Shown piece by piece: positions 1 through 64,000 of a stretch of DNA of 64,000 nt (positions are counted from its first letter, which is position 1; every line of letters begins with the position of its first letter). Position numbers and translations under genes: made by a program. Under the pieces are notes generated by a model. It did no database searches, was not told where the DNA came from, and saw only the letters and a list, made by a program, of their open reading frames with translations. The stretch comes from a virus. Where the stretch lies: positions 1 through 64,000 of IMG/VR virus record IMGVR_UViG_3300036715_001865; one strand, 5' to 3'.

Positions 1-120
1 TCAATAACTGGTTCAATAACTGGTTCAATAACTGGTTCAATAACTGGTTCAATAACTGGTTCAATAACTGGTTCAATAACTGGTTCAATAACTGGTTCAA
101 TAACTGGTTCAATAACTGGT
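1..120. repeat. Perfect 12-bp tandem array, 10 copies in view
   Basis: Ten head-to-tail copies of TCAATAACTGGT fill the first 120 bases and run off the window edge, so the true copy number is unknown. Read on the minus strand in the frame of the overlapping membrane-protein gene, each copy encodes Pro-Val-Ile-Glu. The copies are identical at the DNA level, which implies recent expansion or ongoing slippage. Confidence 0.97.
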
Positions 121-809
121 TCAATAAGAACTTGCCTCTTTTTAATTGCAACATTCACTGCAATAGTTAAGGCAACAGCCATAGGGTCAAACACCAAAAT
201 AATTAAGTATATGAGATATTTGATTGCATCGTCTGATTCCATCCCAACTGCTTTTGCAATATAGGTGATAGGCCCCACATGAGACTCAGTTTGAAGAACA
301 GATGATTTTATCTCTAAAATTTCAGCATCCAATTTACTTATTCTACTGGTTACTGTGGTTTGTTCCTCATTAAACCCACTCATCAGCTTCAACCTACCCT
401 TTGAAAAATCTGGCGGAAGATTAGCAATTTGGTTGTCAATTTGTTGTTTCCTGAGGATTATTCTATCCTTTTCTGTTTCCAACAATGCAACTTTTTGTTG
501 TAATTGTTTTAGTGGAAGTGTATCGGTTTGGTATCCTAAGCTCAAATATCCAAATATACCCATTGAGGTTAAACACATCAATGCTAATACCCCTATAATT
601 AGATAAGTTTTTAAAATCCATTGTGTTTCTGACCAAAACCGATATAAGTAAGAGGCCGCAACCAACTTACCTAGTTCGAGGGCACTACCCATCAACACAA
701 CAGACCAAAACGTCCCATGAAAAGTAGTAGCCAGTCCATACACACTAAAATACCCAGCAGCCCCTGCAATACTAACTGCCGCAATCATTAGCCATGCAAT
801 AAATAACAA
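1..809 (-). CDS. Multi-pass membrane protein with coiled coil and (PVIE)n tail (partial, 3' end outside window)
   Basis: I translated this by hand because the gene runs off the left edge. It opens with TTG at 809, 7 nt after a GGAG; an ATG lies in frame at 788. The N-terminus has two hydrophobic stretches (about residues 1-35 and 65-90). A charged, coiled-coil-like stretch rich in Q, K and L follows (about 95-175), then a further hydrophobic stretch (LIYLIILVF, about 205-225). A basic segment (IKKRQ) then leads into perfect Pro-Val-Ile-Glu repeats. It follows the GroES-like gene with almost no gap and is probably in the same operon. Similar membrane proteins with proline/acid repeat tails occur in aquatic T4-like phages; the function is unknown. 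The extended PVIE tail would lie on one face of the membrane. Confidence 0.75.
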   Translation of the reverse strand, partial: MLFIAWLMIAAVSIAGAAGYFSVYGLATTFHGTFWSVVLMGSALELGKLVAASYLYRFWSETQWILKTYLIIGVLALMCLTSMGIFGYLSLGYQTDTLPLKQLQQKVALLETEKDRIILRKQQIDNQIANLPPDFSKGRLKLMSGFNEEQTTVTSRISKLDAEILEIKSSVLQTESHVGPITYIAKAVGMESDDAIKYLIYLIILVFDPMAVALTIAVNVAIKKRQVLIEPVIEPVIEPVIEPVIEPVIEPVIEPVIEPVIEPVIEPVI

Positions 810-811
810 GG

Positions 812-1129
812 TTATACTCCTACTGCATCTCTATAGGCCAATACTTGATTTTCATCAGTTCTCCAGTATGTGGCTCCACCAAATCGGACACCAATCGTCC
901 ACTTGAGATTCTCGATAAGTATTTCTGTTATTCCACTGGATAATTCCTGTGAGCAATCGGGACCTAAGCTTACAATTTTTCCCCACCGAGAGGTTTTGAT
1001 GCTGGTATCAAAACCACTCATCAGTTCGATACCACCCAATGATTGTCCTTCACGAAATTCCCCTCGGGAATTTACTTCTTCAACGAATTGAAATAAAATA
1101 TGATTCTGTATGGCATTAGGATGCTTCAT
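812..1129 (-). CDS. GroES-like co-chaperonin candidate (T4 gp31-type role)
   Basis: 105 residues from ATG 1129, preceded by AAAGGA at good spacing; a longer in-frame ORF exists but lacks a better ribosome site. The pattern fits a GroES fold: an early strand (ILFQFVEEV), a loop that could be the GroEL-binding mobile loop (about residues 20-45, including GGIELMSG), the segment WGKIVSLGPD resembling GroES GxVVAVGxG, and a final strand (DENQVLAYRD) like the GroES C-terminus. T4-like phages need a co-chaperonin (gp31) to fold the major capsid protein. The assignment rests on pattern only; the mobile loop is not a clean match. It overlaps the upstream 96-residue gene by 14 nt. Confidence 0.45.
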   Translation of the reverse strand: MKHPNAIQNHILFQFVEEVNSRGEFREGQSLGGIELMSGFDTSIKTSRWGKIVSLGPDCSQELSSGITEILIENLKWTIGVRFGGATYWRTDENQVLAYRDAVGV

Positions 1130-1406
1130 TGCTTTTCCTTTTGGGTTTAATTGAGGCGGTCTCAACTTCAGGAGGTAAATCTGTTGGCGGAACAATCGTT
1201 TCTCCAACATCCAATGGTGCTACATTTACTTCGGCTTCTACCTGTTTAATTTGTCTCGCTAACCGTCTTCTTGATTTTTGATCAATAAAATCTTCTCGAG
1301 CTTTTACTGTTACAGCTTTGGGAGCATTAGCAATTTGTTCCTTGATTTTCATCAAATCAAAATCTACTATAACCCCTCTTGCGCTCTTAACTCCTTTTTC
1401 TGCCAT
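1116..1406 (-). CDS. Hypothetical small basic protein
   Basis: 96 residues. The start at 1406 follows a GGAGAATAAGC ribosome site. The N-terminal half is compact and charged (GVIVDFDLMKIKEQ, then a basic AREDFIDQKSRRRLARQ helix). The C-terminal third is proline- and glutamate-rich and probably disordered. No cysteines, membrane segments or known motif are visible. It sits between the DnaE-like fragment and the GroES-like gene, all tightly packed, so co-expression in the replication-side operon is likely. I do not recognise a function. Confidence 0.7.
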   Translation of the reverse strand: MAEKGVKSARGVIVDFDLMKIKEQIANAPKAVTVKAREDFIDQKSRRRLARQIKQVEAEVNVAPLDVGETIVPPTDLPPEVETASIKPKRKSNEAS

Positions 1407-1417
1407 GCTTATTCTCC

Positions 1418-1987
1418 TTAATTATGCAAAAAATCGTTGATGTCTAGTTCATATTTAAAACTGTCTACATCATGTGCTCCAATTACATACAATACGTAAC
1501 TAGACACACTACTACCTCGTCCTACCCCCCACACTTCATTGGACAATGATAATGTATTTATAACGTAAATAATGGTCCGTAATACTTCCACGAGACCCTT
1601 CTGGTAATATATAGATAATTCTGTGGCTAATCTTAATTCTCGTTGATTAATTTGATCATCAGTATAATCAATACACATATCAGCATGTAAAGTAGCCACA
1701 TACTCAGCTACATCCAAATGTTGGTAATTTCCTGGCAAATTCCACTCATAATTTAGGACTCCACAATCAATTTTTTGCTGTATTTGCTGATTGTCATCCG
1801 CCAGTTTATTGTATTCGATAATATCAGGAGTAATGTAATCAACCCAATCCACACGAATGTTTTTAATCAATAGTGGTATAATAGTACCAGGATCATATGA
1901 TGATTTACCATCATACCACAATTTTCTATTGGATAATTGAGTATTATTCAAAGGCTGAATTGTAACCACCAGTTGATGTGTCCACAT
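1418..1987 (-). CDS. DNA polymerase III alpha (DnaE)-like fragment protein
   Basis: 189 residues. The C-terminal 80 residues follow the DnaE pattern closely: a RLATEL helix, a hydrophobic helix (VEVLRTIIYVI), the signature GVGRGSSVSSYVLYVIG (like DnaE GPGRGSxxGSLVAY), then DVDSFKYELDINDFLHN (like the DnaE L..ERFLN segment). The ORF stops there, just before the place where DnaE carries its catalytic aspartates, and there is no PHP domain. A polymerase activity is therefore unlikely. It may bind nucleotide or DNA, or act as an accessory factor. The start is uncertain: ATG 1987 lies inside the previous gene with a weak ribosome site, and a TTG near 1951 at the end of that gene is an alternative. 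Confidence 0.65.
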   Translation of the reverse strand: MWTHQLVVTIQPLNNTQLSNRKLWYDGKSSYDPGTIIPLLIKNIRVDWVDYITPDIIEYNKLADDNQQIQQKIDCGVLNYEWNLPGNYQHLDVAEYVATLHADMCIDYTDDQINQRELRLATELSIYYQKGLVEVLRTIIYVINTLSLSNEVWGVGRGSSVSSYVLYVIGAHDVDSFKYELDINDFLHN

Positions 1988-2321
1988 TTGGGGTTCTTAC
2001 AGGTGCTGTTGGGTTATCAGCATTAGCAAACAGTGCTGCATTATGTGCTGGTTGAACTGGTTGGACCATACTTAACCCTGATGCTGCATGAGAGACTGGT
2101 ATTGTTGGGTCTCTGTATATGGGCTCAGGTGGAATAGTTGTAACAGGGGATGCCACAATAGGTTGAGCTACTGGTTGTACCTGTGGTGTATCCATCACAC
2201 TATCGATTTTATTTCTTATGATTGCCCACTGGCGATCATCTGGCACCCAGTTTGATGGCTGCATTTCTTCCACACCAGCTAACCACATTCTAAATTCGCG
2301 TATTGTTATTTCTTGTTCCAT
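1944..2321 (-). CDS. Hypothetical protein with conserved REFxxWLxGxEE N-terminus
   Basis: 125 residues from ATG 2321 with a clean AGGAG ribosome site. The first 45 residues form a small helical domain (TIREFRMWLAGVEEM, then DDRQWAIIRNKID). The pattern recurs in hypothetical proteins of aquatic T4-like phages. The remainder is low-complexity, rich in P, V, Q, A and T, and probably disordered. The last 14 codons overlap the start of the DnaE-like ORF. No function can be given. The position between UvsW and the DnaE-like fragment suggests expression with the replication genes. Confidence 0.75.
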   Translation of the reverse strand: MEQEITIREFRMWLAGVEEMQPSNWVPDDRQWAIIRNKIDSVMDTPQVQPVAQPIVASPVTTIPPEPIYRDPTIPVSHAASGLSMVQPVQPAHNAALFANADNPTAPVRTPNVDTSTGGYNSAFE

Positions 2322-2366
2322 GTATATCTCCTATAATTAAATGGAATTGGTCAGTGGGACTATATT

Positions 2367-2858
2367 TTATGGCCCTACTAAGTCACCGACTGTTTTATTC
2401 TTTAAATACTTATTGAAACTATCTGACGGGGATAAATTAATCCATTCGTCACTTGATATTGGGTGGCACAACATTTGGTGCTTATTTAAAGAAGGACTCA
2501 CGTTCTTGTGCTCAACAAAGTAATTGGTAACAATGATTTTACCAGGAGTTGGATAAGATTTATTTGGTCCATATACCAACGCTGTAAACTCACGTCCAGC
2601 TGTTTCTGACAGTTCAACCACATCCAATTGGGTAGTATCACTGTCATATACCAACACATTCCACCCAGCTGGAACATTAAATGTGAATCCATTAATTTGT
2701 ATTTGCATTGTTGGACATATAATCTCTTCTAACATCACAAGTGGGGCTAAAGTGAAATCTTCCTGATTTAGGTCCAACACCCAAAAATACTCAGTGGGTG
2801 TTGGACCATGAATACTTTCAATTATAATTGGCTCATCGTGTTCGTCTAAAATTAACAT
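2367..2858 (-). CDS. Hypothetical protein, compact beta-rich
   Basis: 163 residues. The ATG at 2858 overlaps the uvsW stop (ATGTTAA), a classic translational-coupling overlap. The sequence is beta-rich, with an aromatic/acidic opening (ILDEHDEPIII), a central motif (PAGWNVLVYDSDTTQLDVVE) and AGREFTALVYGP. It has two cysteines and no membrane segment. Similar proteins occur in T4-like phages of aquatic bacteria, but I cannot attach a function. Coupling to UvsW suggests a role in late recombination/replication or simple operon hitch-hiking. Confidence 0.75.
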   Translation of the reverse strand: MLILDEHDEPIIIESIHGPTPTEYFWVLDLNQEDFTLAPLVMLEEIICPTMQIQINGFTFNVPAGWNVLVYDSDTTQLDVVELSETAGREFTALVYGPNKSYPTPGKIIVTNYFVEHKNVSPSLNKHQMLCHPISSDEWINLSPSDSFNKYLKNKTVGDLVGP

Positions 2859-4375
2859 ATTAAATCCTTTTTGTAGTCATAATCAACTATTTGTTTTGTG
2901 TGGGGATACTTAGCCTCTTTATAAAAAGAAAGTCTATGTGTTAAATGTTTTTGTCCATACTTTAAATCGCTACAAATATCAGTATAGGTAACGTGAGTTT
3001 TATCCTCAAACCTCCGTAAACCTCTACCAATACCTTGTATTACTCTTATAAACGACTTCCCTATATCCACAGATACCAAATTAAAAATCCTATTGATACT
3101 TAACCCTGTTCCAACAATGTGTACTGTGGCAATCACAATTAGGTCATCTCTAGTTTTAAATAAATCATATATCGCTTTCCGTTTATTTGGATCTTTTACG
3201 TCTTGGCCATTTACAAATATAGCACCTGGAATTTTTTCTGCAATTCGTCTTCCTAGTGATATACTATCCACTAAACATAGCACATTCCCAGTAAGAGCAG
3301 CTTTTTCTTGCAATAAATTAGCTATCCACTCAATTCGCGGTTCTTTTCTGTGTATATACGATTTTTCAGAATCATAATCTGGGAAATATCCGCTTTTAAA
3401 TTGTTTGTATGTTAATTTAGAGGCAGTCCCACAGTCTAACACATATTCACTATATTCTTGTGTAAGGTTCTCTTCCAATTGTAATATATCAATTTGAATA
3501 GTAGATAAAATTTTCTTTTGCATCAATTCATGTGCAGTGATTGTACATCTCACAGGACCTAGAGCCAAGTGGACTGCCATTAAGTCACATTTTTCTTTTG
3601 GCAAAGTTCCAGTTACCCCAAACCTGTGAGGAATAGTTCCTGCATGGTCTGTTAATATTTTACTTAACGCAGGGCCCTTAGCTCCATGACACTCATCCAC
3701 AATTACAATTTGAAAAGTACTAACTAACAATGGGTTATTTTTTAATGCTTGCCAGGTAGATACAATATGTTGGTGGTTTAAATTTTTATTTTTTCCACTA
3801 TATTCTCCAGTATCTAATTCACAATTTATATAATCTGCTTTTGTTTGTTTAATAAGATCCTGTGACGGAACAATTGTTAATGTTCTAAGTCCGAGGTTAC
3901 CATACACATAACATATCGCTGCAGTGATAAGCGTCTTACCCGCTGAAGTACTTGCTAAAATAATACCATTACCATCGTCCAATACAGAATTGACTGCATC
4001 TACCTGATGCTCTCTCAGCTCAATAGGTTCCCCTGTATCCAAATGAATAATGTTACTAAAAATATCTTTATCAATACGTTCTGGATAAAATGCTTTTGTA
4101 ACACGCAAATCTTCCAACTCGAGAGCATACCCAAAATTCTTCAAATCAATCAATATTTGATCAATTAAAAACAAATAAGTCTTCCCATCTTTACCAAAAA
4201 ATTTTATTTTACCGTCCCACCGTCCTAGTTTATATAACGGGTTGAAAAAATAATTATCAGTAAGGATGGCAAATTTATCTATAAAATGGTTGAGGTGAGT
4301 ACCGTGGAGACCCACCACCATGATATTCACTTCATCCACAATTTTTATTTTTGCTACTTTTTTTGACATATCCAT
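2852..4375 (-). CDS. uvsW: UvsW-type SF2 helicase (recombination and origin R-loop clearance)
   Basis: 507 residues, close to T4 UvsW length. Visible SF2 motifs: the N-terminal UvsW-type substrate domain (about 1-110); Walker A ASTSAGKT (about 135-142); motif II VDECHG (about 227-232); motif III VTGT; and motif VI QGIGRGLRR (about 465). In T4 UvsW unwinds R-loops and branched DNA, switching origin-dependent to recombination-dependent replication. It starts 6 nt after the uvsY stop, matching the T4 uvsY-uvsW order. Two in-frame ATGs (4375 and 4369) are possible starts; neither has a strong ribosome site, fitting coupling to uvsY. Confidence 0.95.
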   Translation of the reverse strand: MDMSKKVAKIKIVDEVNIMVVGLHGTHLNHFIDKFAILTDNYFFNPLYKLGRWDGKIKFFGKDGKTYLFLIDQILIDLKNFGYALELEDLRVTKAFYPERIDKDIFSNIIHLDTGEPIELREHQVDAVNSVLDDGNGIILASTSAGKTLITAAICYVYGNLGLRTLTIVPSQDLIKQTKADYINCELDTGEYSGKNKNLNHQHIVSTWQALKNNPLLVSTFQIVIVDECHGAKGPALSKILTDHAGTIPHRFGVTGTLPKEKCDLMAVHLALGPVRCTITAHELMQKKILSTIQIDILQLEENLTQEYSEYVLDCGTASKLTYKQFKSGYFPDYDSEKSYIHRKEPRIEWIANLLQEKAALTGNVLCLVDSISLGRRIAEKIPGAIFVNGQDVKDPNKRKAIYDLFKTRDDLIVIATVHIVGTGLSINRIFNLVSVDIGKSFIRVIQGIGRGLRRFEDKTHVTYTDICSDLKYGQKHLTHRLSFYKEAKYPHTKQIVDYDYKKDLIC

Positions 4376-4380
4376 GTGTA

Positions 4381-4839
4381 TTATAAAGAGTCCTTGTGTA
4401 TATCGTTAATTTTGGCTGCTGTGATATCCCGTAACGCAAAACCTCTACGGTTAAACGCATCTAGTACACTTTTGTATTTCTCAGCAAGTTCTTGTACTTC
4501 AAGTGATAGTACATGCATATCGACAAAATCATCTTCCCTATCAATATACTTATCCACAACTCGCTCTCCCAATTGTCTACTATAATTTTCAGTATATTTG
4601 ACAAACAAAGACCCTCTAATCCGTTTGGTTTGCATGTCAATATACTTTATGATAATACCAAGCTCGGCAGCTCGTTCCCCATAATATGCAGCCCATGTCG
4701 CCTGTTCTTTAAGTGCCTGCTCCAATGTTTTACCGGATATCGACAATTTTTCCGCAAAATCACTTAAATCATCTTCGTATTGTGTGATTAATTGTGGGAG
4801 TTTGCTGAAATTATTACCTAATTTATCAATTATACTCAT
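4381..4839 (-). CDS. uvsY: UvsY-type recombination mediator
   Basis: 152 residues, similar to T4 UvsY (137). The diagnostic part is the C-terminal helix, KSVLDAFNRRGFALRDI, which matches the T4 UvsY ending pattern LDAIKSRGFAIKHI. The rest is helical and charged. UvsY loads UvsX onto gp32-coated single-stranded DNA as a hexamer. The ATG overlaps the stop of a 26-codon ORF upstream (ATGA), so translation is coupled. Neighbours uvsX (two genes upstream) and uvsW (immediately downstream) strongly support the call. Confidence 0.9.
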   Translation of the reverse strand: MSIIDKLGNNFSKLPQLITQYEDDLSDFAEKLSISGKTLEQALKEQATWAAYYGERAAELGIIIKYIDMQTKRIRGSLFVKYTENYSRQLGERVVDKYIDREDDFVDMHVLSLEVQELAEKYKSVLDAFNRRGFALRDITAAKINDIHKDSL

Positions 4840-4916
4840 TGGTGTACACCACTTGTTCCACCATTATGGAGAACTAATCTTTCCAATTGTTCTTTAGTTA
4901 ATTGTGATGTTTTCAT
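4836..4916 (-). CDS. 26-residue ORF coupled at both ends between the nucleotidyltransferase and uvsY
   Basis: A small ORF encoding MKTSQLTKEQLERLVLHNGG followed by six residues. Its ATG overlaps the stop of the upstream gene as ATGA, and its own stop overlaps the uvsY start as ATGA. Two perfect four-base stop/start overlaps are hard to explain unless it is translated. The first 16 residues would form one amphipathic helix. T4 also has tiny ORFs beside uvsY. It could be a micro-protein partner or a translational relay that sets UvsY dosage. Confidence 0.7.
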   Translation of the reverse strand: MKTSQLTKEQLERLVLHNGGTSGVHQ

Positions 4917-5974
4917 TTCCACACAATCTCCTGTACTTCCATAATCAAACGTGCTATACGTTGTATATCTGGTGTTTTTGGTAGTGTTGTTTGTTTATAC
5001 AACACATTTTTAATTCGGTTGTCCATATCTTCAGCATATTCCAACAATTCTTCATATGTCCACTTACCGTTGCGAATGTCTAATAATTCAGCAGCATCAG
5101 GTCGTTTAACACGATACTCCCCTACTGTTAACACTTCTTCACCAATTCTCATCAAACGAACTAAATGCATTGCATGTTTTGAATCGTATCCAAACTTTTC
5201 TTCGAGTTCATTCCTGGCAACATTTCTGTTTTGTTTCCATGTCCAATAGTTTGACCAATAATCCTTAGCAGTATTATACTCACTTTTGTTGAATTTAATA
5301 ATGAATAAAGGTGTGCCTAAATTGTCACTATTTCCATCGTAGGTGGTATTTAAGTTACCAGTATCCAAATTGAATGTGCCAGCTCCACCATTTGCGTCAG
5401 GATATACTCCATACGTATCACCAGAAAATGGAATTAATCGATATCCTGTTTGATAATCATACAAATCAATTTTAAATATTTTTTCGGGTGTAAAATTGTG
5501 TACCAATGAGATGAATTTGCATTGTTCTGGTGCTTTTACTGGTTGTGGGTTATTAATCCATTTGTGGTGCCCTTTCACACGTTTGAGTTGAGCATAAGCA
5601 TACCCCGTTGTCGTAAAGGCAATTTTTGCACTTAAAAACAGATGTGAATTTGCGCGAAAGTGCTCATACGCAGGTGAAGCAAATACAATATCTGATTTAT
5701 CCACAAACAAACTTTCTAATATGTTTGGGTTACAATCAGCAGCCAATTTGCAAAATTGGCTCAGTTCATATATTGTGGTATCTTCTTCTGTGGTATCTTT
5801 GCACTCGTCTACCCGAAAAAATGGTGTACGAATATTAATTGGGTCAGCTACAAAGATGCCCCGATAATCAACATCAGATGTTGGTAAGTTTGTGCCATAT
5901 GCAATTGAACCTGCATAGTGTTTGACAATTAAATTGTCTTTAATTAGTTCAGATGCTTGTTTAACTTTCGTCAT
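4913..5974 (-). CDS. Nucleotidyltransferase of RlaP type
   Basis: 353 residues from ATG 5974 with GGAGAAAAA before it. The N-terminus has the nucleotidyltransferase (pol-beta superfamily) signature GSIAYGTNLPTSDVDYRG (residues 22-39), with the metal-binding pair D34 and D36. A long helical region follows (KHAMHLVRLMRIGEEVL) that resembles the HEPN-like helical part of RlaP family proteins. RlaP-type proteins are predicted RNA-repair nucleotidyltransferases, often near RNA ligases, and T4-like phages commonly carry one. It lies between uvsX and uvsY after a terminator, so it starts its own segment. The substrate is unknown. Confidence 0.8.
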   Translation of the reverse strand: MTKVKQASELIKDNLIVKHYAGSIAYGTNLPTSDVDYRGIFVADPINIRTPFFRVDECKDTTEEDTTIYELSQFCKLAADCNPNILESLFVDKSDIVFASPAYEHFRANSHLFLSAKIAFTTTGYAYAQLKRVKGHHKWINNPQPVKAPEQCKFISLVHNFTPEKIFKIDLYDYQTGYRLIPFSGDTYGVYPDANGGAGTFNLDTGNLNTTYDGNSDNLGTPLFIIKFNKSEYNTAKDYWSNYWTWKQNRNVARNELEEKFGYDSKHAMHLVRLMRIGEEVLTVGEYRVKRPDAAELLDIRNGKWTYEELLEYAEDMDNRIKNVLYKQTTLPKTPDIQRIARLIMEVQEIVWK

Positions 5975-5985
5975 TTTTTCTCCAT

Positions 5986-6018
5986 AAAAAAAGGTATAAC
6001 ATTGAACATATTATACCT
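5986..6018 (-). terminator. Intrinsic terminator after uvsX
   Basis: On the minus strand AGGTATAA pairs perfectly with TTATACCT across an 11-nt loop and is followed by seven T residues. It ends the uvsX transcript just before the ribosome site of the nucleotidyltransferase gene. Confidence 0.8.
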
Positions 6019-6054
6019 CTAATCTCATCAAATATCAACTATTAATAAGTTGAA

Positions 6055-7182
6055 CTATGTTGTGGTAGCTTTCTCTTGTCTTTTTGCTTGTGCCGACAAC
6101 CCTTCTTCTGAAAAATCTTCTTCAACGTCAACAAAGTCACCCGATAACCGAGTGTCTGAATGTTGTTCACACAATTTCAGAATTTTGTCAGCATGTTGGT
6201 CAATATTCTTTGCGTACCATTTGTCATCTTCACCAACAATTTGGTTCCAAGCTCCTTTACTTTCAACAACCCCTAATTCTTTAGCCGCATCTAACAACCC
6301 TGAATATGGATTCATACCAGACTCATACGGTACTTCAATGGTTACTACAGAAAATGGAGCTGTAAACCTGGTTTTATATCCTTCACATTTCATTCTAATA
6401 CCAGCATATGATTGTGGCTTTCCACTTTCATCTTTTAGTTTTAGTTTTGAAAGTAATACAATTTGTGATGCTGCATATTTAACTGCATCACTAACAATCC
6501 AAACACCTTCACCATTAGTAACATCTTGGTTTTTATATACTTGTGAAGTACACACCAATGTTACATTTAATTTTTTGATATCTTGAACAAACGTTCTCAA
6601 CATCGCTTTTAATTGTTTGTTTCGTTGTCCTTGGTCACCCTTGGCATCACCTTTATCATAGTGTCCCAATTCCGTTTCAGTCATTAACATATCCAAACTA
6701 TCAATGAGAATAAAAACTTCAGGTGCATCTTCTGCTTCACCCATCTGTTTTTTGTACCCTTTTAAGAATGAAGAAACAACGTTAATAACTTGGGGAATAG
6801 TGGTAACTTCAACGTATTTGTAGCCATTGGTTACATCAACTCCAATTTTCGTCATAAAATCGTCATCCAATGCATTTTCACTGTCGATTACGAGAATATA
6901 TGCCCCTGATTGTTGTGCTGATTTAACTAGGTTGGCAGCAAGGAAACTTTTACCTGCTCCAGATGCTCCTGCTAAGTCAGTGACTCTACCTTGTGGTATT
7001 CCCCTAAAATAACTACCTGATATGATTCGATTTAAAACATAATTACCAGTAGAATACCAGTACCTTGGTGGTAACGAAGATGTTCCAATCCCAACCATTT
7101 TAGATAATTCTTTATCAAACTCTTTTAAGAACCCTAAATCAAGTGGTTTTTTACGGGTGTCCAATATGTCTGTTTTTTGCAT
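6055..7182 (-). CDS. uvsX: UvsX, RecA-family strand-exchange recombinase
   Basis: 375 residues (T4 UvsX 391). Walker A GASGAGKS (residues 72-79) and Walker B FILIDSLD (about 155-162) are intact. The N-terminus (FLKEFDKELSKMVG) is the UvsX-type oligomerisation segment, and the C-terminus is acidic. UvsX forms filaments on single-stranded DNA after UvsY-mediated displacement of gp32 and drives recombination-dependent replication and repair. The start at 7182 has GGGAGAG upstream. It follows gp32 directly, separated by a hairpin, and a terminator closes it. Confidence 0.97.
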   Translation of the reverse strand: MQKTDILDTRKKPLDLGFLKEFDKELSKMVGIGTSSLPPRYWYSTGNYVLNRIISGSYFRGIPQGRVTDLAGASGAGKSFLAANLVKSAQQSGAYILVIDSENALDDDFMTKIGVDVTNGYKYVEVTTIPQVINVVSSFLKGYKKQMGEAEDAPEVFILIDSLDMLMTETELGHYDKGDAKGDQGQRNKQLKAMLRTFVQDIKKLNVTLVCTSQVYKNQDVTNGEGVWIVSDAVKYAASQIVLLSKLKLKDESGKPQSYAGIRMKCEGYKTRFTAPFSVVTIEVPYESGMNPYSGLLDAAKELGVVESKGAWNQIVGEDDKWYAKNIDQHADKILKLCEQHSDTRLSGDFVDVEEDFSEEGLSAQAKRQEKATTT

Positions 7183-7233
7183 GCGAACTCTCCCTGTTCA
7201 TTTGTGATTTTTTGTGTGGTGATATAAGTAACA

Positions 7234-7257
7234 CCCCAACTGTAATTACAGTTGGGG
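7234..7257. terminator. 24-bp perfect palindrome between gp32 and uvsX
   Basis: CCCCAACTGTAA is followed at once by its exact complement. The plus side ends in TTTT and the minus side in TGTTACTT, so it is a weak or partial terminator for gp32 transcripts. It could also stabilise the gp32 mRNA 3' end, allowing high gp32 with lower uvsX expression. Confidence 0.6.
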
Positions 7258-7265
7258 TTTTACTA

Positions 7266-8201
7266 TTACTCAGATGCTGCTTGTTTTCTGCGAGCTCTAA
7301 TGGTTGCTAACATATCTTCAACTTCTGGATTTTCGCCAGAGTCAGATGTGGTAGCTGGAGAGTCGTTCCATGGAGCATCAGCGGTGATTGCAGCTTGAGG
7401 AGCTGCAGGTGCTGGTTTTGTTGAAGTAGATGGAGCATTCCAATTAGACTTTTCGTCTTCATATGTTTCGCCATTCATTTCTGCATCCAACATAGCTTGA
7501 ACTTTATCAACACCAGGGTGTTTAGGTAAAAGTGTAGCAAGATCAACCATACCAGCTTCAGCAACAGCTAATTCAGCATTGGTTAAAGCTCGTACTTTAT
7601 TGGTAAATTTTGTACCAACAGCATAACTAGCATACTTACCTTGTTCAGTTTTCTTAATAACAAAATCACAACCAATAGTGACGTCAGCTGGATGTCCTTC
7701 TAAATCAGGATCCGCCAAGCCTTCTTTGATAATATTAAGAAGTTGATATCCCATTGTTAACACTCTAACTTTGCCTAAGTGAGTTTCCCCAGTTTCAGGA
7801 TCAGCAGGTAGTGGATCTTCAATAATAATAGCCTGAGCTAATGTTTGGCGTTTTTTCCAATATTTCTTTCCGTTAATTTCATCCTTAACTTTGTAATAAG
7901 CCTGAGAAATTTTACAGATTGGACAATCTTCGCCATACATAGACAAACAAGGAATTTTACGCTCTTGCCCATTTATAACCAAGTGATGTTGGACTTTATC
8001 AACCATAAAGTGATGAGGATTTTCCTCATTTAAGTCAGGTAAAAATCGAACAACAACTCGTTGACCCACAGCCATAGACCAGAAAGGGTAATAGTTATTA
8101 ACGTAAGTGGATCCTGTGTTTGCGGTAGCATCAGCTCCAACATTGAGGGTTGCTTTAAGCACGGTTAAAGAAAGTGAACGGGTTTTAAGTGGTGATGTCA
8201 T
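7266..8201 (-). CDS. 32: gp32 single-stranded DNA-binding protein
   Basis: 311 residues (T4 gp32: 301). A basic N-terminus (KTRSLSL) serves cooperative self-association. The core zinc ligands are visible as H72/H73, C85, C93 and C96 (CLSMYGEDCPIC). The C-terminus is a P/A/T linker and acidic tail used in T4 for partner recruitment. It coats replication intermediates and organises UvsX, UvsY and polymerase access. The leader is about 175 nt long, contains hairpins and has a perfect late promoter core, so expression is probably both early/middle and late, as in T4. Confidence 0.97.
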   Translation of the reverse strand: MTSPLKTRSLSLTVLKATLNVGADATANTGSTYVNNYYPFWSMAVGQRVVVRFLPDLNEENPHHFMVDKVQHHLVINGQERKIPCLSMYGEDCPICKISQAYYKVKDEINGKKYWKKRQTLAQAIIIEDPLPADPETGETHLGKVRVLTMGYQLLNIIKEGLADPDLEGHPADVTIGCDFVIKKTEQGKYASYAVGTKFTNKVRALTNAELAVAEAGMVDLATLLPKHPGVDKVQAMLDAEMNGETYEDEKSNWNAPSTSTKPAPAAPQAAITADAPWNDSPATTSDSGENPEVEDMLATIRARRKQAASE

Positions 8202-8252
8202 TGTGTAGTTCCTTATGTATTTGATTAATTTAATTCTTCCATTTTTTAAATA

Positions 8253-8354
8253 TCGTAAACTTTTTCATTTACGACTTGATTATTTTACTACAAAAGCAAA
8301 ATAAAAACAACATGAGGACAGATAAATATCTGTTGTATGGGAGCCTCTCTCCCA
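8253..8354 (-). promoter_or_regulatory. Structured leader of gp32 mRNA (possible autoregulatory operator)
   Basis: Three hairpins lie within 100 bases upstream of gene 32: TGGGAG/CTCCCA (8338-8354), ACAGATA/TATCTGT (8318-8333) and TCGTAAA/TTTACGA (8253-8274), separated by A/T-rich single-stranded stretches. T4 gp32 represses its own translation by binding a structured leader plus unstructured A/U tract; this leader has the same parts. The pairing is seen; the function is inferred. Confidence 0.5.
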
Positions 8355-8375
8355 ACCAATTGTAAATTGATATTG

Positions 8376-8383
8376 TATTTATA
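8376..8383 (-). promoter_or_regulatory. Late promoter core for gene 32
   Basis: Exact TATAAATA on the minus strand, about 175 nt before the gp32 start and upstream of the leader hairpins. It gives a late transcript that keeps the structured leader. Confidence 0.6.
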
Positions 8384-8406
8384 AGATATAACTGTTGGGT
8401 TACCTA

Positions 8407-9540
8407 TTATTCCCAAAAATATACCACATTGACACCAGTAACAAAATATTGCTTATAATCTGCAGGTGCATTATTATAATTATCTGCATCTACTGTTTTA
8501 CCACCTCTATCATAGTGACCTTCTACATTTACCATCCAGTGCCCATCGTGCCAATTTATACCTGCATTGATATCTTTAAAATATGCCCCTTGTGGAAATG
8601 TTGATGGTAATCGAGATTTATAATTATTATAGTTAAAACGCAAGGCTATGTTGTCAGTCACATCATATTCAACAGTTGTAGATGTACCTATAGCGATTTT
8701 ATCTAGTTGTGTCCAATTTACCCCAACTCGTTTGAACAGTTGTGTTTCAAAAGACATTGTCCAATCATCATATTTCCATTCAATTCCCTGATGAGTACCC
8801 TCGGCAATGATTGTTGATGGGTGTCTACTATCAACCAATATATTATTAGCAGCAAGACCATTAGGGTAATTTAATTCAAATCGCTCCCAACTAAATAGTG
8901 TTCGAATACTATACTCTGGAATTTCGTATTGCAAAGTAATTAATGGGTGGCCGAATGACATAGTCATTGGTCCAAGATTCTTACTAGTCCAGGCTTGACC
9001 ATCTTTAATGGGGTCAGCTACAACAGGTTTATCTAGTATAGTGGTTATTAATAAATTCTTATATTGAATATCTATACCAACCCCATTACCACTGGTGATT
9101 GTTTGTCCTAATTGATCCCAATAAATAGACTGCGGCTGAAAAACTCCTTGTCTAGTAAGAGGGTTGACTCTAGTGGAACTATATAAAGACCCATTATGTC
9201 TTAATTTTCCTAGTTTTGTGGTGACAACCAAATCATCTATAGGGATGGGCAATATATAATTCAACTGTGCAAATACCATTGCACTACTAAAGGTGGTACC
9301 ATACTTATACTGGTTAAAGAAAGTAAGATTGTCTGCAAATTTGATTGAGGTAGTAAGCCCTAATTCTGGGGACGATTTAATGTTTGAATATTTCACATTA
9401 GAGTTAATCTGCTTCCACCCCACATACCCACTAACATCCACCTGCACTCTATCAAATAATTCAAATTGTTGTGCTTCAACGACTGTACACAACATTCCCC
9501 ACATTATGATTATTGCTGTCAATAATCGGACTATATACAT
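8407..9540 (-). CDS. Phage-encoded outer-membrane porin-like beta-barrel
   Basis: 377 residues. A signal peptide (MYIVRLLTAIIIMWGMLCTVVEA) is followed by a mature part made of alternating-hydrophobicity strands typical of Gram-negative porins (for example VDVSGYVGWKQI, ITTILDKPVV, ALRFNYNNYKS, WMVNVEGHYDRGG). The last strand ends VVYFWE rather than in the usual terminal aromatic residue, so recognition by the host Bam machinery may be altered. It overlaps the PstS-like gene by 10 nt and ends a three-gene segment led by a late-promoter variant. Porins occur in some marine phages (PhoE-like). Late expression could mean receptor masking, altered envelope permeability, or nutrient uptake with its partner. 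Confidence 0.75.
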   Translation of the reverse strand: MYIVRLLTAIIIMWGMLCTVVEAQQFELFDRVQVDVSGYVGWKQINSNVKYSNIKSSPELGLTTSIKFADNLTFFNQYKYGTTFSSAMVFAQLNYILPIPIDDLVVTTKLGKLRHNGSLYSSTRVNPLTRQGVFQPQSIYWDQLGQTITSGNGVGIDIQYKNLLITTILDKPVVADPIKDGQAWTSKNLGPMTMSFGHPLITLQYEIPEYSIRTLFSWERFELNYPNGLAANNILVDSRHPSTIIAEGTHQGIEWKYDDWTMSFETQLFKRVGVNWTQLDKIAIGTSTTVEYDVTDNIALRFNYNNYKSRLPSTFPQGAYFKDINAGINWHDGHWMVNVEGHYDRGGKTVDADNYNNAPADYKQYFVTGVNVVYFWE

Positions 9541-9998
9541 CCTTTTAAGTCCTCGTCACATATGTGGATAATTTTTCCATTTAATAGTAATTCATAATTA
9601 ACATATCCAATAGAGCCTGGATGTGATTGTATAGCTATTAACATTTTTTGGTCATTTGTTACTTCTGTTACTGGGACTGCTCTTGCTGTATTAGTTGCTG
9701 ATAGAATACTTTGGGTGTATCTATATACGGACATATTTAACACCTGAGTTACAAAAATTTTATGTTCTATTGAGTCCAACGGTTTAGTAAACACAGTAAT
9801 TGCATCACCATTGGACCAACGTGTGTCCTTTAGTGTGAAAATACGCTGCACAGTAATTCTACGCATTCGAATATTGCTTCCAATATTGTAATTCGAAAAA
9901 ACGATAGTAGCCCCTTCGTCATCTGCATGTGTAGGATATACAACAAGTGATAACAATATAGTGATTACCATAACCAACACTACCCAAATAATTTTCAC
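9531..9998 (-). CDS. Small PstS-like periplasmic binding domain protein
   Basis: 155 residues starting with GTG directly after the previous stop. A signal peptide ends at THA-DD (about residue 25). The mature part follows the short phosphate-ABC-substrate-binding pattern: TVQRIFTLKDTRWSNGDAIT, then VNDQKMLIAIQS-type spacing and PGSIGYVNYE, equivalent to the family motifs IFLGKxxxWxxGxxI and PGAIGYV. Two cysteines near the C-terminus (residues about 148 and 154) could form a disulphide. Bacterial members of this short family are often next to porin genes, as here. It may bind phosphate or a related anion, but the ligand residues cannot be confirmed by eye. Confidence 0.6.
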   Translation of the reverse strand: MKIIWVVLVMVITILLSLVVYPTHADDEGATIVFSNYNIGSNIRMRRITVQRIFTLKDTRWSNGDAITVFTKPLDSIEHKIFVTQVLNMSVYRYTQSILSATNTARAVPVTEVTNDQKMLIAIQSHPGSIGYVNYELLLNGKIIHICDEDLKGCI

Positions 9999-10448
9999 TT
10001 ATTTGTCCTTCATTCGAGTTCTATTATACATCTGACTAACAGAATTATCTAATTCATCCACCCGATGTGATAGATTAGTTATAGATTCTTGTGTATGTGT
10101 AGCTTCTGTATCTGTTTTGGCTTGATTTAATTTATTAGATTCTTTTAATTCAGTTATATCCTTTTTTATTTGTTCTAGTATTAGATCAGTACTTACTTTC
10201 TGAGACATTACTTGTCCGTTTATATTATTCCAAGCTCCCAACACTGCTCCACCAACTGCTATAATAGCAAAGAACCCAGATGCTATTTGAGAAAGGGTAA
10301 ATGTTAATTTATCCCCAGTTGGTGGAGAATTAACTGAAGTGCTGCGAGAATCTGTCATATTTCTTGTGATGATATCCATCCGTTCTAACAATCTATCTAT
10401 TTGCTCAGATGATTGCCCATTGTTGGTAGGGGGATGATTGCCAGCCAT
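9999..10448 (-). CDS. Single-pass membrane protein with C-terminal coiled coil
   Basis: 149 residues. A polar N-terminal 45 residues is followed by one membrane segment (about 50-75: IASGFFAIIAVGGAVLGAW). A long coiled coil with regular hydrophobic spacing then follows (about 85-140: ILEQIKKDITELKESNKLN and ITNLSHRVDELDNSVSQ). The stop is immediately followed by the GTG of the PstS-like gene. Candidate roles are holin/antiholin or spanin-like function, or a virion-membrane tether. A late-promoter variant lies 30 nt upstream. Function unproven. Confidence 0.7.
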   Translation of the reverse strand: MAGNHPPTNNGQSSEQIDRLLERMDIITRNMTDSRSTSVNSPPTGDKLTFTLSQIASGFFAIIAVGGAVLGAWNNINGQVMSQKVSTDLILEQIKKDITELKESNKLNQAKTDTEATHTQESITNLSHRVDELDNSVSQMYNRTRMKDK

Positions 10449-10477
10449 AATAGTTCCTATGCATTACTTATTGTTTA

Positions 10478-10485
10478 TATTTATC
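10478..10485 (-). promoter_or_regulatory. Late promoter variant (GATAAATA)
   Basis: GATAAATA on the minus strand, 30 nt before the start of the membrane coiled-coil gene. It heads the segment that also encodes the PstS-like protein and the porin. Confidence 0.5.
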
Positions 10486-10520
10486 AATCTCTCTCGAATT
10501 TATCACATATTGACAGGCAC

Positions 10521-10548
10521 AAAAAAAGTAGCCTAGGCTACTTTTTTT
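10521..10548. terminator. Bidirectional terminator after the 775-residue tail fibre
   Basis: A 28-bp perfect palindrome: seven A, GTAGCC, GGCTAC, seven T. It forms a strong stem with a U tract in either direction, placed between the tail-fibre gene and the membrane-protein segment. Confidence 0.9.
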
Positions 10549-10566
10549 GTTGTTCGTGATATTATC

Positions 10567-12894
10567 TTACCACTCGTGTAATATTGTACCGTCACATATA
10601 AACGACAATGTTGTATTTGAATTTGCAGTAACATCAATAACTGGTGGTGTAGTTGCCCAACTAAACACAGTTGGGTCATAGGTCAGCACATGTCCACCTA
10701 CACTATCTTGTCTAACCATTATAATGACAATAGCACCTGCAATTAAATTGGTTGGAGCTGATAATATTGCATCTCCAGTAAGAGTCAACATTGCAAATGT
10801 TCCTTGAGATAAATCCCATAACACAGTTGGTGCCTCAACTAGAGTTAACACTTGATGGCTAAGAGCCTTTGTTGAAACTGCACCAAATATTACATTTGAA
10901 GTAGTGCTAATATTTTGTGGTAATGTTAATGTTGTATTGCCAGCAGTATGTGTAACATTAACTTGATCGGTAGTACCTACAATGTTTTTATATTCCCATA
11001 CTGATGCAGAAGCATTACTAACAGTTAAGAATTGATTAGTAGCTCCATCAACAGTTAAACCTGTTCCACCGTAAATTGGAGCAACCGCAGTTCCATTCCA
11101 AGTACCAGCAGTTATAGTACCAACTGTTGATATAGATGTTTGTCCAGTGTAATCACTTGCAATGTCCAAAGTTGGATTGCCAGCAACACCATCAGCATCC
11201 GAAACAGTAATTCTTGCTGTTGTACCCGTAATGTTTCTCGTAACCCAAGTATCAGCTGCAGAACGAACTGTTAATCCAGTAGTTGCAATACCTTCCACAG
11301 CAGCTAAGTCATTTGTTAAACCAAATGTCATATTGCCTGCAATTCCATCAGCATTTGTGATATTAAAACCTTCAGTTGGCGCGACCAATGAACGAGTTAC
11401 CCAAGTATCAGCTGCAGAACGAACTGTTAATCCAGTTGTTGTAATATTTTCAACAGCAGCTAAGTCATTTGTTAAACCAAATGTCACATTACCTGCAACA
11501 CCGTCTGCATTGGTAATATTAATACCTTCAGTTGGTGCGACCAATGAACGAGTTACCCAAGTATCAGCTGCAGAACGAACTGTTAATCCAGTTGTTGTGA
11601 TGCCTTCAACAGCAGCTAAGTCATTTGTTAAACCAAATGTCATATTACCAGCAATACCATCAGCATTGGTGATGTTAAAACCAGTTGCTGGTGCAACTAA
11701 TGAACGAGCAATACCAGTATGATTGGTATCCATGACAACCAAACCACCTGTAGTAGCAGTTAATGTATCCAAGAAAGTATTTTCACTTGTTGTTAAGTGA
11801 AGGGTCATATCTGTGCTATGTGCACCAGCAGAAGTAAATCTTGGATCATTATCACCAACAACAATTGGGTCTGCAGGATCCACAGCTGCAACACTCAAAC
11901 GAGCAGTTCCAGGGTTTGTGGATGTCATTGGGTCATTAACAGTATTCAAGAATAATGTTGATGGGCGCAATAAAATAGTATGCTTGTCAACAACAGCAGC
12001 AACAGGAATTGGAGTAAGAGGTAAATCAGGTGTTAAATATCCATTAATGTCTACATATAACGGAGCATTTACTCCTGCACTGGTCCAATCCCAAGCAATG
12101 TTTTCAATAAGACCTTCTAATGTAACATTAACAATGCTACCCATTGGAGCACTATAATCAACAATACCATAGGTTCCGTTGTCCACCAAATAATTGTTGG
12201 TAACAGATACCTTATTAAAATCAACAAATCTCACAATTGTAAATGCAGGAATATTACTCATTGCCTCTGCTTCAATTACAATACTTCCCATTTTCACGTG
12301 TGAACTGGAAGCAATACCCGTAACGGCCAGGTCTTCAGTGGTAAAGAATGTTCCGCCACTTTTAGTAATAGGTTTACCAGTAACAGCATCAAAAACTAAT
12401 GCACCAGAATTGATGTCACAATTGCTCAAACTACCAACTTGTGTTCCAGTAAACACAGGAGCATTTATACTCATACTAACAATTACAGACCCACCATTTA
12501 ATTGTGCCGCAAATAAACGAATTTTACGAATCCAACTTGAACCTGACCACACTTTAAACGTGTTAGTCAATGTGTCAAACCAAGTTTGTCCAGCTTGTGG
12601 AGTGGATGGTGCAACTTGTGATTCCACAGGTGCTAACGTTGTATGTCCAAACGTTCTTACCCCAGTAAGAATATTGATATCAAAATATAACCAATAATTA
12701 ATACCACTGACGAACGGCCCTGCCCACGCATTAGTAACGGTCATGCGTTCTGTCAATAGATAATTACTATCACCATCAGCAAAGGTAGCAATTAAAGTAT
12801 CTGCTGGTGGGATGGATAAGCTGACTTTGCCACCTGAAAGACTTAAAAAATTTGTAGGTACTCGAATAAGCCCTTGTCTAAAATGTGTTTTCAT
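10567..12894 (-). CDS. Tail fibre with tandem 52-residue repeats
   Basis: 775 residues; GGAG precedes ATG 12894. The N-terminal module (about 1-140: RQGLIRVPTNFL, then WLYFDINILTGVRTFG, WFDTLTNTFKVWSGSSW) is paralogous to that of the 1062-residue fibre upstream and probably docks to the baseplate or a proximal fibre. The middle holds three nearly identical 52-residue repeats (motif NADGVAGN then GLTVRSAADTWVTR, about 395-555). The C-terminus (LTLVEAPTVLWDLSQGTF) is a common phage fibre tip pattern. The terminator after it marks the end of the fibre operon. The fibre is probably trimeric; the receptor is unknown. Confidence 0.85.
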   Translation of the reverse strand: MKTHFRQGLIRVPTNFLSLSGGKVSLSIPPADTLIATFADGDSNYLLTERMTVTNAWAGPFVSGINYWLYFDINILTGVRTFGHTTLAPVESQVAPSTPQAGQTWFDTLTNTFKVWSGSSWIRKIRLFAAQLNGGSVIVSMSINAPVFTGTQVGSLSNCDINSGALVFDAVTGKPITKSGGTFFTTEDLAVTGIASSSHVKMGSIVIEAEAMSNIPAFTIVRFVDFNKVSVTNNYLVDNGTYGIVDYSAPMGSIVNVTLEGLIENIAWDWTSAGVNAPLYVDINGYLTPDLPLTPIPVAAVVDKHTILLRPSTLFLNTVNDPMTSTNPGTARLSVAAVDPADPIVVGDNDPRFTSAGAHSTDMTLHLTTSENTFLDTLTATTGGLVVMDTNHTGIARSLVAPATGFNITNADGIAGNMTFGLTNDLAAVEGITTTGLTVRSAADTWVTRSLVAPTEGINITNADGVAGNVTFGLTNDLAAVENITTTGLTVRSAADTWVTRSLVAPTEGFNITNADGIAGNMTFGLTNDLAAVEGIATTGLTVRSAADTWVTRNITGTTARITVSDADGVAGNPTLDIASDYTGQTSISTVGTITAGTWNGTAVAPIYGGTGLTVDGATNQFLTVSNASASVWEYKNIVGTTDQVNVTHTAGNTTLTLPQNISTTSNVIFGAVSTKALSHQVLTLVEAPTVLWDLSQGTFAMLTLTGDAILSAPTNLIAGAIVIIMVRQDSVGGHVLTYDPTVFSWATTPPVIDVTANSNTTLSFICDGTILHEW
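11241..11708. repeat. Three tandem repeats of about 156 bp inside a tail-fibre gene
   Basis: Near-identical units of about 156 bp recur with boundaries at the sequence ACCCAAGTATCAGCTGCAG (near 11243, 11399 and 11555). Differences are mostly single bases. They encode the 52-residue fibre shaft repeats and offer sites for length change by recombination. Confidence 0.9.
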
Positions 12895-12924
12895 TAATTT
12901 TCTCCATTATTGAAATGATGCAAG

Positions 12925-12932
12925 TATTTATC
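12925..12932 (-). promoter_or_regulatory. Late promoter variant (GATAAATA)
   Basis: GATAAATA on the minus strand, 31 nt before the 775-residue tail fibre start. Confidence 0.5.
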
Positions 12933-12969
12933 GTCAGTGGGTAAGTATTTAAGATATTTTAAAATTTTA

Positions 12970-15900
12970 TTACGCATAATGTGCCCAAGTTGATGTTGGT
13001 TGATAAATTGAACCTAAACTTGTGGTGGTAATCGATATATCTATGCAATTAATTTCTGTTGGAGTGTCAACTTTCAAAACTCCCATCATAACAACATCTC
13101 CAACATCTATTCCAATATGAGTCATAGAGGCTCCTCTATTAACTACTCCCACATTACTATCTTGTGCAAAGTCTATTTGACACAATGTTCCTTTATTTTC
13201 AACAATAACAAATACAGATATCGCATTTGTTGGTGCAGCAATGTTCGGAACTACTGTACGAACCGCTTTGGTTGTATAATACAATGATGATGCAGTACAC
13301 TGTATAGCAGATACATGGCGGTCAAATACATATATATCAGAAGATACATCTGTAAGCAATGTTGTTGGAACAAGAGTTTTTGTATATAATGATATTGGAT
13401 ATGGACATACGGATTGTGCTCCTTTTGAAGATCCAATAGCCACACTATTATTACCTCTTGCAGAAATTTGTGTCCACTCGTTTGATCTACCTATTTGGAT
13501 AAATTTATCACTATCAATTAAACTACCAGTTCCTAATTGTCCAAAGTTATTGCGTCCACATGCCCATATAGTTCCATCATATTGTGTTACCATTATATGC
13601 CCATATCCACACACAACTGACGAGTAATTAGTATAGCGGGGGTTGTCTGCTATAGTTCCACCTCTTATCATAACAGTAGAGTCGCCCACAATTCCATTCC
13701 CAAATACTCCAGTATCATTACCTCCTGACACATACAACTCACCTGAACTGGTTACTGCCGCCGTTATAATATCTCCACATGCAACAGAAACAATAGGCGT
13801 GACCATAGTATCCACAATACCCAACAATGGCCAAATTACAACTGATGAATTACCTAAAGTTCCATTCCCAAGTTGGCCTCTGCTATTATCACCCCAAGTT
13901 GCTACATCGTTGTATATGCCACTAATTGCCGCATTGTGAAGTGACCCACAAGATATTGCAGTCCAACCAATTGGTTCCGACAAATTGGTTTGGACAAATA
14001 TATTAGAATCCCCCACAATCCCATCCCCCAACTGCCAAAAATTGTTGCTACCACAGGTCATAATATATCCAACAGATGTACCAACGATACAAACTGAGTG
14101 GTCTGTTCCACCTGCTACATGTATAACTTTATTATCCCAACTAATATTTGGTGAAGTAATGGTTACTAATGTAGGGACGGCAACATATGTATCTATAATA
14201 CCCAATCCCAACTGCCCCATGTTATTTGATCCAAATGTCCACAGTGTTCCATCAGTTTTGACTGCCAATGTGTGGTAATCTCCACAAGACACAAACGACC
14301 AATCTGTCTCTAAATTAACTTGTATGGGATAAACTTCCTGATTAGGATATGGGCTTTCTCCACCACCTTCTAATGGGATTCCTAATTGTCCATAATCATT
14401 ATTTCCCCAAGCCCACATTGTTCCATCTTGTGCAATCGCCACAGTATGAGCTAAACCACTAGATACTACAGACCACATTTTATCATGTAGTGGAAGGACT
14501 GAACCTAGTTGGTTATCATACTTAGTTATTAATGAAGCACCAAGCGTGTAAGTAGGAGCACCAGCAGATAAGTGCCAAGGTGTGGATTTATATACAAATG
14601 GTCCATTACCGATTTGACCACTGTCATTATCTCCAAATGTCCATACCCCATTAGATGAGCCACCAACTGAAGGAAAAGCTATAGGAACAGTGTGGGCAGC
14701 AATAACCTGTCCTTTTGCTGTTACTGTTAATACTGGTACACTCGTAGCACTTCCGAAACTTCCAACATCTGTGTTCACAGTTGCTAATGTTGTTACAATA
14801 TTTGTAGTACCAGAACCGGTAACGTCTTGAGTTAGGTTAATAGTGTGTGGCACAATTGGAGTATTTGCCCATACTTCACCATTCCAAATTAAAGCATCAT
14901 TAATGGTTGGGGATGGAACGGTTACATCACCTAAACTACCTAACCCTCTATCAGCTAATTGATGAAGTTGGGTATGTACCGTTGTGCCGGTTAAAAATTT
15001 ATAAGAATCTGTAGTTATTATAGTAGATGGATGTGTTGCTGGATGTGTATATGGTTGCAATCTTGGATCATTATCTCCAACGGCTATTGGGTTATTGGCG
15101 TCAGTAGCTGGTAATGACAATTTGGTTATTCCAAACAATATATCTGTTGCTAGAGGCACACCACTTGTGCCATTATCACCTGTTTGTCCTTTATCGCCTA
15201 ATCCTTGATCAAAAAATATTGAAGTAGGTGATAATACACGGGCAACCGGTACTTTTCCAACTGGATGTATAATAGGGTCGACAAGGAATGGATCAGTTTC
15301 GGTTAATAGTCCGAATCCATCAATCCACAGTGCTGCACCAACATTAGTAAATGCCCACTGTGGGTTAGTAATAACACCTTGAACACACAATGTGCCAGTT
15401 TCCTGTTGTAGAATGTCTTCCATTGACATAGCAATCATGGTTGTTTGTGTATCGTTATATTGAGCTAACTGGATGTGCCCAAACTCTGTATATTTTACCA
15501 CTTGATATCTCGCAACATTTTCTAACGCAGATGCTGATATAATATTGGCTTCTAATCTAATAACATTTACTGGAGACCCATTAACAAAAAAATCATCTTC
15601 GGTAGTAAAAAATTTACCATTAACTCGTCTAATTGGAGCACCAACATTATCAATTAAAATTCTTCCTGTTATAACTCCAGGTGCAGATAATCCTACTTGA
15701 GTTCCGGCAAAGGAATGAGATGGGTCTGACCCCATACCTGTAAAAACATTATTCTTTACTTTTGCAGCAAACACCCTAATAACTTCTAACCACCCACCTA
15801 AGTAATATACATACATCAGTTTAGTTGTTGTATTGAACCAATGCTGCCCTTCAATTCCTATTGGAGGAATGCCACCAAATATAGGAGCTACTGTGGTTAT

Positions 15901-16158
15901 CCCAAATGTTCTTGTAGCTGTGCGCAGGTTAATATCCCAATATAGCCAAGTATCAACATTAACTTGTATAGGCCCCCATGCATTAGCAACATCGGAAGAT
16001 TCAGAGTGCAAATAATTTTCTGTTCCGTGTGAGAAGGTTACATCAGTTCTGCCATTACTGGTCAATAACGAAACATATGCACCAGTTCTAGCTAAGAAAG
16101 ATTGTTGTGTTTGAAACAGTGGATATGTGATAATCCCTTGTTGGAAGTCTATATTCAT
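12970..16158 (-). CDS. Tail fibre carrying a seven-blade RCC1-type beta-propeller
   Basis: 1062 residues. The N-terminal module (1-140) is paralogous to that of the neighbouring 775-residue fibre. The shaft includes a short collagen-like stretch (GDKGQTGDNGTSG). Residues about 505-905 contain seven RCC1 signatures: GDNDSGQIGNG, GNNDYGQLGI, GSNNMGQLGLG, GSNNFWQLGDG, GDNSRGQLGNG, GGNDTGVFGNG and GRNNFGQLGTG. Each is about 50-60 residues apart and is preceded by CG(D/S)xHT-like segments. Seven copies match a complete RCC1 propeller. A C-terminal beta domain follows. The propeller is probably a receptor-binding head. Late-promoter variant CATAAATA lies 28 nt upstream. Confidence 0.88.
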   Translation of the reverse strand: MNIDFQQGIITYPLFQTQQSFLARTGAYVSLLTSNGRTDVTFSHGTENYLHSESSDVANAWGPIQVNVDTWLYWDINLRTATRTFGITTVAPIFGGIPPIGIEGQHWFNTTTKLMYVYYLGGWLEVIRVFAAKVKNNVFTGMGSDPSHSFAGTQVGLSAPGVITGRILIDNVGAPIRRVNGKFFTTEDDFFVNGSPVNVIRLEANIISASALENVARYQVVKYTEFGHIQLAQYNDTQTTMIAMSMEDILQQETGTLCVQGVITNPQWAFTNVGAALWIDGFGLLTETDPFLVDPIIHPVGKVPVARVLSPTSIFFDQGLGDKGQTGDNGTSGVPLATDILFGITKLSLPATDANNPIAVGDNDPRLQPYTHPATHPSTIITTDSYKFLTGTTVHTQLHQLADRGLGSLGDVTVPSPTINDALIWNGEVWANTPIVPHTINLTQDVTGSGTTNIVTTLATVNTDVGSFGSATSVPVLTVTAKGQVIAAHTVPIAFPSVGGSSNGVWTFGDNDSGQIGNGPFVYKSTPWHLSAGAPTYTLGASLITKYDNQLGSVLPLHDKMWSVVSSGLAHTVAIAQDGTMWAWGNNDYGQLGIPLEGGGESPYPNQEVYPIQVNLETDWSFVSCGDYHTLAVKTDGTLWTFGSNNMGQLGLGIIDTYVAVPTLVTITSPNISWDNKVIHVAGGTDHSVCIVGTSVGYIMTCGSNNFWQLGDGIVGDSNIFVQTNLSEPIGWTAISCGSLHNAAISGIYNDVATWGDNSRGQLGNGTLGNSSVVIWPLLGIVDTMVTPIVSVACGDIITAAVTSSGELYVSGGNDTGVFGNGIVGDSTVMIRGGTIADNPRYTNYSSVVCGYGHIMVTQYDGTIWACGRNNFGQLGTGSLIDSDKFIQIGRSNEWTQISARGNNSVAIGSSKGAQSVCPYPISLYTKTLVPTTLLTDVSSDIYVFDRHVSAIQCTASSLYYTTKAVRTVVPNIAAPTNAISVFVIVENKGTLCQIDFAQDSNVGVVNRGASMTHIGIDVGDVVMMGVLKVDTPTEINCIDISITTTSLGSIYQPTSTWAHYA

Positions 16159-16185
16159 AATTGATTGTCCTATAACAGTATATCA

Positions 16186-16193
16186 TATTTATG
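16186..16193 (-). promoter_or_regulatory. Late promoter variant (CATAAATA)
   Basis: CATAAATA on the minus strand, 28 nt before the RCC1 fibre start. Confidence 0.5.
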
Positions 16194-16215
16194 AATATAG
16201 GCGTAGAATGGTTAT

Positions 16216-16998
16216 TTACAAATAAGCACACAGTGCTCTTATTTCAACAGACCCACGTGTATATCCAGCTTGCAAAGCTGTGCACCCACTAAACAATGAC
16301 GACACCATAAAATACCACCACGTTTTTACCGTTTGGGTAATAACATGGTTACCGTTAGTTAGAGTAGCCAAATTAGCATTTGATGAATTGTATACTACTG
16401 TTGTATATTTTTTATCTAGTTCTGTTGCTGAGGTGGTGAGGGTAACTAGTGCATATGTTGCCGTCCCAGCGGTTGCAGCAATATACATTGGAATGGTATA
16501 CGATATTACCCACATTCCCACTGGTACTAATAATCCAGCAGCTGCTGGGACAGAATTTAACAAATAATACCAAGCATTAGCAGTTGTTCCTCCGGTGCCC
16601 CAAGTGGTGGTAGTATCCATGAATAAAACTGTCCACTTTTCTGGATTTAGTGGAAATCCAAGTGGGGATTTCATATTACTATAACTGGCTGCCGTTATGG
16701 TGTTATTTGTTAGTGTATAATCTGTCCCACCATAGACAGTTATCAAGGTAGTACTACCTGAATATGCTCCTATTGCTGTTACTATAAAATATTTTACAGT
16801 AGCTGATTGGGTTAGTTGTATTTTAGAGCCTAACGACAAGTATAAATTTGCATCATTTGGTAACAAAAACTGAAACGTTGGGGCATCAGAAAATGTATAT
16901 GAACACGTTGCTAATGGGATCCACATGAGGTATGCTGTTGTTTGGTTGGTATTATCTGGATAAGTTATACCTGTTGTTCCACTTATTGTTGTTGTCAT
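16216..16998 (-). CDS. Tail fibre / short structural protein (ISGTTGITYPD N-terminus)
   Basis: 260 residues with AGGATTATAAT before ATG 16998. It begins TTTISGTTGITYPDNTNQTT, a widely shared phage fibre N-terminal motif that also opens the next gene upstream (SIDGTNGITFPDSSIQNT), so the two dock in the same way. The remainder is a beta-rich, serine/threonine-rich domain without enzymatic motifs. It probably forms a short fibre or fibre tip with a carbohydrate-binding C-terminus. It belongs to the operon running 23401 to 16216. Confidence 0.75.
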   Translation of the reverse strand: MTTTISGTTGITYPDNTNQTTAYLMWIPLATCSYTFSDAPTFQFLLPNDANLYLSLGSKIQLTQSATVKYFIVTAIGAYSGSTTLITVYGGTDYTLTNNTITAASYSNMKSPLGFPLNPEKWTVLFMDTTTTWGTGGTTANAWYYLLNSVPAAAGLLVPVGMWVISYTIPMYIAATAGTATYALVTLTTSATELDKKYTTVVYNSSNANLATLTNGNHVITQTVKTWWYFMVSSLFSGCTALQAGYTRGSVEIRALCAYL

Positions 16999-17013
16999 AT
17001 TATAATCCTATTG

Positions 17014-17961
17014 TTAAAGTTCCATGCCCAATACTTCCACATCACAAGCAGAGTAACCACTACCTGTTGCCGTAATTACCGAATAAAGTCGAAAGGACTG
17101 TATTTGAATAATATTTATCGTAGCATTGCCTGAATTTGAATTATTGAAGTTTGTTATTGATATTGTAGATGGGACTATTCTCGGAGTGACAACATACACA
17201 AACTGTGCAAAAACCCACGAACCCGACACCCCATATCCACTAACTATAATATTAGTATACCGTTGGTAATATCGCTGACACCCAAGTAACTCCGTCACAG
17301 GAGACACAAACTCAAACGGAGTCGCAACACCTCCTTTTTCAAATTGAACATTTTCAATTTTGAATGTTCCAGATATTTGAGCCCCAACTGTAAATAATAT
17401 TTCTATACCTGTTGTGGCTGCTGATGGAATGGATATTTGTGTTGTATATCGTGCCATAGTACTGTTTACCGTGAAACTTCCAGTTGCTATTTGTGTCTTT
17501 GTTGGTGTACCTATTGTACCGAATGTATTAGTAGTGGTTGCATATGATGCTGTCCATGATACAGTGGTTAATAGGGAATTTGACAAATTCACCGATAAAG
17601 TGGCTGTGCTACCAATTAAATCATAACAATTTATAGCCTCAATTCGTTGTCCAACTCCAATAGCAGTAACACTAGCTGCTCCTGCAATGGATAACCCATT
17701 CATAGATGATGATTGTCCTACGACTTGGGATGCTACCACATTAGCTCCTGTGCTATATATAAAAAATCTATCCACACATGGGTATCCAGTTGTACTGGTA
17801 GGTACTGCCGTACCAGCAGTAACTGTAGCAGAAGTTGACCGTTGTGCTACTTTCATACCACCATTTATTATTCTGTTTCTAAATCCAGTGTACCCAACTG
17901 TATTTTGTATTGAACTATCAGGAAAAGTTATTCCATTGGTTCCATCAATTGATATTGTCAT
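17014..17961 (-). CDS. Tail fibre protein with RNRIINGGM domain
   Basis: 315 residues. The N-terminal ISIDGTNGITFPD motif is followed by RNRIINGGMKVAQRSTS and a CVDRFFIY segment, a frequent phage tail-fibre module (R-N-x-I-I-N-G-x-M-D/K-x-x-Q-R). A jelly-roll-like receptor domain follows (GQRIEA, FKIENVQFEKG, ELLGCQRYYQRY). The same ordered motifs occur in the 354-residue protein upstream, so the two are diverged paralogues. It begins right after the tail-fibre chaperone gene. Probable host-surface glycan binding. Confidence 0.8.
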   Translation of the reverse strand: MTISIDGTNGITFPDSSIQNTVGYTGFRNRIINGGMKVAQRSTSATVTAGTAVPTSTTGYPCVDRFFIYSTGANVVASQVVGQSSSMNGLSIAGAASVTAIGVGQRIEAINCYDLIGSTATLSVNLSNSLLTTVSWTASYATTTNTFGTIGTPTKTQIATGSFTVNSTMARYTTQISIPSAATTGIEILFTVGAQISGTFKIENVQFEKGGVATPFEFVSPVTELLGCQRYYQRYTNIIVSGYGVSGSWVFAQFVYVVTPRIVPSTISITNFNNSNSGNATINIIQIQSFRLYSVITATGSGYSACDVEVLGMEL

Positions 17962-17962
17962 A

Positions 17963-18373
17963 TTATATTTCCTCTATATCTTGGATTGGAGCAACTAGTA
18001 CTTTTGTTTCTCTATCATTACTGATTGCCCGCTCATTTTCAATGACTCCCCAAACAGCTTGTATATTAGCCAAAGTGGTCAACTCATCTGGTGATAGTGT
18101 AATTCCATCTACTTTTTTATTAACAATATACAAAGCTGTGGCTAACATATTGCGTTGTTTGATATCATCAGCCACACGAATAATGTTAGCATATGCCTCT
18201 GTTTTGATTTCCTTAATTTTATTTGCACGTTGCTCATCCTCAGAAAATTCTGGATCTGGAATATTGCCTTCAATTAATAACCAAGCTTGATATTCTTCCC
18301 AATCAGTGTTTCCTGGGGCATTTGGAATCCACTTGTCTTCTAATAATACCCCTGTTGCTGTTAGTTTATACAT
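17963..18373 (-). CDS. Tail-fibre assembly chaperone-like protein
   Basis: 136 residues, AAGGAG before ATG. The N-terminal part (KWIPNAPGNTDWEEYQAWL, then GNIPDPEF) matches the pattern of phage tail-assembly chaperone domains (P.dp.N.....Y..WLA.GN.P.P). A helical C-terminus follows, with regular ATALYIVNKKVDG and TTLANIQAVWGVI segments. Such proteins help trimerise or attach fibres. It lies between two RNRIINGGM/RNVVINGNF-type fibres, two bases before the next start. Function by family pattern and context. Confidence 0.7.
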   Translation of the reverse strand: MYKLTATGVLLEDKWIPNAPGNTDWEEYQAWLLIEGNIPDPEFSEDEQRANKIKEIKTEAYANIIRVADDIKQRNMLATALYIVNKKVDGITLSPDELTTLANIQAVWGVIENERAISNDRETKVLVAPIQDIEEI

Positions 18374-18383
18374 TGCAGTCTCC

Positions 18384-19448
18384 TTATAATTCGGCAGTTA
18401 GTGATAAGTCGTAAACAGCATATCCACTACTGGTTGTTGTTATAATCGCATATGCTTGAATGTGGTTAGGCCAAGTTGCTGCCATAGTCAGTGATGATGC
18501 GTTGCTATATGCAATATTGGATATACTAGGTGTGGGAGTTGCTCTCATTTGTTGGAAATTCATATCACTGTAAATTGCACCAGTACCAGCATTATATCCT
18601 GATAATAAACATCCAATATATAGTTGATAATATCGTTGACACAGTAGTAGTTCCATAGCAACTGGGCGATTGTCAAACTTGGTAGTCACAGATCCTGCTT
18701 CAAATTGGACTTGACTGATATCAAATGTACCTGACTGTTGTCCAAGTGAATCTGTTCTGGAGTCATAAGTACTACCACCATCCATCCAAATATTAATCCA
18801 CAGAGCGTGGTCTCCACTTGACCCCAATGTTTTTCCTGTGATGGACGGCACCGAAAATGTGTACGTATAGTATGTCCAATTTGTGGTAAGCCCAAATTTC
18901 TTCACTGTATTAGCTGCTACAGATCCCACTACAGGAGATGAAGGGGAACCACCAGATCCCATATATTGATACAATTCAATAGCTATATTCTTAACAGCAT
19001 CAGCTTTTGCCCAAAAAGATATAGTAGCTGACTGCCCAGATAATGTTTGTACCCCTTCAATCCGTTGTTGCAAAAATGCAACATTCCCAGCACCAGCTAC
19101 AGATGTAACAACATTTCTATAGTAATAAGTTGGGTTATTTGGAACACTTGTTTGTCCAACTGTAAACGCCTGTCTCGACACAGATTGTGTCGTACCAACA
19201 ATAACGTTAGCCCACCTATCCACACAAGTGTATCCGGTTGCAGTCCCTGTTGTGCCTCGTTGCCAGATATCAAAGTTACCATTTATTACTACATTTCTAT
19301 TTTGTATAGCGTTGTTAACATCTGTAATAGTTGCTAAAGTTCCAGTGGTAGCTGGAACTGTTAGTATGGTATTAGATGCAGAATTAACTGGTACTAAACT
19401 TACTGACCCTCCACTCGGAGATTTTAATACTAATGTTCCAGCTGCCAT
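18384..19448 (-). CDS. Tail fibre protein (SPSGGSVSL N-terminus, RNVVINGNF domain)
   Basis: 354 residues. The N-terminus (GTLVLKSPSGGSVSLVP, then TLTVPATTGTLAT) is a standard phage fibre attachment motif. Next come RNVVINGNFDIWQRG and YTCVDRW, a carbohydrate-binding-like domain (QRIEGVQTLSGQSATISFWA) and FDISQVQFEAGSVTTKF followed by ELLLCQRYYQ. The order mirrors the 315-residue paralogue. A perfect TATAAATA overlaps the preceding stop codon 20 nt upstream, so it can be transcribed independently. Confidence 0.8.
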   Translation of the reverse strand: MAAGTLVLKSPSGGSVSLVPVNSASNTILTVPATTGTLATITDVNNAIQNRNVVINGNFDIWQRGTTGTATGYTCVDRWANVIVGTTQSVSRQAFTVGQTSVPNNPTYYYRNVVTSVAGAGNVAFLQQRIEGVQTLSGQSATISFWAKADAVKNIAIELYQYMGSGGSPSSPVVGSVAANTVKKFGLTTNWTYYTYTFSVPSITGKTLGSSGDHALWINIWMDGGSTYDSRTDSLGQQSGTFDISQVQFEAGSVTTKFDNRPVAMELLLCQRYYQLYIGCLLSGYNAGTGAIYSDMNFQQMRATPTPSISNIAYSNASSLTMAATWPNHIQAYAIITTTSSGYAVYDLSLTAEL

Positions 19449-19467
19449 ATTGTTACCCTTTTTGTAA

Positions 19468-19475
19468 TATTTATA
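19468..19475 (-). promoter_or_regulatory. Late promoter core TATAAATA
   Basis: Exact core on the minus strand, 20 nt before the 354-residue fibre start. It contains the TAA stop codon of the upstream gene. Confidence 0.65.
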
Positions 19476-19839
19476 ATACTGTCCATACAGACCCCGTAGG
19501 AATAGTAACAGTCACACCACTGTTTATAGCTATTGGACCAGCAGTCATAGCATTTTTATTGGTGGTAATTGTATAATTAGTTGTTATTGTTATATCATTT
19601 TCGTAAAAAACTCTATCAGCACCACCACCAACAGCACCCCCGCTTGCAAAATTGTACCAAGCCCCATTCATATATCCTTCGATATATAAAGTATCAGTGT
19701 TGACCCTAAGCATACCTGCTACTGCTGATCCCCGTTGTACTGTTGTACCTGATGGAAGGATCAATGCACCCGTTCCACCAATATTAATAGTACCTGTGTT
19801 ATCAGGGGTTATTGTTTCTGTGCTATAATCAAAATCCAT
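19471..19839 (-). CDS. Small virion structural protein, fibre-associated
   Basis: 122 residues. The N-terminus (TINIGGTGALILPSGTT) resembles the corresponding region of the 953-residue fibre next door (LTIIGTGALKIPVGTT). The C-terminus (ITITTNYTITTNKNAMTAGP, then INSGVTVTIPTGSVWTVL) is a motif shared by many T4-like phage structural proteins, ending in a beta-strand tip. AAGGAATATGT precedes the ATG. Probably a small fibre or decoration subunit. Confidence 0.75.
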   Translation of the reverse strand: MDFDYSTETITPDNTGTINIGGTGALILPSGTTVQRGSAVAGMLRVNTDTLYIEGYMNGAWYNFASGGAVGGGADRVFYENDITITTNYTITTNKNAMTAGPIAINSGVTVTIPTGSVWTVL

Positions 19840-19851
19840 ACATATTCCTTA

Positions 19852-22713
19852 TTAATTGACAACTTCTGATGTAATTACAGTAGCAACCCATCTAATAGTT
19901 TTTGATAATTCACCCGTTACTGTAACTTGTAATGCTCCATTGGTGGTATCTACCGTTACAGCAGCATCCCAAGCCACATTTGTTTCCCCTATGATTACTT
20001 TTGATACTGAACCAATTGTTGTTAATGATGCAGCTGGACCATCTTTTCTTATTGCACCCTCAAAACTATATGCAGCACCACCACCAGTAGCATCGGTTCT
20101 GCGAGCACATACCAAAATTTTAAATGTCCACACAGAATTATCAGTCACCAACAAACGCTGTGTGGCTGCAACACCGTCCATATATAATACAGTTGGGGTA
20201 TTGTTAGTAGTGATATTTCTCAAAATATACATACCAGATTGAGCATCTCCAATAGCAGTAAACTGTCCATTAGCATATGTCTTACTTCCCCACACTCTTG
20301 CATTAGACCCCTCACCAGTTGCTACAGTGTTATCAGCGGTTGCATTAGAGCCACTACCAATAGCAGCTGAATTAACACCTGCGGGATTTGGCACTGTGAC
20401 AGTAGCGGTATTCTCTTTATACAACCGCAAAAATGTTAAGTCTGCTTGTACCAATGCTCTAAATGTTGGTTGACCCGTGCTTCCATTAGGTGCAGCTAAC
20501 ACTTTACCAGTTGTTTGTGTTTGAAGGGTTAGTGTTAGTGTTCCTGTTGTAGTGACAGGTGAATTAGTCACGTTAAATATTGGAGATGTAGAAGCATCTG
20601 TCAATCCAACACTGGTTACTGTACCAACATTACCTGTTGTGTACACCGAATCCCAGGATGCAGCTGTTGTACCGGAATTTACCACACAAACCACATAAGC
20701 AGATGAATTTGGAGCAATAGTTTGGACTGTGTCCCCACCTGACGATTGAACCGTAAGCACTCCAGTACTTCTATTGATAATGGTATATGAATGTCCAGGA
20801 GTAAGTGCTGCAGTCAAAGGAAGCACCACAGTTTCAGATAGCGTTCCAGTATATTCTCGTATAGAAGGACTTTCCACAAATAAAGGTGAAGTGCCACCGG
20901 TTGTAGGAGACGAACTTAAATTACATACAAAATTGTTAGCAAATGCATTCCCATTTAAATTTCTCTGCATCAACGTATTAATGGTTGGAGTTATTGCAAC
21001 ACCAGTACCTGAAGATATACCATTTATAACTGGAGTAGTTAATGATGGTGAAGTCATAACTTGTACCCCAGTAAAGGTTTGTCCAGCATCTGTTCTCGCT
21101 ATTGATGCATTTGCAGATGGAAAAGTCATAGTAGTACCATCTGTACCACTTAATGCAATTGAATTATTAACCGTGAGAGTTTTCCCTGCACCAAGGGTCA
21201 ATGTGCCAGTTCCAGTGGTGATGGTATTCCCATTTACACTTGTTGGAGTAATAGCTCCTAATACTAACGTAATAGCTGGTGTAGATGTTGAAGTTGCAAC
21301 AGTTCCTGATACACCATTGGCAGTTGTAATGGAAACGTCAGATACAGTTCCTATATCTGCCCAAGCTATGTTGGAACTCCATCTTAACTTATTAGTAGTG
21401 GTATCATACCTTACTTTTCCTCCACCCGCAGCTGGTTCTGTGCCTGTGATGCCCGATACTACAGTCATAGCTCCAACACCAGGCAAAACCACATCACTTG
21501 CAATAGATGCAATAATAGAATTTGGAGAATTTGAAATAGTTATTTGATTAGTTGACCCACTTACGGTTTTATACTCAACTGAACCAGCTGCATTATTCAT
21601 CCCCATTAATTGGTTAGCTGTTCCATATGTTGACAACCCTGATATAGTGAAATTACTTCCACCTGTTACCAACAGTGGTAAAGATGCTGTGTATGTTCCT
21701 GCACCTGAGAACTGTGTAAATGTTATATCATCAGTACCAAATTGAATATCATCATTTGTGCCTGTTCCTATTGCTGTTTCCACCCAACCAGATTTAAGTA
21801 AAGTAGTACCTTCAGATACAAAAACAAATGAACCCGCTCTTGCCTCCCCTGGAATGCTATTATCATAATCCCCTGCTCTGGTTAATACCCAAGAGGTTGA
21901 AATTGAACCGACATTAGTAACAATATATATACCATTTTGTTTCGGGTCAACTTGGTTCTTAATTAATACCCTTGCACCAACAGGGGCGGAATAAGAGTCA
22001 ATAGAAAATACAGATAGTGTGCCATTATTCGTTAATGTTGCCCCTACCCCAGCAGTTCCGTTGTTGTATAACGCAACATAGGCAACAATTGATGCTGACT
22101 CTACGGCTGTATGTATTAATAGTCCTGAGGCACTAGCATCCACATAGGCTTTTGATGCAGCATCGGTGCTATTAACTGGTTGTGTTGGCAACCCTGTGAT
22201 TGTTCCACCACCTGACATAGTGATTGTACCTCCACTAACCATAGATCCACCTGATAATGGTAAATATATACTACCTAAACTAGGTATATCAGTAGATACT
22301 AATGCTCTAAAGGACGGTTGACCAGTACTTCCATTAGGAGCAGCAAATACTTGATTAGCTAATTGAGTGTTTAGTGTCATGGTTAATGACCCTGAACTAA
22401 CTATAGGTGAATTAGTAATGGTGTATATAGGTAACACTGAACTATCCAACAACCCAACACTAGTTACTGTCCCACCAGTAGATAAATCGGCCCAGACAGA
22501 ATTATTACTCCATCTAAGTTTATTTGTATCAGAGTCATATCTAATTTGTCCAATTCCTACGATTGGCTGCTGTGCTGTTGTACCTACTGGTATTTTTAAG
22601 GCACCTGTCCCAATTATAGTAAGGGAATTTGAAGCACTTCCCAACAGTGGGGCAATTGTAGTATCTAGGGTAGACAGGGTGTCTATAATGCCCAAATCGT
22701 GGTCATAATTCAT
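19852..22713 (-). CDS. Large tail fibre, with YadA-like motif and paralogous tip
   Basis: 953 residues, rich in G, S, T and V without cysteine clusters. The repeated shaft module GxVTSVGLxDxSxxPIxxxTNSP..., followed by VFAAPNGSTGQPxFRALV, occurs at about residues 80-140 and again at 690-760. DAASKAYVD (about 190) is a common fibre motif. The C-terminal 190 residues have a trimeric-autotransporter-like stretch (NSAAIGSGSNATADNTVATGEGSNA) and a tip ending KTIRWVATVITSEVVN. Both are paralogous to the C-terminal part of the 214-residue protein upstream. CATAAATA lies 30 nt upstream. Probably a long fibre distal subunit. Confidence 0.85.
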   Translation of the reverse strand: MNYDHDLGIIDTLSTLDTTIAPLLGSASNSLTIIGTGALKIPVGTTAQQPIVGIGQIRYDSDTNKLRWSNNSVWADLSTGGTVTSVGLLDSSVLPIYTITNSPIVSSGSLTMTLNTQLANQVFAAPNGSTGQPSFRALVSTDIPSLGSIYLPLSGGSMVSGGTITMSGGGTITGLPTQPVNSTDAASKAYVDASASGLLIHTAVESASIVAYVALYNNGTAGVGATLTNNGTLSVFSIDSYSAPVGARVLIKNQVDPKQNGIYIVTNVGSISTSWVLTRAGDYDNSIPGEARAGSFVFVSEGTTLLKSGWVETAIGTGTNDDIQFGTDDITFTQFSGAGTYTASLPLLVTGGSNFTISGLSTYGTANQLMGMNNAAGSVEYKTVSGSTNQITISNSPNSIIASIASDVVLPGVGAMTVVSGITGTEPAAGGGKVRYDTTTNKLRWSSNIAWADIGTVSDVSITTANGVSGTVATSTSTPAITLVLGAITPTSVNGNTITTGTGTLTLGAGKTLTVNNSIALSGTDGTTMTFPSANASIARTDAGQTFTGVQVMTSPSLTTPVINGISSGTGVAITPTINTLMQRNLNGNAFANNFVCNLSSSPTTGGTSPLFVESPSIREYTGTLSETVVLPLTAALTPGHSYTIINRSTGVLTVQSSGGDTVQTIAPNSSAYVVCVVNSGTTAASWDSVYTTGNVGTVTSVGLTDASTSPIFNVTNSPVTTTGTLTLTLQTQTTGKVLAAPNGSTGQPTFRALVQADLTFLRLYKENTATVTVPNPAGVNSAAIGSGSNATADNTVATGEGSNARVWGSKTYANGQFTAIGDAQSGMYILRNITTNNTPTVLYMDGVAATQRLLVTDNSVWTFKILVCARRTDATGGGAAYSFEGAIRKDGPAASLTTIGSVSKVIIGETNVAWDAAVTVDTTNGALQVTVTGELSKTIRWVATVITSEVVN

Positions 22714-22742
22714 TATATTGTTCCTTTTATAGTATTATTGGG

Positions 22743-22750
22743 TATTTATG
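22743..22750 (-). promoter_or_regulatory. Late promoter variant (CATAAATA)
   Basis: CATAAATA on the minus strand, 30 nt before the 953-residue fibre start. Confidence 0.5.
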
Positions 22751-22756
22751 GAATTG

Positions 22757-23401
22757 TTAGTTGGTAACTTCAACAGTATCCACAGTTGCTACCCATCGAA
22801 TCGTTTTTCCTGTTTGTCCAATGCAAGTTATCTGTAATGAACCATTAATTGGATTCGCGTGCAACTTTACACCCCACAAAAAGTTATTTCGAGCAATTAC
22901 TTCAATAGATGGACGACCCTGAAAAGAAACAGATGCAGCACCTGCCACTCGATATATAACACCCGAAAAAACAAAACCAGCATGCCCATCAGTATTATCT
23001 GTCCTGTGACCTGTTACCATTCCTTTGAAGGTCCAAGTAGAGTCATCTGGTAATATAAGAGACTCTGTGCCATTAGTTCCATCAATAAACAATTCCGTTT
23101 CTACTGAATTTGTTGTGTGAGATCGTAACAGATACTTACCTACCTGAGCATCTCCAGATGAAGCAAACCTACCACCAGCTAACATCATACTATTTGGAAG
23201 ACGGGCAACTGACTGCTCTCCAATTGCAATAGAATTTGTTCCACTTATACTTGTATTAGCTCCAGAACCAATTGCAACAGAATTTACCCCCAATGCTGTA
23301 GGCACGATAGGCCCTACAGGATTTTCTGCATATAATATAAGATTAGAGGAACTACCAGTTCCTCCAGCACCACTTGTTGACCTAGCTACCAAAATACCCA
23401 T
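22757..23401 (-). CDS. Short fibre/tip protein with YadA-head-like repeat
   Basis: 214 residues from ATG 23401 (GILVARSTSGAGGTGSSSN). I chose this start because GGAG sits 6 nt before it and the late promoter ends just upstream; a longer ORF starts before the promoter. The segment NSVAIGSGANTSISGTNSIA is like YadA head repeats. The remainder (WTFKGMVTGHRTDNTDGHAG, then KTIRWVATVDTVEVTN at the end) parallels the tip of the 953-residue fibre. It is probably a stand-alone tip or an exchange partner for the fibre C-terminus. Confidence 0.8.
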   Translation of the reverse strand: MGILVARSTSGAGGTGSSSNLILYAENPVGPIVPTALGVNSVAIGSGANTSISGTNSIAIGEQSVARLPNSMMLAGGRFASSGDAQVGKYLLRSHTTNSVETELFIDGTNGTESLILPDDSTWTFKGMVTGHRTDNTDGHAGFVFSGVIYRVAGAASVSFQGRPSIEVIARNNFLWGVKLHANPINGSLQITCIGQTGKTIRWVATVDTVEVTN

Positions 23402-23424
23402 TGAATACTCCATTTCATATAATG

Positions 23425-23432
23425 TATTTATA
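23425..23432 (-). promoter_or_regulatory. Late promoter core TATAAATA (leftward)
   Basis: Exact core, 24 nt before ATG 23401. It forms a divergent pair with the plus-strand candidate at 23446. Confidence 0.7.
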
Positions 23433-23445
23433 CACAATTTTTTAT

Positions 23446-23453
23446 AATAAATA
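23446..23453 (+). promoter_or_regulatory. Late promoter variant AATAAATA (rightward)
   Basis: AATAAATA followed by C on the plus strand, 30 nt before the start of the 192-residue structural gene. Its spacing matches that of the minus-strand late promoters. Confidence 0.45.
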
Positions 23454-23482
23454 CAACACAAACAAATAGTAGAGCTAGATAT

Positions 23483-24061
23483 ATGTCAAACAAAATAATT
23501 ACAGTTCATTTTACCTCTGTAGGAGTTCCGTGCATTGGACTCACTCCAACAATTTACATCTATGAATTGGATGCAACAGATCCAACTATTAATACGTTAA
23601 TTATTTCAGGGGGCACTACCCATGAAATTGGACAAGGTTGGTATAGATACGAATTTACCTCATACAACTTAACAAAAAATTATGTATATACATTTGACGG
23701 AGGAAGTGTGTTGTCTGTTGGAGATAGATATAAGATTGGAGGGAATGAGAGTTATATTGAGGATATATCTTCAGGAGTGTGGGACGAACCACTTGCTTCA
23801 CATTTGATATCAGGGTCTTCTGGATTCACACTAACTCAAGTTAAATCAGATTCTAGTTCGTTGATGATCAGTCAAGTTGCTATTACATCTTTGGTGAACA
23901 CAATGCTGAAGTATGAACGAAATCGAACAAAAATTAATACAACAAATTCAACTCTAACCATTTACGATGATGATGGAACTACACCATTAACTATATTCCA
24001 ATTAAAAGATCACCTTGGACAACCTAGTATTAGTGAAATATGTGAACGATTACCTGGATAA
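23483..24061 (+). CDS. Virion structural protein, baseplate/fibre-associated
   Basis: 192 residues, first of three plus-strand genes. The N-terminal beta domain (residues 1-90) has strands such as TPTIYIYELDATDP and QGWYRYEF, like the immunoglobulin-like upper domains of phage baseplate/fibre proteins. After GVWDEPLASHL, a short helical linker leads to a C-terminal motif NRTKINTTNSTLTIYDDDGT. This motif is common in structural proteins of several tailed-phage groups. No enzymatic residues are visible. Confidence 0.7.
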   Translation: MSNKIITVHFTSVGVPCIGLTPTIYIYELDATDPTINTLIISGGTTHEIGQGWYRYEFTSYNLTKNYVYTFDGGSVLSVGDRYKIGGNESYIEDISSGVWDEPLASHLISGSSGFTLTQVKSDSSSLMISQVAITSLVNTMLKYERNRTKINTTNSTLTIYDDDGTTPLTIFQLKDHLGQPSISEICERLPG

Positions 24062-24080
24062 TCACAGGCTCCACACAATA

Positions 24081-24088
24081 CATAAATA
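24081..24088 (+). promoter_or_regulatory. Late promoter variant CATAAATA
   Basis: CATAAATA on the plus strand, 34 nt before the 133-residue gene, which also has AGGGG as ribosome site. Confidence 0.5.
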
Positions 24089-24121
24089 CTTATCTATAAA
24101 TTATAAAAAGGGGCGGATGTA

Positions 24122-24523
24122 ATGACTGAATGTGGACCTATTTGTTGTTCTATTATTGTAGGTCGATTCGGACTAGGCTGTTCACCCATAACAACTAAGT
24201 TTGATATTAATATAGGGTGTGGACCCATTGTTATACCTCCTACTCCTCCAGCTAATGGTGGAAGCGGTGGTGGTGGATCAGTTACTCACGGCGGGTTTTA
24301 TGTTCCTCTCACCCAGAAACTAAAACAAACCAATAGAACTGTGTTAATATCTATCAAATTTACACCTGATATAAGTTGGAGGAAACTAGTTGCTGTGGAT
24401 ATGGCAGCTCCAACCATATCAGTAAACATTAATAATATCACTTCTGGATTATATACACCAGTTGTAGAAATAAATGGAGTGGCTAGTACAACGATTTCTG
24501 TATCCACCTCTTTCAATACCTAA
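24122..24523 (+). CDS. Hypothetical structural protein with glycine linker
   Basis: 133 residues. The N-terminal 40 residues hold five cysteines (ECGPICC, GLGCSP, GCGP), suggesting metal or disulphide cross-linking. A flexible linker (PPANGGSGGGGSV) leads to a beta-rich C-terminal domain (RKLVAVDMAAPTISVNIN, PVVEINGVASTTISV). The plus-strand neighbours and late-promoter variant suggest a virion component. I do not recognise the family. Confidence 0.65.
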   Translation: MTECGPICCSIIVGRFGLGCSPITTKFDINIGCGPIVIPPTPPANGGSGGGGSVTHGGFYVPLTQKLKQTNRTVLISIKFTPDISWRKLVAVDMAAPTISVNINNITSGLYTPVVEINGVASTTISVSTSFNT

Positions 24524-24528
24524 ATATT

Positions 24529-24536
24529 TGCATATA
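24529..24536 (+). promoter_or_regulatory. Possible late promoter variant CCTAAATA
   Basis: CCTAAATA on the plus strand, 19 nt before ATG 24555. It is weaker than the others in sequence and spacing. Confidence 0.3.
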
Positions 24537-24554
24537 CAAAACAAGGAATTTACC

Positions 24555-25406
24555 ATGGCAAATGAACAAATAAGAATAAACCCATCAAAACCATCTACTT
24601 TGGAGTTTGATGTTGCTATATCCGGACTAGATAAAGTAGTTCCATCAGTACGATTTGTATTAAAAAATGTGTACGAAAATGTGGATTGGACGGTATCTTG
24701 CACTAAATTAAGCAATAATAAGTGGCAAGCAGCATTTCCAACATTCAAAAACTTTAAATTGTCACAATGTAAATTTTGGGTTGAAGTAATGATTGATGAA
24801 TTTTATTTTAGGCCTGCTGAAGGTATTATTGAGTTCGTTAACACCCCGGACGTATCATTCACTGGAAAAACTACCAAAAAACCATCTGTAACAACCTCTT
24901 TTTCTCAAAAAACAACTAAGAAGAAAATCACAGAATCATCTGGTGGACCAGAAGTTACAGGACAATATGCTCCTACTAATGGATTATTACACCCTGAAGA
25001 AAATCCTGAATTTACACAAAGTACAGTAAAAGTAGCAAAACATGATTTAAATGATCAACACATTGACCAATCAAAATTAGAAGACATTACCGATACTCCA
25101 CCAACTCCTGGGACAGGACATCCATACGCGGAAATAGAGCCCGAAGATTTTGATATTGGGGATGAAGATTCAGACACTGACAATAATGAAGTTGAATACG
25201 AAACTCATATAGCGTTCGACCCATCAAAAGTGGCAGAAGATATTTTATCTACCACAATTGGAAGTTCAACTAAACCAAATACAAGAGGGTCCTTATTTAA
25301 AAGAGATTCAGACGGTAAAGCTATTGTGCCAGGTCTTGAAAGTGATAAACAAAAACAAGAAAGATACGATAAAAGTCAAACTGTGCGAGATATAATCAAA
25401 CATTAA
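24555..25406 (+). CDS. Structural protein with N-terminal beta domain and acidic disordered tail
   Basis: 283 residues from ATG 24555, chosen because AAGGA lies 7 nt before it; the longer ORF lacks a ribosome site and overlaps the previous gene. Residues 1-100 form a beta domain (LEFDVAISGLDKVVPSVRF, CKFWVEVMIDEFYFRPAEG) seen in T4-like phage proteins of unknown role. The remainder is lysine/threonine-rich and then strongly acidic (EPEDFDIGDEDSDTDNNEVE), probably disordered. This resembles head-core or assembly factors rather than an enzyme. It converges with the SWIM-finger gene 6 nt away. Confidence 0.7.
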   Translation: MANEQIRINPSKPSTLEFDVAISGLDKVVPSVRFVLKNVYENVDWTVSCTKLSNNKWQAAFPTFKNFKLSQCKFWVEVMIDEFYFRPAEGIIEFVNTPDVSFTGKTTKKPSVTTSFSQKTTKKKITESSGGPEVTGQYAPTNGLLHPEENPEFTQSTVKVAKHDLNDQHIDQSKLEDITDTPPTPGTGHPYAEIEPEDFDIGDEDSDTDNNEVEYETHIAFDPSKVAEDILSTTIGSSTKPNTRGSLFKRDSDGKAIVPGLESDKQKQERYDKSQTVRDIIKH

Positions 25407-25412
25407 TCACAG

Positions 25413-25940
25413 TTAACGCACCAAACCTATTTTTCGTAAATCCCCAATAGCAGCCATAACATGTTTGCACATACCTGGCACTTTATTGGGGTTCACTTCT
25501 GGTCTATTTGTAGTTTTTCTTATGTATCTAGGTGGAATAGGGCCGACATGACAATCATTGTTTATATTATAATTAGCAAATCTAAAGATGTAATCTGGAC
25601 AATCACACGATACTCCAACATATGACGTGTTAAGTGATACTGGAGTGATAGATATTTGTTGTCCATCTGTGCTTGTTACTTCCACACCACCATCAACCGC
25701 GCCAAATTCAACACCTCTTAACTCAACAATAACCTTGTGAGCATGACCATTATTAGATGCTGTATCAGCATTTACTCTAAGAATTTGTTTTGACTTGTGT
25801 CGGAATGGTGTATATGTGATATTATCTATTTTTACTGACCCAACATCATTTTGTCGCTTAGTGGTGCCAGGGAAGCCAGTTACAACTGATTGTTGTAACT
25901 GTGCTAAAGTTTGTTTTTCAAATAAATCAACTAATTTCAT
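25413..25940 (-). CDS. SWIM-like zinc-finger protein with capsid-targeting N-terminus
   Basis: 175 residues. A SWIM-type pattern C-x-C...C-x-H is formed by C112, C114, C158 and H160 (SCDCPDYIF, PGMCKHVMA), with another Cys at 130. SWIM fingers bind DNA or proteins. The first residues, MKLVDLFEKQ, resemble the T4 capsid-targeting peptide and contain the LxE cleavage motif of the gp21 prohead protease. It may therefore be packaged in the head and injected. An exact late promoter lies 34 nt upstream. The ribosome site is weak (GGA). Confidence 0.65.
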   Translation of the reverse strand: MKLVDLFEKQTLAQLQQSVVTGFPGTTKRQNDVGSVKIDNITYTPFRHKSKQILRVNADTASNNGHAHKVIVELRGVEFGAVDGGVEVTSTDGQQISITPVSLNTSYVGVSCDCPDYIFRFANYNINNDCHVGPIPPRYIRKTTNRPEVNPNKVPGMCKHVMAAIGDLRKIGLVR

Positions 25941-25973
25941 TGTAGGTCCAAGTTATAATGTATTATTTATACA

Positions 25974-25981
25974 TTACGACT
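25974..25981 (-). promoter_or_regulatory. Late promoter core TATAAATA in a palindrome loop
   Basis: Exact core 34 nt before the SWIM-finger gene. It is flanked by an 8-bp inverted repeat TAATGTAT/ATACATTA. Confidence 0.65.
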
Positions 25982-25993
25982 TGTGTGAAATAA

Positions 25994-26500
25994 TTATTCG
26001 TACTCAATAGGAATTAAGTCAGGGGTAACTATTTCATCAAACCCTTCAACTAATGTTGGGTATTTGTAACTTTCATATTGTTGAATCACTGAACGATCAG
26101 GTATACACTTATCCCCTCGAGTACTCTGTCTACTAATCAACTCATCCAACTCCACGTCAAATTTTATACCCACAATCAAATATCCAGCCTTTTTGGCCGC
26201 ATCAATAAAAGGTTTTCTTCTTTTAGGAGTCAAGTTGGTATTGTCAACAAATACATCAGATTGACTTTGGATATGTTTATTAAACTCATCCCAGGCTCTG
26301 GACATAAATGTAGGATCTTCGCCAGCAAGTTTCCAAGCTCTATTGTAATCGGTTGGATCATACCAATCCAACCGAAGGTTATCCCAAGAAAAATGAGCAA
26401 TAGATGGTATCAGATTATTCAACATTTCAAATGTTGTAGATTTTCCTGAACCAGATGGTCCTGCTGCTATGTATAATACTGGTTGTATAGTAAGTGCCAT
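25994..26500 (-). CDS. P-loop kinase, polynucleotide-kinase-like
   Basis: 168 residues. Walker A is GPSGSGKS (14-21), then a lid/substrate region (SWDNLRLDW), VFVDNTNLTPKRRKPF (Walker-B-like VFVDNT with a basic stretch) and STRGDKCIPDRSVIQQYESY, typical of T4 PseT-like 5'-kinases and related AAA_33 kinases. The length fits a kinase domain without the phosphatase half of T4 Pnk. It may repair RNA or DNA 5' ends, and could work with the RlaP-like nucleotidyltransferase. GGAG precedes ATG 26500. Confidence 0.85.
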   Translation of the reverse strand: MALTIQPVLYIAAGPSGSGKSTTFEMLNNLIPSIAHFSWDNLRLDWYDPTDYNRAWKLAGEDPTFMSRAWDEFNKHIQSQSDVFVDNTNLTPKRRKPFIDAAKKAGYLIVGIKFDVELDELISRQSTRGDKCIPDRSVIQQYESYKYPTLVEGFDEIVTPDLIPIEYE

Positions 26501-26560
26501 TTATAATTCTCCATTTTATAAATTGATATTATACAACAACACTTTATTCAAATCAACGTT

Positions 26561-28132
26561 TTAACCCATAAGCATATAATCTGGCTCATAACTAGTTTCC
26601 CAAGCATCTACCCCACTATTATTCATATATGCGTGTACATATAATTTATTATATGCAGCCTGTTCAAATGTTGCTATCTCTTCTAATATACGAGACACTA
26701 TTAATGTGGCAGATATTAAGTCATCTGTTCCTCCAATTTTTGCAGCATATGCATTACCCTTTCTAACATACTGCTTCATTTCACCTACTAACACCTTCGA
26801 CTTTATAGTCATATTGTTTCGCTCAACCATTTCTTTCACTGCTAAACAGGCTTTCATTTTTGATTTACCAGTGGTGGCCATTCCTTTACGCTTTGCCCCA
26901 TCTTCAGAAATGAATTCAGCTGTCTCAGGTGGACGATCATCAGCTTCAAATAACGCAATAATACCTTCACCTACACCATTATTTTCCACAGAAAAATATA
27001 CTGTTGATTGAGCCTTTTCATATATTGCTAATATTTTTTTCAATTGGTGGTAAGCTTGTACAGAAGATAATGTGTTTGATCTCCACTCTGCTACTTGAAC
27101 CATCCCTGGAAAATCAAATACTACAAATGAAGTATAATCTTCGCCTGTTCCTGTAGCTGGATCCATCCCCAATATATAAGTACCATTTTGTACTGGTGGT
27201 GAAAAGAATATAATGTCACTAATAGTCCCATATGGACGAATACGTTGTATATCTTTAGTAATACCTTGCATAATTACAGTATCAAACAACAATGGATCAC
27301 TTGAAATAAATTCACACAGATATTCCTGTCTCCATTTGATGTCGCCAATTTTTGCAATTTCTTGCTTTTGAAATGTCTCATCTCGACCTGGAGGCTCATC
27401 CCAAGCAACAAACACTGGAGTAAATCCATTGGTTCCAACTTCAGTATCAACATCCGAATCCATTGGAATGGATGCGCCTCTCCACAATTGTGCAAATAAA
27501 TTACTATCTCCATTTGGAGTAGATGCAATTATACAAGATCCTCCTGTTGCCAACGTAGGTGCCATAGATGTCCAAAAGGCTTCTTGTACTTGGTCTCTAA
27601 CAAAAGCAAACTCATCCAAGAACAGTAATGATATAGATAAACCACGACCAGAGTTTTCTGAAGTTGCTGTTGAAATAATACGAGAACCATTATCAAATCC
27701 GATAGCATGTTTGTTATACCCATCATCATTTAAACCTGGTTTTAACCAATGTGGCAAATGTTCATACATGAATTTGATACGTAATATCATCTCCATTGCA
27801 TTATCATTTTTATTTGAAGCAATCAAAACAGTTTTATCAAAGTGGAATATAGCAAACCACAACAAAAATGCTGATGATACTTGAGACTTACCTACCTGAC
27901 GAGACGCTAATGTAATAACTAGTTTGTTTTCTTGGAATGCAGTTAACATCCTTTCTTGATAAGGATATAATGCAAATGGAATGTTACCCCGTACAGGGTG
28001 TTGAATTTGACAATAATGTTTGATAAAATATATAGCACTTTCAGAACATCGTCTTAATTCAGTTATTTGGTCTATATTATATTCATGTTGTTCGTTTGCT
28101 TTTTTTAAAAATGGATTCTTACTTGAGGCCAT
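26561..28132 (-). CDS. 17: gp17 terminase large subunit
   Basis: 523 residues. The ATPase motor has Walker A SRQVGKS (77-83, as in T4 SRQxGKT/S), Walker [11 protein letters not shown] and the coupling motif ASTPNGD. The nuclease domain has the RNase-H-like acidic residues [23 protein letters not shown] and GGTDDLISA. It cuts concatemers and pumps DNA through the gp20 portal. No inteins or insertions are visible. AGGAG precedes the start, and the gp16 gene lies directly upstream. Confidence 0.97.
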
Positions 28133-28159
28133 TTAGTATCTCCTACATAGTTATTACCA

Positions 28160-28167
28160 TATTTATT
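28160..28167 (-). promoter_or_regulatory. Late promoter variant AATAAATA
   Basis: AATAAATA on the minus strand, 28 nt before gene 17. Confidence 0.4.
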
Positions 28168-28196
28168 ACTAAAAATCAAGGAGATACCCAATTGCA

Positions 28197-28646
28197 CTAT
28201 TTACTATCGATCACTGGAGCCATAAACGCTCTTAGTAGTTCATTTCGGTCAGCTAACACACTGTCACCCATAATTAGAGTATTGTTTATAGTTCCAGTAT
28301 TTTTATTAGGAGTAAGTTTGTCTTTGTGTTCTTTCATCATTCTACGCTCTCTGGTTGCACCCAATGCAACACTTAACATTGTTGCAGTCACTTCGCCCAC
28401 CCGAGCTTTATATTTTCCTTCGACCATATCCATAGTATCTGCAATGTTTAACACTTGTCCCATGGCGGTATTGTAAATCTCTTCTAGGTTGCCTTCTATC
28501 TCATTATCTTTTTCATCATAATCAATGGCTGGAGTTAATTCAACCGGAACAACTTCTCTATATTCAGCGACTGTAGTACCAACTTCAATTCCAAATACAT
28601 CCTCCAATGGATGAGCAATTGTTTTTTCTTTTGCTATAATGTTCAT
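28197..28646 (-). CDS. 16: gp16 terminase small subunit
   Basis: 149 residues (T4 gp16: 164). The central helical region (NLEEIYNTAMGQVLNIADTM, then ARVGEVTATMLSVALGATRE) corresponds to the coiled-coil oligomerisation part of T4 gp16. It recognises phage DNA and stimulates gp17. The position immediately before gene 17 and an exact late promoter 27 nt upstream support the call. Confidence 0.88.
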   Translation of the reverse strand: MNIIAKEKTIAHPLEDVFGIEVGTTVAEYREVVPVELTPAIDYDEKDNEIEGNLEEIYNTAMGQVLNIADTMDMVEGKYKARVGEVTATMLSVALGATRERRMMKEHKDKLTPNKNTGTINNTLIMGDSVLADRNELLRAFMAPVIDSK

Positions 28647-28672
28647 AATATTTACCCTGTTTAGTATAACCG

Positions 28673-28680
28673 TATTTATA
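28673..28680 (-). promoter_or_regulatory. Late promoter core TATAAATA
   Basis: Exact core, 27 nt before gene 16. Confidence 0.7.
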
Positions 28681-28690
28681 CCTATAATTT

Positions 28691-29131
28691 TTAACGAAAA
28701 ATGTCACCTTCAGATATTACCCGAAATGTCATATGATGTTGCTTACACCAAGCTGTTGCTGCTTCCCACTTAGCTTGATTAACAGCATATGTTAGATTTT
28801 CATACAATTTTGTCTTCGGATTCTTTGATTTCGATATTTTTGTTTGGGCTAAAGGCTTAACTTCAATCAACTCTCGTAATACCTCCCCATCCTTATTAAC
28901 ATATTCAATCCAATAATCCGGATAATAATGATGTATCTTTCTATCTGTGGGTTTGATATATGGAATTTTTATTTCTTCACTTGCCCACCGCAAAATTCTG
29001 GGATTAGTATCAAAAAAAGTATGTGTTGACAACTCCCAACTGGACATATACCGAATCTTAGTTACATCACCAATATACTTATCTGGGTGTTTAGGGGTAT
29101 AATAGCCCTGTACAAATCTACTTTTAGCCAT
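28691..29131 (-). CDS. 4: gp4 head completion protein (PD-(D/E)XK fold)
   Basis: 146 residues (T4 gp4: 150). The nuclease-like core is HHYYPDYWIEY...ELIEVKP (about 75-100), the TnsA-like D...ExK arrangement, preceded by the conserved GDVTKIRYMSSWELSTHTFFDTNP. T4 gp4 is needed to complete filled heads before tail joining. It starts 2 nt after the stop of the upstream tail gene, so it is coupled. Confidence 0.92.
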   Translation of the reverse strand: MAKSRFVQGYYTPKHPDKYIGDVTKIRYMSSWELSTHTFFDTNPRILRWASEEIKIPYIKPTDRKIHHYYPDYWIEYVNKDGEVLRELIEVKPLAQTKISKSKNPKTKLYENLTYAVNQAKWEAATAWCKQHHMTFRVISEGDIFR

Positions 29132-29133
29132 AA

Positions 29134-30537
29134 TTAAAATAAACCCGATGTGAAGCTACTAATTGTTCCACTTATACCTTCAATTCCATTCATTAGTCCG
29201 CCTTTACTGCTTGTATTTTGAGGAGACATTGGATTACAAGACTCTTGACCTGTAGTAGGTGTACCATATGGATTAATTCCTTTTGAATTTGGACCTTGAG
29301 TTGAAGATGCATCATCATTATAACGCAATTGGTACACAGCATCACTTTGTGCTCCTCTGAATAGGTCATCTAAATCTTTCATGGACTTAGTTTCAACATA
29401 TACAGAATCATATACAAAGGTTATACCTAATTCACTCCCTTCATTACTAATTGACATATCCACATCGTCAGGCATTAATTGTGTAATTTTAGGATTCAAA
29501 AAATGGTATACATTGACCATTAATCCATAGTCATACACATGATATAATATTATTTCCTTGAAAACACCCTGTTTATTGTCATTATTTAATGGTCCGATGG
29601 ATGCAGCATACTTGTTTGATGTAGCCTGATCACCACCAGATTTAGATAATGTATTATCCTTAAAACTCATACCTAACTGCTCAAATGAATCTTGTGTTGA
29701 TGCTGTTTCTGGTGACATATTTGAAATAGGAGTCATTGCCTTCAAATAAGCTGTATAAAAGGCTGTGGTATTGTTTAATATATCATCATGAAATGTCATA
29801 CTCATTTCTTCAAATTCAGACTTAATAATCACTTTGGTTCTAAAATTATAGAAATTAACATTTTCTGTTTGGTAAGTGATTTTAGGACGAGACGACTTTT
29901 TTACAACAAATGCCATCCCCCTCATAATACTATCCAATTCACTATAACCTGCAGCAGTAATAAATTGTACCATGAATAAAAATTTATACTTAGGCGCTCT
30001 AGCAATCATATCAACAGCATATGGAGATGCTTCACATCTTGGGGTAAGAGCATTCAGCCTATCATCTCCTGGAGTGTAAATACCTCTGGCCAATCTTTCT
30101 AAGTCTTGAAAATCCTGAAGATAATAAGGGATATCAGTAATTTTAAAATGACCTTGTTGAACCTGTTGAAATACTTGCTTAGCCTGTCCCCAAGCTCTAT
30201 TAGCTACATCTGGATTGAAATCTTGTAATGTTTGTATCACTGTTGGTGAAATACCTAAGTGATCCAATATCCAATTAGCTCCTTGGTCAACACTATCTCC
30301 AATTGTTGATGGTAGTGCTCCACACCCAGTTCTAATAGAGTTTGATACACTTGCTATTGTTCGCAACCCTGTTCCTATTGCTCCAGCACCAACACTGTTT
30401 AAAACCTCCAAATCACCAATTTTTCCAATTGAATTAATGGTATTTCTACGGTCAGATACAGCTGAACCAATATCAGCACTACTCTTGGCAGCGAATGCGG
30501 CAGGACACGGCTTTACGCTAAAATTTCTTGGATCCAT
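29134..30537 (-). CDS. Tail-tube initiator / tube-like baseplate protein (gp48/gp54 type)
   Basis: 467 residues from ATG 30537, chosen because AAGGA precedes it by 6 nt while ATG 30555 sits against the promoter. A hydrophilic N-terminus (about 1-150) includes SVDQGANWILDHLGISPTV. The middle (about 190-290: YKFLFMVQFI, KKSSRPKITYQTENVNFYNF, EEMSMTFHDD) has the tail-tube fold pattern of gp19/gp48/gp54. The C-terminus is rich in G, S and N. A diverged partial copy of its residues 76-121 lies at 32283-32424. The exact T4 counterpart is uncertain. Confidence 0.6.
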   Translation of the reverse strand: MDPRNFSVKPCPAAFAAKSSADIGSAVSDRRNTINSIGKIGDLEVLNSVGAGAIGTGLRTIASVSNSIRTGCGALPSTIGDSVDQGANWILDHLGISPTVIQTLQDFNPDVANRAWGQAKQVFQQVQQGHFKITDIPYYLQDFQDLERLARGIYTPGDDRLNALTPRCEASPYAVDMIARAPKYKFLFMVQFITAAGYSELDSIMRGMAFVVKKSSRPKITYQTENVNFYNFRTKVIIKSEFEEMSMTFHDDILNNTTAFYTAYLKAMTPISNMSPETASTQDSFEQLGMSFKDNTLSKSGGDQATSNKYAASIGPLNNDNKQGVFKEIILYHVYDYGLMVNVYHFLNPKITQLMPDDVDMSISNEGSELGITFVYDSVYVETKSMKDLDDLFRGAQSDAVYQLRYNDDASSTQGPNSKGINPYGTPTTGQESCNPMSPQNTSSKGGLMNGIEGISGTISSFTSGLF

Positions 30538-30560
30538 ATTAATTCCTTGTTTCATTTAGG

Positions 30561-30568
30561 TATTTATA
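30561..30568 (-). promoter_or_regulatory. Late promoter core TATAAATA
   Basis: Exact core, 24 nt before the tube-initiator-like gene, just downstream of a terminator. Confidence 0.7.
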
Positions 30569-30594
30569 TAAAGTACTATTCGCAAATTTCACAC

Positions 30595-30628
30595 AAAAAA
30601 ATACCCCGACCAGCGGGGTATTTTTTTT
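30595..30628. terminator. Bidirectional terminator after homing endonuclease 1
   Basis: ATACCCCG pairs with CGGGGTAT across 5 nt, flanked by A6 and T8 tracts. It isolates the endonuclease transcript from the tail gene. Confidence 0.9.
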
Positions 30629-30656
30629 GCAAAAGTAAACGTATATTTAATTGTTG

Positions 30657-32213
30657 TTATACAACAGAGCTATTGTTGATAGTATATTTTCGTTTCCCAC
30701 AATCCCATATACGCAATATTCCGTTATTATTACAGTTAACGGTTTCAGATAATGTTGGGTCAAAGTGTTTCAATAACTTTTGTAAGTTTTTGCGTCTATA
30801 GTTAAATTTATGAAACCTATTATAACCATCCGGACTATAATAATAGTCTGGTGGTAAAATACTATCTAATACAAATCCAGTTTTTTCATATAACTGTCCA
30901 TTACTCCACCGGTTATCAGCAAAACTAATAATTTGTGTCCAATTGTGTGATTGTTTAAAGTGTGTTAATATTTTTGAAAACCCTCCCACCACAGTACAAG
31001 ATGTAGCATACCTATTCAAACAAAAAATATTATTTGGTTGTTTAATAAAGGCCATAGCAGCTACTAATGTGCCACCACACTCCAACCCATATGTTATGCT
31101 TCCAGGGCCATCCCCTTGGATATGATGCTCCTCAAAAAATTGTTTTTTTTGATGCTTATCTAATTGGACAACAGTTGTTTTCCGGGCAAACAATTTATGG
31201 ATATGTGCGAAACCCAGTAAATGCATCAATTTGTTGACAACTTGACGTTTTCGCTGTTTCCACTCGTCTTCATAAATAGTTAATAATTGAATACCTTGTT
31301 GTTGACACATATCATGCTTGTGTTTATGATAATGTCTATCTTTTCCTTTTTGTTCACTGTGCCAATATAACCCACAATATTCAATTGCTAAGTTAAACTG
31401 TGGAATATAGATATCCAATTCTAATGGTGATATGATAGTTCTGGTATTAACAACATGCTCAATGTCACAATCTATTAACAGTTGGGACAGTTGCTTGTGC
31501 CCTCCTGACATTCCATAATATTTTGTTTCAATACCATACTTTCTCATATAATTACAAACTGTGGGAACTCCTCCAGTCAACTTCAACTCTTCAGCTATCA
31601 GAGTCAACGATTTCTTATTAGTTAAATGTTGGTCCGTTAGCCAATCAATATTCTGTAATTTTGTTAATGATATTGGATCAATCCATCTATGGGATATATT
31701 TTGAACACCATATTTCAACTGCCAAGTACTAATTCTTTTATTGGTTCGTTGAGTGATATCATTTTGAGTGTACGGATGTAGTAATCTATATTGTTGGGTG
31801 GAGTGTTTTCCTTGGGCGGAAGCTAGGTAATTAGTATGTCCAAATTTATTCAGGTTGGTAATTTTTCTTGCCTGTGTTCCTTTTTTTGTTGCAGCAATCA
31901 ACATCTGAGGGGACTGTTTCCACAACATCCCTGACTGTACCTTAATAGGATCTTTTGATGCACACTGGACACAACAATATTTATTATATTGTTTTTTATC
32001 AGTCTTCCATTTTACCAGAATTGAACAAGATGGGGCAGAACAAATTGGTAAATTATCACCATGTATTATATGCCATAACCTTTGTTGCAATGAACTGTTT
32101 GTTGGTAAAAAATTAGTCTGTTCGATAACCTGTTGCTTAATATGAGCATTGGTTTTTTTTAGATTTAATTCATTCCCATGTTGTTGCCATATTATTGCCT
32201 CTTCCTTTGTCAC
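30657..32213 (-). CDS. Homing endonuclease 1: KRYG-type repeats, Vsr-like nuclease, Mom/GNAT-like C-domain
   Basis: 518 residues, GTG start at 32213. Order: an N-terminal zinc-ribbon-like region (CSAPSCSILVKW, YCCVQCASKD), a repeat of the KxGHTNYLASAQGK type, a helix-turn-helix-like DNA-binding part, a Vsr-like (EDxHD) nuclease at about 250-315 (ELDIYIPQ, AIEYCGLYWHSE, ITIYEDEW), and a C-terminal domain from about 355. The C-domain has HIQGDGPG, GGFSKILTHF, ISFADNRWSNGQLYEKTGF, PDYYYS and RIWDCG. That pattern resembles Mom-type GNAT proteins. It sits between tail genes with its own terminator and a ribosome-site hairpin. Close paralogue of endonuclease 3. Confidence 0.85.
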   Translation of the reverse strand: MTKEEAIIWQQHGNELNLKKTNAHIKQQVIEQTNFLPTNSSLQQRLWHIIHGDNLPICSAPSCSILVKWKTDKKQYNKYCCVQCASKDPIKVQSGMLWKQSPQMLIAATKKGTQARKITNLNKFGHTNYLASAQGKHSTQQYRLLHPYTQNDITQRTNKRISTWQLKYGVQNISHRWIDPISLTKLQNIDWLTDQHLTNKKSLTLIAEELKLTGGVPTVCNYMRKYGIETKYYGMSGGHKQLSQLLIDCDIEHVVNTRTIISPLELDIYIPQFNLAIEYCGLYWHSEQKGKDRHYHKHKHDMCQQQGIQLLTIYEDEWKQRKRQVVNKLMHLLGFAHIHKLFARKTTVVQLDKHQKKQFFEEHHIQGDGPGSITYGLECGGTLVAAMAFIKQPNNIFCLNRYATSCTVVGGFSKILTHFKQSHNWTQIISFADNRWSNGQLYEKTGFVLDSILPPDYYYSPDGYNRFHKFNYRRKNLQKLLKHFDPTLSETVNCNNNGILRIWDCGKRKYTINNSSVV

Positions 32214-32214
32214 A

Positions 32215-32244
32215 AAAATAACTCCTAATTAAAGGAGTTATTTT
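32215..32244 (-). promoter_or_regulatory. Ribosome-site-hiding hairpin before endonuclease 1
   Basis: AAAATAACTCC pairs with GGAGTTATTTT across 8 nt. The GGAG in the 3' arm is the Shine-Dalgarno, 8 nt before the GTG start, so the folded RNA blocks initiation. Confidence 0.75.
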
Positions 32245-32259
32245 AACACAAATACAACA

Positions 32260-32290
32260 TATAATCAACAGATTATATTTTACCTGCCCC
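32260..32290. repeat. Duplicated gp19 3'-end flank, copy 2
   Basis: The stretch containing ATAATCAACAGATTATATTT then TACCTG matches 33610-33642 at the gp19 stop codon (ATAATCAACTGATTAAATTT then TACCTG), with few mismatches. The two copies bracket endonuclease 2 and the tail-gene fragment. Confidence 0.8.
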
Positions 32291-32424
32291 CAAGCTCTAT
32301 TTGCCACATCTGGATTAAAATCCTGTAATGTTTGTATCACTGTGGGTGATATACCTAAATGGTCTAATATCCAATTTGCTCCTTGGTCCACGCTATCTCC
32401 AATAGATGAAGGTAATGCCCCACA
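32283..32424 (-). pseudogene. Fragment of a diverged tube-initiator-like gene
   Basis: About 141 bp match 30183-30323 of the intact tail gene. By eye there are about 18 mismatches, yet the encoded stretch (ALPSSIGDSVDQGANWIL onward to ANRAWGQ) differs at one residue only. The fragment has no start or continuation and is read partly out of frame by the end of endonuclease 2. It is a captured piece of a homologous gene from a related phage, not a recent copy of the local gene. Confidence 0.88.
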
Positions 32425-33527
32425 AAATCTGATTCCCACATAACAACCAGATTATAACCTAGTGATTTTATTAGGTTTTCTCTTTCGATAGTTTTTTGGT
32501 ATAGCTCGCCCATTGATTTTCCATTCACTTCATTAATTTCATTTGGTGGATAAATTATTGGATTTCCGTGCCAATAATCACCATGAAACTCATAGATTGT
32601 ATTTGTTTCTTCACAGTACCCATCAGCTCTATATCTAGTAGATGGTATTTTCCACTCAGATATTATCTCATAATCTTGTTGAGTTAGCCAGAGTTGGCAC
32701 TTATATGAACTCCAAAAATATTGTCTAATTTCAATTTCGTAATGTCGTAAGTGTGAAAGTATAGTTCCATATGTAATAACATCTAATTCACTGGCAATTT
32801 GAGTAGCAGTTTTGTTTTGTGTAATGTATTGATCAAATAACCAATTATAATCCTCTATTAATGGGAGAATATCCACCATATGTTGTTGACTAGCATGTTT
32901 AACACCATATTTCAATATATTATTATTTGCCCTTTTATTTTTAATTTCTTGTGTTTGTGATGCTCTTATTACCCCATATTTTTTCATATGAGTGGAGGTT
33001 ATAGCATCCTGTACTTGCTTTGTTTGTACTGGAAATACTGTACCATACTTTATCATACAAGTATTATTTCTTTTTTGTCTAACAATAGGGCTTTGTGATG
33101 AATGATGTACACCATATTTCTTTAGATTAGTAGCTACTGTGTTTACTTTCCCACTAGCTGATTGGGCAGCATATTCTACACCATACCTCTCTATCATTGT
33201 TTGTTTTTGTTTTTGTTGTATCAGATCAGAAGACATAGGATTTTTTGTCCCATATCTAATTAAATTGGTAGCAGCTGCTTTGTCTTTTAATTGTGCTGAT
33301 TGCATTGGATTTTCAACACCATACCTCTTTACCATTGTTTGTTTTTGTTTTGCTTGTTGAGATAACTTATCTTGCTTTGCACAACTAGCACTACAATATG
33401 TATTAAATTGTCCCCCAGTAGCCACATTTCTCCATTTTACCTCAGTAGGACACATTTTACACAACACAGGATATGTCTTATGGTGTTTATCTAACCAACC
33501 TTGTTGAATATCAGATATCTTTTTCAT
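32364..33527 (-). CDS. Homing endonuclease 2: KRYG repeats and Vsr-like nuclease, no Mom/GNAT domain
   Basis: 387 residues from ATG 33527 (TTG 33539 possible). A zinc-ribbon (CKMCPTEVKW, YCSASCAKQD) is followed by five KRYGVxxxxQS-type repeats (about 65-205). A helix-turn-helix-like stretch and a Vsr-like nuclease (about 285-370: YRADGY, YEFHGDYWHGNP, LGYNLVVMWESDF) follow. The last 18 or so residues are out-of-frame reading of the tail-gene fragment, so the natural C-terminus is near VMWESDF. The ribosome-site hairpin upstream points to an ATG at 33564 in another frame that stops after 17 codons, suggesting an N-terminal frameshift. Confidence 0.8.
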   Translation of the reverse strand: MKKISDIQQGWLDKHHKTYPVLCKMCPTEVKWRNVATGGQFNTYCSASCAKQDKLSQQAKQKQTMVKRYGVENPMQSAQLKDKAAATNLIRYGTKNPMSSDLIQQKQKQTMIERYGVEYAAQSASGKVNTVATNLKKYGVHHSSQSPIVRQKRNNTCMIKYGTVFPVQTKQVQDAITSTHMKKYGVIRASQTQEIKNKRANNNILKYGVKHASQQHMVDILPLIEDYNWLFDQYITQNKTATQIASELDVITYGTILSHLRHYEIEIRQYFWSSYKCQLWLTQQDYEIISEWKIPSTRYRADGYCEETNTIYEFHGDYWHGNPIIYPPNEINEVNGKSMGELYQKTIERENLIKSLGYNLVVMWESDFVGHYLHLLEIAWTKEQIGY

Positions 33528-33564
33528 AGTCCCAACCAACTGCTAATTTGTGTACCCTAGACAT

Positions 33565-33592
33565 AATAAACTCCTATTGAAAGGAGTTTATT
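33565..33592 (-). promoter_or_regulatory. Ribosome-site-hiding hairpin before endonuclease 2
   Basis: AATAAACTCC pairs perfectly with GGAGTTTATT across 8 nt. GGAG lies 6 nt before ATG 33564. Same design as at endonucleases 1, 3 and 4; it could also act as a terminator for gp19. Confidence 0.7.
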
Positions 33593-33609
33593 ATAAACCA
33601 CATAAGTAA

Positions 33610-33642
33610 AATAATCAACTGATTAAATTTTACCTGCACCCC
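33610..33642. repeat. gp19 3'-end flank, copy 1
   Basis: End of gene 19 (codons for Gly-Ala-Gly-Lys-Ile and stop) plus downstream bases, repeated at 32260-32290. It marks the insertion boundary of the endonuclease 2 cassette. Confidence 0.8.
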
Positions 33643-34210
33643 CTGTAGCAATCCCCGGACCCTGTGAATATCCTCCAAGTACTTGTCTTGCATGGTCAAA
33701 ACTGATTACAACAGCTAGTTCAACTGGATCACCTGTTTCATATGCCAACTCTGCATAATCAATACTTTCAATCCAACAACCTTCAATTGTCCATTTTTCA
33801 ATCACTTGATCATTACCATCTAACATATCTAAGTAACTAACAAACTTATATAATGAACCTTCCCCAGCAGCCGCGAGCCATTGACCTTCAGCCCCAATTA
33901 ACCACTGTTGTTTTTGTTCCTGTGCTTGTAATACTCGAGATGCAGTTCCAGTAACATCATCTTGAATCGTAAGGTTCATTGGTTCCCACGAATGTTTACC
34001 AGCAATATATGAAATTGAGTTATAACGATGCAATGTTATTTTCTCATGTTTTAATTGTGGTCTACTAACCTTTGTTGTTTGCATAGATATTGGCTGACTA
34101 TCTGTTCCACCACCCATGTTCGCAAAGGTGATTCTCCATCTATTTTTGTGTTTTGGGTGTAGGATACCTGTTCCAACACCTGGAATCCCTATATCATTAA
34201 TTGTTGACAT
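33623..34210 (-). CDS. 19: gp19 tail tube protein
   Basis: 195 residues (T4 gp19: 163). Tail-tube pattern: HKNRWRITFANMG near the N-terminus, VSRPQLKHEKITLHRYNSISY, EPMNLTIQDDV, and IEGCWIESIDYAELAYETGDPVELAV. It polymerises as the inner tube inside the gp18 sheath. Ribosome site AGGAG and an exact late promoter 28 nt upstream are present. Endonuclease genes lie on both sides, between it and gp18 and between it and the tube initiator. Confidence 0.95.
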   Translation of the reverse strand: MSTINDIGIPGVGTGILHPKHKNRWRITFANMGGGTDSQPISMQTTKVSRPQLKHEKITLHRYNSISYIAGKHSWEPMNLTIQDDVTGTASRVLQAQEQKQQWLIGAEGQWLAAAGEGSLYKFVSYLDMLDGNDQVIEKWTIEGCWIESIDYAELAYETGDPVELAVVISFDHARQVLGGYSQGPGIATGGAGKI

Positions 34211-34237
34211 GAATTATATCTCCTAATTTGTTTATTA

Positions 34238-34245
34238 TATTTATA
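34238..34245 (-). promoter_or_regulatory. Late promoter core TATAAATA
   Basis: Exact core, 28 nt before gene 19. Confidence 0.75.
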
Positions 34246-34271
34246 CAAACGAGGGTATTATAATACAAAAA

Positions 34272-35738
34272 TCACATTAACACATATTTAATCTTGCCAC
34301 AGTCCCATATCCGCAAAACTCCATTTAAGTCACAATTAACTTTTTCACTCAACTGCTCGTCATATTTTTTTAATAATTTTGATAGGTACTTTCGACGATA
34401 GTTAAATTTGTGTACCCGATTGTGTCCATCTGGGGAATAATAATAATCAGGAGGTAGAGTACTTACAGAAATAAACCCAGTGGCTTGGTATAACTCTCCT
34501 GAACTCCACCTCAAATCCGCAAATGTTACGATCTGGGACGGAGCATAATTGGTTTTGAAATATGATAATAACTTAGTAAACCCACCTACAATCAATGAAG
34601 ATGTGGCATATCTATTTAACACAAATGCTCCACCCTGTTGTTGTATAAACGACATACAAGATACCAACTCATTGTCATATGTTAGTCCTATATTAATGGA
34701 ACTAGGACCGTCCCCTTGTATGTGGTGGGCAGTAAGAAAGGATTGCTTAACATCTGGAGATACTGTTTGGATAATACACTTTCTGCCATATAACCGAGGT
34801 CGATTATCACAGTTTAATAAAATATTTAATTTTTCTTTTATTATAGGTTGTTTTTGTTTCCACTCATCTTCGTATATTGTCAACAATCTAATACCCAACT
34901 GTTCACACATTTTGTGTTTGGTGCTGTGATAATGTTTATGTTTACCTTGTTGTTCACTGTGCCAATACAACCCACAATACTCAATTGCTAAATTATACTC
35001 TGGTATGAATATATCAAGCTCATATGGAGGTATGATAGTACGAACATTGACATCAAACGAAATAGACAATCCACGTAAATAATCACCTATTTGTTTTTCG
35101 CCAGTAGATACGAAAAAATGCTTTGTATCATATCCTAGTTTATGCAAGTTTCGTTGAACTGTATTAACATCAACTTCTAGCTCTGTAGCGATATCACTCA
35201 ATGTTCTTTTATTGACATGGTGTTGTTCTTGTAACCACGTAGGGTCTATTAATTTGGAATAACTGGTAGGTATTATGTGTTTTTGATTTTTGTGTATTCT
35301 ACCATACCGTTGGATATTTGTGCTTTGTTGTTTATTTTTAACTTCAACAGTTTGTTGTGGAATAGTAGTACCATACCGTTGGACATTTGTATTATTGCGC
35401 TTGATGATCCGATTAGGATTATCAATCCCACATTTATACGAACAGGTATCAGAATACCCAACATTTTTTCCTGTTGTATTAAACTTAACTAGACTATGAC
35501 ACACTACACACAGTTTTGGGGAGATTATATGGTTTTTAATACAATGAACCCTCTCCCTAAGAGACGATTTTAAATCATCTGTTATGAAGTCGGTGCGGGT
35601 CATTATATATGAAGTTGCAACAGGGTTTAATTTCAACACCCCAAATGATTTTTTTGATAATTTATAATCACTATCTAGTATACCACAATCTACTAGGTGG
35701 GTCAGAATTTCACTATCAGTTTTAAATTCATCAGACAC
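34272..35738 (-). CDS. Homing endonuclease 3: Vsr-like nuclease with Mom/GNAT-like C-domain
   Basis: 488 residues, GTG start. A helical N-terminus precedes a zinc-ribbon (CVVCHSLVKF, DTCSYKC) and two QRYG repeats (about 125-160). A helix-turn-helix-like part (LSDIATELEVDVNTVQRNLH) precedes the Vsr-like nuclease at about 230-295 (ELDIFIPEYNLAIEYCGLYW, LTIYEDEW). The Mom/GNAT-like domain runs from about 335 (HHIQGDGPSS, GGFTKLLSYF, VTFADLRWSSGELYQATGF, PDYYYSPDG, RIWDCG). It is a close paralogue of endonuclease 1. Its leader and first codons are identical to those of endonuclease 4. It lies between gp18 and gp19. Confidence 0.87.
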   Translation of the reverse strand: MSDEFKTDSEILTHLVDCGILDSDYKLSKKSFGVLKLNPVATSYIMTRTDFITDDLKSSLRERVHCIKNHIISPKLCVVCHSLVKFNTTGKNVGYSDTCSYKCGIDNPNRIIKRNNTNVQRYGTTIPQQTVEVKNKQQSTNIQRYGRIHKNQKHIIPTSYSKLIDPTWLQEQHHVNKRTLSDIATELEVDVNTVQRNLHKLGYDTKHFFVSTGEKQIGDYLRGLSISFDVNVRTIIPPYELDIFIPEYNLAIEYCGLYWHSEQQGKHKHYHSTKHKMCEQLGIRLLTIYEDEWKQKQPIIKEKLNILLNCDNRPRLYGRKCIIQTVSPDVKQSFLTAHHIQGDGPSSINIGLTYDNELVSCMSFIQQQGGAFVLNRYATSSLIVGGFTKLLSYFKTNYAPSQIVTFADLRWSSGELYQATGFISVSTLPPDYYYSPDGHNRVHKFNYRRKYLSKLLKKYDEQLSEKVNCDLNGVLRIWDCGKIKYVLM

Positions 35739-35799
35739 AAAAAACTCCTATTTTTATTAATATTATATAGGAGTTTTTTGTTTTTTACAACATTACTTA
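35725..35799. repeat. 75-bp direct repeat, copy 1 (leader of endonuclease 3)
   Basis: Matches 37318-37392 with about one internal mismatch. It spans the first codons of endonuclease 3, the hairpin and the 3' end of endonuclease 4. Confidence 0.92.
35739..35779 (-). promoter_or_regulatory. Ribosome-site-hiding hairpin before endonuclease 3
   Basis: AAAAAACTCCTAT pairs with ATAGGAGTTTTTT over 13 bp with a 15-nt loop. AGGAG in the 3' arm is 6 nt before GTG. The loop/arm contains TATTAATA, one base off the late promoter core and placed so that a transcript from it would leave the ribosome site free. Confidence 0.78.
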
Positions 35800-37331
35800 G
35801 TCAATACCCATCTCTGTAGACCACAATTATATATTTGGTGTATGTTGTTATTGTGGGTATTGGTTACTTCACTTAGGTTGGGGTCATAAGTTTTTAATAG
35901 ATTAGGTAAGTTCTTGTGTCTATAATTAAATTTATGAACCCGACACTCGCCTATAACATATTGGTAATCAGGAGGAGTAATTTTATCTAACACAAACCCA
36001 TTTGTACCATATATTGTTCCAACACTCCATCTCAGATCAGCAAAACTTATAATAGTAGCCCACTCATTATTATTTTTAAAATGCGACAATAATTTACTAA
36101 ACCCACCTCGCACCTGTCCAATGGTAGCATACCTATTCAATACAAAGTTGCCTTCACCTTTATTAATAAAGGTCATCATCGCTACAAAATTGCCACCATA
36201 GGTAAGTCCATATGTTGTGGACCCTGGACCATCTCCTTGTATATGATAGGAATCAAAAAATTCTGATTTTGTTTTCTTGTTTGGTACTGTGATTACACAC
36301 GACCGCCCATTAATTTTTACACCTTCACTATATCCAAGTATAGTTCTGATGGTATTTTTAACCAGGTGTGAATTATTCAACCACTCATCCGAGAATATAG
36401 TGATTAATCTAATTCCAATATCTGCACACCTATTATATTTCATTTGGTGATAATTGGATGTTTTGTATTCAGAGGAGTGCCAATATAATCCACAATATTC
36501 TATGGCTATGTTTTTATCAGGGATGTAAATATCTAGTTCATATGGTTTAATTAATGACCTATTTTTAACTTCAAAAATTACACCAATTTCTGTTAGAAAC
36601 CGTTCAATATCAACTTGTTGCTGTGAAGATGATTGGTGCCAATACTGTACTTCTATTCCATGTTTTATTAATCTACTAGAGACTACTTTATGGGAGTTTT
36701 TCCAATGTAATCCCAATTCAACACACATAGATGCAACTGTCCGTTGATTAGTTATGTGTTGTTCATACAACCAATCAACGCTATTGAGTTTATTAATGGC
36801 TTCCTCAGATAAAACAGATAATAGCTTGACTGTGCTGGACGGTATCCACCCATTATCAATCTTTCGTCCTATGGTTATTTTTCTAATTTGTTTACTATGT
36901 TCACTATATTGTCTATGTTGAGACAGTGCAGTTAATTGAATTTTTTGACGAGTATCAGTTGATGTTGTGTTGCCGTTGTTCCAATGGGTAATTTGTCCAG
37001 TTGAGAATCGTTCTTTTCTGGTATTGGACAATTGAATGTTTTGTTCAACTGTTCTTGGGATGCCTTTGTTCCAAGCTTGGGTAGGATTATCTAATTTTGT
37101 TTGTTTTATCTTTTCAACCACCTCTAATGATCTTGGTACTCCTTTTCTACTTGAATTTGATCTAATGGCTGCTTCTCGTTTTCTATTGGTTGCATTTGTG
37201 GACTTTAAAACAGCAGTGGGATACAACAGTTTATACTCTGGTAACGTGGTGCTATGTTTTGAAAGATGTTTCCATGTAATGGTAGACATTTCTGCACCAC
37301 ATATCAAACATTTAATTAATTCATCAGACAC
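35793..37331 (-). CDS. Homing endonuclease 4: ROS/MucR-like finger, NUMOD3-like motifs, Vsr-like nuclease, Mom/GNAT-like domain
   Basis: 512 residues, GTG start. The N-terminus differs from its relatives: CLICGAEMSTITWKHLSKH, followed by EYKLLYP, is a ROS/MucR-type C2H2 finger. Next are NUMOD3-like motifs (SRKGVPRSLE, WNKGIPRTVE; about 60-130), a helix-turn-helix-like region, the Vsr-like nuclease (about 255-320: ELDIYIPDKNIAIEYCGLYW, ITIFSDEW) and the Mom/GNAT-like domain (from about 360: YHIQGDGPG, GGFSKLLSHF, ISFADLRWSVGTIYGTNGF). The ending has YNCG instead of WDCG. It is inserted directly after gp18. Confidence 0.87.
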   Translation of the reverse strand: MSDELIKCLICGAEMSTITWKHLSKHSTTLPEYKLLYPTAVLKSTNATNRKREAAIRSNSSRKGVPRSLEVVEKIKQTKLDNPTQAWNKGIPRTVEQNIQLSNTRKERFSTGQITHWNNGNTTSTDTRQKIQLTALSQHRQYSEHSKQIRKITIGRKIDNGWIPSSTVKLLSVLSEEAINKLNSVDWLYEQHITNQRTVASMCVELGLHWKNSHKVVSSRLIKHGIEVQYWHQSSSQQQVDIERFLTEIGVIFEVKNRSLIKPYELDIYIPDKNIAIEYCGLYWHSSEYKTSNYHQMKYNRCADIGIRLITIFSDEWLNNSHLVKNTIRTILGYSEGVKINGRSCVITVPNKKTKSEFFDSYHIQGDGPGSTTYGLTYGGNFVAMMTFINKGEGNFVLNRYATIGQVRGGFSKLLSHFKNNNEWATIISFADLRWSVGTIYGTNGFVLDKITPPDYQYVIGECRVHKFNYRHKNLPNLLKTYDPNLSEVTNTHNNNIHQIYNCGLQRWVLTK

Positions 37332-37392
37332 AAAAAACTCCTATTTTTATTAATATTATATAGGAGTTTTTTGTTTTTTACAACACTACTTA
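37318..37392. repeat. 75-bp direct repeat, copy 2 (leader of endonuclease 4, after gp18)
   Basis: Same 75 bases as 35725-35799 apart from about one mismatch. The copy abuts the gp18 stop codon. Confidence 0.92.
37332..37372 (-). promoter_or_regulatory. Ribosome-site-hiding hairpin before endonuclease 4
   Basis: Identical to the hairpin before endonuclease 3: 13-bp arms, AGGAG in the 3' arm, 6 nt before GTG. Confidence 0.78.
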
Positions 37393-37394
37393 AG

Positions 37395-39128
37395 TTATGC
37401 TGTCAAGGACGCACCGGTTGCAACAATTCGGATTGGAATATATATAAATTCCGCGGCCCTTACAGGTTTCAATGCGACATCGAGATACATTTCATTTCTA
37501 TCAATGCGATCAGGTGTATTATTAGAGGAATCACAGACTGTAGCGAAATCATATAGACCACGTTTAACAATCAAATCACCCAAAAATGAATCAACAGCAG
37601 CTTTTAGGTTATCTCTGGTTAGTTGATCATTTGGTTCAAACACAAACGGCATTGTGTTTTTGCGTAATGAACGTTTGATATATTGAACCAAACGTACCAC
37701 ATTGATACGATCCATTGCTGAAGCATCCGGAGCAGAAGTTTTTTGTCCCCATACAATAATACCTCTTCCTGGGAAGAACACAATAGGATTAATATTGGTA
37801 AAGTATTTGTATAAGTTATCTCTTTGTCCTAAATTCAAAGCAACTGGGTTGAATGTAGTTGGTGTTCCTAGAGTACCAGATACATATCCAACTTCAGATA
37901 TACTTGATACTTGTCCACGTCTAGTTCCAGCTGGTGCAAACCACATTTCTGACACTTCATCACTGTATATGATTGTGCGTAATGCAGTACCAGATGCTGA
38001 AACGAATACATTTGCTCCATCTAAATTTGATGCTAATCCGTGTGGATAATAATATGCCACATTTCGGTTAGATCTTCGTTCAACAGTAGCAGCCCAAGTT
38101 ACAACATCTTCTGGAGTTTTGGTAAATGGAGTATCAGCAATAACAAATGCTTCTTCTTGTATATCAATTACCAAATTGATTAATTCATCCACAACTTCAG
38201 GGAAACCAGGACATACAACAATGTTATATTCGTATGCTTCTGATCTTATATCAGTGTTGCTGTTAATAGATGCTTGTAAGGCTGTAACAACAGCAACTCT
38301 ACGTGCAGCATCATTTGAACCAAGGCTAGTTTCGTTGGCAAATTGATTAGTATACTTAAATTCATCAGCACCACCCAATAAAGCGTTACCAGCTTCTTGT
38401 GGAGTCCATTCAGTAGTTACAATTCCACCTAAGTTATTGTTAACCCAGTCAGTTGCAATTCCAGCTAATCCAAGAAATACACCAGTTGCAGCATTAGTAC
38501 AACCATTAGCATACACTAAATATGGAGAGGACGCATGGTCATCCATGAAACTAATACGACTGTGTGCAAATGAGAACATGCTCCAAATAGGTTGTGTTGC
38601 TGCTGCTGCAAGTGATAAGAATTTGGTACGATTGATAGTGGTTTTGTAAGTTGGGTCTGATGGAACATATCCATTTGATAAATTAAATTCATTCAAATAT
38701 GCATTTGCTAAATTTTCCAGAACATACGAAGCTTCTTGGATTTTAGTATCCCACATCATTTGAATATCAGCAACATTATCGTTCAAGTTTACATTTGCAC
38801 GAATAACATATGCTCTGCTACAAATACCTAAACACTGATTCAATGCAAACAAACCGTATTCATTTCGGGTATCCCCATGTAGTGGTCTACCACTAGTATC
38901 TGTTAAGAATTTAGGAATACCATACAATTCAGTACTTTGTCTTAAACTGGTAAGAGTTCGGATCACATTAGATTCATATGTGCCTGCCGCCCCAGATATA
39001 CCATCTGGTTTAGTTTTTTCATCAGCTGTTGCTATGAAAATTAATGGGACAGTTTTAGCTGATGCTGGAATGAAAAAGGATTCATCTGTCACAGTAACTG
39101 ATACCCCTGGGCTAATTAAATTTGCCAT
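37395..39128 (-). CDS. 18: gp18 contractile tail sheath
   Basis: 577 residues (T4 gp18: 659). Sheath signatures: the N-terminus SPGVSVTVTDESFF (strand that links neighbouring subunits), PGFPEVVDELINLVIDIQEE, the C-terminal sheath domain (GRGIIVWGQKTSAPDASAMD, RINVVRLVQYIKRSLRKNTM, FEPNDQLTRDNLKAAVDSFL) and a terminal strand. It contracts around the gp19 tube at infection. Ribosome site AAGGAGAAAC precedes the ATG; a late-promoter variant lies 88 nt upstream. Confidence 0.96.
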   Translation of the reverse strand: MANLISPGVSVTVTDESFFIPASAKTVPLIFIATADEKTKPDGISGAAGTYESNVIRTLTSLRQSTELYGIPKFLTDTSGRPLHGDTRNEYGLFALNQCLGICSRAYVIRANVNLNDNVADIQMMWDTKIQEASYVLENLANAYLNEFNLSNGYVPSDPTYKTTINRTKFLSLAAAATQPIWSMFSFAHSRISFMDDHASSPYLVYANGCTNAATGVFLGLAGIATDWVNNNLGGIVTTEWTPQEAGNALLGGADEFKYTNQFANETSLGSNDAARRVAVVTALQASINSNTDIRSEAYEYNIVVCPGFPEVVDELINLVIDIQEEAFVIADTPFTKTPEDVVTWAATVERRSNRNVAYYYPHGLASNLDGANVFVSASGTALRTIIYSDEVSEMWFAPAGTRRGQVSSISEVGYVSGTLGTPTTFNPVALNLGQRDNLYKYFTNINPIVFFPGRGIIVWGQKTSAPDASAMDRINVVRLVQYIKRSLRKNTMPFVFEPNDQLTRDNLKAAVDSFLGDLIVKRGLYDFATVCDSSNNTPDRIDRNEMYLDVALKPVRAAEFIYIPIRIVATGASLTA

Positions 39129-39215
39129 GTTGTTTCTCCTTGGGAAAATTATATTAATTATATTTCACACATTTCATCCCGCAGATAATGCAAGAACTTT
39201 ATTGTGTTACATATA

Positions 39216-39223
39216 TATTTATC
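39216..39223 (-). promoter_or_regulatory. Late promoter variant GATAAATA for gp18
   Basis: GATAAATA on the minus strand, 88 nt before gene 18; farther than usual but no closer copy is visible. Confidence 0.4.
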
Positions 39224-39239
39224 AAAAAGTACTTTTTTG

Positions 39240-39268
39240 TTGGCTTTTGATCTAATAGCATATATAAT
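39240..39268 (+). promoter_or_regulatory. Sigma70-like promoter for endonuclease 5
   Basis: TTGGCT and a perfect TATAAT separated by exactly 17 bp on the plus strand, about 50 nt before ATG 39320. It suggests early expression by the host polymerase, unlike the flanking late genes. Confidence 0.55.
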
Positions 39269-39319
39269 AAGAGTAATCAGTAATCATAACTTCAACCAGA
39301 TAAGGAATCATCAGTAATC

Positions 39320-40927
39320 ATGAATGAGCTTGAAACAGAATTGCACAAATTAAACATATTCACCCACAATGGAACTATTAATAAACAAGCGTCCAGATTA
39401 TTAACCAACAATCCTGAGACATTATATAAATTAATAGAAGCAACAAAATTTCTAGAAAACCACCCCTCTAATCGAGCCAGATTACATGCTTTGAGAACGG
39501 GACTATTATCACAACCCAAGTGTGCAACATGCTCAACAGCCACTACATTTAATAATGCGACTGGACAGTTTAATAAATTTTGTCCAAATACTGGTGGGAA
39601 ATCTTGTACAAACAGTAACACAGACTCCATTCTTAAAAAAAATACCACTATGGTTAAAAAGTATGGAGTTACCAATGCTGCACACAGTGAGGAGTTACAA
39701 ACCAAACGGAACAATACTATGGTGGCTAGGTATGGCTGTACAACACCTATACAAAATGCTGACATTAAACAAAAAATAAAAGATACCATGATGGCTAGAT
39801 ATGGAACGATGCATATTGCTCATATTCCACAATCTGCCACGAAACGAAAGGAAACTAACATCCGCAAATTTGGAGCTGCTACATATGCTCAATCATTGGT
39901 GCCCACTGAAGCTATAGACCTATTATCAAACATAGATTGGTTGTCAGACAATTTAAAAGATTTTACGGTGGCAGAAGTTGCGATAGCAGCAAACACGTCT
40001 GTATTTACGGTTAGAAAATGGATTTATCATCACAATCTACAACACTTGTTGGTATCAACTGGCTCATCTGATCAACGAGAGTTGGCAAGATTCCTAGATA
40101 CACTGGATTTAGAATATACAACCAATGATAAGCAACTAATTGCTCCAAAGGAAGTGGATTTTTATATACCATCCAAGCAATTAGCTGTGGAATATAATGG
40201 AATTTTTTACCACTCACAGTTATCAAAACGAGATAAAAATTACCACATAAACAAAACAACTAGTTGCAACAATAATGGGGTTAGATTAATTCAAATATGG
40301 TCAAATGAATGGAAAAACAAGAAAGACATTGTACAATCCAGAATATTACATGCTGTCGGAATGTCTACTCGAATATATGCTCGGAAGTGTAATATAATTG
40401 TATTACCAACAGCAAACGAACAACAATTTTTTGACGATAACCACATACAGGGAGCAGTACGATCAACTATTTGTTTTGGATTGGAATTGGATGGTAAAGT
40501 GGTAGCATGTATGAGTTTTATAAAATCCAGATTTTCCCCAACTCATGAATGGGAACTATTAAGATATAGTGGCATTAAAAACCATACAATATTAGGTGGC
40601 GCAAGCAAATTGTTTAAACATTTTGTAAAAACACATAATCCAACATCTATAGTGTCCTACTGCGACCTACGTTGGGGAACTGGGACATTATATTCCCAAT
40701 TAGGTTTTACATATTCACACACAAGTGCACCTAATTATTTTTATTTTGTCAGAAATGGGGATACTAATAAGTTATTCACAAGGGTCAATTTCCAAAAGCA
40801 CAAACTAGCTAATAAACTAACCACATTTACCCCAGAACATACAGAATGGGAAAACATGGTTAATAATGGTTATGATAGAATTTGGGATTGTGGGAACAAG
40901 GTATTTACTTGGAATAATGGCGGATAG
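39320..40927 (+). CDS. Homing endonuclease 5 (plus strand): Vsr-like nuclease with Mom/GNAT-like C-domain
   Basis: 535 residues, opposite in orientation to the surrounding tail genes. A helical N-terminus precedes a zinc-binding region (CATCSTATTF, FCPNTGGKSCTN) and KKYG/ARYG/RKFG repeats (about 110-195). A helix-turn-helix-like stretch precedes the Vsr-like nuclease at about 270-335 (EVDFYIPSKQLAVEYNGIFY, IQIWSNEW). The Mom/GNAT-like domain begins at about 370 (NHIQGAVRST, GGASKLFKHF, VSYCDLRWGTGTLYSQLGF, RIWDCG). It lies between gp18 and gp15. Its stop codon lies in the hairpin shared with the gp15 end. Confidence 0.87.
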   Translation: MNELETELHKLNIFTHNGTINKQASRLLTNNPETLYKLIEATKFLENHPSNRARLHALRTGLLSQPKCATCSTATTFNNATGQFNKFCPNTGGKSCTNSNTDSILKKNTTMVKKYGVTNAAHSEELQTKRNNTMVARYGCTTPIQNADIKQKIKDTMMARYGTMHIAHIPQSATKRKETNIRKFGAATYAQSLVPTEAIDLLSNIDWLSDNLKDFTVAEVAIAANTSVFTVRKWIYHHNLQHLLVSTGSSDQRELARFLDTLDLEYTTNDKQLIAPKEVDFYIPSKQLAVEYNGIFYHSQLSKRDKNYHINKTTSCNNNGVRLIQIWSNEWKNKKDIVQSRILHAVGMSTRIYARKCNIIVLPTANEQQFFDDNHIQGAVRSTICFGLELDGKVVACMSFIKSRFSPTHEWELLRYSGIKNHTILGGASKLFKHFVKTHNPTSIVSYCDLRWGTGTLYSQLGFTYSHTSAPNYFYFVRNGDTNKLFTRVNFQKHKLANKLTTFTPEHTEWENMVNNGYDRIWDCGNKVFTWNNGG

Positions 40928-40937
40928 CCATTATTCC
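40911..40937. terminator. Convergent hairpin shared by endonuclease 5 and gp15 ends
   Basis: GGAATAATGGC pairs perfectly with GCCATTATTCC across a 5-nt loop. Both convergent stop codons fall inside it. There is no U tract on either side, so it may act by stem strength or only mark the insertion boundary. Confidence 0.55.
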
Positions 40938-41698
40938 CAAGGTAGATCAGCAGCATCATCTATTTTCTCATATTGCAAATTTTGAGAATCTAATTCACTA
41001 ATAATATCAAATGGCATTTCAGTAGAAGTGTTTATGATTCCTATTCTTGCATATATTCTTTCTACAAAATCACGGCGGACTTCTGCTGGGGTATCTAATT
41101 CAATAGGCATTTCAAATGTAAGCCTACTTTGTATGATTCTTTTATCTGTGCCTATTGGAAAGTTTGTTTCTAATTGAACATCTTTTAATTCCACATGAGT
41201 CAATCTTGTCCAATCAAATATTGCGTCACTTGTTTGGATATTAAGTGATGGGTCAAATAATGGAAGAATTTGTTCCATTATTTGTAAGTGTTGTTGTGTA
41301 TTACTTGCAAATATATTGAGTTCAATTGTTAAGTTGTATGGGACAGGCATACGTTGGTGAATAACCCTCATATCATCTGGAACCAACCCACCAACAGGAG
41401 TATACGTCTGTCTACGTTCAGTACCAACACCACGAGCTCGTTGCATAGTTAAAGTTAGACCACTCATATATGCACTCATAATAGGTAATCGTAAAGGTTT
41501 GTTGTGGGTGTTTTCAGTTTTTAAGGCTGCTACAACCTTGTCCATGTGTCCATAATGAATCCCAACAGGTATCAATGCAGCTTCTCTATCATTCCATTTT
41601 CCGACCTGTACCTGCAACCCACCAAATATGGCCATAAATTGATTTATATACCTAGCCAACTGTCCATTGTAGTAGTAGCCATCTTTTTGCATTGCCAT
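40931..41698 (-). CDS. 15: gp15-type tail sheath stabiliser / tail terminator
   Basis: 255 residues (T4 gp15: 272). Pattern matches gp15: an N-terminal YYYNGQLARYINQFMAIFGG, IPVGIHYGHMDKVVAAL, LRLPIMSAYMSGLTL, then ERRQTYTPVGGLVPDDMRVIHQRMPVPYNLTIELNIFAS and HLQIMEQILPLFDPSL. gp15 forms a hexameric cap on the tail and joins it to the head neck. Gene order near gp18 and gp19 fits. The C-terminus is acidic. Confidence 0.85.
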   Translation of the reverse strand: MAMQKDGYYYNGQLARYINQFMAIFGGLQVQVGKWNDREAALIPVGIHYGHMDKVVAALKTENTHNKPLRLPIMSAYMSGLTLTMQRARGVGTERRQTYTPVGGLVPDDMRVIHQRMPVPYNLTIELNIFASNTQQHLQIMEQILPLFDPSLNIQTSDAIFDWTRLTHVELKDVQLETNFPIGTDKRIIQSRLTFEMPIELDTPAEVRRDFVERIYARIGIINTSTEMPFDIISELDSQNLQYEKIDDAADLPWE

Positions 41699-41725
41699 GT
41701 AATATTATCCTTTTTATTGAACTTG

Positions 41726-41733
41726 TATTTATA
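41726..41733 (-). promoter_or_regulatory. Late promoter core TATAAATA
   Basis: Exact core, 28 nt before gene 15. Confidence 0.75.
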
Positions 41734-41741
41734 ACCTAAAT

Positions 41742-43289
41742 TTATTTAACATCTCTTGATGGTTTTTTATATCTACTGGTTGCATACTCATCTAAGATAG
41801 GTTTTTGACTATTAAATTCCAATCGTTTGTCTGTTTCTAAGAAAATCCACCTACCTTTTACAGCAGAGTATCTATACAACCTTGCTGGCACATCTTTAGC
41901 TAATCCTACATATATTAACCTATGATAATCCCCATCAATAGGAGAACTTGGAAACGTGTCACTTTCTGTATATGGTTGTCCATTTTGTGGCATAGCGTCT
42001 TCAACATACAACCTAGCACGTTTAAACCCTGTTTTTTCAATACTTGGTAAATTAACTGCTTTTGCACTACTGATTTCTTCATCAGTAAATTCTCGTATAG
42101 TATTAGACCCCTCACTGCCTTTTTCAGGTACATCATCTTTTGATTTTGCTTTTATAGCTTGGTCAATATCAGAATAATCTTGCCACATAGGGTTATGTCC
42201 ATCGTTAATATCCATTAATCCAGTACTATCTTTTTTAGCAACTAAATCTCCGAATATATCTTGTGTTTCTTGTGACGCTAATGCAGGTAATGCAGTAATA
42301 AGTAACATGAGCGGTGCCCAACCAGGCGAATATGAAGCTGGATCCCAAGCAACATCTGTCACCTCTAAATATCTACGAATAACTCTCATATCAGGTGTAT
42401 ATTGTAATTCACTAGGTAGTTCAATAATATCCCCAACAATAACTGGTCTACCCAAAATAGATACACAAGATGTAAAATTTATTTTTATAACATAGGTTAC
42501 TTGTATTTCTATACCAAATCGCTGTAAATCTGAGGTAGATTGTGATAAATCATAGTAACCTTTTAACAAAAACGGGGCTTGTGAATAGTTTCTGTCTCTA
42601 TTTTCCATCAATATTTTATCTTGGATGTTTGATAAGTCAGTTACGGTGTATTCATGAAACTCAAGAGCTTGAACTCCCCAACTATCACAGTCATGACCTG
42701 TCATAGTTATTGGACGCAACCTCCAATATCTACACGGAGCTGAATTTGCAAAGTGTATAGTATTTAATATATTATTATCTGGTAAGTTTATGATTGCTAC
42801 TCCATACCATTCAATATTATCATCTGAACGCTCAACTCGAGCCTTAGTCACCCGAGAAGCTGGGTTATTGCTTTGTTTGATTTTTATTGTTGTGATTTCT
42901 TTTCTGATACTAGCATCAATCCCATATCTCTGCCTTCCTGAAGGCAGTTTAATAATGCCAAAGTCATATCCAATATATCCTGAGGATAACAATAAGGCAC
43001 TTGATTGTCGTGAATGCCACTCTGATGTTAGCTTATTAAATGCGTTACTAGCTGGAAACCCAACAGCATCTCCACTAGATATAGCTGTACCGTTACCTGT
43101 TAAATCCAACAATTTAGTTTGTTCGTATACTCCAAGTAGTTTATATACGTTTATTTTTGCTCCAGCAATTGCTACAGATTCTTGAATGTAATGGTCTGCT
43201 AAATTATCAGTTTTTGGTTGCTCAGTTAAATCCCAAGGACGACAATTTGTCCAATTTGATGGAAGAGTACAGTTTTGTTTAGTTGCCAT
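41742..43289 (-). CDS. Neck-region structural protein with F5/8C (discoidin)-like domain
   Basis: 515 residues. A discoidin-like domain lies at about 50-210 (SEWHSRQSSALLLSSGYIGY, ITTIKIKQSNNPASRVTKAR, PCRYWRLRPI). Then comes a structural region with NIQDKILMENRDRNYSQAPF, a GRPVIVGDIIELPSELQY motif, LEVTDVAWDPASYSPGWAPL and SQETQDIFGD, a combination found in aquatic T4-like phage virion proteins. An acidic linker and a C-terminal beta domain (YRLIYVGLAKDVPARLYRY is the approximate pattern) follow. It occupies the gp14 position between the gp13 fusion and gp15. The role in neck or fibre attachment is inferred. Confidence 0.65.
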   Translation of the reverse strand: MATKQNCTLPSNWTNCRPWDLTEQPKTDNLADHYIQESVAIAGAKINVYKLLGVYEQTKLLDLTGNGTAISSGDAVGFPASNAFNKLTSEWHSRQSSALLLSSGYIGYDFGIIKLPSGRQRYGIDASIRKEITTIKIKQSNNPASRVTKARVERSDDNIEWYGVAIINLPDNNILNTIHFANSAPCRYWRLRPITMTGHDCDSWGVQALEFHEYTVTDLSNIQDKILMENRDRNYSQAPFLLKGYYDLSQSTSDLQRFGIEIQVTYVIKINFTSCVSILGRPVIVGDIIELPSELQYTPDMRVIRRYLEVTDVAWDPASYSPGWAPLMLLITALPALASQETQDIFGDLVAKKDSTGLMDINDGHNPMWQDYSDIDQAIKAKSKDDVPEKGSEGSNTIREFTDEEISSAKAVNLPSIEKTGFKRARLYVEDAMPQNGQPYTESDTFPSSPIDGDYHRLIYVGLAKDVPARLYRYSAVKGRWIFLETDKRLEFNSQKPILDEYATSRYKKPSRDVK

Positions 43290-43290
43290 A

Positions 43291-43602
43291 TTAATCTCCA
43301 GATTCCATTTTCTTTAGTTTTATATAATATTTAGGATCTTCAGTTAAGTGATCTTTTGCAATTAATTTTGCAATTAATTTTGATTTAGTATGTTCGAGTT
43401 CAACACTAATACCTAATTTTAATTGGGTAGTGTCAAATTCAGAATCTGGAACAAAATCGTGGTTTCCGATATTAGATATAATATCTTCAACTGAATCCTC
43501 TCCAATTTCATCGAGTTCTTTGCTAGTTACATTTAGCAACTTAGCTAGTTGTTGAATTTTATCGTTTTCAACGATAAAATGTTTGAATGTTTGATGTAAC
43601 AC
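43291..43602 (-). CDS. Small DUF5661-like protein with capsid-targeting N-terminus
   Basis: 103 residues, GTG start. The N-terminus MLHQTFKHFIVEND matches the T4 internal-protein targeting peptide pattern (F-x-x-F-I-x-E, cut after IxE). The C-terminal part (DTTQLKLGISVELEHTKSKL, AKDHLTEDPKYYIKLKKME) fits the DUF5661 pattern of phage proteins. It may be an internal head protein delivered with the DNA. Its ribosome site GGGGG is in the 3' arm of a hairpin, while a late promoter overlaps the 5' arm, so translation should be off from read-through RNA and on from the late transcript. Confidence 0.72.
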   Translation of the reverse strand: MLHQTFKHFIVENDKIQQLAKLLNVTSKELDEIGEDSVEDIISNIGNHDFVPDSEFDTTQLKLGISVELEHTKSKLIAKLIAKDHLTEDPKYYIKLKKMESGD

Positions 43603-43605
43603 AAA

Positions 43606-43641
43606 AATACCCCCAAAGAGTTGTCTTTGGGGGTATTTATA
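43606..43641 (-). promoter_or_regulatory. Late promoter overlapping a ribosome-site-hiding hairpin
   Basis: TATAAATA occupies 43641-43634. AATACCCCCAAAG (43637-43625) pairs perfectly with CTTTGGGGGTATT (43618-43606). GGGGG in the 3' arm is 7 nt before the GTG. A late transcript starting about 6 nt after the core would lack most of the 5' arm and leave the ribosome site open. The hairpin can also terminate upstream transcripts. Confidence 0.8.
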
Positions 43642-43661
43642 ATCTACCTTACTTATACTAC

Positions 43662-46139
43662 TTATGGATTTACATTAGTATCATCTTGTAAATATTTCCA
43701 AACAGTGCCATTGAAGTACGTATACGCAAGAGTTTTTGGTAAAACTGCTGGAGTGGTTGGAACATGTGGTTTAGTACCAACATACAACACTTTAAAATGT
43801 GTGAATATAGGTGTACCACTTGGAGTTTTTTGTAAATGTGCAGCATCAATCAAATCTACAATACCTGAAACTGGTGCTGTAAATCCACGAGCATGAACAG
43901 CTTTAAATAAAGTACCATCTAATACCACCACCTTTGATGCTAATCCAGTAGTTGCTGATGTGATTTTAATATTACCACCAGTTATAGTTGCAGTAGCAGC
44001 AGCCCCCAAGTCAGTATTAATTTCAGATAACAATGTGGTAAATGTTTGTGCTGCACTTCCTTGAATACTAATTGGTTTAGATACTCCATCCACGATAACA
44101 TTAGCTGTATATAATGTTGGAGCTGTACTAGCTGTATAACTAATTCCAACATACCCTGTTAAACTACTAAACAATGCACCTACATCATGTATTAATACAG
44201 ATGAAGCTAAACCAGTAGTAGCAGATGTGATAACAATATCCCCCCCTGTTAGTGCAGCAGTTGCATATGTTACAGCTGCTTTTCCAGGTACTGCATGAGA
44301 TATTGATACCAACCCTGACACAGCTTTAAATAAAGTTACATCAGCAATAGATACCAACGACAATGCGCCTGTTGTTGCAGACGTGATTCGTAGATGACCA
44401 GCATTGATCGATGCCACAGCTGCTGCTCCCAAATCAGTATTAATTTCTGCTAACAAAGTTGTAACAGTTTGTGCTGCACTTCCCAACACTGAAATAGATT
44501 TGGCAACTCCGTCAACTGTAATAGTTGCAGTATATGTTGTAGTTCCAACTAAGCCTGTTGCAGCAGATCCAGACAAAAAGTTAATGTACTGTACATCTTG
44601 ATACCCAGCTGTTGCTGTAGAATTTAAATCAGTGTTGATTTCATCAATAACATGTTGGATAGTATCCCCCATAGCTCCAGTGAAGTTAATAGTTCTAATA
44701 TTACCATCAACATACACCGTTGAAGAATATGTACGCGATGAACTACCACCTGGATTTGTTGGTAACAAAAATGCGAAACTTGGTAAAGCAGCAAATAATG
44801 TACCATCAGTTATTACAACTGTTGAGTGTACTCCATATGTTGCAGATGTGATTCTAATATCTCCACCTGAAATAGAAGCAACCGCTGCTGCGCCTAAATC
44901 TGTATTAATTTCATTGATAACATCACCAAATGTTGCAATGGCTGCTGGCAAGATAGAAATTGATTTGGACACCCCATCAACTACTACTGTGGCTGTTAGT
45001 GCTGCCAACGAACCAGTACCAGCTACAGCAGTTGCAATAGTACTAAAACTTGTTAAAGCAGGGAATAATGTTCCAGCTGTAATTGCCACAGAAGAAGTGG
45101 TGCTTGTTGTTGCTGAAGTGATTTTGATGTTACCACCCGAAATAGAAGCAACCGCTGCTGCACCTAAATCTGTATTAATTTCAGCTAACAATGTGGTAAA
45201 TGTTAAGGCTGCTGAACCCAATATAGAAATTGCTTTTGACACACCATCAACTACTACTGTGGCAGTATAGGTAGGATATACAATATCTGTTCCACCCGCT
45301 GATACATTTCCGTTTGTGGAAGTCCATGCAGTATTAATTGCACCAATTAAGTCGGTTCCACTTCCAGCTGGGACAGTAACTACTACAGATGATGTTGCCC
45401 CAGTAGTGGACGAAGTGATAATCCATGCATTACCGATTGCAGCAACTGTTGCACCAGGAATTTGAGCATCTAACAGAACTGCCATAGAGGTCATGGTATC
45501 AATTCCAGTAGCAGATACGGTATATACCGTAGCAGTACCACCATCAACAGCAACCTTAATAGTATAACTAGCAGCGGCAATACCAAGAACAGTTGTTGGA
45601 GTAATTGCTGGGGTATCAGTAAACGCAATCGTTGCACTACCACTGGTTGCTGGAGTAAATAATCCAGTTGCATCACCACCAGCTTTTGCTACAGAAAAAT
45701 TAGCAAATTGATAACCAGCTGTAGGTACCAATGTTGTAGATGTCCCTGCAACAATTGGATTATTATAATTAACAATCTGGTATCCTTTGGTTCCAGCTGA
45801 TGCTGATAACCCTGATGGGTCTGTTGTTAATTTTGCGGCACCCAAATCAACTGTTGCTTTTCCAGCAGTTGCTGTAGCAACATTGCTGAGTCCTGTCGTT
45901 GACCCACCTGATTTAGATCCACCAAAATCGATAATTTGGCTACCTGCTGTTGGACCAGCTAACGGTAAAGCACCGCCATTATTTGTGATAAATTGTGTTA
46001 GAATACTTTTATCATCTTCTGATAACGTATCCCATAAAATAAGAGATCTGACACCGGCATCGGTTTTAAGAACGGCAGCATTATTCAATGTTCCGTTGAA
46101 ATGTACATTTTCGGATGTAATCCACACTGGGTTTGGCAT
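43662..46139 (-). CDS. Repeat-built virion protein with flagellin-IN-like repeats
   Basis: 825 residues, rich in A, T, G and S. After an N-terminal module (VWITSENVHFNGTLNNAAVL, LSEDDKSILTQFI) there are at least five repeats of about 85-100 residues. Each has a strand block (TATVVVDGVSKAISILGSA), a helix (LLAEINTDLGAAA) and strands (GGNIKITSAT), plus one or two decayed copies. The pattern resembles the flagellin hook IN motif of FliD/flagellins. The C-terminal region (TPIFTHFKVLYVGTKPHVPT) forms a cap. It probably forms a neck whisker or head decoration fibre. It lies between the gp13 fusion and the DUF5661 gene and has an exact late promoter 40 nt upstream. Confidence 0.8.
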   Translation of the reverse strand: MPNPVWITSENVHFNGTLNNAAVLKTDAGVRSLILWDTLSEDDKSILTQFITNNGGALPLAGPTAGSQIIDFGGSKSGGSTTGLSNVATATAGKATVDLGAAKLTTDPSGLSASAGTKGYQIVNYNNPIVAGTSTTLVPTAGYQFANFSVAKAGGDATGLFTPATSGSATIAFTDTPAITPTTVLGIAAASYTIKVAVDGGTATVYTVSATGIDTMTSMAVLLDAQIPGATVAAIGNAWIITSSTTGATSSVVVTVPAGSGTDLIGAINTAWTSTNGNVSAGGTDIVYPTYTATVVVDGVSKAISILGSAALTFTTLLAEINTDLGAAAVASISGGNIKITSATTSTTSSVAITAGTLFPALTSFSTIATAVAGTGSLAALTATVVVDGVSKSISILPAAIATFGDVINEINTDLGAAAVASISGGDIRITSATYGVHSTVVITDGTLFAALPSFAFLLPTNPGGSSSRTYSSTVYVDGNIRTINFTGAMGDTIQHVIDEINTDLNSTATAGYQDVQYINFLSGSAATGLVGTTTYTATITVDGVAKSISVLGSAAQTVTTLLAEINTDLGAAAVASINAGHLRITSATTGALSLVSIADVTLFKAVSGLVSISHAVPGKAAVTYATAALTGGDIVITSATTGLASSVLIHDVGALFSSLTGYVGISYTASTAPTLYTANVIVDGVSKPISIQGSAAQTFTTLLSEINTDLGAAATATITGGNIKITSATTGLASKVVVLDGTLFKAVHARGFTAPVSGIVDLIDAAHLQKTPSGTPIFTHFKVLYVGTKPHVPTTPAVLPKTLAYTYFNGTVWKYLQDDTNVNP

Positions 46140-46178
46140 TTGTTGCTCCTTTGTAAGGCTTGTTTAATGTATACAATA

Positions 46179-46186
46179 TATTTATA
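46179..46186 (-). promoter_or_regulatory. Late promoter core TATAAATA
   Basis: Exact core, 40 nt before the 825-residue repeat protein. Confidence 0.7.
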
Positions 46187-46262
46187 CGTTATGCTATATT
46201 TTAGAAAGATATACCACCTCAGATTGACCAATAGATCAACAAGAGGTGGATTTATTGGGACA

Positions 46263-49199
46263 TTATCCAAAACAGAAAGATGCTGCCATACCATATTGAC
46301 CAGGATCATCAGCAACATAATCAAATATTTCAGCTATACATGCATCCATATCTTCTTTTGCAGAAACCCGTAATTCAGCAGCATTAAGAGTAATATTACC
46401 ACTAGCTCCAGGCAATGATCCAAACTTACCTCTAATTTCAGCAAGCATAAGTTTTGCTTCTGCTGTTGCGTATCTACGTATCCAAGGTCTAACATACCTA
46501 TCAACCATCAAATCTTGTTCGGTTCTTTCTACAGAACACTCCAACGTTACATACGGCTCTGAGTATGGGAATCGGTGATGGATCCACAATTCTCTTGTTT
46601 GCTCATTCCAAGTAAATGTCAATTTTGCAGCAAATAATTGCTCCATTGTTTTAGTGTATTCTGTCATAATATGGTATGACAATAAGTCAAATGTTCCCAT
46701 GTTATATAAATGTTGTAATACTATTTGGCCATACGCTCCTGCTCCATGTGCTGAAGCTAAGAATGATGATGTTAATCTATGAATAGCCATAATATCTACA
46801 ATTTTATTAAAATCACCAGTTTTGTTATTGAGAATGTATCGTTGAGTTTCAGCTGACGTTTGCATAAATAAGAATCCTCTTTTATATGCTAACCCAGATT
46901 TTTGGCGCAATTCCCCAATAGTTTTGGTAATAGCATAATCCAACTGTTCATTTGTTAATTCAACATCAACTGCAGGATATCCAAGAGCATATCTCATTTC
47001 AGTCATCAACAACAATCGTTGATCTGCCGACCCATCAGTTCCTATACCCAATTCATTATATGATGGCTCATTTGATACCCCATCAGACCCTGGTTTTGGA
47101 TCATGAAATTGGTGTGGCACTTGCAATGACTTAAATAATGTTCCATCGGTTAAATAGACAAATGATAAGCTACTAGCAGTAGTGTCAGTAAACAACAAAT
47201 TACCACTACAATCTATTTCTACTGAAGCTTTTACAGGTGCAATTTCCCATGATACCCCATTCCAAAGTAACAATTTATTGGTTGATGTGTTAAACCAAGT
47301 TGAACCTTTGGTAGGTGCTGGGCTTGTTGTTGAGAATAACATAGCTACCCATGATACCCCGTTCCACACTTGCAACGATGAAGTTGTAGTATCAAACCAA
47401 TATGTTCCAGTTGGAATATTTGATGGATCTACCAACGCAATTACAGGATGTATAGCATTCCAACTATGAGTCACATCTAAAACCGACCAAGCTGTCAATG
47501 TTGGATTATACCACACAATACCTGGTGGCAATGATGTCATTGGATTTGTTGGATAAGATATAAATTGAACTGGCGTAAAACAATTATTTTTCCAAACACT
47601 CAATTGGTTTAATGTTGGATTATACCACAGTGTACCATAACTAAGTGTTGGGAGAGCTGCGGGATCCGTGGGCTGTTCAAAAAACGAAGTCACGGGAATC
47701 CAAGAATTTGTGAGACTGTCCCACACATTTAATTGGTCTTTTGAAGTATTCCACCATACGGCACAAGATAATTGTTGAGTAGGGTCTTGTGGAAATGATA
47801 TTACATCTAATACGTCCCAAACTAAACCACTCCATTGTTTTAAAACTTGGTGTGCTGGATTGTACCAAAATTTGCCCACAGCCGGCACTGTTGGAGCTTT
47901 TTCTGAAACAGATACATTCTGTTGTAAGTTCCATCCCACTGTTGGCAAATTCCATTCATACAACTGATTAGAAGATTCATCAAACCATAAAGCACCTGCA
48001 GTCAATAACATTGGATCTTCGTGATATTGAATAACATCAGTCATTGTCCACATACTATACACATTATCCCACTTATAAGTGATCATGGATGCAGTATCAT
48101 ACCAAAACGAGCCTACAGTATCTGGCACCTGTGTTGATGGATCTATCGTTGAAATAATAGTAACAGATTTACACCAAGTAGTACCATTCCAATAATATCC
48201 ATTAATACCATCAAACCAATATGATTTATCTGTAATTGGATGTAATGGGTCAAATGTTGATGTAATTACAATATCTACTACCCAAGTTCCAGTAACCCAA
48301 TGTTGTAACACTTTTGTATCAGAATTGAGCCAATATGTGCCGTCAATAACCAAATTGGGCGCAGTTGGTTGAACAATCACAGAAATAGGAACATTGTGTG
48401 ATCCAGTCCATTGATACAACGTTGATGATGTTGTGTCCCAGTAAAATGCACCAGTATTGGGGGCATAAGGACCTTGTACACTACCGTCAACCAGCGCCAA
48501 TCCCTTATTAAGTTCATTTAATAACCCAGAATATCTTTCAGATTTAGATCCAGACACCTGAATTGTGTATTTATTTGGTATAGGTCTGCAATATAACGGG
48601 TCAATTGGTGTTTTGGCTTTTGGTACCAATCCCAATTGAACATGAAAATCATAAGTGATTCCATTCATCAACCCAGTGAAGTCATTAGGTGTGATCCCTT
48701 GTGTATCATTTAATACAACAATTTGTGTTCCTTTGGTTCCTTGTGTCCCTTTATTGATATAATCAAGGGAATATGCATGAATGCCTTCAATGAAGTATCT
48801 ATATTCACAATCAACTGGATACCCTGAAACGTAGTATGGTGTATTGGGAGTTAATCCTGATATATCAAAAAATGTTGTAGTTCTATCCCCATAAAAAGAA
48901 CCAACAACAAGGGCTGTTCCAATTTTGTCACCAGCAAAAAGATTACTATCAGCTGTTGGGTCTGAGTTATATAATATTCCTCGTACAGGTATTTTAGTAA
49001 CGGCAGCAGGAGTATTATCTATAGTAACAACAATTCCACAATATGCTTGATCGTTTGCTGCACACCCTGTAGCTGGTGTTGGAATATTCCAACTAATTCG
49101 TCCAGTTGATGGCCCGGTTCTATCAAATTTAATTGACATATTAAGAGATTCTACTCTTAACAATCCAGGGGCATCAGTTCTTATATCATATGTTCCCAT
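46263..49199 (-). CDS. 13: gp13-type neck protein fused to FnIII-like and 11 tryptophan-rich repeats
   Basis: 978 residues from ATG 49199 (GTYDIRTDAPG), chosen over TTG 49214 by its ribosome site. N-terminal 1-150 includes an FnIII-like segment (FDISGLTPNTPYYVSGYP). Residues about 235-690 contain eleven repeats of about 40 residues with the pattern GxxWYxxxxxxLxxWxxxxWxxx. The C-terminal 250 residues are gp13-like: MRYALGYPAVDVELTNEQLD, ECSVERTEQDLMVDRYVRPW, IRRYATAEAKLMLAEIRGKF, GSLPGASGNITLNAAEL. T4 gp13 (309 residues) seals the filled head. The long N-terminal extension probably projects as a whisker or collar fibre. Confidence 0.85.
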   Translation of the reverse strand: MGTYDIRTDAPGLLRVESLNMSIKFDRTGPSTGRISWNIPTPATGCAANDQAYCGIVVTIDNTPAAVTKIPVRGILYNSDPTADSNLFAGDKIGTALVVGSFYGDRTTTFFDISGLTPNTPYYVSGYPVDCEYRYFIEGIHAYSLDYINKGTQGTKGTQIVVLNDTQGITPNDFTGLMNGITYDFHVQLGLVPKAKTPIDPLYCRPIPNKYTIQVSGSKSERYSGLLNELNKGLALVDGSVQGPYAPNTGAFYWDTTSSTLYQWTGSHNVPISVIVQPTAPNLVIDGTYWLNSDTKVLQHWVTGTWVVDIVITSTFDPLHPITDKSYWFDGINGYYWNGTTWCKSVTIISTIDPSTQVPDTVGSFWYDTASMITYKWDNVYSMWTMTDVIQYHEDPMLLTAGALWFDESSNQLYEWNLPTVGWNLQQNVSVSEKAPTVPAVGKFWYNPAHQVLKQWSGLVWDVLDVISFPQDPTQQLSCAVWWNTSKDQLNVWDSLTNSWIPVTSFFEQPTDPAALPTLSYGTLWYNPTLNQLSVWKNNCFTPVQFISYPTNPMTSLPPGIVWYNPTLTAWSVLDVTHSWNAIHPVIALVDPSNIPTGTYWFDTTTSSLQVWNGVSWVAMLFSTTSPAPTKGSTWFNTSTNKLLLWNGVSWEIAPVKASVEIDCSGNLLFTDTTASSLSFVYLTDGTLFKSLQVPHQFHDPKPGSDGVSNEPSYNELGIGTDGSADQRLLLMTEMRYALGYPAVDVELTNEQLDYAITKTIGELRQKSGLAYKRGFLFMQTSAETQRYILNNKTGDFNKIVDIMAIHRLTSSFLASAHGAGAYGQIVLQHLYNMGTFDLLSYHIMTEYTKTMEQLFAAKLTFTWNEQTRELWIHHRFPYSEPYVTLECSVERTEQDLMVDRYVRPWIRRYATAEAKLMLAEIRGKFGSLPGASGNITLNAAELRVSAKEDMDACIAEIFDYVADDPGQYGMAASFCFG

Positions 49200-49227
49200 G
49201 TAAATATATTCCAAGTTAGGTATATAG

Positions 49228-49569
49228 TTATTTATACCCGACCGTATGAACTATTGTAGAATGTGATTCGATGAATTTATTAAATTTTTTCGCGGGGATA
49301 GAAATTGGAAAAAGGGTTGTCTCATCAACCTGAGACAACCCTTTGAATGATACTGATACAGGGGTTGGTGCGTATTTATCGGTACAATCCCACTCAACAA
49401 CTAACATATTTTTTGGTTTTAATTTAAACGTATGTTCACCTTCATTAATTTTTAAGGCACAATAATCGCTTATTTTATATTCAACTGTTGATATTGGGGT
49501 ATTATCAATTGCTGATATCAATTGTTCTCTACTTTCTAGTAAAAATTGTTTAAATGTAAGTTTTGACAT
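49228..49569 (-). CDS. Small protein with capsid-targeting N-terminus
   Basis: 113 residues. It begins MSKLTFKQFLLESREQ, matching the T4 internal-protein targeting peptide (T-F-x-x-F-L-x-E), with a predicted gp21 cut after LLE. The mature part is a small beta-rich domain (TVEYKISDYCALKINEG, KPKNMLVVEWDCTD, PVSVSFKGL) of unknown function. The last codon and the stop overlap the late promoter of the next gene. A promoter variant ACTAAATA lies 26 nt upstream. Ribosome site not obvious. Candidate injected head protein. Confidence 0.65.
   Translation of the reverse strand: MSKLTFKQFLLESREQLISAIDNTPISTVEYKISDYCALKINEGEHTFKLKPKNMLVVEWDCTDKYAPTPVSVSFKGLSQVDETTLFPISIPAKKFNKFIESHSTIVHTVGYK
49229..49236 (-). 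promoter_or_regulatory. Late promoter core TATAAATA
   Basis: Exact core, 30 nt before the gp13 fusion gene. It includes the TAA stop of the preceding gene. Confidence 0.7.
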
Positions 49570-49594
49570 AATTATAGATGTGCTGGTTATATCT

Positions 49595-49602
49595 TATTTA
49601 GT
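49595..49602 (-). promoter_or_regulatory. Late promoter variant ACTAAATA
   Basis: ACTAAATA, 26 nt before the 113-residue gene, within the loop of a 6-bp hairpin GTGCTG/CAGCAC. The same variant occurs before the tape-measure-like gene. Confidence 0.35.
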
Positions 49603-49610
49603 ACAGCACC

Positions 49611-50483
49611 CTATTTTGTGTTCCAGGGGATTGGTATGTTGTTACTTTGTAACAACTGTTCATATTCTAGTTTGGTCCACTTATTAGCTTGTTGAATTAT
49701 TGGCTCAGCTTCTGGCCATCTACCTTGAATAACATCTCTAGCATACCACACAGCAGCCTGTGGGTCGGTAATAATCCTAGCCTCTAACTGTTTATATCTT
49801 GTGAATGGTCTAGTTTTGGCTTTTCTGTATGCTTCCATTGGAGACATTTCTTGATGCCCGACAGTACTAACATGCGAATTTCTAATGGTTGCAATATGAT
49901 TAATTACTGAAGTGGAGAAAAATACAGCCATACTAGGTTCGTTCGGATTGACTATACCTTGCCCATTATCTATTACCCCTTCAATACCTACAGCACGTAA
50001 GTCTTTACGCAACTTAATAGAAATTTCAGAATTACTCATACCTTTATTTTTAAATTTTGGATACTGACCCAACCACACCGATTTAGCATCTTGCTTTGTT
50101 AATCGCTTGCTAATAGCTCCAACACTAGCTAATTTCTGTTTAATTTCTGGTGTTTGGCTACTGTTTGATAGAACCCATATGTTAGATCTGGTTGGAATAC
50201 TAAACACTTGAATGAATGGGGAACCACCTGCCCAAGGAATTTGGTCATGTTGATGAGATCTTATCACAAAATCAATTGGATATGAATAAATTCCTAAGGG
50301 AGTTTGAAATGAACTCCCTGGATTTATTCCTAATTTATTAATTTGGGTGAATGATACAAACAGGTTAGTAGGATCATCTGATTGGTCTCTTATATCAATT
50401 AATTGATCTGTTACTGATGTTCTAGTATTTTGATCTGGATTTTTTCTTGCTTCAATTAAAAATTCAATAAATGTGGGTTTCAT
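49611..50483 (-). CDS. Putative internal head protein / effector with capsid-targeting N-terminus
   Basis: 290 residues. It opens with MKPTFIEFLIEARKN, the closest match here to the T4 capsid-targeting peptide, with an expected cut after LIE. The mature protein has a region FTQINKLGINPGSSFQTPLG followed by IYSYPIDFV (about 45-75), then IWVLSNSS, a charged helix and GIEGVIDNGQGI. A C-terminal repeat-like motif (ARDVIQGRWPEAEPIIQQ) follows. T4 packages Alt, an ADP-ribosyltransferase, in this way. I cannot confirm any catalytic triad here, so an enzymatic role is only a guess. Translation appears gated by a hairpin/late-promoter switch. Confidence 0.68.
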   Translation of the reverse strand: MKPTFIEFLIEARKNPDQNTRTSVTDQLIDIRDQSDDPTNLFVSFTQINKLGINPGSSFQTPLGIYSYPIDFVIRSHQHDQIPWAGGSPFIQVFSIPTRSNIWVLSNSSQTPEIKQKLASVGAISKRLTKQDAKSVWLGQYPKFKNKGMSNSEISIKLRKDLRAVGIEGVIDNGQGIVNPNEPSMAVFFSTSVINHIATIRNSHVSTVGHQEMSPMEAYRKAKTRPFTRYKQLEARIITDPQAAVWYARDVIQGRWPEAEPIIQQANKWTKLEYEQLLQSNNIPIPWNTK

Positions 50484-50488
50484 TTGTG

Positions 50489-50518
50489 TACCTACCTGTT
50501 GTTGTGTAGGTATTTATA
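50489..50518 (-). promoter_or_regulatory. Late promoter adjoining a ribosome-site-hiding hairpin
   Basis: TATAAATA (50518-50511) runs into TACCTAC (50512-50506), which pairs with GTAGGTA (50495-50489) holding the AGG ribosome site 7 nt before ATG 50483. The late start would fall just after the 5' arm, freeing the site. Confidence 0.7.
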
Positions 50519-50536
50519 CGGCCACCAAATGATTTG

Positions 50537-50989
50537 TTACTTACCAAACCAGATATGCGCAGGCTTCACTGCACATATAACACCCCACCTGTGATCGACA
50601 TAACCCCAATCTTCGACAAACACCCGCCAACCTAATTTATTACTACCATCATGGTCGAGATTTCTATCCCAACCAACACATTCTACTGTGGATGATTCAG
50701 GTGACTGTAACCATTTCCACACCTCTTGTATAGTTTCGTCTGCTGTTAAATCTGTTGGATGTCGGACAAACCCATCCCACGTTTCATCAGCATACCACAA
50801 AGCATCATCTGATACTTCGTCAAATATTTCATCAAAATCCATATTACCCATAATACCAGCCCACCAACTCATACCTCTTGGTGGAAGAGGGATAGGTTTC
50901 CCAGCTCTGGCCATATCAGCCCACTCTCCAACAAACCCTCTAATACAAATCATTTGTTGTATCGGTCCTGTTAATTGTTCTAATTTCAT
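50537..50989 (-). CDS. Hypothetical tryptophan-rich late protein
   Basis: 150 residues, AAGGA before ATG. Acidic and unusually rich in tryptophan (13 by eye) with motifs FVGEWADMARAGKPIPLPPR, FDEIFDEVSDDALWYADETW and VGWDRNLDHDGSNKLGWRVF. No signal peptide, membrane segment or cysteine cluster is visible. Late promoter core 32 nt upstream. It lies between the HNH endonuclease and the putative internal proteins. I do not recognise the family. Confidence 0.7.
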   Translation of the reverse strand: MKLEQLTGPIQQMICIRGFVGEWADMARAGKPIPLPPRGMSWWAGIMGNMDFDEIFDEVSDDALWYADETWDGFVRHPTDLTADETIQEVWKWLQSPESSTVECVGWDRNLDHDGSNKLGWRVFVEDWGYVDHRWGVICAVKPAHIWFGK

Positions 50990-51019
50990 AGTATTTCCTT
51001 GTTTCTGTAAGTTATTGAA

Positions 51020-51139
51020 TTATTTATATAACAACCCATACTCCTTAAAAATATCAGGAACAAACTCTTTTAATTTATCTTTGCTCCCAATATTCTCTCT
51101 CCAACCTAACATTTGTAAGTTATCAGGATGAGCACATAC
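51020..51139 (-). pseudogene. C-terminal remnant of another HNH endonuclease
   Basis: In the frame offset from the end of endonuclease 6, the minus strand reads VCAHPDNLQMLGWRENIGSK, followed by DKLKEFVPDIFKEYGLLYK and stop. This is the typical end of an HNH endonuclease (N-L-Q-M-x-x-W-x-E-N-x-x-K) and parallels the internal HNH segment of endonuclease 6 (CADDSNLQMIGWLENVGSRN). No start or catalytic histidines remain. The last codons overlap the late promoter of the next gene. Confidence 0.75.
51021..51028 (-). promoter_or_regulatory. Late promoter core TATAAATA
   Basis: Exact core, 32 nt before the 150-residue hypothetical gene, inside the HNH remnant. Confidence 0.7.
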
Positions 51140-52772
51140 TAAATTTTAATGTTCCACAATCCCACACTCTATAAAAACCATGATTAACCATGTTTTGATA
51201 CTCAGTTAATGTGGCGTCATAATTTGGTAGGGTATTTTTAATAATATCTTTTCTATAGTTCCATCTATGTTTCCGCTGCCCGTTTACCACATAAAAATAT
51301 GCTGGAGGATTAGTTGCTACTAAATTGAACCCCAGTTGGTAATACATATTACCAACGCTCCACCGTATGTCAGCAAAACTATATATTTCTTTCCAACTGT
51401 GATTTCTCTTAAAATGGGTCAATAATTTAGATGCTATCCCCGGAATACGGTAGTCAACATCTGTACAAAATCTACTTAATTCCCATATCCCTTCTTTTGA
51501 TTTTGTTTTATCTTTTTGTCCCAAAGCTACTCTAGGTGAAGTCCATGTCATGACAGATATTAATTTATCGTTATAATATGCTCCGTAACACAACTGAGAA
51601 TTATCATTCCCCTGAACGTGGTTGGCATTCAATAACGATTTTTTTTCTTCAGGTGTACAATATTTAATGACACAATTACGAGCATGTATTTTTTCAGCAC
51701 TTCCTGTAAATGTGTAATGTTTTAATTTTGCGGTCAATAAATCAACATTTTCCATTTCGTCCTCAAACAATACAATAAAAGGTGTAGCAGATTCTTTAAA
51801 TGCTTTATATATAGCCAACCCACTTTTTAAATTCGCATACGATTTGTCCAATGGCAGTACTATAATAGCTCTATTTGAAGCTTCATCATACACTGTCACA
51901 ATAATATCAGCAATTTTTATAAAAGGTTTGCTATTAGGAAATATACCCATCAATGTTTTAGCGTACTGTTCCAATTTTGTATTAGTTGAAATAAACTGAA
52001 AAAACAACGGAGGGATAGTTCCTTTAATATGATTTCGAGAGCCAACATTTTCCAACCATCCAATCATTTGAAGATTAGAATCGTCAGCACACATCTCAGG
52101 TGGGATATTATTATCAAAACAAAACCGTTTAGGTACAATATGGTCTAAATGATACGCTCCATCTACACCTGCTTTCCCTCGTTTTAAATTAAGGGGATTA
52201 ATCTTTTTCTTATGCTTTTTATATACTTGTTCCGTCAAAGCTGTTACAGTAGCCTTATATTGTTGCCATTCTGTAGCAGTTTCTTTCCATTTAGCTGAAT
52301 TTGCCTTTGACCAAGCTGTTAATGGAGCAACTCTTTTCAATGGTCCACACACTCCACATTCTACTTCCATTTCTAATAAATTAGTTGGAGTACAATGAAA
52401 TTCGTGGCCACAATGGATATTTTTAACTAACAATTTAGAGTAAGTGTTTTCGTTTAATAAATGCCTACGACCATCATAATTTGGTGTTAGTATTATTATT
52501 CCTCTTTCTAATAATTTTTTCAAATTTAAATCCCTAGAAATAGAATATTTCTGGTCTCTTTTGTTAGTATTACAGGTAGGACATCCAGATACTCCATATT
52601 TTTTATATGTTTGTCTTTTGGATAAAGGAGTAGCAGTCCATATATGATTACAGGTCATACATTGCATTTTGTGGTGTTTTTTAGTTCCAATAAATGGTTC
52701 TAAAAGTTTAATGTGGTTTTCAGTTTCTAACAATAATGGATAATTATTATTAAATTCTCCTTCTTTTGGCAT
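51123..52772 (-). CDS. Homing endonuclease 6: zinc ribbons, HNH nuclease, Mom/GNAT-like C-domain
   Basis: 549 residues, AGGAG before ATG. Two zinc-ribbon-like regions: CMTCNHIWTATP...GCPTC (about 37-70) and CGHEFHCTPTNLLEMEVECGV (about 120-145). An HNH nuclease is at about 205-250 (YHLDHIVPKRF, DSNLQMIGWLENVGSRNHIK). A C-terminal domain from about 380 (NHVQGNDNSQ, GIASKLLTHF, YSFADIRWSVGNMYYQLGF, RVWDCG) is the same Mom/GNAT-like domain found in endonucleases 1, 3, 4 and 5, which use a Vsr-like nuclease instead. It lies right after gp23 and its terminator. Confidence 0.87.
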   Translation of the reverse strand: MPKEGEFNNNYPLLLETENHIKLLEPFIGTKKHHKMQCMTCNHIWTATPLSKRQTYKKYGVSGCPTCNTNKRDQKYSISRDLNLKKLLERGIIILTPNYDGRRHLLNENTYSKLLVKNIHCGHEFHCTPTNLLEMEVECGVCGPLKRVAPLTAWSKANSAKWKETATEWQQYKATVTALTEQVYKKHKKKINPLNLKRGKAGVDGAYHLDHIVPKRFCFDNNIPPEMCADDSNLQMIGWLENVGSRNHIKGTIPPLFFQFISTNTKLEQYAKTLMGIFPNSKPFIKIADIIVTVYDEASNRAIIVLPLDKSYANLKSGLAIYKAFKESATPFIVLFEDEMENVDLLTAKLKHYTFTGSAEKIHARNCVIKYCTPEEKKSLLNANHVQGNDNSQLCYGAYYNDKLISVMTWTSPRVALGQKDKTKSKEGIWELSRFCTDVDYRIPGIASKLLTHFKRNHSWKEIYSFADIRWSVGNMYYQLGFNLVATNPPAYFYVVNGQRKHRWNYRKDIIKNTLPNYDATLTEYQNMVNHGFYRVWDCGTLKFSMCSS

Positions 52773-52807
52773 AATATTTTCTCCTGGGGTTTACTGATAT
52801 TATACCT

Positions 52808-52815
52808 TATTTATG
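52808..52815 (-). promoter_or_regulatory. Late promoter variant CATAAATA
   Basis: CATAAATA, 36 nt before endonuclease 6. A short AACTCC/GGAGTT stem lies just upstream. Confidence 0.4.
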
Positions 52816-52865
52816 ATTATATTTCAACTCCTTACTAGTCGTTGGAGTTTCCTAGGAGATGATTT

Positions 52866-52890
52866 AAAACCCCGCAAAATGCGGGGTTTT
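52866..52890 (-). terminator. Terminator after gp23
   Basis: AAAACCCCGC pairs with GCGGGGTTTT across 5 nt directly after the gp23 stop, giving a strong stem with a U tract. Confidence 0.92.
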
Positions 52891-52904
52891 AAGGGGGGTA
52901 AAGA

Positions 52905-54332
52905 TTAAGCGAATTGGAAATTGCTTACATTAATTTTACCGTAGTAGTCGGCACTGTTTCCCAAAGATGTTTGGCTTTGAGTGAATGCTGTTTTACCGTA
53001 ACGAGTCATCATAGAAACAACTGGTTGGAAGGTAACTGGGCTGATAACAACACCAGAAGACATCAATGGAATGTAAGGGCAGTAGAAGTAACCAGTATCA
53101 GTTTCTCCATTTCCACCTTTGTAACCAACTAAGATTACGTCATTAACAGCAGCACCTAAGCCAGAGACTTGGTTCCACAAATATGAGTAAACTTTGATAG
53201 TACCGTTCAGAGTACCAACTAACATTGTGTTGTTAGGACCTTTGAATGAACCAGATACAGCAGGAGCAAAAACTGATTTTGCAGCTGATTGTAAAATAGA
53301 AACAACCATTGGAGAAACAACGATAAAGTTACCTGGGCCACGACGAGTCTTACGAGCAATTTCGTTTGCTACTGCGTTGATAACGATTCCCAAGTTAGCA
53401 AAACGATCACCCAAGTAAGCAGGTTGGTATTGAGGACCCAAACCGATAGTTGCGTAGTCATAAGTACCAACAGTACCAGCCAATGCAATCAAGTCAGATA
53501 AAATTTCAGAGTCAATTTCTTGTACGATTTCAGCAGAAACCACTTGAGACAATTCACTTTCAAGATCCAAACCGTGTTGTGATTTTAAATCTTGCATAGC
53601 TTCAATAGTCCAACCAGCTTGCAATTTACGAGTACCAGCTTCAACAGCTTGAGAAATAACTTCCAACTTCATAGTACGACCACCAGATCCTTCAATGAAA
53701 GAACCAGAACCACCATACAAACGACCAGCATAAGATTGACCCATTTGGTCAGGACCGTAAGGACCGAACAAAGAGTTGTCATAAGCAGGTAAGCTTGATG
53801 GCCAAGCACCTTTAGAAGCAGCAGCACTAATTGCTACAGGACCTGAAGTTCCATCAGTACCAGTAGAAGAAATACCACCTGCACCAGCAGCTTGAGCATC
53901 AGGAGTACCAGCAACAGCACCAGCACCACTTGAGTAAAATTGACGTAGAGCAGGGTTGTTACCAAATAGCTCATCGTTAGCAGTAATGTTAGCAGCATTT
54001 GCAGCTCCCCATGGAGTAGCTGGAGTACTAGTAACAGATTCACCGTATTTGTAACGCATTGTGTAAACCAAGCCAACTGGACCTTGCATTGGTTGAACAC
54101 CAACGATTTCAGTTGCAATTGTACCTGGGATGATACGACGTATCATTGGGATTAAGATTTTACGGAAACCAGCGATGTCATTAGCTGCAACTGCACCTGA
54201 TGCTGCTGTTTCTGTTAAAATGTGATTTTTTTGGTTTTCAAGTAAAGTACCAACGATTCCTCTTTTGTGGGAATCTAACCCATCAAGAAGGGCGTCTTTA
54301 ACTTCTGACCAATTTTCGAATAATTCATTCAT
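52905..54332 (-). CDS. 23: gp23 major capsid protein precursor
   Basis: 475 residues from ATG 54332 (AAGGAG before it). The N-terminal propeptide (1-41) ends NHILTE, a perfect LxE site for the gp21 protease, followed by TAASGAVAANDIAGFRKILI. Then come the conserved IRRIIPGTIATEIVGVQPMQ, PVGLVYTMRYKYG, a glycine/alanine-rich insertion loop, LESELSQVVSAEIVQEIDSE, RRGPGNFIVVSP and the final NVSNFQFA. It forms the hexameric lattice after cleavage. No separate late promoter core was found; transcription probably comes from the gp22 promoters. Confidence 0.97.
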   Translation of the reverse strand: MNELFENWSEVKDALLDGLDSHKRGIVGTLLENQKNHILTETAASGAVAANDIAGFRKILIPMIRRIIPGTIATEIVGVQPMQGPVGLVYTMRYKYGESVTSTPATPWGAANAANITANDELFGNNPALRQFYSSGAGAVAGTPDAQAAGAGGISSTGTDGTSGPVAISAAASKGAWPSSLPAYDNSLFGPYGPDQMGQSYAGRLYGGSGSFIEGSGGRTMKLEVISQAVEAGTRKLQAGWTIEAMQDLKSQHGLDLESELSQVVSAEIVQEIDSEILSDLIALAGTVGTYDYATIGLGPQYQPAYLGDRFANLGIVINAVANEIARKTRRGPGNFIVVSPMVVSILQSAAKSVFAPAVSGSFKGPNNTMLVGTLNGTIKVYSYLWNQVSGLGAAVNDVILVGYKGGNGETDTGYFYCPYIPLMSSGVVISPVTFQPVVSMMTRYGKTAFTQSQTSLGNSADYYGKINVSNFQFA

Positions 54333-54384
54333 TGTGTTTGCTCCTTGCAAAATAATAGCTTAGTTTTATTGTTTAAGTTTTGTG

Positions 54385-55320
54385 TTACTCAATACCTGCG
54401 ATTTTACGCAGTTGAGCTTTTTCGGCATCAGAAATAGAAGAAACTGATTGACGATCTTTGTGGTCAATAGCTGCCTCAGTGATCATTTGTTCTTGATTGT
54501 TTCCATTTCTAACAGTGCCTGTTACTTTTTTTGTTTTATTACCTTCAGCTAGTACTTTGTGTTCCTTCCCTGAAGCTGTTGATTCGTCTGATTCTTTCAA
54601 CACACGTCCAACGTAAACCTGGTAAGCGTCTTCCAATAAAGATGTATCAACATTTTTCAGAATAGCTTCCATTACTTCTTTTGTACGGCCTGATAATGGT
54701 TGTAACACTTTTTCCATTTTCATGCTTCTTTCTAAACGCGCAGTTTTTCTTTCTGATTCTTCCAAAGCAGATAGTGCATCTTCCAAGCGATATTCTGCTT
54801 CAGTAAGTGCTGCTTCAGTGGAATTATCACCAGCATAATGCTGTTTAAATTCTTTTACAAATGCTTCAAAAACATTTCTACCGAATTCATTTTTCTTAAC
54901 TACTTCAAAGTCTTCACGCAATTCGTTCAACTCAGTAGCTAATCTAACTTCAAAAAATGTATCCATTTTTTCGACTAATTGGCCCATGTCTTTTTTCAAG
55001 ACTCTTGCCATATTAGATTTAGTTTCAACTAATTTAGTTGCATATTCAGTTTCCAAATCTCTGAAGCGTTCAATATCTTCACGCAATTCATTCAATTCGT
55101 CTGTCAATGCTTCTGTTACTTTCGCGTCCAATGCTTCGATTAAAGTTTCTCTTTCTTCAATCCACTGTTCGTTCAATTTAGCAGTTACCAATGCTGTAGC
55201 ATTAGCACGAGCTTCATCAATAGTTTCAGTCAGCTGTTTTGCAAACGCGGATTCCAATTCTGCTTTGGTATCTTCTGTCAAAATATCTGCTGCTAACAAT
55301 TTTTTAAGCAGTTCGTTCAT
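54385..55320 (-). CDS. 22: gp22 prohead scaffold core protein
   Basis: 311 residues from ATG 55320 (AAGGAG before it); the longer ORF crosses promoter sequence. Almost entirely helical and highly charged, with long coiled coils (LNELREDIERFRDLETEYAT, ALSALEESERKTARLERSMK) and a conserved C-terminus (TGTVRNGNNQEQMITEA...KAQLRKIAGIE). It forms the scaffold inside the prohead and is degraded by gp21; LxE-like sites (for example ITEA) are visible. It lies between gp21 and gp23 as in T4. Confidence 0.93.
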   Translation of the reverse strand: MNELLKKLLAADILTEDTKAELESAFAKQLTETIDEARANATALVTAKLNEQWIEERETLIEALDAKVTEALTDELNELREDIERFRDLETEYATKLVETKSNMARVLKKDMGQLVEKMDTFFEVRLATELNELREDFEVVKKNEFGRNVFEAFVKEFKQHYAGDNSTEAALTEAEYRLEDALSALEESERKTARLERSMKMEKVLQPLSGRTKEVMEAILKNVDTSLLEDAYQVYVGRVLKESDESTASGKEHKVLAEGNKTKKVTGTVRNGNNQEQMITEAAIDHKDRQSVSSISDAEKAQLRKIAGIE

Positions 55321-55352
55321 ATTAAAATCTCCTTTGTTCCTATTATGTTGAA

Positions 55353-55360
55353 TATTTATG
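55353..55360 (-). promoter_or_regulatory. Late promoter variant CATAAATA
   Basis: CATAAATA, 33 nt before the gp22 start. Confidence 0.5.
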
Positions 55361-55423
55361 GTACCTCCCATTCTTTCACAAGAAAATGTTTTCATACCAT
55401 AAGTGGACCACACAGTATATGCA

Positions 55424-55431
55424 TATTTATA
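55424..55431 (-). promoter_or_regulatory. Late promoter core TATAAATA
   Basis: Exact core between gp21 and gp22, 104 nt before the gp22 start. Together with the variant at 55353 it gives tandem promoters for gp22-gp23. Confidence 0.65.
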
Positions 55432-55446
55432 CTGAGTGATGCTTTT

Positions 55447-56082
55447 TTATTTTTTTACAAACAACCCTGTTGATAACCATTTCAGTATTTCTTTTTTAAG
55501 GTATTGTTGTGCTGCATCGTCATGTTGAACATGTTCAGATAAGGTCATAATACTATGTCCATTCTTTGCTTGTTGTAATGATTCATAAATGCTACCAGGA
55601 TACGCTTCAGGTGCAGATGGTTGAGCAACAATATCAACAGTAATAAACTGAAATCCAGTTACACCACCACTTTCATTAACATTACCAGCACCTCTACTTG
55701 ATACTCCAACTTTAACATCATTTTTAATCAACTCTTGAGCAATACTACCCATTGGAGTGTTTAATAATTTTGCTTTACCGTATGCATTGTTGTCCTTCAT
55801 CCACATTTCTGTAATAACATGAGATACTCGGTCTAAATTAATTTGTAATGATTGTGGATGATCTAATTCACCCATGATTCCATTTTGTTCCATAATTCTA
55901 GCTTTTGTTCCATGTACAGCTGCAGCAATTTCTGATAATTGGTATTCTCTACCATTACGGTTTTTAACACCAGCCATCATCATAATTCCATTTAGCCATA
56001 AATGTTTTCCATCATTTACAGATTCTGTAATAAGTCTACATTCTGATGGGTATAGTTCTTCTATTAATATTTGGGCTGCCAT
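55447..56082 (-). CDS. 21: gp21 prohead maturation protease
   Basis: 211 residues (T4 gp21: 212). Herpes/phage prohead-protease pattern: catalytic His75 in GELDHP and Ser128/129 in VKVGVSSRGAG. The N-terminal MMMAGVKNRNGREY and the TVDIVAQPSAPEAYPGSI segment are typical. It cuts gp23, gp22, gp67 and internal proteins after L/I-x-E, then destroys itself. AAGGAG and an exact late promoter lie upstream. Confidence 0.96.
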   Translation of the reverse strand: MAAQILIEELYPSECRLITESVNDGKHLWLNGIMMMAGVKNRNGREYQLSEIAAAVHGTKARIMEQNGIMGELDHPQSLQINLDRVSHVITEMWMKDNNAYGKAKLLNTPMGSIAQELIKNDVKVGVSSRGAGNVNESGGVTGFQFITVDIVAQPSAPEAYPGSIYESLQQAKNGHSIMTLSEHVQHDDAAQQYLKKEILKWLSTGLFVKK

Positions 56083-56116
56083 TTTTGGGCTCCTTTGTGA
56101 TAATTTATATTGTACA

Positions 56117-56124
56117 TATTTATA
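56117..56124 (-). promoter_or_regulatory. Late promoter core TATAAATA
   Basis: Exact core, 35 nt before gene 21. Confidence 0.75.
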
Positions 56125-56166
56125 AGTCCTATTAAATTATGAGAGGTTTCTGTTATCGATAGGCAC

Positions 56167-56208
56167 AAAAAACCCCCTATGGTAGGTTATACCAGTAAGG
56201 GGGGTTTT

Positions 56209-56210
<2 letters not shown>
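56167..56210 (-). terminator. Terminator at the end of gp67
   Basis: On the minus strand AAAAAACCCCC pairs with GGGGGTTTTTT. The enclosed sequence includes an inner TGGTA/TACCA-type stem, and the outer stem begins at the gp67 stop codon. Confidence 0.85.
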
Positions 56211-56541
<331 letters not shown>

Positions 56542-56596
56542 TTAAATGCTCCTATATAGGGGTTAATGTGTTCCACGTGAACGTATTGGTTACTAT

Positions 56597-56604
56597 TATT
56601 TATG
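56597..56604 (-). promoter_or_regulatory. Late promoter variant CATAAATA
   Basis: CATAAATA, 56 nt before gene 67. Confidence 0.45.
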
Positions 56605-56682
56605 AAAGCGTGGTCATTATGTTTATTAATATTTATTAATACGAGGTGCATCCCACTATATGTGGGTATTCCCCTAGAAAAT

Positions 56683-56714
56683 TAAGGTTAAAATTTTGTA
56701 TTAGATTAACCTTA
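56683..56714 (-). terminator. Possible weak terminator after gp20
   Basis: TAAGGTTAA pairs with TTAACCTTA across a 14-nt loop just after the gp20 stop. The following sequence is AATTTTC, so termination may be partial. Confidence 0.45.
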
Positions 56715-56724
56715 TTTTGTTGTA

Positions 56725-58389
56725 TTACTTAGCTGGAGGAGGTACTTCCGCAGCTGGTTCTGGTGTTGCTTCACCACCTTCCATTCCACCTATATCACCT
56801 TCCATTCCGCCCATATCACCTTCCATTCCAGGTAGACTTCCAGCCATCATGCCGCCACCCATTCCGCCCATGCCACCCATGTCCATAGCTCCTTCAGCTG
56901 GTGGAGGACCATACATAGTAAGGAAATCTTCTTTTGTTAATTTATCAGGATCCATACCCAATTCTTCTGCTCTTAATCGTTGGTTTACCAACACTTCTTC
57001 ATCAGTCAATTGTAAGTATTTGGTCATAGTAAATCGTTTAGATAAATGTTCTACACCATTTGCTTGGCTATATGTGCTCAATAAGTCATTATCTAATTGT
57101 TGTTGTCTGTAAATTCCAAAGTTTTCTGGTTCTGGTAATTTGATTCGAAAAATTGATGGGTCAGCATTTATTCCAGCATTTTTTAAATATCGTTTGAACT
57201 CACTATCCATAACACGAGAAATATAGTTTTGCAATCGTTTGATATACATTGCAAAACGTAATTCTTGGATATAAGCAACCCCAGATTTTCCATCATTAAT
57301 AACTGCGTTATCTTGTCCTTCTCTCATGTAGGACAATGGTATTCTTAATCCTCTAAACACCTTCCATTGGAAATATTCCAAATCAGCCAATTCTCCCAAC
57401 CCTTGACCACCAGGTAAAGTTTCTACTTTATTTCCCCTACCATCTGGACGTTGCGCAAAGAAAAAGTCTTCATTCATACTTTGTGGGTTATACACAGAGT
57501 CAACTTGGTCAACACCACCTCCCATGGTTGGGATTTTACGTTGTCGAATTTCATTTTTAATACCTTCCAAGTATGACTTTACTCGTTGTGGAGGCATTTT
57601 ACCAACATCAATATAGAATACACGGCGTTCTGGAGCACGTTGGATACGGTAAATAATAATAGCATCTTCCAATAATTCTTTTTGTTTTTGGGCTCTATAC
57701 ACTGCTCTAAGGATTGATTCTCCAAAAGGGGCAGATTCACCAATGTCATCATTTAGGGTAAACCAAATTACCTCATCAGCTGCAAATGTGTCAACTAATT
57801 CATTAGAGTAGCTACCCATCTGTCCAATTGGTTGGTTGTATGGAGAGTTTGGCACTTTAGTTTCGCGTTTAATTTGCCAACCAACAACTCTAGTCATATC
57901 TCTATCATCTACAATTGCTGCTACTACATTCTTAGCATTTACGTATTCCCACTTAGCTGTTTCTTTTGATCGAATGAAAAAGCAATCACCATACTTAATA
58001 GTAACTCTTGCAATTTTATACAATCTAATATTCCAATCATGTAAATCAGACCAATACCGCAATGAAGCTCGAAGTGTCATAACTATAGAACTTGGAATAT
58101 TTTGTTCCTTTTCATTTTCGATAACCAATTCTAGTGGTAGATCGCTATTGGGGTTTGAACCAATCATTTCTTCAGCTATAGTGTCCAAACTTCTACTGAT
58201 TTCGACATCATTATCCATAAGATCATATTCTCTATATCTGGTAAGTCGTGAAGCAGAACCTTGTACTAAGCGTTGATACCAAGTATAATTTGCATATACA
58301 CCTTGGTCACCAATGCTTTGACTGTCACTCATTGTAGTTATACCTGCCTTAGGTGTAACAATTTTAAAATAATCTTGTAGTTTGGACAT
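56725..58389 (-). CDS. 20: gp20 portal protein
   Basis: 554 residues (T4 gp20: 524). Portal signatures: EYDLMDNDVEISRSLDTIAE, IVDDRDMTRVVGWQI, IWFTLNDDIGESAPFGESIL, YRIQRAPERRVFYIDVGKMP, AYIQELRFAMYIKRLQNYIS and RVMDSEFKRYLKNAGI. The C-terminus is methionine/glycine-rich (MGGMGGMGGGM) and proline-rich, unlike T4. It forms the dodecameric DNA gate and nucleates prohead assembly. Exact late promoter 40 nt upstream. Confidence 0.96.
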   Translation of the reverse strand: MSKLQDYFKIVTPKAGITTMSDSQSIGDQGVYANYTWYQRLVQGSASRLTRYREYDLMDNDVEISRSLDTIAEEMIGSNPNSDLPLELVIENEKEQNIPSSIVMTLRASLRYWSDLHDWNIRLYKIARVTIKYGDCFFIRSKETAKWEYVNAKNVVAAIVDDRDMTRVVGWQIKRETKVPNSPYNQPIGQMGSYSNELVDTFAADEVIWFTLNDDIGESAPFGESILRAVYRAQKQKELLEDAIIIYRIQRAPERRVFYIDVGKMPPQRVKSYLEGIKNEIRQRKIPTMGGGVDQVDSVYNPQSMNEDFFFAQRPDGRGNKVETLPGGQGLGELADLEYFQWKVFRGLRIPLSYMREGQDNAVINDGKSGVAYIQELRFAMYIKRLQNYISRVMDSEFKRYLKNAGINADPSIFRIKLPEPENFGIYRQQQLDNDLLSTYSQANGVEHLSKRFTMTKYLQLTDEEVLVNQRLRAEELGMDPDKLTKEDFLTMYGPPPAEGAMDMGGMGGMGGGMMAGSLPGMEGDMGGMEGDIGGMEGGEATPEPAAEVPPPAK

Positions 58390-58428
58390 TCTATAGTTGC
58401 CTTTTGATGTGTATAAGTTTATATTATG

Positions 58429-58436
58429 TATTTATA
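58429..58436 (-). promoter_or_regulatory. Late promoter core TATAAATA
   Basis: Exact core, 40 nt before gene 20. Confidence 0.72.
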
Positions 58437-58466
58437 TCGACTATTGGGAAGGTTAAAATCAACCAT

Positions 58467-60854
58467 CTATATCATAGTATTATAAGTAGCACTAAATGAA
58501 GCATCTGTTGATCTCAATCTTGATGCAGCAGATGCTCGTTGTTCTTGAGTCATGGTTAATATGGCCAATTGTTTTTCTGATAATTCAACCAACTTAACAC
58601 TATTAGTTTGAATGACACTAAGTAAATCATTCGATAACTCCATATTTTTTAATTGAGTTGTTATACCAGTATTAGTTGACTTAGCTTCCACCAAGTGGTC
58701 TGTTGCAAGTTGTTCAGCTTTTGTTGGTTGAGATTTAGATGCTGGCTGGGCTGTTCCATCTGGTCCCAACCCTGGATTCGCAACTACAAATGCATTATAT
58801 TTTGTGTTAATTTCAGCATTGAATTTATCTGTTTCTTGTTTAGTTTTTGCTGCAGATTCTTTTGATTTTTGTAGCATCTCAACGATCTGTTCATTTGATT
58901 TGCCTTGAGCCTGCATTGCTATAATATTATCTTTATATTGCTTAGCTTCTGCGTCAGCTGTTTTTTTATTACTAGTGTTGGCATCTTCCTGGTCAGCAGC
59001 TGATTTAACCCCAGTCCAACCTTGAGTTAGTCCACCTAGTGTTTTTAAATATTGAGCTGTGGAATTTGCTGAAGAAGTAGGTGCAGAAGAAGAAGAAGAA
59101 GATGAGGCAGGGGTAGCCATACCTGGGGGTGTATCACTATTACCTCCAAATAATTTATTTCCTATAGCACTTAATACAACACCACCAGGTATTACCGATT
59201 TTAATGCAGTGGTTAATGCTGTTACAACCTGGTCAGCAACACCTGGTTCATGACCAGCAGTGATTAGTTCAGAAATCCCCATCCCTATTCCAGCCATTAT
59301 TATGGTTCCGTCGACAATACTTTTCCACATATGTACTGCAATATCTGCCACATTATTAACTGCTACAGCAACTGAGGTTGAACTTGACTGATACATAGTC
59401 CCAATCTTTTCCAGAGTTACCTCATTGGTGGCCGCTAATGTGGTTGAGAAAGGACTTCCAGTTCCAAACATTTCCTCTGTATTGGTTGCGCCCATTACAG
59501 ACGATGCCATGATAGAACCTATCATACTTCCACCCATACTATCTAACTTATTTGTTAATTCTGTTCCACGTTCCTGCATTGCTGCTTTATTCTGTTTATT
59601 TGGGGTTTTAGATAATTCATCAGCAAATGCACCCGCTTGCGAACCCATCCCAATCGCAGCACCTAATGCTCTTATTTTAGCAGCCTGTCTTAATCTATCT
59701 AACGGTTTTTGTGAACCTAATTTATTCAACATCTTGGCAGCATTACTAGCCTGTTCAGCACTCATACCCAGGGCTACATTATTCTTTAATAATGCTCGTT
59801 GATTTGCTAAAATAGATTCACGCTCATCCGCTCTTGCTGATTTCAATATAGTTAGTGCATCAGTATCTCCAACAATACCATCAATCATGGAATTAATAGC
59901 AGTTGCACTCATACCTGTTTGTCTAGCTAATGTATCCAAATCTTTATTGTATGCCAACATTGTAGCTTTAGTTGGTTTAACACCCTTTTCAGCAAAACTA
60001 GTTAATATTCCTATGTTTCCTCTTATAGAATCCTCAAGGCTACCATAATACATCCTCATTCCCATAATAGAACTCTCAGTTGTATCAATAGCCTTCCTCA
60101 TCCCACCCATCGCATTAACAGTTTGGCGATTTTGAGCCATTATTTCCAATACTTGTCCAGCATTAGTACCCATAGCAGTACTAAATTGTAAAATCCAAGA
60201 ATTTAAACTTCCGTCAAAATCCCCCAAAGTTGCTTCAATCACACCCGCTGATTTTGTGCCAGCATCCATAAATGTTTTTTGGTAAGTTGCGGCCATACTA
60301 CCGAGAGTAACTAAAGCACCTACTAATTTAAATAACCCACCAGTAGCTGTTCCTAATGCCCCACCAAATCCTTGCAAATCTGCAGTTGCTCGTTGTTGTT
60401 CTGCTCTGGCTGCTCTTAAATCGTTGCGAGTATCTAATCTATTTCGCACAGAAGCACGGCGGTTATCTCGTGCGTTATCTACCTCAATTTGTGCAGCTGC
60501 TTGCTCTGTTGCAGTTGTAGCAGCAGCTAACTTTGCTCTTGCATCTCTCTCTGCTCGTAACAATCTCTCTGCTTCTTTATTCTCTCGATTTAATCTAGCT
60601 ATGAGTTGAATCTCATCACGCTTTGCCTTTAACAATTCTTGTTGAGCTTTGCGTTGATCTTTTGTCGCTTTTGTCTGACGCTGAAAAGAGTCTTCTAAGT
60701 CTGCTAAACTTCTATTTGCAGTTCTTAGAGATTGTGAATAATCATAGCTATCTCGTATAGAACCGGATTGAGATGCAGCTAAGTTTCTCATTCCCTCTGT
60801 TAATGCTTTTATTTGTGCTGTTAGGGCTAACATTTCTGCTGATGTGGCTGACAT
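58467..60854 (-). CDS. Tape-measure-like tail protein
   Basis: 795 residues. The N-terminal coiled coil (about 1-165; long runs rich in A, R, K, E and Q such as AERLLRAERDARAKLAAATT) is followed by a hydrophobic, glycine-rich stretch (FKLVGALVTLGSMA). A large helical domain with many alanines follows, then hydrophobic segments (about 505-565: MAGIGMGISELI, SVIPGGVVLSAI), a serine-rich linker and a C-terminal coiled coil. This composition is typical of tape-measure proteins, which set tail length and are ejected ahead of DNA. The adjacent baseplate/chaperone genes support it. There is no sequence signature specific to T4 gp29. Confidence 0.65.
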   Translation of the reverse strand: MSATSAEMLALTAQIKALTEGMRNLAASQSGSIRDSYDYSQSLRTANRSLADLEDSFQRQTKATKDQRKAQQELLKAKRDEIQLIARLNRENKEAERLLRAERDARAKLAAATTATEQAAAQIEVDNARDNRRASVRNRLDTRNDLRAARAEQQRATADLQGFGGALGTATGGLFKLVGALVTLGSMAATYQKTFMDAGTKSAGVIEATLGDFDGSLNSWILQFSTAMGTNAGQVLEIMAQNRQTVNAMGGMRKAIDTTESSIMGMRMYYGSLEDSIRGNIGILTSFAEKGVKPTKATMLAYNKDLDTLARQTGMSATAINSMIDGIVGDTDALTILKSARADERESILANQRALLKNNVALGMSAEQASNAAKMLNKLGSQKPLDRLRQAAKIRALGAAIGMGSQAGAFADELSKTPNKQNKAAMQERGTELTNKLDSMGGSMIGSIMASSVMGATNTEEMFGTGSPFSTTLAATNEVTLEKIGTMYQSSSTSVAVAVNNVADIAVHMWKSIVDGTIIMAGIGMGISELITAGHEPGVADQVVTALTTALKSVIPGGVVLSAIGNKLFGGNSDTPPGMATPASSSSSSSAPTSSANSTAQYLKTLGGLTQGWTGVKSAADQEDANTSNKKTADAEAKQYKDNIIAMQAQGKSNEQIVEMLQKSKESAAKTKQETDKFNAEINTKYNAFVVANPGLGPDGTAQPASKSQPTKAEQLATDHLVEAKSTNTGITTQLKNMELSNDLLSVIQTNSVKLVELSEKQLAILTMTQEQRASAASRLRSTDASFSATYNTMI

Positions 60855-60888
60855 ATTCGAATCCTACTATGTTTAAAGATATATTAGT

Positions 60889-60896
60889 TATTTAGT
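60889..60896 (-). promoter_or_regulatory. Late promoter variant ACTAAATA
   Basis: ACTAAATA, 35 nt before the tape-measure-like gene. The spacing matches the exact cores. Confidence 0.35.
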
Positions 60897-60979
60897 AGAT
60901 TTCACCATAGTACCCCCACCGTTGTTTTTTCGTGTTTTTAGGGTAAAATGTATTAATATTATAAAATTAGGGGAATATC

Positions 60980-61258
60980 ATGAAAAACATACACAATGTA
61001 GGTGCAGCTGTTGGGAATATGGCTATAGGGTCAATTATGGTCTATATTGTCGCAATTATAAGTCCTATTGCTGGGATTGCTTTTGTATTTGTAATGAATA
61101 AGTATTTTCCAAATGTGGAAGTGTCTGGATGGGTTGCTGCTGTAGCTGTTGGATTGGTAGTATTAGATATTCTGCGTTCTTTAGTTGGAACTGTTAATTT
61201 TATTGCAATCTGTGTGTTGTTAGGTGTGTGTATTATATTTTCAAATATGCGATTTTAG
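60980..61258 (+). CDS. Small membrane protein with about three transmembrane helices (holin candidate)
   Basis: 92 residues, AGGGGA before ATG. Hydrophobic stretches lie at about 12-38 (MAIGSIMVYIVAIISPIAGI), 50-65 (GWVAAVAVGLVVLDIL) and 70-88 (NFIAICVLLGVCIIF), with short polar loops. Size and topology fit a holin, but no specific family motif is recognised, and it could be another small inner-membrane protein. It is divergent from the tape-measure gene and upstream of the gp26-type gene. Confidence 0.6.
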   Translation: MKNIHNVGAAVGNMAIGSIMVYIVAIISPIAGIAFVFVMNKYFPNVEVSGWVAAVAVGLVVLDILRSLVGTVNFIAICVLLGVCIIFSNMRF

Positions 61259-61284
61259 TTGAAATTCCCCTGCTTTACCTGTAA

Positions 61285-61292
61285 CATAAATA
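61285..61292 (+). promoter_or_regulatory. Late promoter variant CATAAATA
   Basis: CATAAATA on the plus strand, 28 nt before the gp26-type gene. Confidence 0.5.
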
Positions 61293-61319
61293 CTGGTTTA
61301 CTATCATAGGAATTACAAC

Positions 61320-62144
61320 ATGAAGAAAACCGATCCTCAAGAAATTAATGTATTTGTTCCAAATCCATTGATGGCCGCATTAAGAATCCCTGGTGAATCT
61401 TTTCGATTACCATCTCAGGGACTATTTTATTCAGATGATGATGGTATATTTGATGAATCTGTGAAGAATGGTGAAGTTGAAGTATATCCAATGACTACAA
61501 TCGATGAAATCATTATCAGCACCCCTGATAAATTATTATCAGGAAAAGCTATTGTGGAAGTATTTCAACACTGTATCCCACAAATACTAAAACCAGATAA
61601 ATTACTAGCAAAAGATGTTGATTTTTTGATGGTGTGTCTACGGATGGTATCCTTTGGTCCAACCATGGAAGTTGTATACACTCATGATTGCAAAGATGCA
61701 AAACAACACACATATGTGGTTGATTTACAATCTATTATTCGACAAGCAAAGACTATCGATCCAACCACTATTGCTACAGAATATTCAACAACATTATCCA
61801 ACGGCCAAGTTGTAACATTACAACCAATGACATTTGGTGATGTCATTGATTTATATCAAACCACCTCATTACCAAAATCATCAGATGACAATCCTGAAGA
61901 AACTGTGAAAATGTTAGCAAAGACACTTACCGGTGTTATTAAAGACGTGAATGGAGTTACTGATAAATCACAAATTATGGAATGGGTTGCTGGTATATCT
62001 CTTGGCCACAAGAAACAAATACAAGAAACAGCTCATATGTTAAGTAATTGGGGTGTGGATATGATATCAATGCAAGAATGTAAGGATTGTCATGAAGAAA
62101 CAGAACTTCGGGTATCAGCTAATCCCGTAAGTTTTTTTTCATAA
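61320..62144 (+). CDS. 26: T4 gp26-type baseplate hub assembly protein
   Basis: 274 residues (T4 gp26: 208), AGGAA before ATG. Matches the T4 baseplate-protein pattern: IPGESFRLPSQGLFY, VEVYPMTTIDEIIISTPDKL, SGKAIVEVFQHCIPQILKPD, LLAKDVDFLMVCLRMVSFGP, then CKDAKQHTYVVDL and a C-terminal CKDCHEETELRVSANP zinc-like pair. It helps assemble the hub and tail around the tape measure. The end of the gene has a T8 run that could allow a -1 frameshift into the next ORF, as in many tail-assembly chaperone pairs. Confidence 0.85.
   Translation: MKKTDPQEINVFVPNPLMAALRIPGESFRLPSQGLFYSDDDGIFDESVKNGEVEVYPMTTIDEIIISTPDKLLSGKAIVEVFQHCIPQILKPDKLLAKDVDFLMVCLRMVSFGPTMEVVYTHDCKDAKQHTYVVDLQSIIRQAKTIDPTTIATEYSTTLSNGQVVTLQPMTFGDVIDLYQTTSLPKSSDDNPEETVKMLAKTLTGVIKDVNGVTDKSQIMEWVAGISLGHKKQIQETAHMLSNWGVDMISMQECKDCHEETELRVSANPVSFFS
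62132..62139 (+). promoter_or_regulatory. Possible -1 ribosomal frameshift site (T8)
   Basis: The zero-frame codons AGT TTT TTT TCA TAA place T TTT TTT in the canonical X XXY YYZ register. Slipping back by one joins the frame of the downstream ATG 62144 without an intervening stop, giving a fusion of the 274- and 74-residue products. The sequence is seen; frameshifting is inferred. Confidence 0.4.
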
Positions 62145-62368
62145 TGCTTAAATCAGGTACTCCACAAGATATTAGGAGTATGTTTGATAATATGGGAAGA
62201 GAAAGAAAACGGCTGGTTAAATCTGTTATTCAATTGGTTTATTTTATGAGAGGCTCTGTTCAATATGACCATATGATGAATATGTCATTAATTGAACGTG
62301 AGATGATAAGTGAATTTATTGAAAATAGATTAGAAGTCGAAGGAAAGAAAATGTATCCCGTTTATTAA
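62144..62368 (+). CDS. Small tail-assembly/baseplate chaperone-like protein
   Basis: 74 residues. The ATG overlaps the upstream stop (TAATG). Helical, with the motif RKRLVKSVIQLVYFMRGSVQ followed by YDHMMNMSLIEREMISEFIE, ending PVY. This pattern recurs after gp26-type genes in T4-like phages of aquatic bacteria. It is a candidate second product of a tail-assembly chaperone pair or a gp51-like hub factor. Coupled translation or frameshifting would tie its amount to gp26. Confidence 0.75.
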   Translation: MLKSGTPQDIRSMFDNMGRERKRLVKSVIQLVYFMRGSVQYDHMMNMSLIEREMISEFIENRLEVEGKKMYPVY

Positions 62369-62405
62369 TATCTGATTTAAGCACATTAATCACATCTAAC
62401 TACGT

Positions 62406-62456
62406 AACTCACCTAATTAAATCACAACTCAGAGTTGTGATTTAATTAGGTGAGTT
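62406..62456. terminator. 51-bp near-perfect palindrome between convergent genes
   Basis: Two 25-base arms (AACTCACCTAATTAAATCAC then AACTC, and the exact complement) separated by a single A. It lies between the plus-strand chaperone gene and the minus-strand resolvase gene. It probably terminates both transcripts. No long U tract is present, so extrusion or an RNase III site are alternatives. Confidence 0.8.
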
Positions 62457-62707
62457 GTTTACTAATCAACAAATAATATCTGCTTTTAAAACATATCCCT
62501 GCCCCCACATTAACGCAGTTGATTGGAAGTACCTGGCGACATGAATATCACATGTTTATTATATTTAACTATAGTTGACATCGCTCCTAAGTGGGTCAAA
62601 CTTTATAGGCATCATCCTAAAGGCTCGTTAAGTGCACATAGGTGCTCTTCTGTTCCCTCTTCACCGATAGGTCTGGTTTATCGGTTGCGTTGCGCGAAAT
62701 TACAACT
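62457..62707. other. Non-coding stretch with GC-richer structured segment (62515-62705)
   Basis: The gap 62369-62707 (339 bp) contains the 51-bp palindrome and then about 190 bases that look less AT-rich than the surroundings and hold several inverted repeats: TGAC/GTCA near 62576-62598, CTTT..AGG/CCT..AAAG near 62600-62624, GTGC/GCAC near 62630-62643, ACCGATA/TATCGGT near 62663-62688. No convincing ORF, tRNA or promoter is present. A structured RNA is possible; orientation cannot be decided. Confidence 0.35.
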
Positions 62708-63205
62708 TTATGCGTTATGTAGTGGCTCTATAGACAATCCTGATTTAGCAATAAAGTAACTATCTACTATATCATATAAACCAGTTGTCTTTTTTACCCC
62801 TGAAGACAAAAAAAGATTTTGTGTGTTTATGGGTAAAACTTCAAATAAATCTTGTTTTTTTGTTTTTCCTTTAGTTTTACCAAGTGCTAATTTCTTAACA
62901 GCAGTTGGTGCTATAATATTACATATTATAGGTCTAAAAGAATCGACAATTAAAAATTGAAGGCCAGCTAATTGTCTTGTTGCATTACCAACACCACCAA
63001 AAGCTAATCCTTCAATACAAACTGTTTTAATGTTGTTATTATCAGCTATTTCTTTTAATTTGTCAACAACGATTCTAGCTCGGTGGTATATATCTCCATC
63101 TTCTATGGATGTTTTAATTGTACCAAAATTTAATATGTCCCCTTCAGGGGTGAGCACACAAAATCCAGTACAAGTAAAACTCTGATCGATGCCTAATATA
63201 TTCAT
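62708..63205 (-). CDS. RuvC-like Holliday junction resolvase
   Basis: 165 residues (E. coli RuvC: 173). The RNase-H-fold acidic set is visible: D7 in GIDQS, E65 in CIEGLAFGG, and D145 and D148 in GLYDIVDSYFIA. A basic loop KTKGKTKKQDLFE lies before the last strand. It probably replaces T4 gp49 (endonuclease VII) for resolving branched DNA before packaging. GGAATAAGC precedes ATG. No late-promoter core seen in the 35 nt upstream. Confidence 0.92.
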   Translation of the reverse strand: MNILGIDQSFTCTGFCVLTPEGDILNFGTIKTSIEDGDIYHRARIVVDKLKEIADNNNIKTVCIEGLAFGGVGNATRQLAGLQFLIVDSFRPIICNIIAPTAVKKLALGKTKGKTKKQDLFEVLPINTQNLFLSSGVKKTTGLYDIVDSYFIAKSGLSIEPLHNA

Positions 63206-63240
63206 ATGCTTATTCCAGTTAAAGGTATATGTATATAGTA

Positions 63241-63993
63241 TTACCCATAACTAAATGAAACTCGTCCAGGTTGTCCATTAGTTCCTGGTCCTAATCTTCC
63301 ATCTCCACCATTCCCACCTACTGGTGCTGGATTTCTGCCACCATATATTGGACCAATCCATCCATACCCCAAGTAATCTGGGGAAGAACCTCTCCCACCT
63401 GGTTGCCCATTAGGGTTACCACCAACACCACCAAATCCATACTGTATACCTGGTTGCCCACCTTCCACTCTTACCAATTCAGCCCCTGTTGTATTATCAA
63501 ATATACCAGATTGCCCTCCCGCTACACCAGCAATAAATTGTACTGGATTGCCATTAGAGTCAAAATTGAACACATAATTACCATTGAATCGATAGGAGGC
63601 ACCCCATCCAACTTGGCCAACATCTATTCGAAGAATTTGGCCAGGAGTAACAGCCACACCCCAAGGGCCAAGCCATCCACCTGATCCACCCCCACTACCA
63701 ATCCAAGCATCTCCATCACTATAACAAGCACCAGCACCACCACCACCACCCCAAATATAATCAATAGAGAGGTAAGTAATATCCCAAGGAACAACCCACC
63801 AATATGAACCAGGCACATCATATAACATATATCCAGGAGCGGTAGGTGGTGGATCAGGTGGCCAATGCTTTGTCCACGCGCCACCTAAATTATGATGCAC
63901 CTTGGAACAAGGATACCAAACTCCCCCAATATTTTTAAATACTGCTCGGGGAACTGCCCAGTTCCCCCATTTGTTCAATAATAAACTAGCCAT
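63241..63993 (-). CDS. Glycine-rich tail-tip adhesin-like protein (gp38-type)
   Basis: 250 residues. The N-terminal 45 residues (LLLNKWGNWAVPRAVFKNIG, WYPCSKVHHNLGGAWTKHW) look like an attachment domain. A beta segment (YDVPGSYWWVVPWDITYLSI) is followed by glycine-rich stretches: GGGGGAG, GSGGGSGGW, GVAGGQSGIF, GGVGGNPNGQPGGRGSS, YGGRNPAPVGGNGGDGR. These resemble the stacked polyglycine-II motifs of T4-like gp38 adhesins, whose variable loops between glycine runs determine host range. The start lies 7 bases from the window edge region, so its leader is not visible. Confidence 0.65.
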   Translation of the reverse strand: MASLLLNKWGNWAVPRAVFKNIGGVWYPCSKVHHNLGGAWTKHWPPDPPPTAPGYMLYDVPGSYWWVVPWDITYLSIDYIWGGGGGAGACYSDGDAWIGSGGGSGGWLGPWGVAVTPGQILRIDVGQVGWGASYRFNGNYVFNFDSNGNPVQFIAGVAGGQSGIFDNTTGAELVRVEGGQPGIQYGFGGVGGNPNGQPGGRGSSPDYLGYGWIGPIYGGRNPAPVGGNGGDGRLGPGTNGQPGRVSFSYG

Positions 63994-64000
63994 TGTGCGT

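Follow-up and report, generated by a model that had tools for sequence, protein, structure and literature searches.

A Mom-like C-terminal domain shared by Hef-like endonucleases of a T4-like phage and by a nuclease-dead bacterial gene

The endonuclease genes and their shared C-terminal domain

The window analyzed here, i.e. the whole 64,000-nucleotide stretch covering positions 1 to 64,000 of the 190,391-bp viral record IMGVR_UViG_3300036715_001865, carries between positions 30657 and 52772 a series of endonuclease genes set among T4-like genes for virion components (portal, major head, head-tail adaptor, sheath, tube, head closure, and terminase). Five of the encoded proteins, endonucleases 1, 3, 4, 5, and 6, have in common a C-terminal domain (CTD) of approximately 175 residues. 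The features are given below, with bit scores taken from a profile of these five copies.

30657-32213, minus strand: endonuclease 1 ORF
30669..31199, minus strand: CTD of endonuclease 1 (311 bits; model pLDDT 95.2; top PDB fold match 8BV8, Mom)
31194..31523, minus strand: restriction-endonuclease-fold (REase) domain of endonuclease 1, Vsr/DUF559/MTES_1575-like, with D267, E278, H285, and K299 intact
32364-33539, minus strand: endonuclease 2, DUF7487 repeats (PF24308, E=3.6e-29) and a Vsr-like nuclease
34272-35738, minus strand: endonuclease 3 ORF
34275..34796, minus strand: CTD of endonuclease 3 (294.9 bits; phrog_1384, Mom-like, E=1.5e-4)
35793-37331, minus strand: endonuclease 4 ORF
35796..36326, minus strand: CTD of endonuclease 4 (294.6 bits)
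39320-40927, plus strand: endonuclease 5 ORF, on the strand opposite to the structural genes
40358..40918, plus strand: CTD of endonuclease 5 (282.3 bits; E108 equivalent present, ELLRY)
51123-52772, minus strand: endonuclease 6 ORF
51126..51704, minus strand: CTD of endonuclease 6 (288.3 bits; phrog_1384, Mom-like, E=3.9e-8)
51717..51902, minus strand: degenerate REase segment of endonuclease 6 (about residues 291-352; T at D267, I at E278)
52023..52151, minus strand: HNH motif of endonuclease 6 (HLDHIVP...NLQ...NVGSRNH), conserved in the relatives L101 and L102
76291-76836, minus strand: sixth CTD copy, beyond the window, found with the profile of five

The initial annotation had described in these five proteins a common C-terminal block of about 160 residues with a series of named motifs, and both the ORF translations and the five-copy profile bear out the block and its motifs, its length being nearer to 175 residues than proposed. 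The motifs are H[IV]QG, G[GI]xSKL, [FY][AC]DxRW..G..Y...GF, PxYxY, and [WY][DN]CG, with HVQG and GIASKLL as the variants of copy 6 and YNCG as that of copy 4. The CTDs of the other four window copies are 57, 53, 40, and 36% identical to that of copy 1. In the whole record the profile detects six copies, at 311 down to 178.6 bits, and it finds no match in endonuclease 2, which the annotation had likewise left without the domain. Since the N-terminal regions are only about 20% identical between paralogues, as compared with 33-57% for the CTD, target specificity probably resides in the variable N-terminus and not in the CTD. Elsewhere in the window, at 43662-46139, an 825-aa ORF with numerous 'INTDLGAAAVASISGGNIKITSATT'-type repeats lies between virion genes and is likely a repetitive structural protein.

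Relation of the domain to Mom

The CTD had initially been likened to the Mom family of GNAT-fold proteins, and this likeness has been strengthened by several comparisons. When 78 CTDs were aligned profile to profile (hhalign) with 13 stand-alone Mom proteins, Mu Mom among them, the result was E=7.7e-16; the Mom-like family phrog_1384 matches copies 3 and 6 directly, and the curated cut-off of the Pfam Mom family (PF25680) is passed by the relatives L020 and L101, the window copies themselves giving no match to that family. The Foldseek comparison with Mom and GNAT structures which the annotation had suggested was run with an AlphaFold model of the CTD (mean pLDDT 95.2), and the top PDB match was 8BV8, the S124A mutant of phage Mu Mom (E=2.5e-7); ordinary GNAT acetyltransferases came next. 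The full-length model also has 8BV8 as its top PDB match, and the matches to the CTD in a viral structure library include the Mom of phage FSL SP-031 and orf128 of LP65. It has to be added that a CTD-profile search of solved-structure sequences gave weak GNAT matches only, whereas the fold search gave Mom, and that a search for a stand-alone Mom elsewhere in the genome gave no match, the control being unmatched as well. The assignment of the CTD as a Mom-clade GNAT is supported by the profiles and by the predicted fold.

With regard to the active-site-like residues, H33, R70, and Y111 are found in 78/78 CTDs and D102 in 69/78. The residues invariant in stand-alone Mom, which were used for comparison, are H58, Y59, E108, R111, S/T124, D149, and Y159 (241-residue numbering), and the full set is not retained by the CTD family: H58, R111, and Y159 are present in 78/78 CTDs, D149 in 69/78, and E108 in 52/78, with an equivalent of E108 in copies 5 and 6 and C, V, and V at this position in copies 1, 3, and 4. 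Y59 occurs in 0/78 CTDs, which have I, L, or V there, and S124, whose replacement by alanine makes the “inactive mutant” of the 8BV8 title, has no conserved S/T partner in the CTDs when aligned in three MAFFT modes and by hhalign. Because Y59 and S124 are unconserved, it is doubtful, as judged by residue comparison, that the chemistry of the CTD is identical to that of Mom. No protein with a live REase lacks both active-site acids, and 19 nuclease-dead members have each of E, D, H, and R. A viral-only test of the acids in proteins with dead versus live REase (7/7 vs 61/96) was not significant (p=0.09), and relatedness among the Pedobacter sequences inflates the pooled test (p=0.0007).

Nuclease domains and their exchange

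The REase of endonuclease 1 matches PF18741 weakly (E=7e-4), with D267, E278, H285, and K299 being invariant in 55 full-length relatives. By sequence, these four residues are intact in copies 1, 3, 4, and 5, as is the HNH motif in copy 6. Of 116 distinct ORFs with a CTD, 96 retain both D267 and E278, and all 96 have H285 and K or R at position 299; one of the 20 remaining ORFs (L031) is cut by the contig end.

Copy 6 is built differently, as a degenerate REase segment persists in it between the HNH motif and the CTD. Compared by hhalign with the live REase after trimming of the CTD boundary, this segment gave E=2.3e-6 and a score of 35.8, the highest of 50 shuffles scoring 16.2. The HNH assignment itself is based on the motif, which two relatives conserve, and on a weak HNH_4 match in the L102 relative. 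Other combinations are found in L075, where clear HNH_3 domains go together with a dead REase and the CTD, and in L102_5087, where a Vsr-like motif is combined with a copy-6-type segment and the CTD. The sequences indicate that nucleases are swapped while the CTD stays, and that in copy 6 an HNH nuclease was joined to the front of a unit made up of dead REase and Mom, which reads as nuclease replacement because the catalytically dead REase is still in place. The initial annotation had seen one domain re-used on two unrelated nuclease classes; the CTD does occur with both, but its independent recruitment by an HNH nuclease is rejected in view of the remaining dead REase.

Two further contigs should be mentioned. 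In L111:3003-4895, on a Lokiarchaeota MAG contig which may be viral, a Vsr-like nuclease is fused to a Pfam-grade Mom (68.6 bits vs a cut-off of 27.1), apparently as an independent nuclease-Mom joining, and L112:1843-6527, from a Neomarinimicrobiota MAG contig, has three CTD-bearing ORFs in tandem.

Mobility of the endonuclease genes

A 244-kb relative, G001, with a major head protein 81% identical to that of the window, allows for comparison of the insertion sites. The site of copies 1 and 2, between the tube gene and the next tail gene, is empty in G001, and that of copy 5, between the sheath stabilizer and the sheath, has no endonuclease, while the sheath-tube junction of G001 carries a different one. 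Since copies 1, 2, and 5 are absent from gene junctions that are themselves conserved and their intergenic sites are empty, these three endonucleases behave, as judged by genome comparison, as homing genes. The orthologue of copy 6 is found in G001 in the same place, adjoining the capsid gene, and relatives in Acinetobacter phages and PA5oct also adjoin the capsid gene. In G001, a CTD endonuclease ORF (L109:10185-11714; G001 164185-165717) splits the large terminase into parts of 309 and 359 aa; a search for an Rfam intron at this ORF found none, and no Rfam match to group I introns was obtained around the endonucleases in 124 kb.

A nuclease-dead chromosomal relative

A genome scan identified proteins of 260-285 residues, composed of an REase-derived N-terminus and the CTD, in Pedobacter, Persicobacter, and a Cyclobacteriaceae MAG. 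The N-terminus matches the live REase with E=3.9e-9 (score 49.8 vs a shuffled maximum of 17.5), its catalytic residues being lost. In the Pedobacter foliorum genus group, which consists of soil bacteria, 119/121 genomes have one stop-free copy; at the level of the order the gene is found in 128/201 genomes and at that of the phylum in 5/248, by which a phylum-wide distribution is ruled out. The gene is without a family name in Pfam and NCBIfam. Within the Pedobacter group (L122:2710-3516 and the 30 loci L135 and L138-L166), miaA lies directly downstream in 30/30 loci checked, and none of H, E, R, D, and Y varies among the 30. In six species pairs the CTD has a dN/dS of 0.03-0.11, lower than that of the N-terminus, and the gene is under purifying selection.

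The chromosomal proteins form one group (SH-aLRT 91-93) on a tree which is poorly resolved and requires at least four changes. A direct comparison of the Pedobacter N-terminus with the dead segment of copy 6 gave no match, and the two REase losses look separate because each dead segment matches the live REase, yet not the other. From the degenerate REase of the chromosomal protein we infer that nuclease fusion came first and nuclease loss later. The initial annotation had suggested a selected role for the CTD, and the conservation of a nuclease-dead gene under purifying selection supports such a role, exerted without cutting.

Proposed mechanism and alternative explanations

In the model favored here, if only slightly, the window genes would be free-standing Hef-like homing endonucleases in the virion-protein cluster of a T4-like phage, with a Mom-clade enzymatic CTD working on nucleic acid close to the site bound. 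Site choice would be made by variable N-terminal DNA-binding modules (DUF7487 repeats, helix-turn-helix, and zinc fingers) and cutting by the Vsr/REase-fold domain or, in copy 6, by the HNH nuclease beside the dead REase. The CTD is most likely still an enzyme, to judge from its residues, and would modify a nucleic-acid base using an acyl-CoA-type cofactor; in the nuclease fusions its substrate would presumably be DNA, at the bound site or close to it. The weakest step of the model is the hypothetical marking or shielding of the element's own DNA by the CTD, i.e. self-protection. A role of the CTD in homing is also weakened by endonuclease 2, which, if homing, manages without it. An extension to the chromosome is proposed tentatively, and is held to be somewhat less probable than not: a phage Mom-like domain would have been domesticated in Pedobacter and relatives as a core single-copy, miaA-adjacent gene for an acyl-type nucleic-acid modification, with the same chemistry in the homing versions.

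The enzymatic reading is weakened by the unconserved Y59 and S124 and by the loss of E108 from copies 1, 3, and 4, and these same features suit an explanation, unlikely in our view, in which the CTD is a non-catalytic GNAT fold for DNA binding, dimerization, or nuclease positioning. Its mildly basic charge (net +6 to +9) would be in keeping with that, as would the PxYxY and DCG motifs, nearly invariant in nuclease-bearing members and missing in the chromosomal ones. However, a purely architectural role is hard to reconcile with the invariant H, E, R, D, and Y of the 30 chromosomal genes, which have a dead nuclease and evolve under strong purifying selection, and site choice seems to be placed in the variable N-terminus.

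A still less probable explanation follows the proposal of Iyer et al. (PMC7824862) and treats each protein as a minimal RM element, the CTD momylating phage DNA genome-wide and the nuclease attacking unmodified competitor or host DNA. The fusion of Mom-type domains to nucleases in several copies per phage, and again in the independent L111 fusion, is what such elements would look like, but six divergent copies per genome would be redundant for genome-wide protection, the S124 essential to Mom is absent, and the copies occupy specific intergenic sites that are empty or otherwise occupied in a relative, as homing predicts. Finally, action of the CTD on RNA (e.g. tRNA) or protein is considered decidedly improbable, for although the chromosomal form adjoins miaA and may have a substrate other than DNA, and other phage GNATs modify proteins (Rac, as cited in PMC7824862), gene neighborhood by itself is weak evidence, the nearest fold of known function belongs to a DNA modifier, and fusion to DNA nucleases points to DNA.

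If the CTD of the favored model is catalytic, a base-modifying activity is built into the homing endonucleases of hundreds of phages, and ideas on how such elements coexist with their own cut sites would change. The chromosomal gene, uncharacterized and near-universal in a whole bacterial genus, offers a genetically tractable route to the reaction with no toxic nuclease attached.

Comparison with known systems

Compared with Mu Mom (8BV8; PF25680; phrog_1384), the fold is retained together with H58, R111, D149, and Y159 in most CTDs, which differ in lacking conserved Y59, N121, and S124, in having a GG-x-S-K loop and H-x-Q-G, and in being fused to nucleases. Hef of phage U5 is reported to cleave nrdB (PMC2988022); the likeness to Hef rests here on annotated Hef-like proteins of T4-like phages. 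One of these, from Acinetobacter phage 133, is encoded between gp23 and gp24 and is homologous over most of its length, including the CTD. GenBank labels on relatives include “nuclease/acetyltransferase” and “Hef-like homing endonuclease”.

The Mom-REase fusion itself was already published in 2021: according to Iyer et al. (PMC7824862), Mom domains are fused to REase in jumbo phages, with five in PA5oct, and were proposed to form RM-type conflict systems. The PA5oct proteins, likewise composed of a Mom-clade GNAT and an REase-fold nuclease, are direct relatives of endonuclease 1. Homing behavior, HNH replacement with a dead REase, and the chromosomal nuclease-dead gene do not figure in the passages of that paper considered here, and no account of the latter two was found in the open-license literature. 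What is added here is a replaceable nuclease, the form with an HNH nuclease and a dead REase, the empty sites, and the chromosomal nuclease-dead gene.

Follow-up and report, generated by a model that had tools for sequence, protein, structure and literature searches.

Introduction

Imprecise repair after homing has been described for the td intron of phage T4, in which one-sided homology leads to the other side being joined at microhomologies (Parker et al. 1999, as summarized in PMC2988022). HEG-islands, with HEGs at the boundaries of exchange around tail genes, have been reported by Barth, Dunham and Seed (2023, PMC10448857). The expression of such genes can be tightly regulated, as shown for I-TevI, segB and mobE, which are under translational control through a hairpin hiding the ribosome-binding site and are transcribed from late or middle promoters (PMC2988022).

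Here a tail locus of a large phage was analyzed in a window covering bases 1-64000 of a 190,391-bp IMG/VR virus record. As far as the available account of T4 td repair goes, the locus shares with it the one-sided homology, the microhomology junction and the heterologous DNA carried along, but it is a natural fossil in a tail operon, with free-standing endonucleases, a presumed break and a site already occupied by a second endonuclease. It also resembles the HEG-islands in that endonucleases flank essential tail genes and that one location holds different endonucleases across phages, whereas the present spacer holds a probable newcomer stacked on a resident, with both parents still visible in the join, a type of scar absent from the available text of PMC10448857. 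The kinds of nuclease and, within that same text, the occurrence of endonucleases at exchange boundaries near tail genes are already known; the natural scar with both parents readable and the stacking of a newcomer on a resident are new. A literature search for a gene fragment left next to a homing endonuclease returned nothing pertinent.

Gene content of the tail locus

On the minus strand, the locus comprises, in order, the tail sheath gene (39128-37395), endonuclease 4 (37331-35793), endonuclease 3 (35738-34272), a gp19-like tail tube gene (33623..34210), endonuclease 2 (32364..33539), a gene fragment, endonuclease 1 (30657..32213) and an intact tube-initiator-like gene (29134..30555), beyond which lie a TnsA-like head-closure gene and the small and large terminase genes. 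The 195-aa tube protein matched PHROG 4542 (tail tube, E 8.9e-42) and shared 81% identity with the tube gene of the outgroup contig L002. The 473-aa product of the tube-initiator-like gene (hereafter the initiator) matched PHROG 4542 over residues 186-399 (E 3e-12) and shared 74% identity with its L002 counterpart; its label, based on this tail-tube domain and on gene position, is putative and not proven.

Endonuclease 1 (518 aa) and endonuclease 2 (391 aa from a TTG codon, the ATG at 33527 being the likely true start) both matched the homing-endonuclease family PHROG 3339, with E values of 2.2e-106 and 6.9e-28, respectively. Endonuclease 1 also matched the catalytic domain of I-Bth0305I (3r3p), a free-standing Vsr-like/EDxHD enzyme, over residues 240-320 (E 0.0016), a weak match and the sole one in the PDB, and by sequence would belong to the I-Bth0305I-like group of the EDxHD family. 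Endonuclease 2 matched DUF7487 (E 3.6e-29). The best PDB match of its predicted model was 1vsr (E 3.2e-3, probability 1.00, target TM 0.45), with 3r3p also listed; Vsr is thus the nearest structure to the model, and endonuclease 2 is predicted to represent a subfamily other than that of endonuclease 1, of the DUF7487 type with a Vsr-like core. It has relatives of the F-LimIII type (Dickeya phage LIMEstone1) in named phages, which differ from it in sharing at most about 30% identity among the long matches listed, and endonuclease 2 bears a DUF7487 repeat region.

A PDB sequence-profile search with endonuclease 2 gave nothing useful, and a literature search found no paper joining DUF7487 with homing endonucleases. 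Protein searches of phage records with the initiator and endonuclease 2 retrieved distant relatives only, while a near-identity search of phage records and a search of GTDB genome contigs returned no match. The C-terminal half of endonuclease 2 (32428-32896) shared 80% DNA identity with a paralogue at about 99.2-99.7 kb of the record and its N-terminal part was closer to other endonucleases (e.g. e8 at 77 kb), the pattern of a domain-shuffled gene. Elsewhere in the record (about 118-120.5 kb; L042 13957-16515), the gene for the small subunit of ribonucleotide reductase seems to be split into three parts, extein with intein N, a GIY-YIG-like open frame, and intein C with extein, resembling a fractured split-intein gene.

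A fragment of a second initiator gene

Between endonucleases 2 and 1 lies an apparently foreign 142-bp fragment of an initiator gene (32283..32424, minus strand) that corresponds to codons 78-124 and aligns without gaps to 30183..30324 of the intact local gene on the same strand, with 124 of 142 positions identical (87.3%, E ~1e-42). The 18 differences fall at two first and 16 third codon positions and cause a single residue change, T84S, in agreement with a previous sequence-only reading that had placed the same differences in 141 bp. When the same mutation types were dealt randomly, 11.5 residue changes were expected on average and none of 20,000 trials gave one or fewer; the corresponding dS and dN values were ~0.94 and ~0.009. 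Since the divergence is almost entirely synonymous, it built up under purifying selection while both were functional genes, and the reduction to a fragment is only recent. This strong synonymous excess on the exact alignment supports the earlier proposal that the fragment would derive from a functional initiator homologue of a related phage. No further pieces of the initiator, tube or sheath gene were found elsewhere in the 190-kb record. The possibility that the parts form a single uninterrupted gene was rejected, as they lie in different reading frames, and no relative shows such a gene.

A separate segment of about 48 bp at ~140.4 kb of the record (L043 16359-16406) resembles a decayed start of the L043 17613 gene and is located just upstream of endonuclease gene e10. 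Its TGNGHIT codons encode the same residues and are synonymously different, and the match is short, with 2 of 500 shuffles scoring as high; judged from sequence, the segment is perhaps a second flanking-gene scar.

Junctions and the fused end of endonuclease 2

The first junction (32424..32428, minus strand) joins the 3′ end of endonuclease 2 to initiator codon 78, with about 2 bp of microhomology at most. The DNA of endonuclease 2 resembles that of its nearest paralogue, located at 99 kb, as far as 32428, four bases short of the point (32424) where the initiator match starts. As a result, the last 20 residues of endonuclease 2 are fragment sequence read out of frame, a feature missed in the sequence-only reading. 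Relatives of endonuclease 2 mostly stop 0-10 aa past the WESDF position, with unrelated endings; since endonuclease 2, unlike these, runs 20 residues into the fragment, its own stop codon was lost at this junction.

At the second junction (32283..32291, minus strand), the fragment of the initiator gene and the 3′ end of gp19 share GGGGGCAGG, which is read as GCT TGG GGG CAG in the initiator context and as GGG GCA GGT at the gp19 end. The shared sequence spans between 5 bp (GCAGG) and 9 bp, which bears out the microhomology earlier proposed for the right junction.

Repetition of the gp19 end and of the endonuclease leader

The 3′ end of gp19 occurs twice on the minus strand, once at the true gene end (33610..33642, including the -35 box of the endonuclease 2 promoter) and again at 32259..32291, with 28 of 33 positions matching. 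The 22-bp part without the promoter box matches at 19 positions and finds no other match of 17 or more in the record. In the gp19 frame, the second copy reads GGG GCA GGT AAA ATA TAA (G-A-G-K-I-stop) with two changes, both synonymous, which marks it as the terminus of gp19 from another phage, still attached to the endonuclease 1 leader.

Beyond the gp19 end, the repeat takes in the promoter and the hairpin and reaches the endonuclease start codons (32212-32291 against 33561-33641, 77.8% identity over 81 columns), so that the repeated unit is the gp19 end plus leader. In the sequence-only reading, the gp19 copies had been taken as brackets of an inserted cassette that had duplicated the gp19 end. 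The repetition itself stands, but the second copy starts the leader of endonuclease 1 rather than closing a bracket, and the synonymous differences point to two phages instead of a fresh duplication. The arrangement reads as two tandem units, each consisting of a gp19 end, a leader and an endonuclease.

The leader of endonuclease 2 (minus strand, as for endonuclease 1) contains a promoter-like TTGATT-17-TATAAT (33590..33618), a sequence match only, that begins just past the gp19 stop codon, and a hairpin (33564..33593, z -4.6) with the Shine-Dalgarno sequence AGGAG in its 3′ arm. The corresponding leader of endonuclease 1 (32214..32268) contains TTGATT-17-TAAAAT at 32240-32268 and a hairpin at 32214-32244, again with AGGAG in the 3′ arm. 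Stable hairpins of this type occur in the leaders of endonucleases 1-4 (z -4.6 to -5.6). The pattern TTGnnn-17-TAWAAT was found within 110 nt of the start in 9 out of 10 related endonuclease genes and in 12 out of 155 other open frames of the record (Fisher p 1.4e-8, a value that is descriptive only because the pattern was framed after seeing the leaders, two leaders are identical and the comparison set is mechanical).

Since the -10 box is at or ahead of the hairpin loop, RNA started at this promoter would contain little of the 5′ arm. The position of the Shine-Dalgarno sequence in the 3′ arm and this promoter placement are the features that the leaders appear to share with I-TevI, segB and mobE. 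In contrast to the T4 late or middle promoters of these genes, the promoters here are sigma-70 host-like (TTGATT-17-TATAAT), so that the timing of expression would differ; the hairpin region contained no late phage promoter, the sigma-70-like pattern being that of the nine endonuclease genes above. The leaders may therefore be described as matching I-TevI-type regulation in layout without being strict members of the type.

Several other leaders showed related features. Those of endonucleases 3 and 4 (35739-35792 and 37332-37385), a second tandem pair located in the sheath-tube spacer, are 54 bp long and 100% identical, and the 54-bp leader exactly fills the gap from the endonuclease 4 stop to the endonuclease 3 start. 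At 33540-33564, the hairpin leader of endonuclease 2 points at the ATG of a 17-codon frame, MSRVHKLAVGWDYEKDI, that overlaps the likely true endonuclease 2 start (ATG 33527) in another frame; this overlap could reflect a frameshift, translational coupling or the acquisition of a leader by exchange with another endonuclease. In L075 (3934-4002), a T4-like late promoter, TATAAATA, lies directly ahead of the hairpin of an endonuclease 1 homologue, and its difference from the sigma-70-like promoters of the present phage suggests, on sequence comparison, promoter swapping between phages.

Occupancy of the tube-initiator spacer in related phages

Homologues of endonuclease 1 were located via the tube gene, as close patterns searched in IMG/VR returned the same phage only. 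In L002, sheath, tube and initiator are directly adjacent without an endonuclease, and the tube-initiator spacer is likewise empty in L049, L050, L054 and many other contigs, where tube and initiator are plain neighbors. The spacer holds an endonuclease 1 homologue alone in L067, an endonuclease 1 homologue in L075 (a contig that ends inside the gene) and a different endonuclease in L094 and L103. Endonuclease 1 thus shows a presence/absence polymorphism at a fixed site. The sheath-tube spacer of L075 contains an endonuclease-3-like gene.

A phylogenetic tree united endonuclease 1 and the tube-initiator genes of L067 and L075 in one group (support 91/91) and placed endonuclease 3 together with the L075 sheath-tube gene (support 97/98). 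This grouping by spacer indicates that endonuclease lineages keep to their spacers; on these sequence relationships, the tube-initiator spacer appears to be an old endonuclease site with endonuclease 1 as its resident lineage, and endonucleases 2 and 4 are likely newcomers. For endonuclease 2, relatives of which occur elsewhere, outside this spacer, newcomer status is probable. Among the bases that distinguish the local gene from the fragment, L002 shares 11 with the former and 3 with the latter, which points weakly to the local initiator allele as the less derived of the two.

The claim that endonuclease 2 travelled with a foreign fragment is upheld in part: newcomer status is favored by the site-bound lineage of endonuclease 1, and the foreign side is not proven. 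A search of IMG/VR for endonuclease 2 beside an intact initiator in a related phage found none, and a degenerate pattern for the fragment region retrieved from IMG/VR only L002 and a contig of the same phage, giving no donor. As the donor phage was not found, we infer both the polarity of transfer and the causal role of the nuclease.

Origin of the scar

Both the fragment and the gp19-end copy have diverged synonymously, and therefore both come from genes that were functional in a second, related lineage. The gp19 side is continuous and the other side is joined by microhomology at GGGGGCAGG (32283-32291), as would be expected of one-sided repair. In our view, the locus is probably a product of one-sided, illegitimate repair of a double-strand break, with two related phages as the partners and this sequence as the point of joining; the earlier view of an ectopic recombination scar beside homing endonucleases is supported in this form. 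The two phages would have differed in the homing endonuclease that occupied the tube-initiator spacer or its vicinity. In the recipient the order would have been gp19 - leader - endonuclease 1 - initiator, and in the donor gp19 - leader - endonuclease 2, an initiator gene of the donor lying close by. Close to its gp19 3′ end, the recipient would have suffered a double-strand break, which may have been made by endonuclease 2 (or 1), and this break would have been repaired from the donor. On the gp19 side, ordinary homology would have brought in endonuclease 2. On the far side there would have been no matching sequence, so that the repair tract would have stopped inside the donor initiator gene, GGGGGCAGG then serving to link it to what was left of the recipient's gp19 end. 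The stretch from endonuclease 2 to initiator codon 78, and with it the endonuclease 2 stop codon, would have disappeared either at the same time or afterwards; the roles of donor and recipient and the succession of the two junctions are presumptive. The product would be gp19 - leader - endonuclease 2 - donor initiator piece, followed by recipient gp19 end - leader - endonuclease 1 - initiator. Against this reading, the first junction needs a second deletion or a template switch.

A plain illegitimate crossover of co-infecting phages at the 9-bp match, with no endonuclease cut and the endonucleases as bystanders, would give the same tandem, and microhomology suffices for it. Moreover, other contigs contained no comparable tail-gene scars at homologous endonucleases, save for tandem paralogues, which makes the event a rare one that need not have involved a nuclease. 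However, both junctions are at the edges of endonuclease genes, one of them only a few bases away from the 3′ end of such a gene, and endonuclease genes are known at exchange boundaries from the available text of PMC10448857; we regard such a crossover as possible though unlikely.

In both tail spacers, the likely newcomer is upstream of the site-specific resident, and the boundary between them bears a second copy of the leader (54 bp at 100% for endonucleases 4 and 3, 81 bp at 78% for endonucleases 2 and 1). This could mean that a shared leader, made up of gene end, sigma-70-like promoter and hairpin, lets newcomers stack on residents, the arrays growing leader by leader with capture of pieces of neighboring genes as a by-product, a proposal that we hold to be doubtful.

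The polarity might also be the reverse, with the gp19/endonuclease 2/fragment lineage as resident, endonuclease 1 and the intact initiator as incoming, and the fragment as a stump of the old allele. The junctions by themselves are symmetric and conversion of flanking genes by endonucleases is possible (PMC2988022), but the endonuclease 1 lineage is tied to the spacer in two other phages while endonuclease 2 relatives lie elsewhere, and L002 sides, as weak evidence, with the local gene; reverse polarity is in our estimate rather improbable.

It is very unlikely that the fragment has been kept for a function, for example by providing endonuclease 2 with a 20-residue tail or with a homology arm that would aid its spread into initiator genes. 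The frame does stay open for 20 codons behind a nuclease core that is predicted intact (pLDDT >90), but the tail is predicted at low confidence (pLDDT 74 to 42) and, as noted above, relatives mostly end earlier and with unrelated sequences.

Duplication within a single genome, by which the fragment would have been copied from the local initiator only 2 kb away and then drifted, is refuted as a sole explanation, as a free non-coding copy would have gained replacements well beyond the one observed; it survives only if the intact local allele was later replaced, which makes it highly improbable. Least credible is an assembly chimera of two strains, which the virus-contig origin of the record and the strain-level divergence of the pieces might suggest, since a second contig of the same phage (3300037010_001709, L001), the sample of which may be related to that of the window, is 100% identical over 9 kb with both junctions included.

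Implications for homing in phage tail operons

It was in crosses of T4 that imprecise repair following homing was elucidated, and this scar from the wild would show it acting on essential tail genes, with both parental alleles still readable from their synonymous differences. The scar also narrows the candidate cut region to the gp19 3′ end or initiator codons 78-124. At this locus, competing endonucleases would have settled in tandem at one spacer instead of replacing each other.
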